The translations under genes were made by a program, and so were the position numbers. 64,000 nucleotides of DNA from Telopea speciosissima. Taxonomy: Eukaryota > Streptophyta > Magnoliopsida > Proteales > Proteaceae. The notes under the pieces were generated by a model. The model did not search any database. It was not told the origin of the DNA and worked only from the letters and a program-made list of their open reading frames with translations. Numbering within the stretch: the first letter of the stretch is position 1; every line of letters begins with the position of its first letter. Below, one piece after another: positions 1 through 64,000 of the stretch. The DNA lies in assembly GCF_018873765.1 (NCBI RefSeq), contig NC_057923.1:24957913-25021912 (forward strand), in the 5' to 3' direction.

Positions 1-370
1 ATGGACGTCAGCTTGGTGGTGGGTAGATGGGGTACTGGGGCAAACAATTGACATTGCTCGCAAGCCTTGACGTACTGTATTGCTTCCTCTTGCATTCGTG
101 GCCAGTAGAGCCCCTGGCGGAGGATTTTGTAGGCTAGAGCTCTTCCTCCCATGTGGCTTCTGCAGAGCCCCTCATGGACTTCTACCAGGGCATACTGGGC
201 TCCCTTGGGTCCTAGGCACCGAAGGAGTGGTGCTGTGGCTCCCCTCTTGTATAGTACCCCGTCTAGGACGGTGTACTTCGCAGCTCTCATCCTTAACTTC
301 CTTACCTCGATCTTGTCTTCTTGTAAGACGTCATTCTGTAGGTAGTTTAGTATAGGATCCATCCAACTAG
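1..370 (-). pseudogene. gypsy integrase N-terminal zinc-binding domain, cut by the window edge
   Basis: The minus strand is open from MDPILNYL to the edge. The HHCC zinc site is visible: HEGLCRSHMGGR, then CEQCQ, with the usual spacing and the LYWPRM motif between. The catalytic core lies beyond position 1. Integrase would insert the cDNA into the host chromosome. Confidence 0.8.
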
Positions 371-599
371 GCCCCTCTTCAATCACATTGACCTGCTTTT
401 TCTGGTATGTTGGCTCATGTAGTATTTTGATGTAGACGGCACTAGCCAGGTTATGGAGCTCATCGTTGGCTAGCCTAGATAGGGCGTCGGCAGTGGGGTT
501 CTCGATTCTGGGAACTCGAACCATCTCGAACTTCACGAACCCCCCGATCAATTCCCAAGCACGTGCTAGATATGATGCCATTCGCTTGACCTTCGTCTC

Positions 600-1362
600 A
601 TACTCTCCATTCACCTAATTTACCACTAGCTGGGAGTCACTCCAGATAGATAGGTGTGTGACTTGAATGGCTTTGGCCACCCGGAGTCCAGCCAATAGTG
701 CTTCGTATTCTGCTTCATTGTTGGATGCTGGGAAGGTGAAACGGAGAGCATAATGGATTCGAAATCCTTCGGGGCTGGTGAGTATGAAGCCAGCCCCACT
801 TCCTGTGGTGTTACTTGAACCATCCACGCACATCTCCCACGATCCTCGATCATGCTCGTCTGGTCCCTCTACATCTGGCCGATCTCAGGTAGGGTGCATT
901 CAGCGACGAAGTTTGCCAAGGCTTGGCCTTTGATGGCCATCCTGGGCTGGAACCTGATGTCGTGTTCACTCAACTCTACCGCCTAGGCAACCAACCGTCC
1001 AAAGACGTCTGGTTTATGCAGTACCTTCTTCAGTGGTAGGTCGGTGAGGACTATGACAGTCTGGGCTTGGAAGTATGGCCGTAGCTTCCTAGCTGCGATC
1101 ACCAGAGCGTAGGCTACCTTCTTGATCCTTATGTACCTGGTCTCTGCGTCAATCAGTGCATGACTGACATAATAGATGGGTCTTTGTCTCTTACCCTCTT
1201 CCTTCAACAGTACCGCACTCATCGCGACTAGGGTCGCAGCCAGGTAGATCTGTAGCTCTTCATTGGGTTCTGGTCGTCCTAGCAGTGGTGGATTCTCCAG
1301 GTATTCCTTCAGCTCCTCGAATGCTTTTTGATAGTCCTTTGTCCATGCAAAGTCTCTTGGAT
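600..1362 (-). pseudogene. two RNase H domains of the gypsy element
   Basis: The first domain (about 1362-985) shows SAVLLKEEGKRQRPIYYVSH and PYFQAQTVIVLTD, the Ty3-type RNase H fused to RT. The second (about 850-600) shows VDGSSN, NNEAEYEALLAGLRVA and WSDSQLVV, the archaeal-type extra RNase H found in Tat elements. In-frame stops separate the two (about 983) and end the second (about 616). Confidence 0.75.
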
Positions 1363-1363
1363 T

Positions 1364-2200
1364 TTAGAGGTTTTTCAATGTCTTAAAGAACGGCAGGCAC
1401 TTGTCCCATGACCGTGACACTAACCTTGAAAGGGCGGCTATCTTTCCATTCAACCTCTGTACTTCCATGACCATCCGAGGTGGTGCCATCCCTTGGAGGG
1501 CTTTGATCTTGGATGGGTTGGCTACGATTCCACATACTGAGACCATAAACCCCAGGAACTTTCCTGACGTTACTCCGAAGGTGCACTTTGCAGGGTTTAA
1601 TCTCATCTGGTTCTTTCTCAGTACCGCGAATGCCTCTTCCAAGTCAAATAGGTGTTGATGGGCTTGGATGCTTTTCACGAGCATGTCATCTACGTACACG
1701 TCCATGTTGCGCCCGATCTGTTCCTCGAACATTTTATTGACCATCCTTTGGTAGGTGGCCCCTGCATTCTTTAGCCCGAACGGCATGACATGGTAGCAGT
1801 AGTTCTCCTTGTCCGTTCGGAATGCGGTGTAAGACTCATCATCCTCATGCATGAGGATCTGGTTGTAACCGGAGTATGCGTCCAGGAAACTCAGCATCTC
1901 ATGTCCGGCCGTGGTGTCGATCAGCAGATCAATCCTGGGTAGTGGGTACTCGTCCTTTGGGCATGTTTTATTCAGTTCAGTATAGTCGACGGACATTCTC
2001 CACTTCCCATTAGGTTTGGGTACCATAACCACGTTTGCGAGCCAGGTAGGAAACTTCTCTTCCCTGATGAACCTTGCTCGGCTCAACTTTTCTACCTCTT
2101 CCTTGATAGCTGCCTGTCGATCGAGGGTGAAGTTTCGCCGCTTCTGTTGGATGGGCTTCCTAGTTGGGTCTACATGCAGCCTATCCTCTGCTATGGATCT
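1364..2200 (-). pseudogene. gypsy reverse transcriptase
   Basis: A 240-residue open stretch (2086-1364) carries RT motifs in order: WLANVVMVPKPNGKWRM, FLDAYSGYNQI, MPFGLKNAGATYQR and the catalytic YVDDM, then KTLKNL at the start of the connection region. A stop ends it just before the RNase H domain (next codons NPRDFAWT). Upstream, the same frame extends to about 2200 (HVDPTRKPIQQKRR), so the real ORF had no methionine at 2086; it is part of a polyprotein. Confidence 0.85.
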
Positions 2201-2227
2201 GGGTATGCCTGGCTTGTCGTCGGTCGA

Positions 2228-2977
2228 TCATGCGAAGACATCTATGTTGGCTTGGAGGAGGTGTCTCAGTTCTTCTTTCTGTTCATCGCTCAACAATGAT
2301 CCAACCTGCATGACCTTGGAAGGGTCATCCTTGCTGAGTGGCCATGGGACAAGGTCCTCTACCAGCCTTCCTCTCTTCTCCGTTAGTTCATCTCTCTGGT
2401 CACTGACCAGGTTCTCTATGCACAGTGCCATCCCCAGTGTGTTGCCGTTATTCTTCTTCACAAAGGTGGCATAACAGTCTCTGGCCTTCTTCTGATCACC
2501 TTGAGCTTCCCCCACTCCGTTATCAGTGGGGAACTTCATCTTAAGTTGGAGTGGAGACACAACACCTCTAAGGGCTATCAGGGAAGGTCGCCCTAAGAGG
2601 CCATTGAATGACACCACGGACCTAACGACCATGAAGTTTACCATGATGGTCACCTGTCGAGGGTGCTCCCCAAAGGTAATGGGTAGCTCTATGGTGCCTC
2701 TGATGGTGGCTGTGGCACCTGAGAATCAATGGAGGTAGGTGGGCTCTGGCTTGAGTTGATCGTCTCCGAATCCGAACTTGCGGTAGGCGTCCAGTGAGAG
2801 CACATCCACGAATGCCCCTGTATCTATCAGTACCTTATGTACTGGTCGGTTGGCTATCTCCACTTGTACAACCAGGGCATCCTCATGTGGAAAGCTCACA
2901 CTTTCCAAGTCTTCATCCGAGAAGGAGATCACTGTCTCGGTCTTTGCCATCTTGCTTGGCTTCTCTGCTACTCCCAC
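2228..2977 (-). pseudogene. gypsy aspartic protease and linker
   Basis: The retropepsin active site LIDTGAFVDVLS is present (Asp-Thr-Gly), followed by the usual GLLGRPSLIALRGVVSPLQLKMKFPT linker region ahead of RT. The frame breaks between 2726 and 2653. The protease would process the Gag-Pol polyprotein. Diverged short copies of the same protease-linker region recur at 7440-8000, 35290-35840, 53500-54040 and 63630-63860, but as separate old fragments. Confidence 0.75.
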
Positions 2978-3013
2978 GAACCTGGCATGGGCTTTGGCCT
3001 TCCTGGTAGACTC

Positions 3014-4930
3014 TTATTCTGGTCCTCCAAGTATGGTGAGGATGGGGCCTCCCTTGATGCCGCTGGGTTCCGACACATCACTTCTTTCGTCGGTGCGGTC
3101 TCTCTCTCTATCTCGGTCCGTCCTCCTTTCTTCCCTTCTTGGTTCTTCTCTTTCTCGATCACGACCTCTGCCTCCTTGGCCCGAACGGCCATCACGTCTC
3201 CCATTCACATATTTATTCAAACTCCCTGCTCTCACAGGGCCTTCTATCTCCCTCTTCAGTTGGTAACAGCCTTCTGTGTCATGCCCATAGTCCTTATAGA
3301 AGAGACAGTACTTGTTAGGATTGGGCTTCTCAAGTCCTGCTAGCATGGGTCGTGGCCATCGGATTAGGTCACGATCCTGGATCTGCATCAGGATTTGGGA
3401 CCTGGTGGTGTTCAGTGGTGTGAACTTTGGACTACTTTCTCTCTCACTCCTCTCTGGGCGACAGTCACTTCTTCCTAATGGGTGATCGCCCTTCTCCTAC
3501 CGATGCTCGGTCCTCGACCTCTTATTATCTCTACGGTCATCTGATGCTGACCTCTTGTTGTCCTGTGGCTTGGCTTCGATTGCCTTCTTCCGAGCTTGTA
3601 CTATCTTGACCATGTTGGTGAACTCGTTGCATCACTTTAGGAGCACCTTCATAGTCCTGATCTCATGACGTGCCAGGTCCTTGATCAACTCCATGTCTCG
3701 GATGCCCCCAGCCAAGGCAGCATGCTGGGTCTAGTCATCTAGGTCTCTGACTTCTAAGGACTCCTTGGTGAACCTACTGACATACTCCCTGAGGGACTCC
3801 CCAGGGTTTTGTATCACGTTCAGTAGATTGACCGTGGTCTTCTTCTACTTGACTCTGCTCTGGAAGAGGGTCACGAACTGTTCGCATAGCTTTACAAATG
3901 ATCCAATCGATCGTGGTCGTAGTCTGGAAAACCATGAGGTCGCTACACCCTTTAGGGATGTAGGGAAGGCTCAACAGGATACCAAGTCTGATCCACCATA
4001 TAGGGTCATCATCCCGTTGAAATAATTGATATGGTCATTAGGGTCGGTGGTACCACTGTAGAGTTCAAAGGTGGGTACCCTGAACCTGGATGGGAGTGAG
4101 GCTGACATGATCTCCTCGGAGAATGGGTGCTGTCCAGGGACCGAGTGTGTCTCGCCCTTGGTCTGCTTCTTCAACCCTTCTAGCTTTTCATCCAACTCTT
4201 AGAGACTTTTTTTGAGCTCTTCATCTCATGTTTGTCCCTCACGTCTAACTGGTCATTTGCCGCGACCTCGGTCGCATCCTCTCCGGGAAGTCCCCTCCCG
4301 TCTCGACTGTTGGTGAGAGGGTGAAGGGTCACGTCGCGATGAATCCTGTCGTGAATGCGAGGGGTTCTCTTCGCGGTAAGTCCGGCTTTACTCTGGTACA
4401 TGACTTCCTCCTAGTCGACCATCGAACACCGACCTCCAGATGGACCCTTCAGGGTTAGGTACCACGGATCGGTGTGATGGTGTTCTCCCTCGGTCTAACC
4501 GTGCTGGAGGGTCTGCTGTTCGCCTGGAAAGCTAGGGAGGCTCCCCCCGCTGCCTAGTGTGCCTCTCTGACCTATCACCCCTAGGAGGCAACCTCCTAGG
4601 GCTCTGTTCCTATCGAGGGTTTGTCCTGTGATGGTGTAATGTTGCACGCTGCCTCAGGTAGTCGCAGAAGAGTTGTCGGTCGTCAAGGATCTATCACTGT
4701 AGGTCATTGATCTAACCCACAGTCGCTGGTGCATTGGGGTCAGGTACTACCTCCACCACCACTTTGTTGTTGGGTTCGACTACCTCCACTTGATCGTCAT
4801 CTGGGATCTCCCTCTCTAGAGAGACATGGTCATGGTCATTGGCTCTACGACAAGAGCCCTCTGGAGGAGGTGATCCATTCCTTGGGGCATTGTTGGTGGA
4901 GGGGGCAGTCTTCTTACCCCGTGGTGCCAT
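3014..4930 (-). pseudogene. gypsy gag, broken
   Basis: Gag starts with MAPRGKK at 4930, the first methionine after the LTR. The capsid-type segment (PNDHINYFNGMMTLYGG, about 3975-4070) matches plant Retrotrans_gag domains. A zinc-knuckle-like motif, C-x3-Y-x3-GHDTEGC, lies near 3268-3307, followed by an Arg/Glu-rich tail typical of Tat nucleocapsids. The frame is interrupted by stops and shifts between 4712, 4401, 4195 and 3388, so no full Gag can be made. Gag would form the cytoplasmic particle that packages the element RNA. Confidence 0.75.
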
Positions 4931-4977
4931 GATTGAACAGTTATGGAAACAAGCTAGTATATACGATGGCTAGCGTC

Positions 4978-4998
4978 GTTCCCACAGACGACGCCAAT
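4978..4998 (-). promoter_or_regulatory. primer-binding site of the gypsy element
   Basis: On the minus strand GATTGGCGTCGTCTGTGGGAA directly follows the LTR. A related sequence, GATTGGTGCCGTTTGTGGGAA, follows the LTR-like sequence at 29567, which supports the same role in both elements. The primer tRNA is not assigned. Confidence 0.6.
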
Positions 4999-5002
4999 CT
5001 AT

Positions 5003-5845
5003 TGCGTCAAGAAATCGTCTGTGGTCCCTTCGAGTGTCGTAACCTGTAAAAAGACCAAAGGGTGACAAAGGAGAACCAATGCGGTTCTGGCCTAGGACTC
5101 TCCGATGCCAAAGTCAGATCTCCTGAGCAAACAGATGAATAATAGTATTCAAGATGGGTTGAGGGAATAGAATACCTTCCCTTTTATAGTAGAGTATGGT
5201 GGCATGGAGAGTCCCAGTTTGATGGAGAGTGATCCATGTAGTGGATAGAGACCCTGGGTAGCAGGGCTCTTCCTTGGTTGGCCGTCTCCCTGCTGGAGGG
5301 AGTGTCTCAGCGGTGCTGGGATCCTTAATAGATAGACACTTACATGTATGGTGATAGCTCCTTTGGTGTTTGAGTCCGTCTGGGCAACGTGACTTCTAGG
5401 CGGCAGCCTGAAGTCCTGGAGGTGGTGTAAGTCTATAGTGATGACTGGATCATAGGCTAGGTGCCTCGATGTCCACATAGGTCATGTCTGTGGAGGTCGC
5501 GCCTATGAGGCCACGCTCGTGGAGAGGCCGCACTCGTGGAGAGGCCGTTCCCATGGTAGAGGTCGCGCCCGGGGAGAGGCCGCGCCCATGGAGAGGCTGC
5601 GCCCATGGTGGAGAGGTCGCGCCCATGGTGGAGGTCGCGCCCGGGGAGAGGAGGCCTTGCCCATAGTGGAGGTCGCGCCCGTGGGGGTCGTGCCTGCGGG
5701 TGAGGCCGCTCCCGTGGGGGTCGCGCCTGTGATCTTCCTTGTGATTTATGTCCGAGTTGGTTCTTCTCTAGTTCTGGAATGGTTCACCTCTTGGACCGTG
5801 ACACATGACAGCCTCTGATTGGTTCGTATAATCTTGGGTTTATCA
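5003..5845 (-). repeat. 5' LTR of the gypsy element
   Basis: In minus orientation the LTR starts TGATAAACCC at 5845 and ends near TTGACGCA at 5003, or at GCAATA (5000) if the terminal CA has mutated. It is followed by GATTGGCGTCGTCTGTGGGAA, the usual plant gypsy LTR/primer-site junction. The right boundary is set by homology: 5846 onward matches 33697 onward. It contains a GC-rich minisatellite (5484-5740). The left boundary is uncertain by a few bases. Confidence 0.7.
5484..5740 (-). repeat. GC-rich minisatellite in the gypsy LTR
   Basis: About a dozen imperfect copies of an approximately 18-bp unit (variants of ggtggaggtcgcgcccatg and gagaggccgcgcccatg) run head to tail. Open frames across it (VEVAPGERPRP type) are repeat translations, not genes. 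The tract lies in the U3 part of the LTR. Confidence 0.85.
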
Positions 5846-6615
5846 CTTCCCACTCTGCAAATATGCGGTAAAGGGCTCTGTATATGTCAAGCATTGCAAT
5901 ACTGAATTCAAAAAACAAGTATTCCCCATATTTTCCAACCCAACACCCTGCAAAATATTCTATTAATTCCTACTCAAAGAGAACCAGAACAAAACAAAAG
6001 AGAATTGAGCTTCCACCAAATTTGATGATCAGGGAAACACAACTAATGAGTAAAGTAAAAAAACTAGAATTACAATGTGGAAAACAAGCCAAGACCGATG
6101 ATAGTATTCCTATGAGAAAACCCACAACAAATACAAGGGATCAACGTAGATAAGCCGAACTTATTGCAGTACTTGAAATACGTTCAATAAACGGTGACAA
6201 CTGGAAATTCACTTTATCGGTGTGGATTACAGTGAATCCCAAAACCCAATTTTTTAACAAAATCAAATTAACGAAAAAACCCAATAGAACAAACTCACGA
6301 TTCTTCGAAGCGTAGTTCCAGAAATAAGCTCTGGATCTAACCCAAATTCAAAAAAATCACCGCCCTCTAATTTCTTCCCCATCGAAGCCAACATAACAGC
6401 CTTTAGGGAGGCAGATCGCTGAGAATCCGAGCTGGGATTCAAAGTCTCGATATGGAAATCTCACTGCCATTACTAAAACTAGTGAAAGACTTCCGAGTGG
6501 GATGAAATTCGATCCTCCTCTGAAACAGAGTTCCATTAGAAGAAGATGAGGCAGAAACAGAGAACCCATCTATGGGTTTCTTCATTTCCGAGGTGCAGAT
6601 CAGGCTTTCTATCAT
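5846..6615 (-). pseudogene. ubiquitin-specific protease, UBP20/23-like, 5' fragment (unit A)
   Basis: Exon 1 runs from ATG 6615 ([17 protein letters not shown]) to 6299 and ends ELISGTTLRRI at a GTGAGT donor. A 351-bp intron follows (5948-6298, ending TTTTGCAG). Exon 2 starts [19 protein letters not shown], the USP catalytic Cys box. The exon 1/exon 2 joint matches the N-terminus of plant UBP20-23 enzymes, which remove ubiquitin from proteins. Exon 1 carries a frameshift around 6470: the frame of the initiator Met differs from the one encoding the LNPSSDSQR and GGDFFE region. Exon 2 is cut after YLQSGK by the gypsy LTR at 5845. Neither the rest of the catalytic domain nor the His box is present. 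A LOB-domain fragment lies just upstream (6705-6818). Confidence 0.75.
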
Positions 6616-6704
6616 TGAAACTGTGAGATTGAATTCAGAAAGGTTTTCAGATTTCTTCTCCTTAGGGAAACAAATTCCAGCCGCCGTAGGGGGTAGTTAC
6701 CAAG

Positions 6705-6818
6705 ACGGAGGTGTTCAGGTCCGGCATTAATGAGATTCATGAGCCCAGCACGGCTATAGAACTTGGCGAGGAAGACAGTGGCATGTGCTTGGGATTCTGG
6801 GTTTTTGATCCATTGCAA
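6705..6818 (-). pseudogene. LOB-domain (class II LBD) exon fragment, unit A
   Basis: Thirty-eight codons read [16 protein letters not shown]... ending [10 protein letters not shown]. This matches the middle of the LOB domain of class II LBD transcription factors (LBD37-42 type). The first codon is TTG (Leu), as expected inside the domain. The Cys block and the GAS-block C-terminal part are absent. The frame runs on through unrelated residues to a stop near 6612, three bases from the UBP ATG. It is therefore a gene fragment placed in what would be the 5' UTR of the UBP gene. The B copy (34556-34669) has the same boundaries. Confidence 0.7.
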
Positions 6819-7110
6819 GCGAAGTTGATGCTACAATTCTCGTTGCAACCTTTGCGGAGAACACAACGAAGACCATGTTAGGTCGAGATTCAAAGTTTGG
6901 GTTTGTAGATTTTTTAGGGTTAATAGCGAATAAATGAGAGCAGGGAAAAAAATCCGAGAGGGAAAAAAAATCCGAGAAAGAATAGAGGAAGAAGACATAG
7001 ATGCATAAATGAATACCTGTGCGGTGGAGTTGCAGGTCAGCGATGGAGGCAACTTCAAATTTGGGGAAGAAGAGGGCAAAGTTGGAATTTTCCACTGAGT
7101 ATTAACAGGA
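6819..7110 (-). other. upstream region of the UBP/LOB chimera
   Basis: No supported gene is seen. The minus strand has short open frames (MENSNFALF...) rich in Phe/Ser that differ in frame between units A and B, so they are probably not coding. Homologous to 34670-34975, which differs by small indels including a second ggtcagcgatgga copy. Confidence 0.4.
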
Positions 7111-8675
7111 TATTAGAAGAGGGCAAAGTTGATATTTAAAATGTATTATTTAACACTGTCCACTCAGGGGGCGTGGCTGTATAATTTAGAAACACAGGGA
7201 GTCGCTCTATATTTAATACAAACCTCAGGGGGTGGCAGTGTAATTTTCCCTTTTTTTTTTTTGGTAGATACTCTGTTGCATTTCAAATCTTCATCTTGCC
7301 ACTCATTCGTCATGGAATTGTAGCCTTACGATGTGGGGCCATCAGGAAAAATGTAATAACCATAATATATAAAATAAAATTATATTGCTTTTTTTTTGTG
7401 GAAACATTATATTGCTTTTCCTAGTCACTATTTTATGCATTGGCCCAAACTCATCGTCAAGCTACTAAAACTCATTTTATGACACGGAAACAAATGCTCA
7501 ATCGATATAATTCTCCGATGTCGTTCTCTGTCGGAAACTTCCATCTTTAAGTGCTTGGTAGATACTATCATTCCCAATGCATTTAGTGAAGGTCGGCCTA
7601 ATATGACTTTGAAGGCGGACACGACCTTCACCACCATGAAATTGACTTTGACAATCTTCTCATAGGGGTGATCTCTAATAGTTAGCGTCATTTCAATGGT
7701 TCCCTAGATTGTCGCTGATGAGCCAAAAAATCCATATGAGTTCGTTCTGTTAGGCTTCAAGCTGTCATCGCCAAACCCAAATTGATGAAAAACATCCTAT
7801 GACATCATATCAATAGATGCACCAATGTCAATCAAGGTCCGATGAACGGGTCGGTTTGATATCAAGGCTTGTATTACCACAACATCATCATGCAGGTAGC
7901 CAACTAATGTTTTCCATGTCGGCTTCGGTGAAGCTGATTACTTGCTCTTTCCGTGCTTCCTTATTGGACACCTCGGCTACTCCCGTAGAAACATAGCTTC
8001 TTTGAGGACAAGCAAACAAAGCTATGTTTGTAATTCAGAAATTACGTATTCCTAAGGTATGTTTATAATTCATGTGACTTTCTTTATGAAATCTCCAACA
8101 CAAAAAGACCAATGAACCGTTTTTGTGATGTATCTTGATGTGATCTCCTAGAAACCAGAAACAGAGCTTAGAGATGTATGTGGCTTTTACTATCATATAT
8201 TTAAAAAAGGAAGTATTCTACTCGCCTCTACATTTTCTATGTGGACTACTCCAATTCATTTGAAGTCGTTTGTCTTGCTAGTCATGCATGAAGTTCTATA
8301 ATATTCATCACGGAAATAGGAAATTACCGTCCCTTGGAGTTAGGGCAATGATTTTTCTCCCAATGTTTGTTACCTCAAATTGCGTTGTCTTAGGGTGTTA
8401 GGCAACTGGGTGATCTTTGTTTCTTCAGCCTGTGATGCCAACTCTGGGAGGAGTTGTTTGTAAACCTGCTGGCTGTGTCTGTATATTCCTTCCCTCCTTT
8501 TTCCTCCTTTCGGAAATAAACTTTCATGCCATATGGAATTCTAGCTCGCACTCAAAACCTTGTGAACATGTACTTATCATCAAGTGCTCACGTGCCTTAG
8601 TAATGTTTTAATTACAATTTGACTCTGCCATATGTCCGAATAACAAAAAGATGATTGAGAAGAATAAAAAATTAA
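7111..8675. repeat. duplicated repeat block, copy 1 left part, with an old gypsy protease fragment
   Basis: This block recurs at 34976-36600, 52350-55150 and, inverted, at 62280-63987. Positions about 7440-8000 on the minus strand hold a gypsy protease-linker remnant (ISNRPVHRTLID, FGFGDDSLKPN, FKVILGRPSLNALG), with an in-frame stop and some active-site changes. The rest (8009-8675) is AT-rich and no gene is seen in it. Confidence 0.75.
7440..8000 (-). pseudogene. gypsy protease-linker fragment, copy 1
   Basis: The minus strand encodes VSNKEARKEQVISFTEA, then a retropepsin-like LID-GAS segment (Ile in place of Thr), then the linker EMTLTIRDHPYEKIVKV and GRPSLNALG, and ends in unrelated LFPCHKMSF. 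It is a 560-bp piece of Pol with no RT, RNase H or integrase beside it. It has diverged from the gypsy element at 1-5845. Confidence 0.7.
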
Positions 8676-8707
8676 GGGAAATTTTCAGCACCCCCCCCTC
8701 CGTTGGA
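8676..8707 (+). repeat. left terminal inverted repeat of the MULE
   Basis: Thirty-two bases starting GGGAAATTTTCAGC. Two differences from the right end (15141-15172), at positions 15 and 25 of the repeat. Confidence 0.95.
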
Positions 8708-9074
8708 CCGTAGAATTAAGGCCAACCCATTAAGTCCCAATATTTCAAGTTGGACCCAAAAACTAACGGACATAGCTGAGAGTTAATTGAGTGGGAGTAA
8801 AATGTCAAAACTACCCTTTATACCAAAAACTTAAAAAACCCATCTTTAACCTAAATTCTTACCGTTGGAAGTTCTAACCACTGAATACCTAGTGCGAGCT
8901 CCATTCATTCCATCTTTGCGACTGGCACACCGGAGAAGCAGCAAGCACAGGTTTAGACCTATGGCACCCGAACTCCATTGATTCCACCTGCTTCCATCTT
9001 CTCCTCCTCTCCATTATACCTTCTTCTCTTTCTCTTGCTTTCTTCTCCTTTCTCCTGCACAACCGTAGAACCCA
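8708..9074. other. MULE subterminal region without a gene
   Basis: No coding region is recognised. It holds a CTT/TCC-rich stretch (8995-9060) just before the minisatellite. Confidence 0.5.
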
Positions 9075-10232
9075 TTGCTGTAGCTGTGAACACCCACCCA
9101 CATAACCTTTGCTCAGCCCCTTGCTGTACCTGTGAACACCCACCCACATAACCCTTGCTCAGTCCCTTGCTCTACCTGAGAGCACCCGCCCACACACACA
9201 CACACTCCTACACACACCATACGACACACAGACACACCAACACAGACACACACCCCCATAGACTCACCCACACACACACACACACCTCTATGCACATTGT
9301 TGCACCCCTCCACACACCATCCCTATTGTACCTGAGAGCACCCACACCACACCCCCCCACACACACACACCATCCCTGTTGTACCTGAGAGCACCCACAC
9401 ACCACACTCCCCCCCCCCCCCCCCACACACACACCCCTGCACATTGTTGAACCACACACACCACTCCACCTGTTGTACCTGAGAGCACCCACACACCAGG
9501 GGCTTTGCCCCTTGCTGTACCTGAGACCACACACACACATACACACCCTGGTCTTGCACCTTGCTGAACCACACACCGCATGCCCCTTGTTGCACTATAC
9601 ACACACACACACACCCCACCTGCTGTACCTGAGAGCACCCACACACAAGGGGCTTTGCCCCTTGTTGTACCTGAGACTACACACACACCATACACACCCT
9701 GGCCTTGCACCTTGCTGAACCACACACCCCCTGCCCCTTGTTGCAGCACACACACACCATACTCACACACACACCCCACTTGCTGTACCTGAGAGCACCC
9801 ACACACCAGGGGCTTTGACCCTTGCTGTACTTGAAACCACACACATACCATACACACACACACACACCCCCCACCTGCTGTACCTGAGAGCACCCACACA
9901 CCAGGGGCAAAGCCCCTTGTTGTACCTGAGACCACACACACATATACACACCTTGGCCTTGCACCTTGCTGAACCACACTCCCCCTGCCCCTTGTTGCAG
10001 CACACACACACACCCCACCTGTTGCACCTGAGAGCACCCACACACCAGGGGGCTTTGCCCCTTGCTGTACTTGAGACCACACACACACACCCCACCTGTT
10101 GTACCTGAGAGCACCCACACACCAGGGGCAAAGCCCCTTGTTGTACCTGAGACCACACACACACATACACACCTTGGCCTTGCACCTTGCTGAACAACAC
10201 TCCCCATGCTCCTTGTTGCACCACACACACAC

Positions 10233-10294
<62 letters not shown>

Positions 10295-10575
10295 ACACAC
10301 ATACCCCTGCACCTTGTTGTAGCACACTGTACACACATACCCCTGCACTTTGCTGCAGCACACCATACACACACACACACACACACAAACACATACACAC
10401 ACACACACCCTGCATCTTGCTGCACCACATCACACACACCCCTGCACCTTGTTGCACCACACACACACACCATACACATACACACACACACCACACACAC
10501 ACACACACAGACCCTGCACCTTGCTGCACCACATCACACACACCCCTGCACCTTGCTGCACCACACACACAAATT
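9075..10575 (+). repeat. CA-rich higher-order minisatellite inside the MULE
   Basis: At the left edge are two clean 47-bp units (ccttgctgtacctgtgaac, then acccacccacataacc). Rightward the unit grows to about 145-165 bp, with alternating gtacctgagagcaccc and gtacctgagaccacac blocks separated by (CA)n runs and ggggctttgcccc stems. It ends in a pure (CA)n run (about 10226-10292) and shorter CA/ctgcaccttgctgcaccac units. Open frames across it, up to 426 codons, translate as Val-Cys-Val-Cys or Thr-His repeats and are not genes. Confidence 0.9.
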
Positions 10576-10626
10576 TGACAACTTGAAATGAAATCCTAAT
10601 ATATTTTGTGTATTTTGTAGATAATA

Positions 10627-11004
10627 ATGTCGACATCAGCTAGTGTTAACAGTACGAATTAAAGGGCATTAAAATTTGAGAACTTGAAATGTGAATGTGG
10701 ATTCCGAGCTGCAATTAGGATTTCAAAGTCCGAGTAAAATCCAAATAGGCTCTACTACAACTGTCCTAGAAAAGGCAAAGGAGACTGTGATTTCTTTGCT
10801 TGGTGCTACCCAAAGGAAGATATGGGAAACCTGCCCATGTCTACAATTATACCAAGAAATAATAACATGACTGATGGGAGTGGAATTCACCCAAATGGAG
10901 TGTGTGTGATGAAGGATGAGATGTCTGCCAAAATATATCTTGTGTGTCTAATTGTACTGATTCTCTGTATGGTGAACTTTATACTGCTGGCTTTTAAAGT
11001 ATGA
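10627..11004 (+). pseudogene. GRF-type zinc finger protein with C-terminal membrane segment, pseudogene in the MULE
   Basis: Read from ATG 10627, the frame encodes MSTSASVNSTN, a GRF-type zinc finger (CECGFRAAIRIS, then NPNRLYYNCP, then CDFFAWCYP) and, at the C-terminus, a hydrophobic helix (YLVCLIVLILCMVNFILLAF) before the stop. Short plant proteins with a GRF finger followed by a membrane segment are a known uncharacterised group. Here two in-frame TAA codons (10660, 10735) interrupt the frame; the second falls inside the finger, where a short residue is expected before NPNR. It lies tail to tail with the transposase. The GRF finger is known to bind single-stranded nucleic acid in other proteins; the role here is unknown. 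Confidence 0.65.
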
Positions 11005-11408
11005 TGTAGCTTTGAAACTTGGTAATTAGAAGGTCATGGTCTGGTCTTGTAAGTTGTTGGTATTAGTAATGAAATGGTATTAGTAATGAAAAGAGAATGG
11101 TGTCTGGCTTTGAGTTGGTTTATTTTCTCAAACTATTTGCTCATGCCAATCTATTAAAGGAACACACAACTATAGAGCTTGTAGACAATCAAGATAATTA
11201 TACTAAGATAATCATATTCATTGGCATAATCATAGCATCCATTTGTTTCATCACCAATATTACAACTTACAAAACATTCAAAACATTGGTTCATCGACTC
11301 CATTTGTTCCATCACAAATATTACACCTTCAAAAGTTCCCAAACATAGTAACAACTTCTCAAATTTCCCTAAAAACACTCCTAACATAAAACAAACTACT
11401 CACTAGAA
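11005..11408. other. MULE interior between convergent genes
   Basis: An AT-rich stretch between the GRF pseudogene and the last transposase exon. A short tandem duplication (tggtattagtaatgaaa, about 11058-11092) is seen. No gene. Confidence 0.5.
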
Positions 11409-14376
11409 CTACTGACCACTACCCTCTGTAGCTAAACTACTAGCAACTTTTGAATTCCTTCTAGCTCTATAGGCTGCCATCTTTGATCTCACTCTCTCTT
11501 GTACACACCCACTTGGAGACCCAGTAGATGCAGTGTTTGATCTGGTTTGCCTTTGGGAGTTACTTGTATCACCCTGACTGCTAGTTCCACTTTCCATTCT
11601 CTACAATAGAAAAAAAAACCTTAATATGAATATAAATATATATAAATATAAATATAAATTTATCTAATGAAATAAAACTAGTTAGATTTATAATAAAAAA
11701 AACCTTACCTCACTACCCACCCTTTTCCTTTTCCCTTTCACTGCACCCCCTTTGCAGGTTTTCTTGTTGTGATCTACTGTATTGCACTTGCTACATCTTA
11801 CTGATGGTGATCTTTTTCTTCTATTTTTGTTGGGTCTACCAGGTCTCCTTCTCACAAGGGGGGGCTGCACGATACCATACAAACTAGTCTCAGATAATCC
11901 AACTATATCTGGTTGTGCATGGATCATCTCTCCATGTGCAAGTTGATATCTCTGCACAGTATAGTATGGATCACAATAGTCATCAATGCTGTAGTTCTTC
12001 ATAGAAATAGCATGGGCTGCATGCTTACAAGGTAACGTAATTGCTTCCCATACTTTACATGTACAAGTTCTCTCATCCAACTTAACCACAATAACTTTAT
12101 TTCCATCATTAACCACAAACTCAAACAATCCTGCTGCATGTGTAGTGCATCCCCTTGCTGCCCTTTCAATAGAATCCAATTTCTTCTTAATAGCTGATGT
12201 AACTGTACCCATTAAACTGCATGCAGTAGCATACCTTTGCTGAAACCTTGTCATCAACTGCACCCTAAGTTGGTCAATCAATGTCACTATTGGCCTGTCT
12301 CTATAAGCTGCAATCCACTGGTTGAATGATTCGGTCATGTTGTTAGTCACATGGTCACTCTTGGCACCATGATCAAAGGCATGTCTTGACTAGCTTGCAG
12401 GTGGGTTTCTCATCAACCAGTCATGAGCTTCTACATTTATATCTTTCAGCTCCCCCATAGCTTTCTGGAAATCAACAACAGTGGATGCTTTAGCAGCAGT
12501 CCAGAAGGCAGTCCTCAACATTGCTCCAGGATGAACACCCCTAAAGTTGGCATATAAATGCCTACAACAATGTCTCTGATTACATCGAGGGAATTGTTGT
12601 TGAATTGAATCAATTAGACCATATAAATGATTGATAATATATATTTTAATTGAAGCATATAAATGTAAGAAAATAACTAACAACTATTAAATTCACCACA
12701 TTTACTAACCTTCTGTTTGTCAGACATAAAGGTCAAGTGGGGTATGAAGTCTCTTTGATTGTAGAGCAATGTGTAAGCAGTCAAGGAACCACATCCAACT
12801 GTCTTTCCTCTCAGCCTCTACTACTCCTAAGGCAACTAGAAATAAACCATTATTTCCATCTAATGATATTATTGCCAAAAAAATACCTCCATACTTTTCC
12901 TTTAAGTGGCAACCATCCAGTCCTAGAAATGGCCTGCGACCTTATACAAAACCTTTTATACATGCTTTAAAACACACAAACACCCTCTGAAACACTGGAT
13001 TTTGATTCATATCATGTCTATCCATCATTTGAATCTTGAGTACTGGTCCTGGGTTATACTGATCAATCATATCAAGATACGCTGGCAACTATGCAAATTG
13101 TTTAGTATGGTTGCCTTCAATCTCTTCTTTGGCAATCATTCTTGCCCTATACAGCTGTTGTTTGCTTGGTTGGAGTCCATACTGTACCTTCATCATTGCT
13201 TCCATGCTTTTAATAGTTATTGTAGGATCTGCCCTGATGTGGGGACCAAGTTTACCAGCTATCCATCTAGAGTTAGCTGCTGCCAATTTTGTCTTTCTTC
13301 CACTACAAGTATGTTTGTTTGCAAATGATTTTACAATAAAAGTCTTGCCATCAAGTGCAAGAGAAGCATGTATCCTCCAAGGGCAACCATCACTTGCATA
13401 AATCTTAGTTACTCTAGTCTTCTCATTTTTTAGCCTATAAAGTTCAAACCCCTCTTGAATTGCATAGTTCTTCAAGTGGGTTCTATATTCATCCACAGAA
13501 TCAAAAGCCATCCCTTCATCCAACTCCAATATTCCCCCACCACTGGATCCACTTTTTTTGGAAAATTGTGAATGGTATTCCTCAGAATCATAATCTGAAA
13601 TACCATCCCTATCTGACTCATTTTCATCTTTATTTTCCTCAGGAACATAATCTGATTCATCATCTCCTTCCTGATCCCCTTTCTGACCAACATTCTTTGT
13701 ATTCTCATCACCTACTACTTCTTCAGATTCATTATCACCATCATCTGAAGAATCTGAAATTCCATCACTTTCTTTATCCTGATCATCCTCACTAAGTTCC
13801 CATTTATCATCATCACCTGATTCATTCAATTCCACAGGTTCATACTCAATAGATCCTGCAAGACTGGAAGGTGTCCTACTTGATACACTAGGGCCTGTAC
13901 CTCCCCCTCTGTTTACTGTCTGCTTTGGCAGTCTACTACTACTAGGAACAGTAGCACTTTGCTGTCTCACCCTTGTAGATTCACCAGCCACATATCTTTA
14001 CCTTCTTGTATTAGTGGTCCTACCAATCAGCTCACGTTCAAACCCATTAATCTTATAAGATTTGCTTCTTTGCTCAGGCTCACTCTCTTGCACATTGGAG
14101 ACATACAGTCTGATTACCTTGTCAGCCTCAAAGATGTCAAACTGTTGCATCACAGATTGATCATCCCACATCTCTACATCCTCATTCCCACCAGGTAGTA
14201 TAGTTTTGCATTTGAAAGTCACCTCTACCATCTGGTATATGACCTAGGACTATGTTGTAGATGTCATGTACCATATCAATATATCCATACCTATCTCTAT
14301 CAACTATCTTATGCAAAATATTCCCATCATAATAGTAATAAATTGTGAATAAATCCATTCTGCACGCATTACACAA
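11409..14376 (-). pseudogene. MULE transposase (MuDR type), broken
   Basis: The order on the minus strand is: a PB1-like N-terminal region (about 14376-13998, FKCKTILPGG and VIRLYVSNVQESEP); a long acidic linker (13991-13560); the MuDR DNA-binding domain (GCPWRIHASLALDG, HTCSGR, about 13500-13250); the catalytic MULE domain (GLDGCHLKEKYGG, about 12920; AERKDSWMWFLDCL, about 12800); RHLYANFR (about 12550); a SWIM zinc finger (CTCKVWEAITLPCKHAAHA, about 12060-12010); a CCHC knuckle (CSKCNTVDHNKKTC, about 11790-11745); and a Ser/Arg-rich final exon ending at 11409. A GTTAGT donor at 12709 begins a short intron inside SDKQK/GLID (about 12621-12709), whose acceptor lacks AG. Stops lie after KQFA (about 13086), at FV-stop-GRRP (about 12945) and near 12390. 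It would cut and paste the element; this copy cannot. Confidence 0.85.
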
Positions 14377-14414
14377 ATAGGCACATATTTTTAATCAAAC
14401 ACTCCATAAATAAG

Positions 14415-14890
14415 AGCAGAAAGGGGTGTGTGTGTCTACTATATGCAACAGGGCAGAAGGAGGGGTGTGTGATAGGTACAACAGAGGCAGAAGGGGGGTG
14501 TGGGACTATGTGCTATGTGCAACAGGCAGAAGGGGGGGTGTGGTAGTGTGTGTGCAACAGGGCAGGAGGGCGTGTGTGTGCTACGTACAATAGAGGCAGA
14601 AGGGTGGGGTGCGTGGGACTGTGTGGTATGTACAATAGGGGCAGAAGGGGGGCGTGTGGGAGTGTGTGCTATGTGCAATAGGGCAGAAGGGGGTGTGTGC
14701 TATGCGCAGTAAGGGGCAATGGGGTTGGGATTTGTGTGGAGGGGTGTGTGCTAGGTGCAACAAAGGTAGAAGGGGGTGTGGGGTGTGTGTGCTATGTGCA
14801 GTAGGGGGTGTGTGCTATGCACAATAAGGGATGGTGTGTGCTATGCACAGTAAGGGATGGTGTGTTAGGGCTCGGGATGGGTGTGTGCGT
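14415..14890 (-). repeat. GT-rich minisatellite near the right end of the MULE
   Basis: About a dozen imperfect units of 35-60 bp of the form gtgtgtgctatgtgcaatag-ggcagaagggg. Read on the minus strand, the unit (ccccttctgc, then ttgcacatagcacacac) resembles the left minisatellite unit (ccccttgttgcactatacacacac), so the two tracts are inverted relative to each other. Frames across it are repeat artefacts. Confidence 0.85.
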
Positions 14891-15140
14891 GTGTCTGCAA
14901 GTCTGATCATGGTTATTAATGGCAATACATATGATGCATTTACAGGATCCAACAAATAGAGGTTAGGGCAACAAAAATTGCATTTACAAATGAAGATTAG
15001 GGAAAAAAAAATTTGATTTTGAGGGCCCTGGTTTTGTGAGAACTTACATTTGGAGTGAGGTCGTTTCTTCAGAGCTTCGTCAGGGTCCTTTGGTCACCGG
15101 AATGTGTGCCAAGACGTGGAGCAGAGTTGCAGAGGTGAAC
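14891..15140. other. MULE right subterminal region
   Basis: No gene is seen. In the minus orientation this lies upstream of the transposase and would hold its promoter. Confidence 0.4.
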
Positions 15141-15172
15141 TCCAACGAAGGGGGGGGCGCTGAAAATTTCCC
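15141..15172 (-). repeat. right terminal inverted repeat of the MULE
   Basis: Reverse complement of the left end except for two bases; ends in GAAAATTTCCC, followed by the target duplication aaaaattaa. Confidence 0.95.
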
Positions 15173-16066
15173 AAAAATTAAAAAAGAGCTAAACTGCTTT
15201 TGTTAAGCCGGGCCTAAGCCCAGCCATAATATGTCCCTAACACCATGTTAGAAAGAAGTCCCAATCCTACTTTTTTTGCTAATGAAGCAGTACAACAAAT
15301 CCAAAATTAGCAAATTTTATACAACCAAGTGCTTAGGTAGTAGATGTTCATTTAAACTCACGGGCAAGAGATCTCTACTTGGTTCCATGGTCTCTACACA
15401 AGTGTCTGGGCCAATGGAGGAGCACGCCTGGGTATCAAGCCAAGGGGCAGAGGCATCATTTTATGGTGCCCTGTGAGATGGCGTAGGAAACACCACCAAG
15501 TAGAGATCTTTTTCCCTAAACTCAATTACCAATTGTCTAATAACTCATAAGCAGGGTGTTAATCACATTAAAATATTTTTTTAAAAATCCCATACAACTA
15601 ATTTATTCCATTGATGTAGTAGCCTCAATTATATTTTCAATTAATATTAGAATACAATTCTACATTATATTAACACATTATTTTAGCATACGACACTAGT
15701 TATTTATTAATTACATCCCCATGCTAAGCACAGGGCAGGTATATTGTTATGTAATGTGCTTCGGTTAAGCTAAAATTTTGATTGGAAAAGGTAGAGATGA
15801 ATCTATCCAAAAAATTCTTGAAAACCTTAAATAATTTCAATATGAAATTTAAGTTTAACATTTAAAATGATATAGCCAATATTGTTACGTTTTTCATGCA
15901 TATACGTTGAAACAAATGAATCAACCAAAAAAAAATATAAGAAAGGATATTTGAAGTATTAATGTAAACTGAATAGATATTATATATAGATACAAAGATT
16001 TGAGATAGATTTCGATAAGGAAAGACTTTCAACTTTAAGAGTCAATTATCATGCATAGAAATATTT
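15173..16066. repeat. duplicated repeat block, copy 1 middle part
   Basis: Homologous to 36600-36909 plus 46084-46664, to 55150-56031 and, inverted, to 61369-62280. It contains a 14-bp inverted pair, gatctctacttggt (about 15369) and accaagtagagatc (about 15495), enclosing a GC-richer core. AT-rich otherwise. No coding region. Confidence 0.75.
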
Positions 16067-16081
16067 GTAAGAATCTCAATT

Positions 16082-16720
16082 TTTTTTTTCTTTTGGTAAA
16101 ATGAAACTCTTTCAGATAGAAAATGTGTTACACAAGGTTTAAAAAACATCTAGGTTTAGAAACCAAGGAGTGGAATATGGCCCTATCTTACATGTCATAG
16201 ACGAGACCTTCCAGGCTAAGGAATGGACACAAGCATTAATATCTCTAGAAACGAAGCTGGAAGTCTAACTAACAAAACAAGAAGATATGTTAAACATATG
16301 GCAAAAAATTTCATGCACAGCCCTGTATGTATACAACTTGTATTAAATACAGTCAGATTGGCATTTATGCCAATCTAAAATGTCATAAAAACCCCTAGCC
16401 CACCTATTTGATGGGAGAATCTCCCGTGTACGAATACCTTCTCCTAAACATATTCTTCACACTTGGTAAAGCCACTGTGGGCATTGGAGCGTCAGGCTTG
16501 ACAAACTGGATTGTCACATATGCTTTATTGGGATGTTTGCCACCTTTTTTTTTCTTTCCATTCTTCACCGAATGATTGTACTTCTTCACTATCATGTGGA
16601 ACTTCAGTCTTGTAACCGCTGCCCATAACCATGCTAATCGTTCGGTTATAGAGGTTGTGATGAGCATCATTGCCATGCAGAGTTATGGATGAAGTAAAAC
16701 TGTAACCGCTGGCCATAGCT
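16082..16720 (-). mobile_element. retroposed transcript with poly(A) and 15-bp target duplications, copy 1
   Basis: The segment is flanked by gtaagaatctcaatt (16067-16081) and gtaaggatctcaatt (16721-16735). On the minus strand it starts four bases before an ATG and ends in an A-rich tail (seen as poly-T at 16081). This is the structure left by LINE-type target-primed reverse transcription. Copy 4 (61354-61368) has a single version of the target and no insert. The insert includes the small ORF described separately, then about 320 bp of 3' sequence ending GAAAGAGTTTCATTTTACC before the A tail, which also resembles a LINE tail. Confidence 0.8.
16404..16716 (-). pseudogene. unknown small protein of the retroposed transcript, copy 1, frameshifted
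   Basis: The frame starts MASGYSFTSSITLHGND and runs in frame to FGEEWKEKK, then shifts at the A-run near 16550 into GGKHPNKAYVTIQFVKPD, ending SYTGDSPIK. The intact version is at 56374-56709. I do not recognise the family. Confidence 0.5.
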
Positions 16721-16735
16721 GTAAGGATCTCAATT

Positions 16736-17109
16736 CATGGATTAACAAAGGAGTCGTATATTGAAACAAACATATGTATAAGATAAAGAATAAAGCTTGG
16801 AAGGAACCCAAGGTCGATTGTCTAATCAATACAACCCCTAATTGCACTTTTTTGTTTTTGTTTTTGGAAATTTTCCTTGATGTGGCCTAATCAAATGTGG
16901 GGTCCTCCTGATGGCTTACCCTAGGGTCCTAGGACATTTCCCTATTAATGTGATCATTGTTTTGAGGTAAAATGGGTGGAAGTTAAATATCTAATTGTAT
17001 AGTTTGCTTCTTTTAGAGCATGTAAAGATTTAAATTGATGTCCACTATTTCATTCCCAAAATCCGTAAAATGATATGGAGGCAAGTTATATTGGTAATTA
17101 CTACTATTT
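16736..17109. repeat. duplicated repeat block, copy 1 right part
   Basis: Homologous to 47340-47577 and 56729-57110. No gene. Ends at the gtaag target of the small LTR element. Confidence 0.7.
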
Positions 17110-17114
17110 GTAAG

Positions 17115-17900
17115 TAATGCAGCCTGGTTGGAAGACACGGATCGGGACAGTCAAACACACGAACACAAGGAGAAAGTCATCGCAATGGGTTTAACGTGAC
17201 TCTTCAAGGACACGGGAAAATTGTAACTCTTCAAGGATGCAACGTAACTTTCCAGGATTACGGGGGAGAACACTTCAAGGTTCTAAAATATTCAATGGAG
17301 TAAACTTTCATTAATCAATTCTTCACTACTGAATGAGCATAGCTCTTACATATTTAAAGAGAAAATAAACCTAATTCTAATCTCTAAGATTGCTAAATCC
17401 TATGTTTAAGAATAATTGCAAATTACATCAAAAGAAAATTAAATATCAAAGTAAATCTTAATTAAAGCTAGAAATCTTAATAATTAAGAAATACTAAAAT
17501 TAATAAAACTAAATTAAGAAAGGCTGGCCATTACTCTTCATCAAAACACACACACACACACACACACACACTCTCTCTCTCTCTGTCTCTCTCTCTCTCT
17601 CCTTTCTTCAAAATCGTCTCCCATAGTTGTGGATTCCTTGGCTTAAAAGATATTCCAAAATTAAAGCCAATTAAATAGGAAAGGACTTAAAATATTGGTT
17701 GGGCTGATCTTCCTAGCTCAATCTCCTTTGCTATTAAATAGGAAATATCCTCTTCAAAGTTATTTTCAACAAAATAGGAATGTAACAATATATCCTAAAC
17801 ATTCTCTTCCTCAAAATAATAGGAAAGTGGTCGATTGTGTTCACACTTTAGAAACCAAATTTCGATGGCTGATGTGGCAATGTTGAACGGACCTGCATCA
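17115..17900 (-). repeat. 3' LTR of the small element
   Basis: 786 bp. Longer than its partner mainly because of an expanded (CA)n(CT)n microsatellite at about 17547-17601. Confidence 0.88.
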
Positions 17901-17959
17901 TTCCCTCCAGGTTGAAAAAGAGTTCGTCCTCAAACTCTTGCTCCAATCAATGGTGTTTG

Positions 17960-18610
17960 TCATCCACCAGGATCTAACGGAAACAATTCAAAATGAACCT
18001 TGGTCTTGTTGATCTTACAAAGATACTTGCACATCTCAGGTACGAACAAAATTGGAACACAAATGTGATTCCATTTTCTCACATCAAATTTGTCGAACAA
18101 AACTTCCTCTGAAGATGAAACCAAATTTGGTCTATTTCCATTTTTTACGACTTGAAGAAATTGGCATTCAAATGGCAATGTCATCACCTTCAAAAACGGG
18201 TCAACATACGCACTATTAGTGCTAATGCATCGGATCACTTGATTGTGCATTTCTAGGTAATATGAGTTGAGTGCGGCTACCTCGTCATGATACGGGTAGA
18301 AATCTTGTTGTGCTTTCGTAACAAAATCTGGTTCAAGAATTTTGAAACCACCGTGTTCATTGATGTACTCATCCTGGTACTCATCGAAAATTGGGGGTTT
18401 ACTAAAATCAACCTGAACAATGATTCGTTCGTCTGCAACATCATCCATTGTCGTATGAACTTCACTTGTATTGATGTCCTCCACAGGACTTGTACGACCA
18501 CCTCTATGCCTGGGCGTCATCACAACTTCTCTCTCTCCTCCAAAGCTCTGATACCAAATAATGCAGTCTGGTTGAAAAACACGGATCGGGAGAGTCAAAC
18601 ACACGAACAC
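17960..18610 (-). CDS. single ORF of the small LTR element, residual gag/pol
   Basis: The open frame runs to 17960; the plausible start is the methionine in VVMTPRHRGGRTSP (about 18520), about 187 codons, because the upstream residues read through the primer site and LTR. The first part resembles a gypsy Gag start. The middle (FSKPPIFDEYQDEY) and end (KVHFELFPLDPGG) resemble the linker and tail sequence of gypsy elements rather than a complete domain. It therefore looks like a fusion left after a central deletion. No catalytic motif is seen, and whether it is translated is unknown. Confidence 0.45.
   Translation of the reverse strand: MFVCLTLPIRVFQPDCIIWYQSFGGEREVVMTPRHRGGRTSPVEDINTSEVHTTMDDVADERIIVQVDFSKPPIFDEYQDEYINEHGGFKILEPDFVTKAQQDFYPYHDEVAALNSYYLEMHNQVIRCISTNSAYVDPFLKVMTLPFECQFLQVVKNGNRPNLVSSSEEVLFDKFDVRKWNHICVPILFVPEMCKYLCKINKTKVHFELFPLDPGG
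18545..18556 (-). promoter_or_regulatory. initiator-Met tRNA primer-binding site
   Basis: TGGTATCAGAGC on the minus strand, two bases from the LTR. Confidence 0.9.
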
Positions 18611-19304
18611 AAAGAGAAAGACATCGCAATGGGTTTAATGTGACTCTTCAAGGACATGGGAAAATTACAACTCAAGGAAGCAACGTAACTTTTCAGGGTT
18701 ACGAGGGAGAACACTTCAAGGTTCTAAAATACTCAATGGAGTAAACTTTCATTAATCCATTCTTCACTACTGAATGAGCATAGCTCTTACATATTTAAAG
18801 AGAAAATAAACCTAATTCTAATCTCTAAGACTGCTAAATCCTACATTTAAGATTAATTGCAAATTACATCAAAAGAAAATTAAATATCAAAGTAAATCTT
18901 AATTAAAGCTAGAAATCTTAATAATTAAGAAATACTAAAATTAATATAACTAAATTAAGAAAGGCTGGCCATTACTCTTCATCAAAACACACACATTCTC
19001 TCTCTCTCTCCTTTCTTCAAAATCTCTCCCATAGTTGTGGATTTCTTGGCTTAAAAGATATTCCAAAATTAAAGCCAATTAAATAGGAAAGAACTTAAAA
19101 TATTGGTTTGGCTGATCTTCCTCAATCTCCTTTGCTATTAAATAGGAAATATCATCCTCAAAGTTATTTCCTACAAAATAGGAACGTAACAATATATCCT
19201 AAACATTATCTTCCTCAAAATAATAGAAAAGTGGTCGATTGTGTACACACTTTAGAAACCAAATTTCGATGGCTGATGTGGCAATGCTGAACGGGCCTGC
19301 ATCT
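18559..19304 (-). repeat. 5' LTR of the small element
   Basis: 746 bp. Its outermost base is mutated (minus strand begins AGATGCAGG instead of TGATGCAGG). Its short (CA)n(CT)n stretch lies near 18987-19010. Confidence 0.88.
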
Positions 19305-19309
19305 GTAAG

Positions 19310-19939
19310 CCTATTAAGTAAGCACAAAATGGAATGGAAAGATTGAGACTTTTTCTTCGTTTTTTTTTTTTTGGTAAAAAATGATGGGTGTGTCTGTTTG
19401 TAACCAAGAAGGTTACAAACAGACATTGTAACCGAACTTTGTTTGTACTCAAACAAAATGTATTTTTAGTTGGACTGAAGGGTACAAAGCGTAACTTCAT
19501 ATTACATGTTAACACTTTTTTTGTTCCTCTAGATTCCATCTTCTGTAACCCGCATGAAATCTTAGTTTTCCGAAATGGCCTGAACCTCTTGAGACAAGCT
19601 TGATAGCTACTAGAATAAGTTCGAACTGCCCAGCAATATTGGCCTCTGAACATGGGATGCCTTAAGAAATAGAAACTCAGAATATTACCACAACCACCAT
19701 CTCGAGTAGCAGCACGTGCATCACCACCTCCACCACCGAGCTGACGAAGATAGTGCAGCAGGGAATGGTGCGAACCTCACTGCCAGCTCTATCTCCCCCA
19801 ATCTTATTGAACCTGGATCTCTGCAGAACCACTGAGGGGCTTGTTGCTCTCCAATGTCGAGATGCTTATTGGGTGGGCTTACTAGCAGCTCTACTCCTTG
19901 TCTGCTAGCGATGTCTCAACTCAAACCCCCCCTTCATAT
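19310..19939 (-). other. unit-A sequence with a possible gene fragment
   Basis: 19310-19490 is homologous to 57115-57246 in unit C. Beyond that, the minus strand of about 19540-19760 reads openly as a Gly- and Arg-rich stretch: LRQLGGGGGDARAATRDGG, then MFRGQYCWAVRTYSSSYQAC and LKRFRPFRKTKIS. It looks like an exon, perhaps N-terminal with a targeting sequence, but I do not recognise the protein. No splice sites are secure. Confidence 0.3.
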
Positions 19940-21186
19940 TATTGGATGTAACATTTGTGTGTCCATCAAACCCAATTTAATTTGATTAAATTAATTAATT
20001 TAGTTTTATTTAATTATGTGCTTGTCATAATTGTATATTGCATCTGCCCAATTCAAACCGTTTTGTTCACAACTATGGATAGATTTGGGCAATCTGTTCT
20101 ATGGTTGTTATATTTTACATTCGTACAATAGTGATTGGACCAAAATGTAAATACAGGCACATTTCGTGTTGAACATGATCCACGGGGATTCCCAAATTAT
20201 TCATCGTCAAGTTGTACTTGCAACGAGAATCTTCGATAATTATTTTCTCTGTATTTGAGAGACACTTAACATTTTATTTATGTTCTATACATTTGTGGTG
20301 TGTCAATGGTTGATGTCTACCGAAAGGACTGACTATATATCGGCCGCTCGGTATGCACAATATAAATAGTTATGGATGTGATGCTCAATAAAGTTTTCAT
20401 TGCTCGTAAAGGGAGAACACCAAAAGGAGAGTGAACGGATTTGATTGTGCCAAATCCAAGGCCTTGGTATTTTGTAAAGTGTTTGCAAAGAGTATTTTAT
20501 TTTATTAATATTAAATTAAATGTCTTTTGGAGGAGAGTTTTCAAAGAGTTTTATGGCCAATCAAAGTCCTCCATACTCTCGTGAAAAATTATAATGGACC
20601 GGAATTGTGGCGGTGACATTTATTCCATGGTTGCAATGGCCCATTATAGGTGTTAGTAGTGTGTGGAGAAAGTATAATAAAATTACCAACCGCAAGGGGT
20701 TTTTCAGGTTACGCCCTGGTAGGATCGTCCTTTACTGTGATTTTGGATAAGTTTTATCCTTATGTGCAATTTAGGATAATCTTATGAGCTACCCTTTAGG
20801 ATCACACCACTTGGTTAGATCTGGACCGTAGGTTTGCCACCTCCTCAATTAGGTCTCTATATATATAAAGGGACCTAAGGCCAAGGATATTTGATGATGA
20901 TAGAGAAAAAATCATTAGAACAATTTGCACAAAATTGTGAGAGAGCTTAGAGAGAGAAAAAGAGAGTCTTCTTCTTTCTCCAGCACTATTGGCCATTGGA
21001 GGTGAAGTAAGCTTGGGAGATCCACTTCAAGTGTTGCATTCCTTTAGAGGAACACACCATTTGAGTGTTCTAGGTGACATTGCTCTCCTTTTGAGGTTAG
21101 TACACTAATGTGTTTATTGAGATCCTTGGATACTCGTAAAATTTTGTGATTACATGAGAATCCCATTGCTTCCGCCGCCACTAAAA
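19940..21186 (+). repeat. 5' LTR of the copia element (unit A)
   Basis: About 1247 bp, similar along its length to 27598-28814. It contains a TATATATAAA promoter-like box near 20860. Confidence 0.9.
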
Positions 21187-21200
21187 ATTGGCATCAGAGC

Positions 21201-23636
21201 GTAGGTTCTTCATTAAACACATATCAAAATCAACTTGCAATCTTCTTCTTCTTCTTCTTCCTCCATTATTGTGTTTTGAGTTTTTTTGAATTTTGAGTAT
21301 TGTACACAAAATTCGAAGTTGACAATATATGAAACGAAGGAGAAGAGGCCACACCAGCCAGAACCACCGGCCGACAACCGCGGCAAGCAAGCACGGCCTG
21401 CCAGCCACGCCTGCTGGCCAGCTTGCATGTCAACAGGTGTGGGGCGGGCGGTCATGAGCTGGCGTAGCCCTGCGTGATGTACGGTTGTAGGCTGCGGCCA
21501 AAGCGCGTGCAAGCAGCGGCCTGCTGCCATGCGCCGCGTGGGCACCGCCCTTGCATCTCCAAAAAAAAAAAAAAGGGTCCATGGGAGGGGGGGCTGGGGA
21601 AGATGATGACTTTTGAAATTTTTTATGTGTGCATATGATGTAGATTTAAAAAGTTCATCTTCTTCATGTCAAATTCCATCATGTAAGCTCCATTAATGGA
21701 GTTCTAGTTGAAGCTATTTTAATGGAGATTGCTTGAAGATGCTTTAATTGTGTTTTGAACACAATAGGACTTTTAGCAAAGTTTTCTAATTAGATTAGGA
21801 AAGTTGGATTTGTGAGCAAGATTGCCTAATTAGATTAGGAAACTTGTATTTGAATTAATTTTCTATTTTGGATAGGAATCTAAATCTAATTAAGTTGCTC
21901 ACAATATAATGAGAATTTAAAAGGAGTGGGATTCTGATTTCCTATTTGGAATCAAACTCTAACTATTTTCTCTCATGAATGGAAATTGATTTTAAATAGG
22001 AATCCTAACTTGATTAAGAAAGTCCAAATTAAAATAGGATTCTATTTAATTGCAAATTGACCCATGGGACCCACTTTATTAATACATGGGTTGGACCCAT
22101 GGGACCCACACGATTCGGCCTTGGGCCGAACCAAGGGCCGACCCACATGGTTTTGACCCATGGGCCGGTCCATGTGGATCGGGCCATGGGTCGATCCGAA
22201 TTGTAAATAAAATAAAAAAATGTTTTGACTGAAATATATGCAAATTTTATTTTTTAATTTAAGGTTCCACTTGGAGTAATTAATTGAGAATTGATTGGAC
22301 ATCGAGTTTTATGAGAACCGAAATGCATTTTCATTCTAACATCGTTTAATTAAAGAAATTTCAGAATAGTTCTTGAAATTGTGTAATTAAACAAGTATGT
22401 GTGAAATTACAATTTTGCCCTCATTGTATTTTATTATGAGATAATATAGAGAATGCAATGCTTTCTTGAGCATATGCCTACCTATCATGTATAGATTGCA
22501 TATCCAAGTGTTGGGTATTAAAGTTGATACTTGAATCATTTTTAAAGAGTTAAAAGTGGGATTATGAGATTCATATGGTACTAGCACTTTGATTTTGAGC
22601 AATTGATTTAACCATTTGTTTTGTAGTATGGAATGGTCATGGGATTAAGTATGTGATGGTTATTTTATATTTATGTCACTTCTTAATTTCCCCCCTCTCT
22701 TCTTACTCCATTCTAAATGGTTGTATCCCCCTTGGGCAGTCCTATAATTAGAGGGTTGGTTTCCCAAGGTTTTCTGAATGGTTGTAAAATTTTAATCTTT
22801 ATTTTAAATTCATGAGATGTAATTTAATTTTAAAGTCCAATGGATGTAACCGCTTGAAGACATGAGATGATCTTTGAGATGAAAGAAGAGGAACATGACT
22901 TCAAGGAAGACAAAGTTTCGAGTGGGAGCTTCTCAAGTTTGAAGGAGTTGAAGACCTTCGAGAATCCCATAACCATACCATATTATTGCTTACTTTATTT
23001 ACTTTATATGGTTTGCTACATGTTAGTACATAGGGTAATATTTGCTTATACGTGTTACTAGATGCATGTGATGTATGATGGTTAGGAGTAACATGGTTAA
23101 TGTGTAGTAATGTTAAAATTACATTATTGCCCTTAACTAAGTAAAGCAAGTAATAGTGCGGGAATCTTTAATGGTTAGAATCCTGTGGCCTTTTATCGCG
23201 ATGAGAGAATGGACTATCCATAGACCACTTTGGGAACTCCGAAAGGCTAACCTTAGTGATCAGTGGATAAGTAGCATCCTCCCATCTCCGGCGTGATAGA
23301 AACAATCATAGTAAATAGGTATAGCCTAAGTGTCAGCATTACCTAAGAGCCATGAATTATTTTGAGGAGATAGGTACCTACTTGACTTGAGTGTGCAGTG
23401 AACTCCGAAAGGCTAAGCTATCACTCAGGTGGCCAAAGTATATTGGAGGTCAACCCGGAAGGCTAAGCTATGCATATTAAAGGCTTAGAAGACTCCAATT
23501 CACATTTTTTGACTGAAAAAGATGTTGATTTTGTGAGTTACCATTGGAATGTGATGCATGTTTCCTTAAGTATTTTGATGGTATGGTTGCTAATTAATTG
23601 CTTGTACGTTATTTGTAGACCCTAACTGCCATCAAT
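21201..23636. other. untranslated leader of the copia element
   Basis: No supported gene in 2.4 kb. It contains a CTT-rich run (about 21243-21262), a GC-rich stretch (21340-21550) and, at about 23170-23490, three related blocks built around ctccgaaaggctaa. Confidence 0.6.
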
Positions 23637-24460
23637 ATGACCAACAACAACGCCCTCAATTCCCTACTTAATGAAAATAGACTAACTGGGACTAATTACC
23701 CCGAGTGGAAGCAAAAGCTTATACTCGTTCTGAAGGCAGAGAAGATCCACCATGTCATTTCTACTGATGGACCTCCCTTACCCCACACCACTGAAGGTGA
23801 CGACTATGTAGCTTGGGAGACCTTCAAAGAGAATGACGCTCTGGCCACCGCCTATTTTCTTAGCTCCATTAATAAGAAACTCCAGACCTCATGTGATGAC
23901 CTGGAATCGGCCAAGCATGTGATGGAACACTTAGAGTAGACTTTTGGCAAGCAAGATCGTCTTGCACGCCAACAAATCTCTTCAGCGCTATTCTCTACAA
24001 AGATGCATGACAGTATCACAATCAAGGATCATATGATGAAGCTTACCAAGCTCTTCTCTGGATTGGAGAATAAGGGTACTCTATTTGAGTTGGACTTCAA
24101 GATAGAGATTATCTTTGCCTCACTTCCTGACGCCTATAGCTCCTTTATCATGAACTTCCACATGAATAAAGTAGTGGTTAACAACGTCTCTGAGCTTACT
24201 AACATGCTTATAGAAGTAGAAAGTACACTTAAGAAAAATAAGGTTATTTCTCTTGTTACTGAGAAGAGTTCTCAGGGTTCAAAGAACAAGAAAAAGAAGA
24301 GGACTAAGAAAAGCAAGAAAGGCAAGTCAATCGGTGTGAAAGAGGGAGGAGTGTAGAAGAAAAAGGCTATAGCTAACAAAGGAAAGTGTTTCCATTGTGG
24401 CAAGACTGGACACTGGAAGAGAAACTGCCAAGAGTACCTAGCTTCCTTGAAGAAGGACAA
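23637..24460 (+). pseudogene. copia gag
   Basis: MTNNNALNSLLNENRLTG followed by TNYPEWKQKL is the standard plant copia Gag start. A stop (23937) follows EHLE, and a second (24354) lies before the zinc knuckle CFHCGKTGHWKRNC, which is intact. Gag would form the virus-like particle. Confidence 0.8.
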
Positions 24461-25720
24461 GCCAGAGATAGGTATTTTTGAATCTTTTGTTGTTTCTGAA
24501 TCTCTTATGTTGGTTGGACCAACTAACGTGAGGTGTGTGGACTCTGGGTCCACCGCACACATTTGCAATAAGTTACAGGGGTTTCGGGAGAGCAGAAGGA
24601 CAAGAAGGAATGAGATCACCCTCAAAGTTGGAACTGGAGATGAAGTTGAAGTAGTAGCTGTAGGAACTTTTTTCATTTATTTTAGTAATGCTGGTTATTT
24701 GAAACTTAATAATTGTTATTACCTAGATTTAGTAGGGATTTGATTTCGGTTCCAAGACTTATTGATGATGGTTAGAAGGTTTCATTTGATAATGATATGA
24801 TCATTACTCTTCAGGGCAAGTTTATTGCCTCTGGTTTTAAATTGAATGGCCTTTACTTTCTCAATTCTGTCTTAAATGAATCCGGTGATTCCAGCATGAA
24901 TGTTAATGTAATGAAAAGAAAGTATTCTCCAGATAATCAAACATATTTATGGCATCTTACACTAGGCCACATAGGGATAGACAGGATAAATAGGTTAGTT
25001 AAAGGATGGACCTCTTGAAAGTCTAGAGGTTCTGCCATTTCCAACCTGTGAATCATGTCTACAAGGTAAAATGGTCAAGTTACCCTTTCCTAAGAAAGGA
25101 GGAAGAGCCAACGGAACGTCAGATTTAATCCACTCAGATGTTTGTGGACCATTGAACATCATTGCTAGGCAGGGATATCAGTACTTCGTCACTTTCACCG
25201 ATGACTATTCACTTTATGGCTATGTTTATCTAATGCATCGTAAATCGGAAACTTTTGAAAAGTTCAAAGAGATCCAAGCCGAGGTTGAGAACTAATTAGA
25301 TAGGCATATTAAATTCCTCAGATCCGATCGAGGAGGTGAATACTTATCCGACAAATTCTTGGACCACTTACGAGATAAGGGGATCTTATCACAGCTGACG
25401 GCACCAGGCACACCACAACAAACGGTGTGTCAGAGTGTAGAAACAGAGCTCTGTTAGATATAGTTCGATCCATGCTCACCTATTCTCAGCTGCACTTGTC
25501 ATTTTGGGGGTATGCATTGGAAACGGCTATATACATTCTAAACAGGGTTCTAAGCAAGTCTGTGCCCAAGACACCATATGAGTTGTAGACAGGGTGCAAG
25601 CCTAGTCTATGACACTTTAAGGTATGGGGTTGTGTTTCACATGTGAAATGACAGCATGCAGACAAGCTTGAACCCAGGACTGATAGATGCCATTTCCTAG
25701 GCTACCCCAAAGGCACTGTG
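24461..25720 (+). pseudogene. copia protease and integrase
   Basis: The protease site CVDSGSTAHICNKLQG is at about 24535. The pre-integrase motif YLWHLTLGHIGIDRI is at about 24945, and the CESCLQGKM zinc residues at about 25048. The integrase core runs from LIHSDVCGP (about 25115) through FTDDYS (about 25195) and RSDRGGEYLS (about 25320). Frameshifts near 24742, 25015 and 25430 and a stop at 25293 interrupt it. Confidence 0.8.
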
Positions 25721-27580
25721 GGTTACTATTTTTATAACCCAACAGAGAAAAAGGTGACGCCATGTTTCTCGAGGATGACCATTGCACCTAGAATTGAGCC
25801 AATTGTAATTCAAGAGTTAGATATCATGGATACTCAGATGGTCCCTACACCACCACCCGTTGAAACTTCACCACCGGTGATGAATCCTATAGAGCCTAGG
25901 CGCAGTGGGAGAACAATCAAGGCTCCTGACCGTTTGGTTTTCTTTAGCGAGGAATCAAACAAAGTAGAAGAGTTCTACGTGGTCACCGATACTTTGGATA
26001 TGGATCCCTGCACCTACCAAGAGGCTATAGGAGCTGCGGATGCAACTAGATGGTTAGATGCTATGAAATCCGAAATGGACTCCATGTACTCCAATGGCGT
26101 TTGGACACTAGTGGATCCACCTGAAGGCATTAATCCTATAGGATGCAAATGGATCTACAAGAAGAAGAAAGGCACCGATGGAAGCGTGGAGAGATATAAG
26201 GCAAGGCTGGTAGCCAAGGGTTATACCCAAAGAGAAGGCATAGACTATGAGGAGACCTTCTCGCCAGCTGCAATGTTAAAATCCATTCGGATTTTACTTG
26301 CCATAGCGGCGCACTTTGATTATGAGATCTGGCAGATGGATGTCTAGACAGCCTTGCTGAATGGACGTCTTGATGAGGACATTTACATGCTTCAGCCAGA
26401 GGCGTTCATTTCCCATGGGGAAGAGAACAAAGTGTGCAAATTGTTGAAGTCAATCTATGGACTTAAACAAGCATCTAGAAGCTGGAACATCAAGTTTGAT
26501 CAAACGATCAAAGAGTTTGGTTTTGATCAGAACGCTTATGAGCCATGTGTCTACAAGAAATTCAGTGGGAGTTCAATCTGTTTCCTTGTCCTGTATGTAG
26601 ATGACATACTTCTCATTGGGAATGATGTTGGAATGCTCACTTCTGTTAAGAAATGGCTTTCCACCAACTTCTCTATGAAAGACCTGGGTGATGCCACGTA
26701 TATACTAGGCATCAAGATAGTCAGAGACAGGAAACGTAAAATTTTAGGTCTGTCCCAAGCTAATTACACAAACAAAGTTCTGGAGGTTTAGAATGAAAGA
26801 TTCTAAAAGAGGAAACATTCCCTTTAGACATGGCATAGCACTTTCTAAGTCACAATGCCCACAGACCCCTGAGGACAGAGAAACTATGAAAGGGGTTCCA
26901 TATGCTTCGGCTGTTGGAAGCCTCATGTATGCAATGCTATATACCAGACCAGATATTTGTCATGCAGTTGGTATGGTTAGTCGATTCCAATCAAACCTTG
27001 GACAGGAACATTGGATAGCTGTTAAGTGCATCATGAAGTACTTGAGAAGAACAAAGGATTATTTCCTTGTTTATAGTGCAGATAACTTATCAGTAGTAAG
27101 GTACATAGACTCAGATTTCTAGTCAGATAAAGATGACTGAAAATCGACATCTGGCATGATATTTGTGCTAGGAGGAGGGGTTGTCATATGGAAGAGTGCA
27201 AAGCAGAAGTCAACGGCGGATTCCACAACTGAGGCTGAATACTTAGCAGCTTGTGAAGCAGCTATGGAAGGGGTATGGCTTAGAAAATTTCTCGCCGACA
27301 TGGAGGTAGTACCTGACCTCGTTAAAGACCCCATGACTTTGTTATGTGATAACAAAGGAGCCATTACTCAAGCTAAGGAACCAAAAGCAAATCAGAAGAA
27401 CAACCACATGGAGCACAAATATCATCTCATTCGAGAGATAATATAAAGAGGGGACATATCGATTGCCAAAGTTGATTCTGTAGATAATTTGTCTGACCCC
27501 TTAACCAAGGGGCTAACTCCAGTAGTATTTAATAGACATGTTGAGAACATGGGGATAAAACTTGTTGGACATTGGGTTTA
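25718..27580 (+). pseudogene. copia reverse transcriptase and RNase H
   Basis: RT motifs: GCKWIYKKKKGTDGS, ARLVAKGYTQREGIDYEETF, YGLKQASRSW and the catalytic LYVDDILL (about 26595). RNase H: STADSTTEAEYLAACEA (about 27210), LLCDNKGAI and HKYHLIREI. Stops at 26346, 27120 and 27138 and a frameshift near 26790 disable it. Confidence 0.85.
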
Positions 27581-27597
27581 ATGTACAAGTGGGAGAT

Positions 27598-28814
27598 TGT
27601 TGGATGTAACGTTTGTGTGTCCATCAAACCCAATTTAATTTGATTAAATTAATTAATTTAGTTGTATTTAATTATGTGCTTGTCACAATTGTATATTGCA
27701 TCTGCCCAATTCAAACTGTTTTGTTCACAACTACGGATAGATTTGGGCAATCTGTTCTATAGTTGCTATATTTTACATTCGTATAATAGTGATTGGACCA
27801 AAATGTAAATATAGGCACATTTCGTGTTGAACATGATCCACCGGGATTCTCGAATTATTCACTGTCAAGTTGTAGTTGCAACGGGAATCTCCGGTAGTTA
27901 TTTTCTCTGTACTTGAGAGACACTTGCCATTTTATTTATGTTCTGTACATTTTTGGGGTGTCAATGGTTGATGTCTACCGAAAGGACTGACTATCTATCA
28001 GCCGCTCGGTGTGCACAATGTAAATAGTTATGGATGTGATGCTCAATAAAGTTTCCACTGCCTGTAAAGGGAGAACACCAAAAAGATAGTGAACGGATTT
28101 GATTGTGCCAAATCCAAGGCCTTGGTATTTTGTAAAGTGTTTGCAAAGAGTATTTTATTTTATTAATATTAAATGAAATGTATTTTAGAAAAGAGTTTTC
28201 AAAGAGTTTTATGGCCAATCAAAGTCCTCCATACTCTCGTGATAAATTATAATGGATCAGAATTGTGGCGGTGACATTTATTCCATGGTTGCAATGGCCC
28301 ATTATAGGTATTAGTAGTGTGGGGAGAAAATATAATAAAATTACCTACCGCAAGAGGTTTTTCAAGTTACGCCCCGGTAGGATCGTCCTTTACTATAATT
28401 TTGGATAAGTTTTGTCCTTATGTGTAATTTAGGATAATCTTATGGTTAGATTTGGACCGTAGGTTTGCCACCTCCTCAATTAGGTCTCTATATATATAAA
28501 GAGACCTAAGGCCAAGGATATTTGATGATGATAGAGAAAAAATCATTAGAACAATTTGCACAAAATTGTAAGAGAGCTTAGAGAGAGAAAAAGAGAGTCT
28601 TCTTCTTCCTCAAGCACCATTGGCCATTGGAGGTGAAGCAAGCTTGGGAGATCTTCAAGTGTTGCATTCCTTTGGAAGAACACACCATTTGAGTGTTCTA
28701 GGTGACCTTGCTCTCCCTTTGAGATTAGTACATTAATGTGTCTATTGAGATCCTTGCATGCTCATAAAATTTTGTGATTACATGAGAATCCCATCGCTTT
28801 CGTCACCACTAACA
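27598..28814 (+). repeat. 3' LTR of the copia element (unit A)
   Basis: 1217 bp, TGTTGGATG to CTAACA, after the purine tract. It lacks a short segment (ctaccctttaggatcacaccact) present in the 5' LTR near 20790. Confidence 0.9.
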
Positions 28815-31248
28815 AATTATTGTATCTGTCTCATGAACACATTTCTATGATGATCTTTCCAACCCAATGACCATCCTTTGTTTTTAGAAAGTATGTGATA
28901 TATCGCTGATGAGTCATAAATCAACAAGCCAATCAAAGGTGGACATGTGGCATGCCAAATTGACCATCGCAACCGAGTCCGATCACAAGAGTCGGTCTGG
29001 TTGGGTATCACTACAAACTGAACCCTGAGTCGATAGATCTCTAAAAGTAGGCCCATAATACTGGGCTGAAAGGCGAGCCCGCTCCAACAAGGTTGATACT
29101 ACCCGATCATACAGGACGGCACAAAATATATTAAGTGCAGACCGAACCGAGCATATGTAAAGTTGACTTCATTAACCATCCCCGCGTATCCCGGGAATGG
29201 CGCCTAATAGCTCCGAAAATGACACACCATGGATCCTCCCACGGAGGCGTAACATGCAAGGAATCTTATCCATATATCCGGCTATGGCTCCATGCAGCCT
29301 TGAATCACACTTGGGACTCCTCCCCCGTTATGACACTCCATCACTGCCAGGACTCTAAACCCACAGCGCCTAAAAATACCTAGGTAAACTATACCGTTGA
29401 ATATCTAAATTAATTTTTTATTATCTTTTGCTAAGAGCGCTGACTTAAGCATCGGAGTGTCCAACGCCGGTTCAGCGCGGTCATTCTTGTACTAACAGTT
29501 TATGTGCAGGACCGACCCGAGGAGGTGAATACCGACCCGAGGTTGCAACCAGTTCTTAGCGCAACAGATTGGTGCCGTTTGTGGGAATGACTCTAGAATA
29601 TCCACGAGAACTCTCAATGGCTGAAGGACAAGACGTTCCCACAATCATCTTTGACGCTCCTCAAGAAGAAGACAACCTGGCACCTCGTCGGAATACCCGA
29701 GCAGCCCATGGACGTGCTCGCCCGCAGCGCCAAGCTTCACGACACTTGGTAGCCCTTGCAGCAACTGCAGCATCCAAACCAAGCACACCTACAATAGGTG
29801 CACAACCTAATGGAGGAACACTGCTGTCACCACCGCCTCTCTCGATCACACATCCAATAACTCTCGATCTAAGCACTCTAGCCACAGTCGGACAGATCAA
29901 CGACCTGCAACAATAGCTACTACAACAGGGCTTTATTTAGGGACAACCTGAGGCAGATACAACCCCTAAGAATGTCGGCTCTTGCACCGATTCTCGTGCC
30001 TACAGCAGCATTGGCTCCAACCCTTCCTCTACCACCTCCGATACTACCAACTATTGCTTGAGAAGTTGGGCACGTTGTTCGGTGGACCGAACTAGCCGCC
30101 CAAGAAACCTGGAGCCAAGCAGGATCGCCCCAACCTGCTCGGAGAATCCCACCCCTAGCAAGAGTGGTCCGAATGGGTGACTTACCCACCAGGGCCCGTG
30201 TTGACCCAATAATAATCCCGGAACGATCTGTAACTGTACAGCAAACGGATTGTTCGTGGATCGATGCCAGCCAAATGAGGCAGGAAAGCACCCTAAGGTC
30301 TTGCTTGTAGGAAACCCGAGCCGAGAACTCGAGAAACACGGACCGAGAAAATAGTCGACGAGATAATGGTCGTGAAAACCAAAATGGACAAACCCCGGGA
30401 GCAAGCCCGAGCCGACCCGTCGAAAATGAGCTTGATCGTAAGCTTAGGGAGATTGACAAGAATTTGAAGGCCCTAGAGAAGGGAACCGTGTCTGAGGACT
30501 TCTTCCAGCCCAGATAACATCCGTTCACAGTCGAAATAATGAGGGCGAAGCTTCTGAAGAACTTCAACCCCCAAGCTTTGAAGCATACGATGGGAAATCC
30601 GACCCAAACGATCACATTAATTATTTTAACATGATGATGAATGTCTACGGAGGGTTAGAAGTCGTCAAATGTCGAGCCTTCTCGACCTCACTCAAAGGGG
30701 TGGCAGCCTTGTGGTTTTTGAAGCTAAAAAGTCAAATTCGATACAGAGCTTTTCAGAGCTTGCTCGCGCGTTAGTGGTCCACTTCCAAAGTAGTGTGAAG
30801 CAAAAGAAGACAATGATGAATCTACTGGCTGTAAAGCAAAGGGCAAATGAACCAATTGGGGACTATATCACCCGCTTCAACAGTGAATCCCTGGAGGTAA
30901 AAGACCTGGACGACGGGATGGCCTTCAACGCCCTACACAATGGCATTACCAACAGCGAGTTGGTCCGATCTCTAGCCCTGGAGCCGACCAACAATGATTG
31001 AACTACTGGATTGGTGCTATCAGTACGCCAACATGATAGATATCATGAAAGCCTGGAAGACAATCGATAACATGGGGTCAGAGAAGAAGAGATCAAGTGA
31101 CAAAGAAGAAAATAAGGACAGGGAAAAGAAGCAGAGGTCGGATCGACACCAGGAAAGGGACCGAAGCCCAGACTATACCCCACTGACCACCTTGAGGACG
31201 ACATGGCATGTAATGGTGATGACAGGAAATCCATAAGTAGTTATGATA
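28815..31248 (+). mobile_element. Ty3/gypsy 5' fragment (LTR plus gag), unit A
   Basis: An LTR-like sequence ends GCAACA at 29566 and is followed by GATTGGTGCCGTTTGTGGG. The frame after it encodes a gag: MTLEYPREL near 29587, a Pro/Ala-rich region, and then PNDHINYFNMMMNVYGG with KGVAALWFLKLKSQIR (about 30595-30740), which is the Retrotrans_gag domain. Frame breaks are frequent. Pol is absent: at about 31249 the sequence changes to a copia tail. The same fragment with the same right junction is in unit B (47698-50165), so the truncation is older than the duplication. Confidence 0.8.
29587..31236 (+). pseudogene. gypsy gag fragment, unit A
   Basis: A decayed Gag spread over frames 29587-29916, 30590-31001 and 30994-31236. 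The last shows a Lys/Glu-rich tail (EKKRSSDKEENKDREKKQRS) but no zinc knuckle. No full protein can be made. Confidence 0.65.
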
Positions 31249-31899
31249 TCTTTCTCGGTCCTAACTTGATATCCTAGAATTCAAGAAAACAATAAATGGT
31301 GGACTGTTCCTCTATTGACTCCAAATACGCGGCCCTGGCAGATGCTTCTAGCGAACTCATTTGGCTATATATAATCTTTATTTCGTGGGCTTGGATTTCG
31401 TCTACGTGGTCCACTTATTCTGTGATGTGACAACTTTGGCGCTACATAATTGTCTGTGAATCTGGCATTTCATGCACGCACCAAACTTGTTGAAATTGAT
31501 TTTTACTTTGTTCGTGATCGAGTTGTCAAGCGCCAGTTATCAACGCAATTTATTTCCATATCTGATCGGCTCGTTGATATCCTTACTAAGGCTTTATCTC
31601 GGTTCCAGTTCTTACGTGACAATTTGAAGATTGGATGTCTCGATTTTTCTACTTGAGGGGGTGTATTGACCGTATATAGAATTTCATATCTATGGAAACT
31701 CTATATGCGGTATCCTTCTCAACATTACTTTCTACTCATCTCTTTATATTCTCTCTCCTTCTATTCTTGAATGTAAGCTGACTAGGGCAAGCTCTTGTGT
31801 ATATTCAATAATTCTCAGCATTAATACAATCAAGGAATTTCAAGCGAACTTGTGTTCTATCATACCCTTATTTAGCACTCATCGGTCTTATTTTCAACA
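31249..31899 (+). mobile_element. copia 3' fragment: RNase H tail plus LTR, unit A
   Basis: The RNase H end is recognisable (KYAALADASSELIWL, then FHARTKLVEIDFYFVRDRVV and DRLVDILTKALS), followed by a purine tract (ttgaggggg) and a 238-bp LTR, TGTATTGACC to TTTTCAACA (31662-31899). No matching 5' part is present. Homologous to 50166-50808. Confidence 0.8.
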
Positions 31900-31973
31900 T
31901 GGTACCTAGTCACTTTATACTGTAAAAACATCATGGTTACTTAGTAAAATGATTCTCATTTCACATACATCTT

Positions 31974-32930
31974 TTATTTAGAGGAACCGTATAAGTACTG
32001 AATTCCCATAGCATCGTCGCTATGGAGATCTCTTTTTGTAACCTCAGATGATATGCTAGAGTACATGATAGCTTCTTGAACTGAGGAGTGCCCAAGGCCT
32101 AGAAGGTGTCCAATTTCATGCACAGCAACTGATTCTAAGTCCATCATATTTTGTCCTGGATTAGTACTCCAATTCTCATCAGCATCATAATGGAACCTTC
32201 CATCAGTTGGTGCAAAGGCATGAGCTAGAGTCGACCCTTGTCCATCAAATGCATAGCCATCTCCATGGTCTCCGCGATGGAATCCAATTTCTATGTCAGC
32301 AGTGGTACCTTCTGCTACTTCTTTGAATGTAAAATGGCTTACTTGTGCCCATCTTGCGAAAGCTTTTGAGCAGACAGACTGCAAGTCCTGAACTACACTT
32401 ATTTGAGCACTGGAATGGAATCGGTATGTGAGATTGCGCTTGGAATCTGGCCATTTTTCCATATTTGAAAAGAAAGAAAAATGGGAGACTGTGTGGAGAG
32501 TATTTGAGCCATCATGGTGTCTCTTCTTCCCTGATCGCATTGAACTCGTTCCATTGATGATGTCTGGAACACCACATCTTGGCACCATCAGTTGCTTCAC
32601 TGTTTGTGAATCTAAGGTCCCTGTGACCTTCAGATTGTAATTGAGCTGATAGGTCTTTACCGCGGCCTCCAATTGGTCATCGAGCTCGTCGTCATTGGCA
32701 TGGGTGAGGCTGTTGTTTAATTGAGGATAACTCAGGTAACCAAATTTCTTGAGATACTGTTTGAGCTCATAAAGCCCTTTCACCATCTGCCCCTTATGAC
32801 ATCCTTCCAAAGGCTGGAGGGACTTGAAAGGTTGCTTAACTGGTCTGGATAGAACCAGTTGAGGCAAAATGAAGTGAAAAAGGAGGATAAAAAAGCCCAA
32901 AAAGAGAGAAAATTTAGGGAAGATATTCAT
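31974..32930 (-). CDS. matrix metalloproteinase (plant matrixin), intact
   Basis: A 318-residue zinc endopeptidase of the plant MMP family, which cleaves proteins in the cell wall and extracellular space. Residues 1-28 form a hydrophobic signal peptide. A peptidoglycan-binding-like prodomain spans about 45-115. The cysteine switch PRCGVPD (117-123) keeps the proenzyme latent. The catalytic domain carries the structural-zinc region (FHRGDHGDGYAFDG), the zinc site HEIGHLLGLGHS (271-282) and the Met-turn M289. The single-exon structure is usual for plant MMPs. The protein ends soon after the catalytic domain and lacks an obvious C-terminal GPI or membrane signal. Methionine 1 is supported by the signal peptide and by a TATAAATA box 106 bp upstream. 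The duplicate at 50883-51835 is broken. Confidence 0.93.
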   Translation of the reverse strand: MNIFPKFSLFLGFFILLFHFILPQLVLSRPVKQPFKSLQPLEGCHKGQMVKGLYELKQYLKKFGYLSYPQLNNSLTHANDDELDDQLEAAVKTYQLNYNLKVTGTLDSQTVKQLMVPRCGVPDIINGTSSMRSGKKRHHDGSNTLHTVSHFSFFSNMEKWPDSKRNLTYRFHSSAQISVVQDLQSVCSKAFARWAQVSHFTFKEVAEGTTADIEIGFHRGDHGDGYAFDGQGSTLAHAFAPTDGRFHYDADENWSTNPGQNMMDLESVAVHEIGHLLGLGHSSVQEAIMYSSISSEVTKRDLHSDDAMGIQYLYGSSK

Positions 32931-33035
32931 CTTTGTAAGCCAGGGTTTTTCAAGAAAAAAAACAATTGTTGGTATTGTAAGGTGACAATGAAGCTCTTAT
33001 TGGTGTTGTGGGGGCATGCATTCTCCTCCCACAAG

Positions 33036-33043
33036 TATTTATA
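33036..33043 (-). promoter_or_regulatory. TATA box of the matrixin gene
   Basis: TATAAATA on the minus strand, 106 bp before the ATG and retained in a similar position before the B copy (about 51938, TAATAAATA). Confidence 0.6.
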
Positions 33044-33099
33044 AGCATCCTACCTAGGTCAAATTGCCCGTTTGAGGAAGAATGCATCAAGAAAGTTTC

Positions 33100-33683
33100 A
33101 ATATATCGTGTCTTGCATGTTGAAGAGGTTCTTACGAAATTGAGACTTTGAATGTGAAATTAAGACTTCTACCGACAAAAAAAATAAAAAGAATGTGAAA
33201 TTAAGACCTTCGGTAATATTAATATCAAATGTCTATAAATTGTAAACTTAACTAGTAGTATGAAATCTGAAAATATTCTTTTCAGCCACACCCCTTGAGG
33301 TTTGGTTAGTTGTTAGAGTCAGCCCCACTTTGTTATATCATTCCCGTTAAGTGGTACGGTGTTGGTAATTCATGACTTAAAATAACTAATATACCCCTAG
33401 TAGGGGTTTGAGCTTACCATCCCTTCCCACCCCCTTCCCCTGCCCTGTTACTTCCGCCGCTTCAAAGGAGATTTGAACCACCGGAGCACCTTTCTGAACC
33501 GCTTCAACGGGCGGATTGACAGAGCTGCAAGCTTTATGGACATTTACATCTACAACATCTTATAAATTCCAGCAGAAGATATCTTATAAATTCCAGCAGA
33601 AGAATTTGACAAATTAGACAGAAGGAAGAACTCATCTTTCCTGTCGATACTATGTAGAGAGAGAGAGAGAGAGAGAGACTCAC
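33100..33683. other. junction region between units A and B
   Basis: The matrixin upstream homology with unit B ends near 33230. A segment from 33283 (cagccacaccccttgaggtttgg) resembles the ends of plant DNA transposons but no partner end is seen. A 24-bp direct repeat (cttataaattccagcagaag) is at 33559-33605, and a (GA)n run at 33656-33678 lies in the presumed UBP intron 2. No gene. Confidence 0.5.
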
Positions 33684-34466
33684 ATAAAGACTGAAGCTTC
33701 CCACTCTGCAAATATGCGGCAAAGGGCTCTGTATATGTGAGGCATTGCAATACTGAATTCAGAAAACAAGTATTCCCCATATTTTCCAACCCAGCACCCT
33801 GCAAAATATTCTATTAATTCCTACTCAAAGAGAACCGGAACACAACGAAAGCGAATTGAGCTTCTACCAAATTTGATGATCAGGGAAACACAACTAATGA
33901 GTAAAGTAGAAAAACTAGAATTACAACGAGGCAAACAAGCCAAGACCGACGATAGTATTCGTACGAGAAAACCCACAACAAATACAAGGGATCAACGTAG
34001 ATAAGCCGAACTTATTGCAGTACTTGAAACACGTTCAATAAACGGTGACAAATGGAAATTCACTTTATCGGTTTCGATGACAGTGAATCCCAAAACCCAA
34101 ATTTTTAACAGAATCAAATTAACGAAAAAAACCAATAGAACAAACTCACGATTCTTCGAAGCGTAGTTCCAGAAATAAGCTCTGGATCCAACCCAATTTC
34201 AAAAAAATCACCGCCCTCTGATTTCTTCCCCACCGAAGCCAACGCAACAGCCTTTAGGGAGGCGGATCTCTGAGAATCCGAGCTGGGATTCGAAGTCTCG
34301 ATATGGAAATCTCACTGCCTTTACTAAAACTAGTGAAAGACTTCCAAGCGGGATGAAATTCGAGCCTCCTCTGAAACAGAGTTCCATTAGAAGAAGATGA
34401 GGCAGAAACAGAGAACCCATCTACGGGTTTCTTCATTTCCGAGGTGCAGATCAGGCTTTCTATCAT
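33684..34466 (-). pseudogene. ubiquitin-specific protease, UBP20/23-like, 5' fragment (unit B)
   Basis: Exon 1 is 34466-34150 ([17 protein letters not shown] to LISGTTLRRI), the intron is 33799-34149 (GTGAGT to TTTTGCAG, 351 bp as in unit A), and exon 2 runs 33798 to about 33684: [15 protein letters not shown], the catalytic Cys box, then YLQSGK, ending at a GTGAGT donor. Exon 1 has the same frameshift as unit A (near 34315). Nothing of the remaining catalytic domain follows to the left, where the matrixin gene lies. The gene would encode a deubiquitinating enzyme; this copy is a 5' fragment. Confidence 0.75.
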
Positions 34467-34555
34467 TGAAATTGTGAGATCGAATTCAGAAAGGTTTTCA
34501 GATTTCTTCTCCTTAGGGAAACAAATTCAAGCCGCCGCAGGGGGTAGTTACCAGG

Positions 34556-34669
34556 ACGGAGGTGTTCAGGTCCGGCATTAATGAGATTCATGAGCCCAAC
34601 ACGACCATAGAACTCGGCGAGGAAGACAGTGGCATGTGCTTGGGATTCTGGGTTTCTGTTCCATTGCAA
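34556..34669 (-). pseudogene. LOB-domain (class II LBD) exon fragment, unit B
   Basis: The same 38-codon LOB fragment as unit A with four or five amino-acid changes ([19 protein letters not shown]). It keeps the Pro after HLR that is expected in LBD proteins, which unit A has lost. It is followed by the UBP ATG 90 bp downstream. Confidence 0.7.
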
Positions 34670-34975
34670 GAAAGGTCTGATGTTGCAATTCTCGCTGCAA
34701 TCTTTGCGGAGAACACGACGAAGACCATGTTAGGTCGAGATTCAAAGTTTGGGTTTGCAGATTTTTTAGCGTTAATAGCGAATGAATGAGAGCAAGGGAA
34801 AAAACCCGAGAGAGAAAAAAAAATCTGCGAAAGAATAGAGGGAGAAGAGATGAGGGAGAAGACATAGATGCATAAATGAATACTTGTGTGGTGGAGTTGC
34901 AGGTCAGCGATGGAGTTGAAGGTCAGCGATAGAGGTAACTTCAAATTTGGGGAAGAAGAGGGCAAAGTTGGTATT

Positions 34976-36909
34976 TAAAATGTATTATTTAACACCGTCC
35001 ACTTAGGGGGTGTGGCTATATAATTTAGAAACACAGGGGTCGCTCTATATTTATTACAAACCTCATGGGGTGGTAGTATAATTTTCCCTTTTTTTTGTGG
35101 TAGATACTCTGTTGCATTTCAAATCTTCGTCTTGCCACTCATTCATCATGGAATTGTAGCCTTACGATGTGGGGCCATCAGGAAAAATGTAATAACCATA
35201 ATATATAAAATAAAATTATATTGCTTTTTTTTTGTGGAAATATTATATTGCTTTTCCTAGTCACTATTTTATGCATTGGCCCAAACTCACCGTGAAGCTA
35301 CTAAAACTCATTTTATGACACGGAAACAAATGCACAATCAATATAATTTTCCGATGTCATTCTCTGTTGGAAACTTCCATCATTAAGTGCTTGGTAGATA
35401 CTATCATTCTCAGCGCATTTAGTGAAGGTCGGCCTAATATGACTTTGAAGGCAGACACAACCTTCACCACCATGAAATTGACCTTGACAGTCTTCTCATA
35501 GGGGTGATCTCCAACAGTTAGCGTCATTTCAATGGTTCCTTAGATTGTCGCTAATGAGCCAGAAAATCCATATGAGTTCGTTCTGTTAGGCTTCAAGCTG
35601 TCATCTCCGAACCCAAATTGACGAAAAACATCCTATGACATCATATCGATTGATGCTCCATTGTCAATCAACGTCCGATGAACGGGACGGTTTGATATGA
35701 AGGCTTGTATTACCACGACATCATCATGCAGCTAGCCAACTAATGTTTTCCATGTTGGCTTTGGTGAAGCTGATTACTTGCTCTTTCCGTGCTTCCTTAT
35801 TGGACACCTCGGCTACTCCCGTAGAAACAGAGCTTCTTAGAGGACAAGTAAACAAAGCTATGTTTGTAATTCAGAAATTACATACTCCTAAGGTAAGTTT
35901 ATAATTCATGTGACGTTTCTTTATGAAATCTCCAACACAAAAAGACCAGTTAACTTTTTTCGTGATGTATCTTGATGTGATCTACTAGAAACTAGAAACA
36001 GAGCTTAGAGATGTATGTGGCTTTTACTATCATATATTTAAAAAAGGAAGTATTCTACTCACCTCTACATTTTCTATGTGGACTACTCCGATTCATTTGA
36101 AGTCTTTTGTCCGCCTCTACATTTTCTATGTGGACTACTCTGATTCATTTGAAGTCTTTTGTCTTGCTAGTCATGCATGAAGTTCTATAATATTCATCAC
36201 GGATATAGGAAATTACCGTCTCTTGGATTTAGGGCAATGATTTTTCTCCCAATGTTTGTTGCCTCAAATTGCGTTGTCTTAGGGTGTCAAGCAACTGGGT
36301 GTTCTTTGTTTCTTCAGCCTGTGATGCCAACTCTGGGAGGAGTTGTTTGTAAACCTGCTGGCTGTGTCTATATATTCCTTCCCTCTTTTTTCTTCCTTTT
36401 GGAAATAAAGTGATATTATCTATAAAAAAAAAAAAAACTGCCTTTTTTCTTGCCATATGGAATTCTAGCTCGCACTCAAAACCTTGTGAACATGTACTTA
36501 TCATCAAGTGCTCACGTGCCTTAGTAATGTTTTAATTACAATTTGACTCTGCCATGTGTCTGAATAACAAAAAGCTGATTGAGAAGAATAAAAAATTAAA
36601 AAAAAGCTAAACTGCTTTTGTTAAGCCGGGCCTAAGCCCAGCCATAATATGTCCCTAACACCATGTTAGAAAGAAGTCCCAATCCTACTTTGTTTGCTAA
36701 TGAAGCACTGGAACAAATCCACAATTAGCAAATTTTGTAGAACCAAGTGCTAAGGTAGTAGATGTTCATTTAAACTCACGGGCAAAAGATCTCTACTTGG
36801 TTGCATGGTCTCTACACAAGTGTCTAGGCCAATTGTGGAGCACGCCTGGGTGTCAACCCAAGGGGCAGAGGCATCATTTCATGGTGCCCTGTGAGACGGC
36901 ATAGGAAAC
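34976..36909. repeat. duplicated repeat block, copy 2 left part
   Basis: Homologous to 7111-8675 plus 15173-15489, without the MULE. The gypsy protease-linker fragment lies on the minus strand at about 35290-35840. A roughly 57-bp tandem duplication (cctctacattttctatgtgg...) is at 36058-36168. Interrupted at 36909 by a copia element. Confidence 0.8.
35290..35840 (-). pseudogene. gypsy protease-linker fragment, copy 2
   Basis: The same remnant as at 7440-8000 (SFKVILGRPSLNALR region, LID motif, FGFGDDSLKPN), with stops. Not part of a complete element. Confidence 0.65.
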
Positions 36910-38606
36910 TGTTAGACAAGTGTGTGTCCATCAAACCCGGTTCGGTCCGGTTCAACCCGGTTGACCTTTGTATTGAACATTTATACATTTTAGTTTGATA
37001 TTGTCACATGCGATATAAACTTTTTGAGCATTATGTGTCCGTAAGTTTTACTTAAAATGGTAGTCAGGACTAGGGTTTGGGTTGCGCACCCTTATCAGAT
37101 GGTCATCGCATTGGGTATACCTAGACATGTGATGTTAGGGTACGAATGCGGGTACTCACATGTTGATGTGTGTATTAGCGAAGAATCTACTTTGTCGATT
37201 CCCTCATGTATTACTGCCAGATGTAGGAAGGGATAGACATGTGTCACCGACACCCTGTGCCTGAGGGAACCCTGTCACTGCTAAGTGTGATCGCATTCTT
37301 TGGTTCACCAATGACTGAGACTCAACTGAGTCAAAGTCGGTGTTCTGGGAATGCATGATCACTTTGTGAGTGAAGGAGTTATCCAACATGGTCACCACTG
37401 CCCGATTGGGGAACACCAAGATAGAGATTGTCTGTGTATGGTCGGATCAAAATCTGGATCCAGTGCCGTTTTGAAAATGGTTTTGTAAAAATCTATTTTA
37501 CATAAAATAATAGATTATTTATGATTATTTGAACAAAGTGTTTTATCGAGTTTTGCGGGACCCGATCAGATGCACAGACACTCTTATATGGACATGTACT
37601 ATGGAATGGGATTTGGCAGTGCCCTAGATTCCATAATGATGGTGTTGATTAGTTGGGGGGTATATGATAATTTATTATCATATAGGGAGTTATTTGGAAT
37701 TTGCTATTTTAATTGGTTCTTTATTTAATTGATGGATATGGTGCTAATTGTAATTATCCATAAATATTAAATAAAGTAATTAATTAATACTTTCCCTATT
37801 AGATTCTGCTTCTTTCCCTTTTAGAAGCACTTTGAGTTTAAACAGAACTGCCAAACAAAGAAAGTGAGAGTCAGACTCTCAAAGGGATTAAATCTTATCC
37901 ATTCAGGGTTTTTAATTAAACCCTGGCATTATATAAAGGGGACCAAAAAATGCAGAGGGGGCAGTGCTCCACGTTTTTGCCTGGCCCCCTCTTCTGTGTT
38001 TTGGTCTCTCTCTCCCTCTTTAAGATCTCTTATTCTTCTTCTAGTTTCTCTCATCTATGTTTAAGAGTTAGGGTTTGTGAAACCCTAGATCTGTGCTGAA
38101 GAATTTGAGAGCATCTGGGATTGGCTTGAAGAACCTTGGTAGCACCATTGGAGGTTCAGATCTATTTACTTGGAGCGTTCACTGGAGGAAGAACCATTAT
38201 CTATTAGAGGAGCAACACTTGAGGCTCACCAGGTTAGCAATTCTTGTTTAATTCCTTCAATTATCAATTATTAATATTTATGGGATGTGAAAGAAACTTG
38301 AATTGATTTATTTCCGCTGCGCATTCGAGTATGGGATGGATCCCTCTTGCCATGTGATGGATTAGAGATGTTGTTTCTCTGTCCCTAATGTGCCCTATAA
38401 TTGCGTGGGACACATGAGGAAAGGAGAAACCCTAACAGGGTTGCACCAAGGTTCCCATGGGCAACCATGGGAAACCCTAAAAAAATTACAATGGGGCACC
38501 CATGGGACACCATGGGCTAACCCAGGGTGTGCAATACCTTAATTGGTTTATAATTGGTTTCCCTAGGGAACCGTGGTTTTATCCCTGGATCATAGTTTGG
38601 CCTACA
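36910..38606 (+). repeat. 5' LTR of the copia element (unit B)
   Basis: 1697 bp, TGTTAGACAAG to GGCCTACA. Differs from the 3' LTR by scattered substitutions and small indels, for example it lacks a second ataaacttcatgct-type segment at about 44459. Confidence 0.95.
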
Positions 38607-38609
38607 GTT

Positions 38610-38621
38610 TGGTATCAGAGC
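38610..38621 (+). promoter_or_regulatory. initiator-Met tRNA primer-binding site
   Basis: TGGTATCAGAGC, three bases after the 5' LTR. Confidence 0.93.
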
Positions 38622-40392
38622 CACCTTTTCCACCTATGAATATTAGATAATTAATGGATTAATATGATTATCATGAGTAGGATGCAAGTTGCACATGAGT
38701 GGTTAAATTATGGTTGTTGTAACAACCTTCCCATGTGCACCTGGGTAGTTACAAGATTGTTAGTGTAACAACCTACCCATGTGATGATGGATTTGGTTTG
38801 TTTTGATTATTCCAATTATTGAAGCATGTATCCAATTAGGGAGTGATTATTAATTTTATTAATTTAAATTTTTAATCATGTTTTATGTGTGGGGGGGGGG
38901 GGGGGAGAGCGCACACTGCCAAGCCTTTGTGCACGCCCTCCCCCTTGTTCTTGCCCATGTGTGTGGCCTATACATGGGCTGCTGCCTGCGGGCATCAAGC
39001 TTGCAGGCTGCGGCCTGCACCCTTGGGCTGCTGTCCGTGGGCCTTGTGCCTATAGGCTGCGCAGGGAGTGCCTGCAGCCTGCGGATGTGGGCTGCATGCA
39101 CCCCCCTTGTTTTCCCTCCAATTTAACATAAAATAAAATAAAAAAACAGATTTTTCAAAACAGAATTTTTATTCCTTCAAATTATGATTTTAATTTTATG
39201 GCCTTGGATACATGTTATCACATGTGATGTGGTGGTTCAATGATTGAAGGAATCCATATGATTTTTATTTGTTTACTTGCTTTAATGCCCATGCATGAAA
39301 TTATATTATGATGTGATTATGGGAATGACATTCTAATAAATGGATGGATTATTTATGTATGTGATACATGGGATTATGGGTGGACATGATGCTTTTCTCA
39401 CTTTCTCTCTCTCCCCCTATCTTTTTTATAAACAAATGTACTCCACCCCATGGGCAGCCCAAATGGTGGGTTAGTTTCTCCATGCGGGGTGGGTTTCTTT
39501 ATTATTATGGAAAGGAAAATGTATAGAATTTTTCCTAGGTTTTCATCGTAATTTTAGAAGAGTTAGGACTCCCAGGGCATGTTGATGGTGATCCACATGT
39601 GGCGCTCAAAGCTTATGGAGATGCAAGTCACCTACTTTGAAGACGTGATCTGGCGGAGGAGATGATCGAGGCGTGACATCCATGGCATGATAAATGCACC
39701 CATAGTTATTAGTTTTATTTTTATTGTGAGGGTTCTTTAATTGCTTCTGATAAAAATGCCGCCATCCCATAATCATTTTTTAATTAATGTTGATTAATTA
39801 TGTTATTTTATTCCATCCATAATATGTATGTGAGAGTTGCTTAATCCCTCTTTAATCATAATACATGAATGATATGGACTAGTCTTAATCAGTAGACATG
39901 TCCATGGCCTCCTATTCAAGATAAATGTAGAGATTGTGTGATATGCCCTGCATAAGCCGACAGGACATTGCCAGGACCACTGTCTCATGGTTATGTATAT
40001 TTACCTCTATCTAGATAGGTTAGGGTATGGATAGTGAGAGGGCACTGCGACAGTGGACCATCTTTCATGATTCCATATTTCTAACTAATGCAATAGGTAA
40101 GTACATGACTTGGGTGTATGTCAGCCGACAGGATCTGGACATGTCACCCAGGTGGTCAAAAATATTGGAAGCCCATGAGGCGAACAGCTTAGTCCATACT
40201 ACCACGGTGTGTATAATGACTACCGACAGGGTAAGTAATGCATACAAGGGTTGTAGGTATGCAATTCATCTTTTGGGTTATGAGGGAAACCCAAATCGTG
40301 AAAGACCATTGATGTGTGTATGCTCAATTTTAATTTCAATGGTTGTTAATTAGCATGTGATTTTTACTTGTACATGTGTAGATTATTATACG
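38622..40392. other. untranslated leader of the copia element (unit B)
   Basis: No gene. It includes a run of about 16 G (38890-38905) and a GC-rich segment to 39110 with repeated ctgcggcctgc-like words. Confidence 0.6.
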
Positions 40393-41190
40393 ATGGCTGC
40401 CGTTAATTCCAACCTTTTGACACTCATTAGCGAATAGAAACTTAATGGTACAAACTATGTCGATTGGTACCGGAGCATTAAATTGCTCCTGACTGCTGAA
40501 GGACTATACACAGTTCTTGATGAACAAGTTCCTCCTCAACCCGACCCAAATGATTTTGAGGCAAATGAAGAGATGCAGGAGTTCCTCATGAGGGATTCCA
40601 AGGCGTCACTTTATATCCTAGGATTGTTGGAAAAGTCAGTTCTGGACTCGGTTAAAGATATATGCATTGCTGGGGGTAAGATGGATAAGCTTTCTGAATT
40701 GTTCAACAAGCAGTTGTCATACGCCCATTCTGATGTGGTGAGTCAAATCCACAACACCAAGATGTCCCAGGGGACTCTAGTGATGGATCATGTAATGAAA
40801 ATGATCAATCTGTTTGAAAAACTAGAATCCATGGGGACTGATTTCAGCCTGTGATACAAGACCGATGTGATCTTAGCGTCACTCACTTCTGCCTATGCAC
40901 CCTTTAAGATGTCCAACAAGATGTCCGATAAGGAGATGGAGCTCACCGAGCTTACTAACGCACTGGTAGAGGCTGAAGCATCCTTGAAAAAGGACAAGGC
41001 TGAGGTCAATGTAATTGAGGTAAAGCCTTCTTCAAGTGGGAAGAAGAAGAAAAATAGATGTAAGGGTAAGACCCTGAAACCCAAGGGTGGGAAATTTAGC
41101 AATAAAGGCAAAGGCAAGGGCTTCTATTGCAAGAAGGAGGGTCACTGGAAAAAAAATTGTCGTGCTTACCTTGCTATTGTGAAAGACAAG
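40393..41190 (+). pseudogene. copia gag (unit B)
   Basis: Starts MAAVNSNLLTLISE at 40393, with a TAG at 40435 where LNGTNYVDWYRSI should follow, and a second stop (TGA, 40852). The nucleocapsid knuckle reads FYCKKEGHWKKNC: the first of the expected CCHC cysteines is replaced by Gly, so zinc binding is probably lost. Lys-rich flanks are intact. Confidence 0.82.
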
Positions 41191-42500
41191 AAGCCGGATG
41201 AAACAGAGGCTGCTAAAGAAGGTACATGTGATGTTCACATTCTTTATGAGTCTAATTTGTCTTTTGAATTGACCAATTGTTGGTTGGTGGATAGTGGTTC
41301 CACTGTTCACATTTGCAATGATTTGCAGGGGTTAAAGGAGACAAGGAATCTGGAAAGAAATGAGGTGCATCTTCGGATGGGCACTGGAGCTGAGACCATG
41401 GCGATGGCTGTGGGAACTTTTATTTTAAATTTTAGTTCTGCTAGTTTAGTTTTAAAGGATTGCTATTATGTACCCTCTTTCAAGAGGAAGATAATTTCAG
41501 TTTCAAAACTTATTTTGAACGGATATAGTTTTTCCTTTAATTCTAAGTTGATCATTTGTTTTAATAATTCCTTTGTGGCATCTGGTTATATGCAAAGTGG
41601 TTTGTATTTTCTAGATTTCCCTATTAGAATGAATGTTGTTTCAAATGTTGATTTGAAACGGAAAGCAGCTCCAGTGAACTCAACATACCTGTGGCATCTA
41701 AGATTAGGTCACATTAATTTGGACCGAATCAGTAGATTGGTGAGGGATGGGCCCTTAGAGAGTCTGAGGGTGGAACCATTCCCCAGCTGTGAGTCATGCC
41801 TTCAGGGCAAAATGACCAAGAAACCCTTTAGCAATAAAGGTGCTAGAGCCACAGATCTGTTGGAGTTGATACACATTGACGTGTGTGGACCCATAAACAT
41901 ACAAGCAAGGTATGGGTATGAGTACTTTATTGCATTCACCGATGATTACTCTAGATATGGATACATATACTTGATGCGTAGGAAATCGAAGGCCTTTGAT
42001 AAATTTAAATAATTCCAAGCCGAGGTCGAACGATAGCTCGATAAACGTGTCAAGTCCCAACGATCAGATCATGGAGGGGAGTATCTATCGGATGAATTTA
42101 AAGAATATCTCATATCACAAGGAATAGTTAGTCAGCTAACTAATCCAGGCACACCACAAAAAAATGGTGTTTCCGAACGACGCAATCGGACCCTATTAGA
42201 TATGGTCCGGACGATGCTCACTTATAGTGAGCTGCCTCTCTCTTCTAGGGGTATGCTTTAGAAACGGCAATTTACATCTTGAATAGGGTTCCATCCAAGT
42301 CTGTAGCCAAAACATCCTTTGAGTTGTGGAAAGGGCGTAAGCCCAGTATTCAACACCTTAGGGTATGGGGTTGCATAGTACATGTGCGAAAGCAACAGAC
42401 AGACAAGTTAGAATCCAAGACTTCAAGATGCCATTTCATAGGCTACCCCAAAGGCACGATAGGCTATTATTTCTATGATCTAGTTGACCAAAGGTCATTG
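41191..42500 (+). pseudogene. copia protease and integrase (unit B)
   Basis: Protease LVDSGSTVHICNDLQG (about 41284); pre-integrase YLWHLRLGHINLDRI (about 41686) and CESCLQGKM; integrase core LIHIDVCGP (about 41868), FTDDYSRYGY, then after a TAA (42010) DHGGEYLSDEF, TPQKNGVSERRNRT and, past a shift near 42240, YILNRVPSKSV and the GCIVHV/GYPKGTIGYYFYD tail. It once encoded a complete integrase. Confidence 0.85.
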
Positions 42501-44336
42501 TAAGTAACCACGTCACATTTCTGGAGGAAGAAATGATGACCCAGAGGTCCGAACCAGCAGTCATTAAAGAGCTATCAGATAGCTCAGAAATGTCACTTCC
42601 TGAAGTGAGACCAATTGGCATACCCGCTGAAATACCAACACCTAAAGAACCTCGACGTGGTGGGAGGACTATTAGACCATCCACCAGGCTTACTCTTCTA
42701 ACCGAAGAGAAAACTGTGGAAAAGTTCCACATGGTATCGGTTGAATCGGACGATGATCCGATGACATAATCTGAGGCTCTAAAGGATGTTGATGTCACTA
42801 GGTGGCTGGAGGCAATGCGCTCTGAAATCGATTCGATGCATTCCAACAAGGTCTGGACTCTAGTTGATCCACCACTTGGCGTCAAGACAATTGGATGTAA
42901 ATGGATCTTCAAGAGGAAGAAGGGCACAGATGGAAAGGTCGAAAGATTCAAAGAGAGACTGGTGGCAAAGGGCTATACCCAGAAAGAGGGTATAGACTAT
43001 GAGGAAACCTTTTCACTAGTGATGATGATGAAATCCATCAGGATTTTATTGGCTATAGCTGCACACTTTGATTATGAAATCTGGCAGATTGATGTGCAGA
43101 CTGCATTTCTGAATGGATTCCTTCAAGAGGAAATCTACATGGAACAGCCAGAGGGGTTCTCTTCCTTAGAGGAAGAAAGAAAGGTGTGCAAATTGTAGAG
43201 GTCCATTTATGGGCTGAAGCAGGCTTCCAGGAGCTGGAACATTAGGTTTGATCAATCAATCAAATCGTTTGATTTTGATCAAAACATGGATGAACCATGC
43301 GTTTACAAGAAGATCAGTGGGAGGGCAGTATGTTTTCTTGTTTTATATGTAGATGACATATTACTGATTGATAACGATGTAGGTTTTCTTTCATCAGTAA
43401 AGCAGTGGTTATCCACAACATTTTCGATGAAAGACCTTGGTGAAGCTAGCTATATCCTTGGGATCAAACTCGTAAGAGATCGCCAGAAAAGGATGCTAGG
43501 CTTGTCACAGGCTACCTATATAGACAAAGTCCTTACCAAATTCAGCATGGAGAACTCCAAGAGGGGAAGTGTTCCCTTAAGACATGGAGTCAGTCTTTTC
43601 CAGATCTCAATGTCCTCAGTCTCAGACAGACATTGAAGAGATGAAGAGGATTCCCTATGCCTCAGCAGTAGGGAGTCTTATGTACGCTATGTTGTGTACG
43701 AGGCCAAACATTTGCTATGCAGCAGGTATGGTAAGTCGTTATCAATCTAACCCTGAAAGCGAGCATTGGAGTGTTGTCAATAATATCCTTAAGTACCTGA
43801 GAAGGACTAAGGAATATTTTTTGGTTTTTGAATCTGATCAGTTGTCAGTATTGGGATACACAAATTTGGATTTCTAAACTGACAAGGATGACAGAAAATC
43901 CACGTCCGGGATGGTATATCTAATGGGTGGAGGTGCCAATTGTGTGGCAGAGTGTGAAATAAAAGTCTACAGCCAATTCTACTACCGAAGCAGAATGCCT
44001 TGCAGCTTGTGATACAGCAAAGGAAGGTGTTTGGCTGAGGAAATTCCTATCAGATTTGGAGGTAGTCCCTGACCTTGTCAATGGCCCCATTCCCCTGTTA
44101 TGTGACAACAGAGGGGCCATTGCACAAGCTAAGGAGCCTAGGGCTCATCAGAGGAACAAGCACGTGCAACGGAAGTATCACCTCATAAGAGAGATTATCC
44201 AGCAGGGCGACGTGAGTATCTCCAAAGTGGACACAACTGAAAATGTGTCTGATGCCATGACAAAGGCTTTGTCACCAGGAGTGTTTGAGAAACACATGGA
44301 GGGCATGTGTTTAAAATGTATGGGGAATTGGCTTTG
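42500..44336 (+). pseudogene. copia reverse transcriptase and RNase H (unit B)
   Basis: RT: GCKWIFKRKKGTDGK, LVAKGYTQKEGIDYEETF, the YGLKQASRSW region after a TAG at 43196, and LYVDDILL (about 43343). RNase H: TEAE-equivalent region shifted near 43940, then LLCDNRGAI (about 44098) and RKYHLIREI. Frameshifts near 43600 and 43945 and a stop at 43875 disable it. Confidence 0.85.
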
Positions 44337-44353
44337 ATGTACAAGTGGGAGAT

Positions 44354-46083
44354 TGTTGGACAAGTGTGTGTCCATCAAACCCGGTTTGGTCCGGTTCAAC
44401 CAGGTTCACCTTTGTATTAAACATTTATACATTTTAATTTGATATTGTCACATGCGAAATAAACTTCATGCTATATAAACTTTTTGAGCATTATGTGTCC
44501 GTAAGTTTTACTTAAAATGGTAGTCATGACTAGGGTTTGGGTTGGGCACCCTTATCATATGGTCGTCGCATTGGGTATACCTAGACATGTGATGTCAGGG
44601 TACGAATGCGGGTACTCACATGTTGATGTGTGTATTGGTGAAGAATCTACTTTGTCGATTCCCTCATGTATTACTGCCAGATGTAGGAAGGGATAGACAT
44701 GTGTCACCGACACCCTGTGCCTGAGGGAACCCTGTCACTGCTAAGTGTGATCACATTCTTTGGTTCATCAATGACTGAGACTCAAGAGAGTCAAAGCCGA
44801 TGTTCTGGGAATGCGTGATCACTTTATGAGTGAAGGAGTTATCCAACATGGTCACCACTGCCCGATTGGGGAACACCAAGATAGAGATTGTCTGTGTATA
44901 GTCGGATCAGAATCTGGATCCAGTGCCGTTTTCGAAATGGTTTTGGAAAAATCTATTTTACATAAAATAATTGATTATTTATGATTATTTGAACAAAGTG
45001 TTTTATCGAGTTTTGCGGGACCCGATCAGATGCACAGACACTCTTATATGGACATGTACTATGGAATGGGGTTTGGCAGTACATGTGTACATGTCCTAGA
45101 TTCCATAATGATGGTGTTGATTAGTGGGGGGGGGCTGTATATGATAATTAATTATCATATAGGGAGTTATTTGGAATTTACTATTTTAATTGATTCTTTA
45201 TTTAATTAATGGATATGGTGCTAATTATAATTATCCATAAATATTAAATAACGTAATTAATTAATACTTTCCCTATTAGATTCTGCTTCTTTTCCTTTTA
45301 GAAACACTTTGAGTTTAAACATAACTGTCAAACAAAGAGAGAGAGAGTCAGACTCTCAAAGGGATTAAATCTTATCCATTCAGGGTTTTTAATTAAACCG
45401 TGGCATTATATAAAGGGGACCAAAAAATGCAGAGGGGGCAGTGCTCCACATTTTTTCCTGGCCCCCTCTTCTGCGTTTTGGTCTCTCTCTCCCTCTTTAA
45501 GATCTCTTCTTCTTCTTCTAGTTTCTCTCATCTGTGTTTGAGAGTTAGGGTTTATGAAACCCTAGATCTGTGCTGAAGAATTTGAGAGCATCTGGGATTG
45601 GCTTGAAGAACCTTGGTAGCACCATTGGAGGTTCAGATCTGTTTACTTGGAGCGCTCACTAGAGGAAGAACCATTGTCCCTTGGAGGAGCAACACTTGAG
45701 GCTCATCAGGTTAGCAATTCTTGTTTAATTCCTTCAATTATTAATTATTAATATTTATGGGATGCGAAAGAAACTCGAATCGATTTATTTCCACTGCACA
45801 TTCAAGTATGGGATAGATCCCTCTTGCCATGTGATGGATTAGAGATGTTGTTTCTCTGTCCCTAATGTGCTCTATAATTGCGTGGGACACATGAGGGAAG
45901 GAGAAACCCTAACAGGGTTACACCAGGGTTCCCATGGGCAACCATGGGAAATCCTAAAAAAATTAAAATGGGGTGCCCATGGGATACCATGGGCTAACCC
46001 AGGGTGTGCAATACCCTAATTCGTTTATAATTGGTTTCTCTAGGGAACCGTGGTTTTATCCCTGGACCGTAGTTTGGCCTACA
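44354..46083 (+). repeat. 3' LTR of the copia element (unit B)
   Basis: 1730 bp, TGTTGGACAAG to GGCCTACA, followed by the target duplication gaaac. Confidence 0.95.
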
Positions 46084-46088
46084 GAAAC

Positions 46089-46664
46089 ACCACCAAGGAG
46101 AGATCTTTTTCCCTAAACTCAATTACCAATTGTCTAATAACTCATAAGCAGGGTGTTAATCACATTAAAATATTTTTTTAAAAAATCCCATACAACTAAT
46201 TGATTCCATTGATACAGTAGCATCAATTATAATTTCAATTAATATTAGAATACAATTCTACATTATATTAACACATTATTTTAGCATACGACACTAGTAC
46301 TTGATTAATTACATCCCCATGCTAAGCACAAGGCTGGTATATTATTATGTAATGTGTTTCGGTTAAGCTGAAATTTTGATTGGAAAAGGTTGAGATGAAT
46401 CTATCCAAGAAATTCTTGAACACCTTAAATAATTTCAATATGAAATTTACGTTTAACAATTAAAATGATATAGCCAATATTGTTACGTTTTTCATGTATA
46501 TACATTGAAACAAATGAATCAACCAAAAAAAAATATAAGAAAGAATATTTGAACTATTAATGTAAACTTAATAGGGATTATATATAGATACAAAGATTTG
46601 AGATAGATTTCGATAAGGAAAGACTTTTAACTTTAAGAGTCAATTATCATGCATAGAAATATTT
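46089..46664. repeat. duplicated repeat block, copy 2 middle part
   Basis: Continuation of the host repeat after the copia insertion; homologous to 15490-16066. AT-rich, no gene. Confidence 0.75.
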
Positions 46665-46679
46665 GTAAGAATCTCAATT

Positions 46680-47324
46680 TTTTTTTTTGGTAAAAAGAAA
46701 CTCTTTCAGATAGAAGACAAGTGTTACACAAGGTTTCAAAAACATCTAGGTTTAGAAACCAAGGAGTGGAATATGGCCCTATCTTATATGTCATAGACGA
46801 GACCTTCCATGCTAAGGAATGGACACAAGTGTTAATATCTCTAGAAACAAAGCTGGAAGTCTAGCTAACAAAACAAGAAGATATATTAAACATATGGCAA
46901 AAATTTTCATGCACGGCCCTGTATGTATACAACTTGCATTAAATACAGTCAGATTGGCATTTATGCCAATCTAAAATGACATAAAAACCCCTAGCCCACC
47001 TATTTGATGGAGTTGATGGGAGAATCTCCCGTGTACGAATACCTTCTCCTAAACATATTCTTCACACTTGGTAAAGCCACTGTGGGCATTGGAGCATCGG
47101 ACTTGACAAACTGGATTGTCACATATGCTTCACTGGGATGTTTGCCACCTTTTTTTTCTTTCCATTCTTCACCGAATGATTGTACTTCTTCACTACCATG
47201 CGGAACTTCAGTCTCGTAGCAGCTGACCATAACCATGCTAATCGTTCAGTTATAGAGGGTGTGATGAGCATCAATGCCAGGCAGAGTTATGGATGAAGTA
47301 AAACTGTAACCACTGGCCATAGCT
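46680..47324 (-). mobile_element. retroposed transcript, copy 2
   Basis: Same insert as 16082-16720, with target duplications gtaagaatctcaatt (46665-46679) and gtaaggatctcaatt (47325-47339). The small ORF (about 47000-47310) has a frame disruption between its start and VMVSCYETEV, but its C-terminal half is open. Confidence 0.8.
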
Positions 47325-47339
47325 GTAAGGATCTCAATT

Positions 47340-47697
47340 CATGGATTAACAAAGGAGTCATATATTGAAATAAACATATGTATAAGATAAAGAATAAAGC
47401 TTGGAAGGAACCCAAGGTCGATTTTCTAGTCAATACAACCCCTAATTGCACTTTTTTGTTTTTGTTTTTGGAAATTTTCATTGATGAGGCCTAATCAAAT
47501 GTGGGGTCCTCTTGATGGCTTATCCTAGGGTCCCAAGACATTTCCCTATTAATGTGATCATTGTTTTGAGGTAAAATGTGTTCTAGATGACTTTGCTCTC
47601 CCCTTGAGATTAGTACATTAATGTGTCTATTGAGATCCTTGCATGCTCATAAAATTTTGTGATTACATGAGAATCCCATCGCTTTCGTCGCCACTAA
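47340..47697. repeat. copy 2 right part and fused LTR tail (deletion junction)
   Basis: To 47578 the sequence follows 16736-16976 of unit A. From tgttctagatgac (about 47577) it follows 28693-28814, the last 120 bp of the unit A copia 3' LTR, including the CTAACA end. Confidence 0.85.
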
Positions 47698-50165
47698 CAA
47701 ATTATTGTATCTGTCTCATGAGCACATTTCTATGAGGATCTTCCCAACCAATGACCATCCTTTGTTTTCAGAAAGTATGTGATATATCGCTGATGAGTCA
47801 TAAATCGACAAGCCAATCAAAGGTGGACATGTGGCATGCCAAACTGACCATCGTAATCGAGTCCAATCACAAGAATCAGTCCGGTTGGGTATCTATATAA
47901 ACTGAACCCTGAGTCGATAGATCTCTAAAAATGGGCCTATACTACTGGGCTGAAAGGCGAGCCCGCTCCAACAAGGTTGATACGACCTGATCATAAAGGA
48001 CGACACAAAATATATTAAGTACAAACCAACCCGAGCATATGTACAGTTGACTTCATTAACCATCCCCGTGTATCCCAGGAATGGCGCCTAACAGCTCCGA
48101 AAATGATGCACCATGGATACTCCCACGGCGGCGTAACACGCAAGGAATCTTATCCATATATCCGACTAAGGCTCCATGCAGCCTTGAATCACACCTGGGA
48201 CTCCTCCCCCATTATGACACTCCATCACCGCCAGGACTCTAAACCCACAGTGCCTAAAAATACCTAGGTAAACTATACCGTTGATTATCTAAATTAATTT
48301 TTTATTATCTGTTGCTAAGAGCGCTGACTTAAGCATCGGAGTGTCCAACGCCGGCTCAGCGTGGTCACTCTTGTACTAACAGTTTATTGTGCAGGACCGA
48401 TCCGTGGAGGTGAATACCGACCCGAGGTTGACCACCAGTTCTTAGCGCAACAGATTGGTGCCGTTTGTGGGAATGACTCTAGAATACCCACGAGAACTCT
48501 CAAAGGCTGAAGGACAAGACGTTGTTCCCACAATCATCTCTGACGCTCCTCAGTAAGAAGACAACCGGGCACCTCGCCGGACTACCCGAGCAGCCCATGG
48601 AGGTGCTCTCCCGCAGCGCCAAGCTTCATGACACGTGGTAGCCGCTGCAGGAACTGCAGCATCCAAACCAAGCACACCTGCAATAGGTGCACAACCTAAT
48701 GGAGGAACACTGCCGCCACCACCACCTCTCCCGATCACATAACCAATAACTCTCGATCTGAGCGCTCTGGCCACAGTCAGATAGATCAATGACCTGCAAC
48801 AACAGCTACAGCTACTGCAGTAGGGCGCTTTATTCAAGGATAACCTAAGATAAATACAGCCCCTGAGAATGCCAGCTCCTGCACCGATTCTCGCGCCTAC
48901 AGCAACACTGGTTCCAACCCTTCCTCCACTACCTCCGATACTGCCAACTCGTGCCTGAGAATTCAAGCACGTTGTTCGAAAGACCGAACAAGCTGCTAGA
49001 GAAACCTGGAGCCGAGCAGGATCGCCCCAACCTACTCAGAGAATCCCACCCTTGCAAGAGTGGTCCGAACGGGTGACTTACCTACTAGGGCCCGTGTTGA
49101 CCCAACAATTATCCCGAAATGATCCGTAACTATGTGGAAAATGGATTGTTTGCGGACCGATGCCAGCCAAATGAGGCAGGAAAGCACCCTGAGGTCTCGC
49201 TTGTAGGAAACCCGAGTCAAGAACTCAAGGACAGATCGAGACAACAGTCGACGAGATAATGGTCTTGAAAACCAAAATAGCCTAACAGCGGGAGCAGGCC
49301 TGAGCCGACCCGTCGAAAATGAGGTTGATCGTAAGCTCAGGGAGATTGACTAGAAGCTGAAGGCTCTAGAGAAGGGAACCGTGTCTGAGAACTTCTCCCA
49401 GCCCGGACTACATCCATTCACAGTCGAAATAATGAGGGCGAAACTTCCGAAGAACTTCAACCCCCAAGCTTTGAAGCATACGATGGGAAATCCCACCCAA
49501 ACGACCACATTAATTATTTCAACGCGATGATGACTGTCTATGGGGGCTTAGAAGTCATATAATGTCGAGCCTTCCCGACCTCGCTCAATGGGGTGGCAGC
49601 CCTATGGTTTTCGAAGCTAAAAAGTCAAATTTGATAACGAGCTTTTCAGAGCTTGCTCGCACGTTCGTGACTGGCTACCAAAGTAGTGTGAAGCAAAAGA
49701 AGATAACAACGAATCTTCTGGTTGTAAAGCAAAGGGCGGATGAACCAATTCGGGACTATAACACCCGCTTCAACAGTGAATCCCTAGAGGTAAAAGACCT
49801 AGACGACGGGATGGCCTTCAATGTCCTACACAATGGCGTCACCAACAGGGAGTTGGTCCAGTCTCTAGCCCTAAAGCTGGCAAACAATGATTGAACTTCT
49901 GGATCGGTGCTATTGGTATGCCAACATGTTAGATATCATCAAAGCCCGGAAGACAATCGATAACAAAGGGTCGAAGAAGAAGAGATCGAGTGACAAAAAA
50001 GAAAAGAAGGACGGGGAAAAGAAGCAAAGGTCGGATCGACACCAGGAAAGGGACTGAAGCCCCAACTATACCCCACTGACCACCTTGGGGACGAACATCC
50101 TCATGGCAGGTAATGGTGATGACAGGAAATCCATAAGTCGTTATGATATCTTTCTCAGTCCTAAT
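47698..50165 (+). mobile_element. gypsy 5' fragment (LTR plus gag), unit B
   Basis: Homologous to 28815-31248, with the same LTR end (gcaacagattggtgccgtttg, about 48447) and the same right junction. The gag frames (48478-48966 region, 49490-49894) are more broken than in unit A. Confidence 0.8.
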
Positions 50166-50808
50166 CTGATATCCTAGAATTCAAGAAAACAAAAAATGGT
50201 GGCCCGTTCCTCTATTGAGTCCTAATACGCGGCCCTGGCAGATGCTTCTAGCGAACTCATTTGGCTATATATAATCTTTATTTCGTGAGCTTGGATTTCG
50301 TCTTCCTGGTCCACTTATTCTGTGATGTGACAACATTGGTGCTACATAATTGTCTGTGAATCTGACATTCCATGCACGTACCGAACATGTGAAAATTGAT
50401 TTTCAATTAGTTTGTGATCGCGTTGCCAAGCGCCAGTTATCAGCGCAATTTATTTCCACATCTGACCGGTTCGTTGATATCCTTACAAAGGCTTTATCTA
50501 CAACTCAGTTCTAGTTCTTACATGACAATTTGTAGATTTGATGCCTCGATTTTTCTACTTGAGGGGTATATATATTGACCGTATATAGAGTTCCATATCT
50601 ATGGAAACTCTATATGCGGTATCCTTCTTAACATTACTTTGTACTCATCTCTTTATATTCTCTCTCCTTCTATTCTTGAATGTAAGCCGACTAGGGCAAG
50701 CTCTTGTATATATTCATTTATTCTCAACATTAATACAATCAAGGAATTTCAAGAGAACTTGTGTTCTATCATACCCTAATTTAGCACTCGGAGGCCTTAT
50801 TTTCAACA
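50166..50808 (+). mobile_element. copia 3' fragment: RNase H tail plus LTR, unit B
   Basis: Homologous to 31249-31899. The LTR part (about 50573-50808) starts with an expanded tatatatat in place of TGTATT. Confidence 0.75.
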
Positions 50809-50882
50809 TAATACCTGATCACTTTATACTGTAACAATATCATGCTTACTTAGTAAAATGATTCTCATTTCATATACATCTA

Positions 50883-51835
50883 TTATTTAGAGGAACTGTA
50901 TAAGTACTGAATTCCCATAATATCGTCGCTATGGAGATCTCTTTTTGTAACCCCAGGTGATATGCTAGGGTACATGATAGCTTCTTGAACTGAGGAGTGC
51001 CCAAGCCCTAGAAGGTGTCCAATTTCATGCACAGCAACTGATTCTAAGTCCATCATATTTTGTCCTGGATTAGTACTCCAATTCTCATCAGCATCATAAT
51101 GGAACCTTCCATCAGTTGGTGCAAAGGCATGCGCTAGGGTCGACCCTTGTCCATCAAATGCATAGCCATCTCCATGGTCTCCGCGATGGAATCCAATGTC
51201 TATGTCAGCAGTGGTACCTTCAGCTACTTCTTTGAATGTAAAATGGCTTATGCCCATCTTGCGAAAGCTTTTGAGCAGACAGACTCCAAGTCCTGAACTG
51301 CACTTATTTGGGCACTGGAATGGAATCGGTAGGTGAGATTGCGCTTGGAATCTGGCCATTTTTCCATATTTGAAAAGAAACAAAAATGGGAGACTGTGTG
51401 GAGTGTATTGGAGCCCATCATGGTGTCTCTTCATCCCTGATCGCATTGAACTCGTTCCATTGATGATGTCTGGAACACCACATCTTGGCACCATCAGTTG
51501 CTTCACCGTTTGTGAATCTAAGGTCCCTGTGACCTTCAGATTGTAATTGATCTGATAGGTCTTTACCGCGGCCTCTAATTGGTCATCGAACTCGTCGTCA
51601 TTGACATGGGTGAGGCTGTTGTTTAATTGAGGATAACTCAGGTAACAAATTTCTTGAGATACTGTTTGAGCTCATAAATCCCTTTCACCATCTGCCCCTT
51701 ATGATATCCTTCCAAAGGCTGGAGGGACTTGAAAGGTTGCTTACCTGGTCTGGATAGAACCATTTGAGGCAAAATGAAGGGAAAAATGAGGATAAAAAAG
51801 CCCAAAAAGAAAGAAAATTTAGGGAAAATGTTCAT
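50883..51835 (-). pseudogene. matrix metalloproteinase, decayed duplicate
   Basis: Homologous over its whole length to the gene at 31974-32930. Three lesions break the frame: a one-base deletion after KKF (about 51646), a one-base insertion near 51414 and a four-base deletion near 51250. The signal peptide start (MNIFPKFSFFLGFF), cysteine switch (PRCGVPD) and zinc site (HEIGHLLGLGHS, about 51030) remain, but no single frame joins them. A methionine at 51506 could start a short protein with the catalytic motif; I treat this as a pseudogene. Confidence 0.88.
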
Positions 51836-52345
51836 CTTTCTAAGCTAAGGTTTTTCAAGAAAAAAAAATTTGTTGGTATTGTAAGGTGACAATGAAGCTC
51901 TTATTGGTGTTGTGGTGGCATGCATTCTCCTCCCACAAGTATTTATTAGCATCCTACCTAGGTCAAATTGCCCGTTTGAGGGAGCACGCATCAAGAAAGA
52001 TTCAATATATCGTGTCTTCCATGTTGAAGAGGTTCTTACGAAATTGAGACTTTAAATGTGAAATTAAGACCTTGGGTACTATTAATATGAAATGTCGGGT
52101 AAAGGCCACGCTCCCCACAAAGAAGGCTGACACTTTTTATATTAATCACTTCCCTTTATTTTTGTACAGTGACACGGACACACTTGTTCAGACTTTTGGT
52201 TTTAATCAATCTATGCCAATCCATAAGTCTCTCTCTCTCATGTTTTCTAACGTACTATTTGGTAAGAACCCACGCCAAAACCTGTTGACCACTGGGTGAT
52301 TTGTTGACCCCGGCTAGCCATGGTCGTCCATGATACAAGAAGCAC
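51836..52345. other. matrixin upstream region and B/C boundary
   Basis: Homology with the unit A promoter region extends to about 52095. 52096-52345 has no counterpart in the window and no gene is seen. Confidence 0.5.
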
Positions 52346-52544
52346 AAAGTGGTCATTGGACCTTACTCTGTTGCATTTCAAATCTTCGTCTTGCCACTCA
52401 TTCATCTTGGAATTAGGATGTGGGGTCTTCAGGAAATGATGTAATTATCAAATAATTTATTAAATGATATTATATTGTTTTTTTCTTTTGTGGAATATTA
52501 TATTACTTTTCCTAGTCACTATTTTATGCATTGGCCCAAAACTC

Positions 52545-53485
52545 TTTAGTGTTTTATCTAATCCTCTATTGTTGTTCTTATAGTTTCTCTCATCTTCCTT
52601 GATTAACATACTGTTACAGTTCTTGCAATAGGAGTTTCCTTTTCTAAGTCTGAAACTTCTGCCTATGATTTCAGAGAATTTAACTATCAAATTAGGCTGG
52701 ATTTTGCATATGTGATTCCCTTCCCCTTCTACTCCAATCGAACCAAATTTTAGCACCATTGCACTGATAGATTGAGAGCTATGTTAGTTTCCTTTACTTT
52801 CTATTTTCTGTCTATGTGTGTTTCTCTTAATTGGGATAAGGCTGAGTTGTATTTGTTGTTGTGTGTTTCCCTTAATCTAACCATCAACTTGCTTTGATAT
52901 TTTTACCACATACTCACCCCATTAGGACCTTTAATATATGTAAGTTTCAGCCCCATCAGATTAATGGTTTGCAATTTCTAATTACATTTAGTTTCTGCCA
53001 TATTCATAGTTTTCTGGTTCACTTACGATTCTGGTTTCTCATAGGTTTGCTAGTTTTTGTTACTTTAGCCTAGCTTACTTCATCAGTGTTTGATAGGGTG
53101 CCCATGCGTTTCAGTATCCAACATTTTTTTGTAGGGCCAGAAAATGAAAACTGGTCATAGATATGTATCTACTAGCTGCATATGCTTTCTTGTTTGGGTT
53201 TAGCAAAGGAAACTCCTATTGCAAGAACTGTTGAAGATGTTCCTGTTTGTAAACATTACCTAGATTTTATTCACATAAGACGCATGAGAATACAACAACA
53301 ACTCAGCCTTATCCCAACTAAATGGGGTCAGCTACGTGGATCCTTGGCCCCCAATCAGCTCTATTCGAATATGTACAAATATTTCCAAATAGAAATGTTG
53401 TTAAGACGATTGCTAATATGATGGAGCATCTTATGAATAATTGTTAATTGTTAGATATTAGAGCTTAGTAGTCATGCGCCACAAG
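52545..53485. other. insert with SINE-like pieces
   Basis: The plus strand at about 53291-53343 reads acaacaacaactcagcc, ttatcccaactaaatgggg and tcagctacgtggatcc, the 3' region characteristic of plant Au-type SINEs. A shorter inverted piece of it is at about 52836-52875. A 27-bp sequence around aaactcctattgcaagaact also occurs twice in opposite orientations (about 52613-52642 and 53205-53232). No target duplication was found. Confidence 0.6.
53291..53345 (+). repeat. Au-type SINE 3' end fragment
   Basis: ctcagccttatcccaac followed by taaatggggtcagctacgtg; recognised from memory of the family's 3' consensus. Confidence 0.6.
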
Positions 53486-53499
53486 CTACTAAAACTCAT

Positions 53500-54040
53500 T
53501 TTATGACAGGGAAACTAATGCACAATCAATATAATTCTCCGATGTCGTTCTCTGTTGGAAACTTCCATCTTTAAGGGCTTTGTAGACACTATCGCTCCTA
53601 GCACATTTAGTGAAGGTCGGCCTAATTTGACTTTGAAGGAGGACACAACCTTCGCCACCATGAAATTGACCTTGACAGTCTTCTCACAAGGGTGATCTCC
53701 GACAGTTAGCGTCATTTCAATGGTTCCTTAGATTGTCGCTAATGAGCCAGAAAAACCATATAAATTCGTTATGTTAGGCTTCAGGCTATCATCTCCGAAC
53801 CCGAATTGATGAAAAACATCATATGACATCATATCGACAGATGCACCTGTGTCAATCAAGATCCGATGAACGGGTCGGTTTGATATCAAAGCTTGTATTA
53901 CCACAACATCATCATGCAGCCAACTAATGTTTTCCATGTCGGCTTCGGTGAAGTTGATTACTTGCTCTTTACATGCTTCCTTATTGGACACGCCACCTAC
54001 TCCCGTAGAAACATAGCTTCTTTGAGGACAAGCAAACAAA
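53500..54040 (-). pseudogene. gypsy protease-linker fragment, copy 3
   Basis: The best-preserved copy: EQVINFTEADMENISWL, then the active site LIDTGASVDMMS, FGFGDDSLKPN, and the linker TLTVGDHPCEKTVKV and GRPSLNVLG. A stop after SLATI interrupts it. No other pol domain adjoins. Confidence 0.75.
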
Positions 54041-54053
54041 GCTACGTTTGTAA

Positions 54054-54412
54054 TGTTGGGTTTTGGGCTACATTAATGCACATTGATTATTGGGCCCATG
54101 AATAAGTTAGCCACTCCAGGTTTTAAGTCAGGGGTATTTTTGACGTAACACATTGTGGGAGTGTGTCAGGGTCTGGTTGAATATTATATATTCAACCCAA
54201 GGTCCCCACAGCCGTCACTTGTCATTTTACTATTTTCCTGCTCACGGAAGATTCAAGAGAAAGGCTGTGGAAGGCTATTGGGAAGCTCTAAAAGCATGGG
54301 GATCGACTTCAGCTATCAACCAAAAAGGTATGGCTTTATCCATTGTTTATTCATTGTGTTCTAAATCCGTATGGGATCGTCATATGTTTGATTAGTGATT
54401 CAAATCACAACA
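54054..54412. mobile_element. solo LTR with 5-bp target duplication
   Basis: A 359-bp sequence, TGTTGGGTTTTGG to CACAACA, flanked by tgtaa on both sides (54049-54053, 54413-54417). Copies 1 and 2 have the empty site with a single tgtaa (about 8031 and 35870). No internal domain is present, so it is a solo LTR or a very small LTR element. Orientation is not determined. Confidence 0.88.
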
Positions 54413-54417
54413 TGTAA

Positions 54418-56031
54418 TTCAGAAATTACGTACTTCTAAGTTATGTTTATAATTCATGTGACATTTCTTTATGAAATCTCCAACAAAAAAAAACCAGTGA
54501 ACCTTTTTTGTGATGTATCTTGATGTGATCTCCTAGAAACAGAGCTTAGACATGTATGTGGCTTTTACTATCATATATTTAAAAAAAGGAAGTATTCTAC
54601 TTGCCTCTACATTTCCTATGTGGACCACTCCGATTCATTTGAAGTCTTTCGTCTTGCCAGTCATGCTTGAAGTTCTATAATTATTCATCACGGAAATAGG
54701 AACTTACAGTCTCTTGAATTTAGGGCAATAATTTTTCTCCCATGTTTGTTGCCTCAAATTGCATTGTCTTAGGGTGACAGGCAACTAGGTGTTCTTTGTT
54801 TCTTCAGCCTGTGATGCCAACTCTGGGAGGAGTTGTTTGTAAACCTGGCTGTGTCTGTATATTCCATCCCTCCTTTTTCGTCCTTTTGGCAGTAAAGTGA
54901 TATTATCTGTAAAAAAAAATAAAAAAATAAAAAAAAAAGAGAAAAATAAAGAGGAAGAAAAAAACTCATGCCACTTTTGTTAGCCTTTTTTCATGCCATG
55001 AGGAATTCTATCTCAAGCTCGCACTCAAAACCTTGTGAACATGTACTTATCATCAAGTTCTCACATGCCTCAGTAATGTTTTAATTACAATTTGACTCTG
55101 CCATGTGTTTGAATAACAAAAAGATGATTGAGAAGAATAAAAAATTTAAAAAGGAGCTAATACTGCTTTTGTTAAGCCGGGCCAAGCCCAGCCATAATAT
55201 GTCCCTAACACAATGTTAGAAACAAGTCCCAATCCTACTTTGTTTGCTAATGAAGCACTGCAACAAATCCAAAATTAGCAAAATTTCTAGAGCCATGTGC
55301 TTAGGTAGTAGATGTTCATTTAAACTCATGGGCAAGAGATCTCTACTTGGTTGCATGGTCTCTACATGAGTGTCTGGGCCAATGGAGGAGCACGCCTGAG
55401 TATCTACCTAGGGGGCAGAGGCGTCATTTCATGGTGTCCTGTGAGAGGGCGTAGGAAACACCACCAAGTAGAGATCTTTTTCCCTAAGCCCAATAATCAA
55501 TTGTCTAATAACTCATAAGCAGTGTGTTAATCACATTAAAATATTTTTAAAAAATCAAAAATCCCATACAACTAATTGATTCCATTGATATTGTAGCCTC
55601 AATTATATTTTCACTTAATATTAGATACAATTCTACATTATATTAACACACTATTTTAGCATATGACACTAGTACTTCATTAATTACATCCCCATGCTAA
55701 GCACAGGGTTGGTATATTATTATGTAATATGTTTCGGTTAAGCTAAAACTTTTGTTGGAAAAGGTAGAGATGAATCTATCCAAAAAATTGTTGAAAACCT
55801 TAAATAATTTCAATATAAAATTTAAGTTTAACATTTAAAATGATATAGCCAATATTGTTACATTTTTCATGTATATACATTGAAACAAATGAATCAACCA
55901 AAAAAAAAATATTATAAAGGATATTTGAAGTAGCAGAATAGGGATTATATATAGATACAAAAATTTAAGATAGATTTAGATAAGGAAAGACTTTCCATTT
56001 TAAGAGTCAATTATCATGCACAGAAATATTT
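54418..56031. repeat. duplicated repeat block, copy 3 middle part
   Basis: Homologous to 8035-8675 plus 15173-16066, with neither the MULE nor the copia insertion. It therefore shows both empty sites: about 55135 (aaaaaatttaaaaa) and about 55456 (taggaaacaccacc). No gene. Confidence 0.8.
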
Positions 56032-56046
56032 GTAAGAATCTCAATT

Positions 56047-56713
56047 TTTAATTTTTTATTTTTGTAAAATGAAACTCTTTCAGATAGAAGACATGTGTTA
56101 CACAAGATTTCAAAAACATCTAGGTTTAGAAACCAAGGAGTGGAATATGGCCCTATCTTACATGTCATAGATGAGACCTTCCAGGCTAAGGAATGGACAC
56201 AAGCGTTAATATCTTTAGAAACGAAGCTGGAAGTCTAGCTAACAAAACAAGAAGATATATTAAACATATGGAAAAAGTTTTCATGCACGGCCCTGTACGT
56301 ACACAACTTGCATTAAATGGAGTCAGATTGACATTTATGCCAATCTAAAATGTAATAAAAACCCCTAGCCCACCTATTTGATGGAGTTGATGGGAGAATC
56401 TCCCATGTACGAATACCTTCCCCTCAACATATTCTTCACACTTGGTAAAGTCACTGTAGGCGGAGCGTCGGGCTTGACAAACTGGATTGGCACATATGCT
56501 TCACTGGGATGTTTGCCACCTTTCTTTTCTTTCCATTCTTCACCAAATGACTGTATTTCTTCACTGCCATGCGGAACTTCAGTTTTGTAACCACTACCCA
56601 TAATCGGAGATTGATTAGTATCCATGCTAATCGTTCGGTTATAGAGGGTGTGATGAGCATCATTGCCATGCAGAGTTATGGATGAAGTAAAACTGTAACC
56701 ACTGGCCATAGCT
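56047..56713 (-). mobile_element. retroposed transcript, copy 3
   Basis: Same insert as 16082-16720. Target duplications gtaagaatctcaatt (56032-56046) and ataaggatctcaatt (56714-56728). The A tail is interrupted (tttttaattttttatttttg on the plus strand). Carries the intact 111-codon ORF. Confidence 0.8.
56374..56709 (-). CDS. unknown 111-residue protein, intact copy in the retroposed transcript
   Basis: An open frame from MASGYSFTSSITLHGND to DSPINSIK, using the first ATG four bases from the 5' end of the insert. Copies 1 and 2 lack seven residues found here (around DTNQSPI) and are frameshifted. The protein is hydrophilic, with a Lys/Glu/Gly stretch (FGEEWKEKKGGKHPSE) and no signal peptide, membrane helix or known catalytic motif that I can see. 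I do not recognise a family. It may derive from a host mRNA or from a LINE-like element; expression is unknown. Confidence 0.4.
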   Translation of the reverse strand: MASGYSFTSSITLHGNDAHHTLYNRTISMDTNQSPIMGSGYKTEVPHGSEEIQSFGEEWKEKKGGKHPSEAYVPIQFVKPDAPPTVTLPSVKNMLRGRYSYMGDSPINSIK

Positions 56714-56728
56714 ATAAGGATCTCAATT

Positions 56729-57246
56729 CATGGATTAACAAAGGAGTCGTATATTGAAACAAACATATATATAAGATAAAGAATAAAGCTTGGAGGAACC
56801 CAAGGTTGATTGTCTAATCAATAGAACCCCTAATTGCACTTTTTTGTTTTTTGTTTTTTTTTTTTGGAAATTTTCCTTGATGAGGCCTTGGTCCTCCAGA
56901 TGGCTTACCCTAGGCTCCCAAGACATTTCCCTATTAATGTGATCATTGTTTTGAGGAAAAATGGGTGGAAGTTAAATATCTAATTATATAATTTGCTTCT
57001 TTCAGAGCATGTAAAGATTTAAATTGATGTCCACTATTTCATTCCTAAAATCCGTAAAATGAGATGGAGGCAAGTTATATTGGTAATTACTACTATTTGT
57101 AAGACTATTAAGTAGGCATAAAATGGAATGGAAAGATTATGATTTTTTTTTTTTTGGAAAAAAAGATGGGTTTGTCTGTTTGTAACCTTCTCGAACTTTG
57201 TTTGTCCTCAAACAAAATGTATTTTTAGATGGATTGAAGGGTACAA
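56729..57246. repeat. duplicated repeat block, copy 3 right part
   Basis: Homologous to 16736-17114 and then directly to 19310-19490, showing the empty site of the small LTR element at about 57102 (atttgtaagactatt). No gene. Confidence 0.8.
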
Positions 57247-58232
57247 TGTCAAACCTACCCCTGACTGGCTGGGAATTTGAATGAAGGATAGGAACCCTTG
57301 GCCAATCCTCCAAGCACTTTGTGGAGCATCACACCAGTAGCTGATCCAATGGGAATGACCTCCTACATACCTGCAAGGAGGTGGATTGCAGCTCCATGCC
57401 ACTGTACTGCACATTGTATAATGTACAGCTTGGACTCCAGGTATTCTCTCTCCTCTCCATAAATGTGGGGCCCACACCTGAAAAGATGTGTATTGGACCC
57501 TGGGTAAGGTATAGGTACAAGGCCTAAGCCCTGGGCCAAGCCCCTGTGCAAGCACAGTGAGTTTCCACCTTTGCTGTATTCTCTGGGTGATGCACTGGGC
57601 AATACACCTATCACCCAGTGAATTGCCCAGAGTGGTAACACTGATTATTTTAATCTATAATGATGTGGGGACCACCCATACTGGCCATGGACACCCTCCA
57701 GAGGTTGATCGGAGTCTTGGAAACCATAAATTACTGTTGGACCCCTGTGGACTCCACCGGAGTGGCCAGAATGGCCTAGAATCAGTTATAAAAATGAATT
57801 CTTTGGGTGAGGCCAGGCTGCCAAACAGGCCCTAGTCATGGCTGGCCTATAAATAGAAGGACCCCAGCCTAAAATTAGAACCTTAAACTGTTCAAATCGT
57901 GGGAAGGAAGAGAAGAGAGAAAAGAGAGAAAAAGAGAAGGAAAGGAAAGAAGAAAGGAAGGAGAAGAAGAGGAAGGAGGAAGAACACCTGGGCAGGCCAT
58001 TTAGCCTTGATCCAGCAGCATACCAAGGCCAGTTTCAGGTATAAAAACCATACCCATACATGCTGCCGCTGCTGGTTCTTTGTCCTCTCCTTTGGATCTC
58101 TGTGTTTTGGATGTGCATCTGGTCAAGGACAGCCCAGAACACCTGGGGGCTGCCTTGCACTGCCTCAGATCTGACATGCAAACCAATTGCATGAAAGATC
58201 TTTTTCATGAGATTTTTTACTACAACATTTTC
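57247..58232 (+). other. unclassified LTR-like sequence
   Basis: Begins TGTCAAACC exactly where homology to unit A stops. It contains a TATA-like box (cctataaataga, about 57845) followed by a 70-bp GA-rich tract (57900-57980), as in LTR promoters and leaders. No second LTR, primer site or coding domain is seen. It ends where a copia fragment begins. Confidence 0.35.
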
Positions 58233-59802
58233 CAAGCTGACAAGCGGAACACAACAAACTCAGCCTGGTAGAGTGACATGGTAAATTAAATTCACGAACA
58301 AGACGACGTAGTAATTGAGAGTGAGGGTGCCCAAGACGACAATGCCAGCCATCAAGTGATGTGCGTGTGGTGATGAATGCAAAAGGAGAAAAAGACAAGG
58401 GTGGAGGCACGGTGTAGAGACCTCCACTACTTGGACCTGACAGTATGGTGGACTTGGTTCTCCGATCCTTCAAAAAGAAACAAGACAGGTGAAACTCAAA
58501 ATAAACATCATTATCTTTAGTAAAACGATGAACAGAAAGTAACGGTTTAGTGATGGAAGGAACATGTAGAACATCAGATAAAAGTAATTGACGATTAGAA
58601 GAAGGAGAAGAGATAGATCCAAAACTATATAACATGCGAAATAGGAATGCCCTTACCATTGCCAACCTGTAAAGTGTTTGAACCTGTATATGGGTCATAT
58701 GCAGATAGTGATTGTAGGTCTGGTGTCACATGGTGAGTTGCTCCAGTATCCAGGTACCAAGTGAGATGGGACGTGGGTGGGTAGGATGGAGTAGGAAGTA
58801 ATGGTGGTTGGGAAGAGGTTGGGTATTGCATGTAATTGGCGGAAGGGTTAGAGGGTGGTTGGTACTGGAAAGGGGGTTGGGGACGGTAGGATTGTTGGTT
58901 AGGGTTTCTAGGTTTAGAAAAGCATTGGGCCGTGTTGTGTGTGTCACGGTTACACCAGTGACACCATTGCCGATTGCCATAAGACCTTGTGCCACCAAGG
59001 CTGAAGCGCCCACGACCCCCATGGCCACGGTTTTGGGACCCACCCCCACGGTTGGAACGGCAGTCCTGGGTGGGTGAAGTACGTTGAAAATTGTTGGCAG
59101 ACGGAGAAGATGTAGACTTTGTAGAGTCAGTGATGGAGAGCTTAGTGAGTCTGGACCCTTGGAGAAACTCGTGACTCAATAACATAGAGTGTAAGTCATC
59201 ATATGTGATGGGCGTAGTGCGTGTGAGAAGCGAAGAAACAATATTAGAAAACTCCATCTTCAGGCCTCAAAAAACGTGCATGTTGAATGCACTGGGTCGA
59301 GGGGGCTGCCCAGCCACACTCAACTCTTCAGAGATTGACTTGGCACGACTGAGAAAGGTCAAGACAGATTCATCAGCTTGCTGTTGGAGATCCTGCATAG
59401 CCATCGTCAGGGACATAAGCCTACTCCTAGAGGGAGAGGAGTAGGCGGTGTGGAGGGAGTCCCAAATATCCTTACTTGTGCAGTTGCCTAGAACTTGTGG
59501 AAACACTTCTTCAGAAAGTGAGGCAATGAGGAGACTGCGCATCAAGGAGTCCTGGCGGCACCATTGAAGGGCACCATCAGAGTCCGTTGGACAAGGGTGA
59601 GATCCATCTACATAGCCAAACAATCCTTGGCCATCAAGGAATGGTTCAAGCTGGGTGCGCCAGAAGAGATAATTTTTGGATGTCAGTTTCACAGAGATAT
59701 AATGGTGCGCATGGTGCAGAGAGGGCATGCCGATGGTTGTAGGGGAAATACCGGTTGAGTACTGCCAAAGGATGTTTCTTCAAGGGTGCCATCGTCCGGC
59801 AT
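58233..59802 (-). pseudogene. copia gag-protease fragment (Ale/Retrofit-like)
   Basis: Gag starts MPDDGTLEETSFGS at 59802. A frameshift near 59730 moves it to the frame with YISVKLTSKNYLFWRTQLEPF and FGYVDGSHPCP. A further shift lies near 59265. The zinc knuckle is CHWCNRDTHNTAQC (about 58955). The protease site is WYLDTGATHHVTPD (about 58745), followed, after a shift near 58650, by the pre-integrase segment WHCRLGHPHSQLLRRLV (about 58315). It cannot make a complete polyprotein. Confidence 0.82.
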
Positions 59803-60195
59803 GGCTGAAGAGATGTAGAGAACAAGGAACGATCAGGGGAGAAGAGAAGAGAAAGAAAGAAAAAAAAAAAAAAAAAGGCGCTCGTGTGAACTTATGCGGC
59901 TCTAATTATCATGTTGTGATATTGCAATAGGATTTGTATTCCATTGATAAACGGTTACAAGAGTGATATGTATATTGTACAAGGAAACCCATTAGGGTTA
60001 GAATTCTATGGAAGATACGTACACATGTGATAATAAAGGAAGTTGATATATTTCACATACGATAATGATAGAAGATTTCTATTATCGCATGTGGTGGATA
60101 TTGTATGGAGATATATGCACATATGGAAACTGGAGATTCCCAATACAGCGCGTTACTAGAATGGTAACGGCTATATTGGTCAAGATGAGGCAAGG
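58233..60195 (-). mobile_element. Ty1/copia fragment, Ale/Retrofit-like, truncated in pre-integrase
   Basis: On the minus strand an LTR-like sequence (about 59912-60195, ending CACAACA) is followed by a weak primer-site match, gag from ATG 59802, and protease up to the pre-integrase domain, where the element is cut at CSACQLGK (about 58235). Integrase, RT, RNase H and the 3' LTR are missing. The motifs LLSDVLHVPSITKPLLSV and DNDVYFEFH are typical of the Ale/Retrofit lineage. Confidence 0.8.
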
Positions 60196-61309
60196 TGGCC
60201 TTTGGAACTGAAGATGGTTAGTGGGAAGCTTCCCATTCAACAAATGCCACCCAAACGTGGCATGTCAGGGCTAACGATGAATGCTACAAAGGAGGGAAGA
60301 CTAAGGGACCTTGGGGTGTCTCAACTTGATTTCCTCCCAAGCATATCGAACACTAAACTTGCCAGATGGAGTACTACTCCACATACAAGAGTCATTGATA
60401 TCGATAAACAATGCTCTAGAGTTTACTAACTCAAGAGCAAAGCAACAATTCAACTAAAGAAAATTAAAATTTGTTACCTAACAAGGAGTGTGACACAAAC
60501 TCCTTTTGGTGAGTGCAAATGCTATGGAATGAATGCACTTTAAATCTCCTTGAACACTTATGACTTGGAGAGAGAGTGGAGGCTAATCAATGCTTGTGGA
60601 GATTACTTGAATAGCTTGAAGTTGTATGCTTGATCTCAATGAGTTTGCATGAATGTGAGTTGAATGCTCAAAATTAACTTATCTTGATTGTGTAGTAGTT
60701 GGTCCTCACAATCTTGAATAGTGATTACCTATTTATATAGGTTAAATTAATGGCCTAAAAACTCGATTAAAGGAAAACTCTAACAGGCAGATTTTTAGTC
60801 ATCCGGTCGATTGGTTAAAGTAACCGTCTGAAGAATATTGTTGTTGGAGGGCACGCTAGTCATCCGGATGCATACTAGTCAACCACCATATCGACTGGAC
60901 CCATCTGGTCGATCGTCTTCTCATTTGGACAATGCCGGCTAATTCTTGAGAAGTTAGACTAAGACTTATCCGGTCGACCGGTTGGTGATAATTTTCATAG
61001 CCTTGTAATTCTAAGGGCCTGTTTTGCTGGCTTTTCTACTAACCAATTTCCACTTAATTAGGTCAACATGGGGGGTCTTTTAGAATCTCCTAAGGTCTAT
61101 CTATGTTTAGGATGAATGCAAAAATGCTATGTAATTGTATGCAGTGCAAGTGTCCTATCCTAGGCTAAGTGCACTTGAACATTTTCTTCTTCACTTCTTG
61201 ATCTTTAATCATTTTCAACTTTGGGGTCATCAAAGGTGTTCCCTTCTTGGCTTTGCTTCTTCAATTTGGATCACTACAAGTCATGGTACTTGAAGCAAAG
61301 TTTAAATAC
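60196..61309. other. unclassified repetitive-looking sequence
   Basis: No gene is supported. 60760-61000 contains several variants of a cgaccggt/catccggtcg motif (tcatccggtcgattgg, tcatccggatg, tatccggtcgaccggttgg). The text reads like the LTR or leader of a gypsy-type element, but no primer site or domain was found. Confidence 0.35.
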
Positions 61310-62714
61310 TTTCATATGTTTGTTTCAATATATGACTCATTTGTTAATCCATGAACTGAGATCCTTACAAATATTTCTATGCATGATAATTGTCTCTCAA
61401 AATTGCAGGCCTTTCCTTATTTATTTCTATCTCAAATCTTTGTATATATATATATATATAATCCCAATTCTATTTATATAAATACTTCAAATATACTTTC
61501 TTATATTTTTTTTGGTTGATTCATATGTTTCAATTTATATACATGAAATGAAAAACATAACAATATTGGTATATCATTTTAAATGTTAAACTTAAATTTC
61601 ATATTGAAATTATTTAAGGTTTTCAAGAATTTTTTGGATAGATTCATCTCTACCTTTTCAAATCAAAATTTTAGCTTAACCGAAACACGTTACATAATAA
61701 TAAACCAGCCTTGTTCTTAGCATGGGGATATAATCAAGTACTAATGTCATATGCTAAAATAATGTGTTAATATAATGTAGAACTGTATTCTAATATTAAT
61801 TGAAAATATAGCTGAGGCGGCTACTATATCAATGGAATCAATTAGCTGCATGGGATTTTTTTTTTTAATATTTTAATGTGATTAACACCCTGCTTATGAG
61901 TTATTAGACAATTGGTAATTGAGTTTAGGAAAAAAGATCTCTACTTGGTGGTGTTTCGTACGCCCTCTCACAGGGCACCATGAAATGATGCCTCTGCCCC
62001 CTGGGTAGATACCCAAGCGTGCTCCCCCATTGGCCCAAACACTTGTGCAGAGACCATGCGACAAAGTAGAGATCTCTTGCCCGTGAGTTTAAATGAACAT
62101 CTTCTTCCTAAGCACTTGATTTTAGAAAATTTGCTAATTGTGGATTCATTGTAGTGCTTCATTAGCAAAACAAATTAGGATTGGGACTACTTTCTAACAT
62201 TGTGTTAGAGACATATTATGGTTGGGCTTAGGCCCAGTTTAACAAAAGTAATATTAGCTCTTTTTTAATTTTTTATTCTTCTCAATCAGCTTTATTTTAT
62301 TCAAACACATGGCAAAGTCAAATTTCATGTTCACAATGTTTTGAGTGTGAACTAAAATTCCATATGGCATGAAAAAAGGCTAACAAAAGTGGCATGAGTT
62401 TTTCTTTGTTTTATAGATAATATCACTTTATTGTCAAAAGGAGGGAAGGAATATACAGACACAACCAGCAGATTTACAAACAACTCCTCCCAGAGTTGGC
62501 ATCACGGGCTGAAGAAACTAAGAACACCCAGTTGCCCAACACCCTAAGACAACGCAATCTGAGGCAACAAACATGAGAGAAAAATCACTGCCCTAAATCA
62601 AAGAGACAGTAATTTCCTATTTTTGTGATAAATAACTATAGAACTTGATGCATGACTGGCAAGACGAAAGACTTCAAATGAATTAGAGTAGTCCACATAG
62701 GAAATGTAGAAGTG

Positions 62715-63372
62715 AGTAGAATACTTCCTTTTTTAAATACATGTAGTAAAAGCCACATACATCTCTAAGCTCTATTTCTAGGAGATCACATCAAGAGACA
62801 TCACGAAAAAGGTTCATTGGTCTTTTTTGGTAGTGATTTTATAAAGAAACGTCACATGAATTAAAAACATATTTTAGAAATACATAATTTCTGAATTACA
62901 AACATAGCTTTGGTTGCTTGTCCTCAAAGAAGCTTGTTTCTATGGGATTTCATAACAAAATATTAGGGGCAAAATTTCAGCTCTGTTTCTAGGAGATTTC
63001 GCACATAAGTTTTCACAAGACTCAGTTTCATTGATTCTTCTACTAGGTATTCTTATACTTTTACAAACAACTCTTCCTCCATTAATATGATCTATTAAAG
63101 ATATATTAACAGAGGAGATATTTCTTTATGAAATCCCGTAGAAACAGTGCTTCTTTGACACAAGAAAACAATGCTATGTTTGTAATTTAGAAATTACGTA
63201 CTTCTAAGGTATGTTTCTAATTCATGTGACGTTTCTTTATGAACTCTCCAACAAAAAAGACCAGTGAACCTTTTTCGTGATGTTTCTTGATGTGATCTCC
63301 TAGAAACAAAGCTTAGATATGTATGTGGCTTTTACTATCATATATTTAAAGTAGGAAGTATTCTAAGGAAGT
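62715..63372. repeat. long inverted repeat within copy 4
   Basis: Arms at about 62715-62955 and 63131-63372 are reverse complements with moderate divergence (for example cttttactatcatatatttaaa on the right against tttaaatacatgtagtaaaag on the left), around a spacer of about 180 bp. Confidence 0.7.
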
Positions 63373-63629
63373 ATCATGGATGCCCATGGCCAGCAGGGTT
63401 CAACAAATGACCCAGTGGTCGAGAGGGTTTGAAGTTCGTTTTTACTGAATAGCACTTTAGAATAACGTATAGAAAAACGAGAGAGAGAACCCTCTTGAAA
63501 TTTCATATTAATTACTACGTACCTATGTTTACAATTTATAGACATTTCATCATATTAATAGTATGGATCCACACATCCTTGCATTTGACAATTTGGTGAC
63601 GTGCTTAATACCCAGATATAGGGAAGCCC

Positions 63630-63860
63630 ACTATCAGGGTCAATTTCGTGGTGATGAAGGTCGTGTCCGTCGTAAAAGTCATATTAGGCCGACCTTCACT
63701 GAATGCGCTGGGAACCATAGTGTCTACAAGTACTTAAAGATGGAAGTTTCCAACAGAAAACAACATCGGAGAATTATATTGATTGTGCATTCGTTTCCCT
63801 GTCATACAATGAGTTTTAGTAGCTTGACTGTGAGTTTAGGCCAATGGATAAAATAGTGAC
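63630..63860 (+). pseudogene. gypsy linker fragment, copy 4
   Basis: Now on the plus strand because the block is inverted. Only the linker part remains (KYLKMEVSNRKQHRRIILIVH). The protease site is absent. Confidence 0.6.
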
Positions 63861-63987
63861 AAGGAAAAGCAATTCAATATTTCCAAAAAAAAACTGCAAT
63901 ATAATATCGTTTAAAAATTTATTCAATTATTACATCATTTTCCTGATGGCCCTTCATCGTAAGGTTACAATTCCATGATGAATGAGT

Positions 63988-64000
63988 TGTTGGACAAGTG
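63988..64000 (+). mobile_element. start of an LTR of the unit B copia family, cut by the window edge
   Basis: The last 13 bases, TGTTGGACAAGTG, equal the first 13 of the LTR at 44354 and begin exactly where homology to the copy 1-3 sequence (gaatgagtggcaag) stops. The expected target duplication would be tgagt. Confidence 0.7.

Follow-up and report, generated by a model that had tools for sequence, protein, structure and literature searches.

The window, that is the whole 64,000-nucleotide stretch of Telopea speciosissima DNA analysed here, very probably contains the product of a single head-to-tail duplication of a segment of more than 18 kb, followed by different insertions in each copy and a deletion in one of them. 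The two copies, A (5846-33233) and B (33697-52096), are collinear and in direct orientation. Self-BLAST of the window (E ≤ 1e-10; reciprocal rows and rows below 150 bp removed) yielded 41 repeat pairs, and the same search gave no pair in any of ten dinucleotide-shuffled windows. Five matches define the collinear blocks: A 5846-8675 with B 33697-36599 (89.9% identity including gaps), A 15173-15491 with B 36591-36909 (94.0%), A 15487-16977 with B 46084-47581 (94.3%), A 28693-33166 with B 47578-52070 (91.2%), and A 33192-33233 with B 52055-52096 (92.9%). Common to both copies are a LOB-domain/UBP-like block, a repeat termed X, a copia LTR end, a piece of gypsy gag, and the matrixin (MMP) gene together with flanking sequence (Table 1). 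The tandem arrangement proposed in an earlier note was borne out by these direct blocks across coding and intergenic parts, and its edges at 33250, 33684 and 52095 lie within 20 bp of BLAST block ends. Within the proposed unit, the order of LOB fragment, X, gypsy gag and matrixin held, while the UBP label, a 'retroposed transcript' and the copia half of a gypsy/copia composite were not confirmed. A and B are adjacent in the given sequence, and the window contains no N. A tRNA scan found no tRNA, and Rfam gave no match at gathering thresholds.

Table 1. Features of the duplicated region and its surroundings (window positions).
Feature	Position	Strand	Details
Gypsy element left of A	1..5845	-	5' LTR outer end TGATAAACCC (- strand) at A's left edge; other end outside window
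LOB(LBD)/UBP-like gene-fragment block, A	5846..7268	-	= 33697-35104, K2P 0.077; LOB domain detected in B copy
Repeat X, left part, A	7269..8675	+	= B 35105-36599; gypsy protease-like fragment inside, coded on - strand
MULE (Mutator-like) transposon, private to A	8676..15172	-	TIRs GGGAAATTTTCAGC..; 9-bp target duplication AAAAATTAA
Repeat X, right part, A	15173..17114	+	15173-16977 = B 36591-36909 + 46084-47581
Small non-autonomous LTR element, A	17112..19303	-	LTRs ~750-790 bp; 224-aa frame; Met-tRNA-type primer site
copia1 LTR retrotransposon, A	19938..28818	+	LTR pair K 0.066; RVT_2 E 2.9e-25; target duplication read as ATTAT, depending on where LTR ends are read
Gypsy gag/LTR-end fragment, common to A and B	29330..31095	+	Retrotrans_gag PF03732 E 5.4e-8 at 30630-30998
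MMP (matrixin) gene, A	31977..32930	-	318-aa open frame, then TAA stop; PF00413 E 8.1e-51
R flank, right end of A, also in D	33214..33272	+	= D 63563-63501, 50.9 bits; best of 300 shuffles 32.8
J, A/B junction spacer	33234..33696	.	463 bp; first ~39 bp R-like
LOB/UBP-like block, B	33697..35104	-	LOB PF03195 E 7.9e-6 at 34466-34729
Repeat X, left stretch, B	35105..36909	+	self-BLAST
copia2 LTR retrotransposon, private to B	36910..46083	+	LTR pair K 0.049; RVT_2 E 6.7e-37; 5-bp target duplication GAAAC
Repeat X, right stretch, B	46084..47577	+	cut by B deletion
copia1 3' LTR remnant, B	47578..47703	+	joined to X by deletion
MMP pseudogene, B	50886..51835	-	three frameshifting indels; PF00413 E 2.1e-42 on longest frame
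R flank, second part, between B and C, also in D	52245..52336	+	= D 63462-63371, 86.0 bits; best of 300 shuffles 31.0
C, third copy, X only	52364..57246	+	C-specific inserts about 52541-53481 and 54055-54412
D, fourth copy, X only	61313..63987	-	inverted, rearranged, R inside

Outside the MMP gene, 7,405 of 7,985 A/B sites are identical (92.7%, gaps excluded), corresponding to a divergence of 7.3% (580/7,985). Similar divergence across blocks, as the note had expected, was found for transversions, whose rates did not differ significantly over eight non-gene blocks (201/7,985 sites, LTR tail left out; chi2 12.2, df 7, p = 0.09) and were borderline once the MMP coding block was added (p = 0.058). 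It was not found for total substitution rates, which differed strongly over 11 blocks (p = 1.6e-15). Four blocks fell below 94% identity (LOB/UBP, 28819-29329, gag, and 31096-31976). The gag block was the most diverged, with 88.8% identity (1,565/1,762), and 92 of its 142 transitions occurred in CG/CHG sites. Given this share, methylation-type decay rather than age is likely to underlie the differences in total rate. The transversion rates fit a single duplication event. Several events, as might be read from the block differences, were rejected as the main reading, because total rates differ but transversions do not significantly. Small conversion tracts are possible.

The earlier suggestion that shared old and unshared young insertions provide an order of events was supported by empty sites and shared junctions. 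The transposon private to A combines a MuDR-type transposase (MuDR DNA-binding domain, E 6.4e-13; SWIM, E 7.5e-6) with terminal inverted repeats and a 9-bp target duplication, as Mutator-like elements do; its catalytic domain match remained below the cut-off (18.2 versus 27.6 bits). B has the corresponding empty site around 36591-36599. Conversely, the empty site for copia2 of B lies in A, near 15487-15491. Since the other copy is uninterrupted at each of these two sites, we concluded that both the MULE and copia2 inserted after the duplication. The copia2 LTRs (80/1,691) had fewer differences per site than the pooled non-gene A/B sequence (p = 1.3e-4), but showed no such deficit against the A/B divergence of X alone (4.7% versus 4.9%, 157/3,205; p = 0.83). 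Both copia1 and copia2 carry an RVT_2 domain, an LTR pair and a 5-bp target duplication, the features of copia LTR retrotransposons.

For copia1, the structure indicates the opposite order. In B, the terminal ~120 bp of the copia1 3' LTR remain together with its right flank, and this tail groups with the 3' LTR of A (differences at 4/117 sites) and not with the 5' LTR of A (14/116). Since B retains the tail, copia1 entered before the duplication and is, from structure, the older of the two events. The copia1 LTR pair was not more diverged than the pooled A/B sites (76/1,215 versus 580/7,985, p = 0.23) and had fewer transversions (17/1,215 versus 201/7,985, p = 0.015). Compared with X alone, the difference had the expected direction without being significant (6.3% versus 4.9%, p = 0.08), and the expected order was significant in the 116-bp tail only (13/116 versus 4/117, p = 0.025). 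The LTR divergence counts thus do not clearly support the placement of copia1 before the duplication, and the conflict between structure and clock calls for LTR-LTR conversion or near-simultaneous events. The small LTR element of A (LTR pair K 0.049; primer-site motif at 18556 on the minus strand) has an empty site in C at 57095-57103; B is deleted at the matching stretch, so that the element may be older or younger than the duplication.

The gag fragment shared by A and B aligns, inverted, at about 61% with the gypsy element left of A. The latter has RVT_1 (E 5.2e-33) and RNase H (E 3.9e-22) domains, and its LTR start and a primer-site-like region were read from the sequence. The proposed copia half of the composite (A 31450-31653, B 50350-50511) had no significant Pfam match and was not confirmed. 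The LOB domain is incomplete: the match, in a single frame of B (the copy covered by the scan for this domain), spans positions 6-54 of the 99-position profile, and we concluded that this piece is a fragment of an LBD gene. Four frames from 6266-6696 and 34117-34526 gave no Pfam match, leaving the UBP name of the block without confirmation; the UBP-resembling part would fall outside the UCH domain. The block was also considered as Helitron or MULE cargo; its ends have no inverted-repeat partner among the self-BLAST matches listed, nor do they appear to fit the Helitron motif. Within the left part of X, A and B diverge by K 0.054 (7269-8034) and 0.047 (8035-8673). The right part of X in A corresponds over its whole length to C 55141-57103, and A 15173-16081 to D 62273-61354. 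The protease fragment that the note had placed in X gave a PF13975 match below the cut-off in the C frame (E 0.007) and no Pfam match in the A frame; an alignment of X at 61-62% with the gypsy element at window positions 2507-2975 is in its favour. Neither 16407-16682 nor 56377-56727, the frames examined for the 'retroposed transcript', drew a Pfam match, and this label found no support.

The matrixin label was confirmed in both copies by PF00413. The product of A belongs to the MMP/matrixin family (M10A) by its Peptidase_M10 domain and a matrilysin match (E 3.5e-37). MMPs are defined by the zinc site HExxHxxGxxH and the cysteine switch PRCGxPD, and A has both, as HEIGHLLGLGH and PRCGVPD. Judging from the family, the product is most likely an ordinary secreted zinc protease kept inactive by its cysteine switch. 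Divergence between the two gene copies is low (K 0.036), with dN/dS = 0.46 over 315 of 318 codons (pN versus pS, p = 0.047).

C and D share X with A and B. Of 33 informative sites, 22 group A with B, and divergence is graded (K A-B 0.049, A-C 0.079, A-D 0.105), which makes C and D older relatives that diverged earlier than A and B. The note's third copy and fourth, inverted copy of the middle part (X of D at 63987-61313) stand as copies of X, although their extent is reduced to X with short flank pieces. Neither the LOB/UBP block nor the MMP gene matches C or D among the self-BLAST matches listed. The flank R adjoins X in C (52245-52336, then X from 52364) and in D, where both R parts occur in the same order.

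Three other explanations bear on this arrangement. A and B might be diverged haplotypes (or homeologues) of a single locus that the assembly joined end to end, which we consider improbable. Haplotypes may indeed carry large private insertions and a deletion as large as that of B, but the window has no N, a divergence of 7.3% is high for alleles within one plant, and the R-like start of spacer J recurs in D, as would be expected of native sequence. A reading of A and B as nested transposons that inserted independently, without any segmental duplication, has next to no credibility for us, even though much of the sequence is transposon-derived and X occurs in two further copies: both contain the MMP gene with its flank, the LOB/UBP block, and the junction between the copia1 LTR and its flank. 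The earlier note's alternative, independent insertions of one transposon lacking shared MMP/UBP flanks, is accordingly excluded for A and B; this exclusion does not extend to C and D, which may have arisen by dispersal.

Compatible with the single A/B duplication, and possible if somewhat short of an even chance, is a model in which A to D all remain from an older array of (X ... MMP - R) units at this place, with A/B as its latest duplication. The graded divergence and the position of R beside X in C and D, each match exceeding the best of 300 shuffles, point this way; against it stand the missing MMP and LOB/UBP matches to C and D, the chance that R is a small mobile repeat, and an inverted X piece within D that the model does not explain. 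In such an array, D would be a unit without its middle, then inverted. The fuller version, in which a single MMP locus was duplicated locally in two or more rounds, is rather unlikely: the first would have made the older array, with C as what remains of X and D as an inverted unit lacking its middle, and A/B would have followed. If true, an extra MMP copy would have been lost in each round, the gene being repeatedly duplicated and pruned at the same spot.

Under the preferred single duplication, the duplicated segment ran from the LOB/UBP block through degenerate X, a copia element and the gypsy gag fragment to the MMP gene and its upstream flank; the shared junctions show that X, copia1, the gag fragment and MMP were already in place. 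The MULE then entered A and copia2 B, and a gypsy element probably inserted at the left edge of A. B lost the counterpart of A 16975-28694 (about 11.7 kb), its ends joining with at most 1 bp in common, and its MMP gained frameshifts while that of A remained open. The left edge of A, taken in the note as a duplication limit, proved to be the outer end of the gypsy LTR at 5845, and this coincidence hides the real left edge. Apart from its R-like start, spacer J has no significant match within the window among the matches listed. The hidden edge and the unexplained 463-bp spacer were counted against the preferred reading. Crossing-over between X copies was rejected as the cause of the tandem because B begins with the LOB/UBP block ahead of X; double-strand-break repair or template switching is a more probable origin.

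We regard the event as ordinary plant genome turnover, unusually readable in this window: a compact self-dating case with insertions that predate and others that postdate the duplication, an empty site in each copy opposite an element of the other, and a gene pair of which one member is open and the other broken. The locus can test LTR-pair divergence against structural order, with agreement for copia2 (versus pooled non-gene sequence) and not clearly for copia1. Plant MMPs (peptidase family M10A) resemble the gene of A in the matrixin domain, peptidoglycan-binding-like prodomain, cysteine switch and HExxHxxGxxH site; the B copy differs in being broken, and no distinctive feature was seen in the A copy, as judged without a comparison set of plant MMPs. 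No tandem MMP pair like A/B was described in the plant literature searched, as judged by titles and abstract openings. The abstract of a grapevine survey (PMC3179966) defines segmental duplications as 1-200 kb with >90% identity, and such duplications are reported there to make up a large part of a plant genome. A/B falls within this range and likewise combines repeats with gene sequence in collinear order (MMP and flank, LOB fragment, transposon pieces), whereas the survey's recent set has >94% identity over ≥10 kb and A/B includes the four less similar blocks. At maize centromere 10, an adjacent 22.7-kb segmental duplication, about 121,000 years old according to the abstract (PMC4806543), was dated by LTR pairs, and end-joining was proposed. 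Like A/B, it is a local copy of a segment built from nested and incomplete retrotransposons, one copy of which later received LTR elements; it is much younger, centromeric and joined at 5 shared nucleotides, whereas A/B has its long junction spacer and includes a gene. The maize P1-wr and y-gene region (PMC2686159) shares tandem gene copies and nested LTR elements within the cluster, and its duplicated neighbour gene (91.2% identity), judged a frameshifted pseudogene, resembles the MMP of B; P1-wr itself consists of eleven nearly perfect 12-kb repeats, in contrast to the two main copies of about 93% identity seen here.

Self-comparison of the window (G+C content 41%, no N) revealed two long collinear series of matches in the same orientation, the copies A and B; no self-match was obtained in 10 dinucleotide-shuffled windows at the threshold used for the real sequence. 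This supports the tandem duplication proposed in the earlier note. The order common to both copies is a LOB/UBP-like gene-fragment block, the degenerate repeat X, the 3' LTR end of the copia element copia1 and its adjoining right flank, a fragment of gypsy gag, the minus-strand matrix metalloproteinase (MMP) gene and the MMP upstream flank. A comprises ~20.9 kb without its private Mutator-like transposon (MULE); subtracting the small LTR element as well leaves ~18.7 kb. Since the left limit of A falls on the outer end of a minus-strand gypsy 5' LTR (TGATAAACCC...), the duplication may reach further left, beyond the window edge.

Frames of the window matched the Pfam families matrixin, LOB, MuDR, RVT_1, RVT_2 and retrotransposon gag, and the sequence is accordingly most probably nuclear DNA of a plant. 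The match to LOB, a plant protein family, spans 49 of 99 profile positions and lies in a B frame, the scan for LOB having covered B. The UBP label, taken from the earlier note, is putative; four frames searched from this block gave no Pfam match. One stretch of X shares ~61% identity with the protease region of the gypsy element at the window's left, whose apparent LTR harbors a GC-rich minisatellite (5507-5731, periods 15-72 bp).

Positions and context of the copies, flank R and inserted elements
Feature	Position	Context	Target duplication
A	5846-33233	direct copy	
B	33697-52096	direct copy	
C	52364-57246	third copy, contains X	
D	63987-61313	fourth copy, inverted, contains X	
R, B/C-spacer part	52245-52336	ahead of C; matches D 63462-63371	
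R, A-end part	33214-33272	at A end; matches D 63563-63501	
copia1	19938-28818	in A	read as ATTAT
Small LTR element	17112-19303	in A; empty site in C, corresponding B stretch deleted	
MULE		in A	AAAAATTAA
copia2		in B	GAAAC

Insertions provided a relative order of events. B retains the last ~120 bp of the copia1 3' LTR, and the flank that follows is the one seen in A. Compared with the A 3' LTR, this tail shows 4 differences in 117 sites, compared with the A 5' LTR 14 in 116; on these grounds copia1 is judged older than the duplication. The sites of MULE and of the copia element copia2 are uninterrupted in B and A, respectively, and both insertions thus postdate it. The junction between X and LTR tail in B corresponds to A 16975 and 28694; as at most one base is common there, B reads as having lost the intervening stretch through end joining. 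With the corresponding B stretch deleted, the small LTR element may be older or younger than the duplication. Its 224-aa open frame (17963-18634, minus strand) had no Pfam match and is possibly gag-like or captured sequence. Inside both MULE ends (9021-10571, 14409-14900) lie large CA-rich minisatellites with many overlapping periods of up to 405 bp; when one end is inverted, it shows weak similarity to the other (60-63%), as though a common repeat had expanded into both subterminal regions.

The MMP of A has a 318-residue frame with matrixin and peptidoglycan-binding-like domains and the motifs PRCGVPD and HEIGHLLGLGH, and its top sequence match among solved chains was matrilysin. Three frameshifting indels mark the B copy, as read from its sequence, as a pseudogene. 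With 315 of 318 codons and B taken in the A reading frame, dN was 0.029 and dS 0.063 (ratio 0.46, p = 0.047), a hint of constraint whose signal is spread across both branches.

Divergence between A and B (K, gap-free sites) varied among blocks: 0.077 in the LOB/UBP block, 0.054, 0.047, 0.062, 0.047 and 0.050 in five X blocks, 0.035 in the LTR tail, 0.084 at 28819-29329, 0.123 in the gag block, 0.088 at 31096-31976, 0.036 in the MMP region and 0.050 at 32940-33166. Total rates were unequal across 11 of the 12 blocks (LTR tail omitted; p = 1.6e-15). In the gag block, 92 of 142 transitions occur in CG or CHG sites, and transversions alone did not differ significantly among eight blocks outside the gene (p = 0.09), the result being borderline with the MMP coding block included (p = 0.058). 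The rates thus fit a single duplication after which methylation-type decay acted unevenly and the MMP was under constraint. Short conversion tracts are possible, e.g. at X 7301-7449 (2 differences in 149 sites).

LTR divergence followed the structural order only in part. Divergence of the copia2 LTRs (4.7%) lies below that of pooled A/B outside the gene (7.3%, p = 1.3e-4), whereas the comparison with X alone shows no such deficit (4.9%, p = 0.83). Those of copia1 (6.3%) do not exceed the pooled value (p = 0.23) and have fewer transversions (p = 0.015), opposite to the structural order; they do exceed X alone, as that order predicts, without significance (p = 0.08). We trust the structural order and consider divergence too uneven a clock at this locus.

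The earlier note had placed the middle part of the order a third time in C and, inverted, a fourth time in D. X is present in C and D, and neither had a match to the LOB/UBP block or MMP among those listed in the self-comparison. Six of eight X blocks were compared across all four copies, 7647-8034 and 16082-16977 being omitted as without D counterpart. In 1,783 gap-free columns, 33 sites favored one of three groupings: A+B (22; p = 9e-5 versus one third), A+C (5) or A+D (6). X divergence (K) was 0.049 for A-B, 0.079 for A-C and 0.105 for A-D. C and D each adjoin the short flank R, and for both parts of R the match to D scored above the best of 300 shuffles. Since D contains both between X pieces, the A-end part preceding the B/C-spacer part, the A right end and the B/C spacer appear to be two parts of a single ancestral flank and D a remnant of an older unit; with one such flank, B would keep its original right neighbor.

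In D, a piece of X also occurs as an inverted repeat (62717-63365; 88% over 249 positions, 77% over 667 in a looser search); the matches listed in these self-searches included no comparable pair inside A, B or C. The insert in C (52541-53481) has a 43-bp inverted repeat (52605-52647/53200-53241) and, near 53296, a stretch that may resemble plant Au-type SINEs. Between C and D, copia gag and pre-integrase frames occur at 58168-59779 (minus strand), with no flanking LTR pair listed in the self-comparisons.

Published reports describe segments of nested retrotransposons that were duplicated locally and then received private insertions at maize centromere 10 (PMC4806543), tandem genes accompanied by nested LTR elements and a frameshifted duplicate at maize P1-wr/y (PMC2686159), and segmental duplications reported to amount to 17% of the grapevine genome sequence (PMC3179966). 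The A/B duplication is a further case of this kind.
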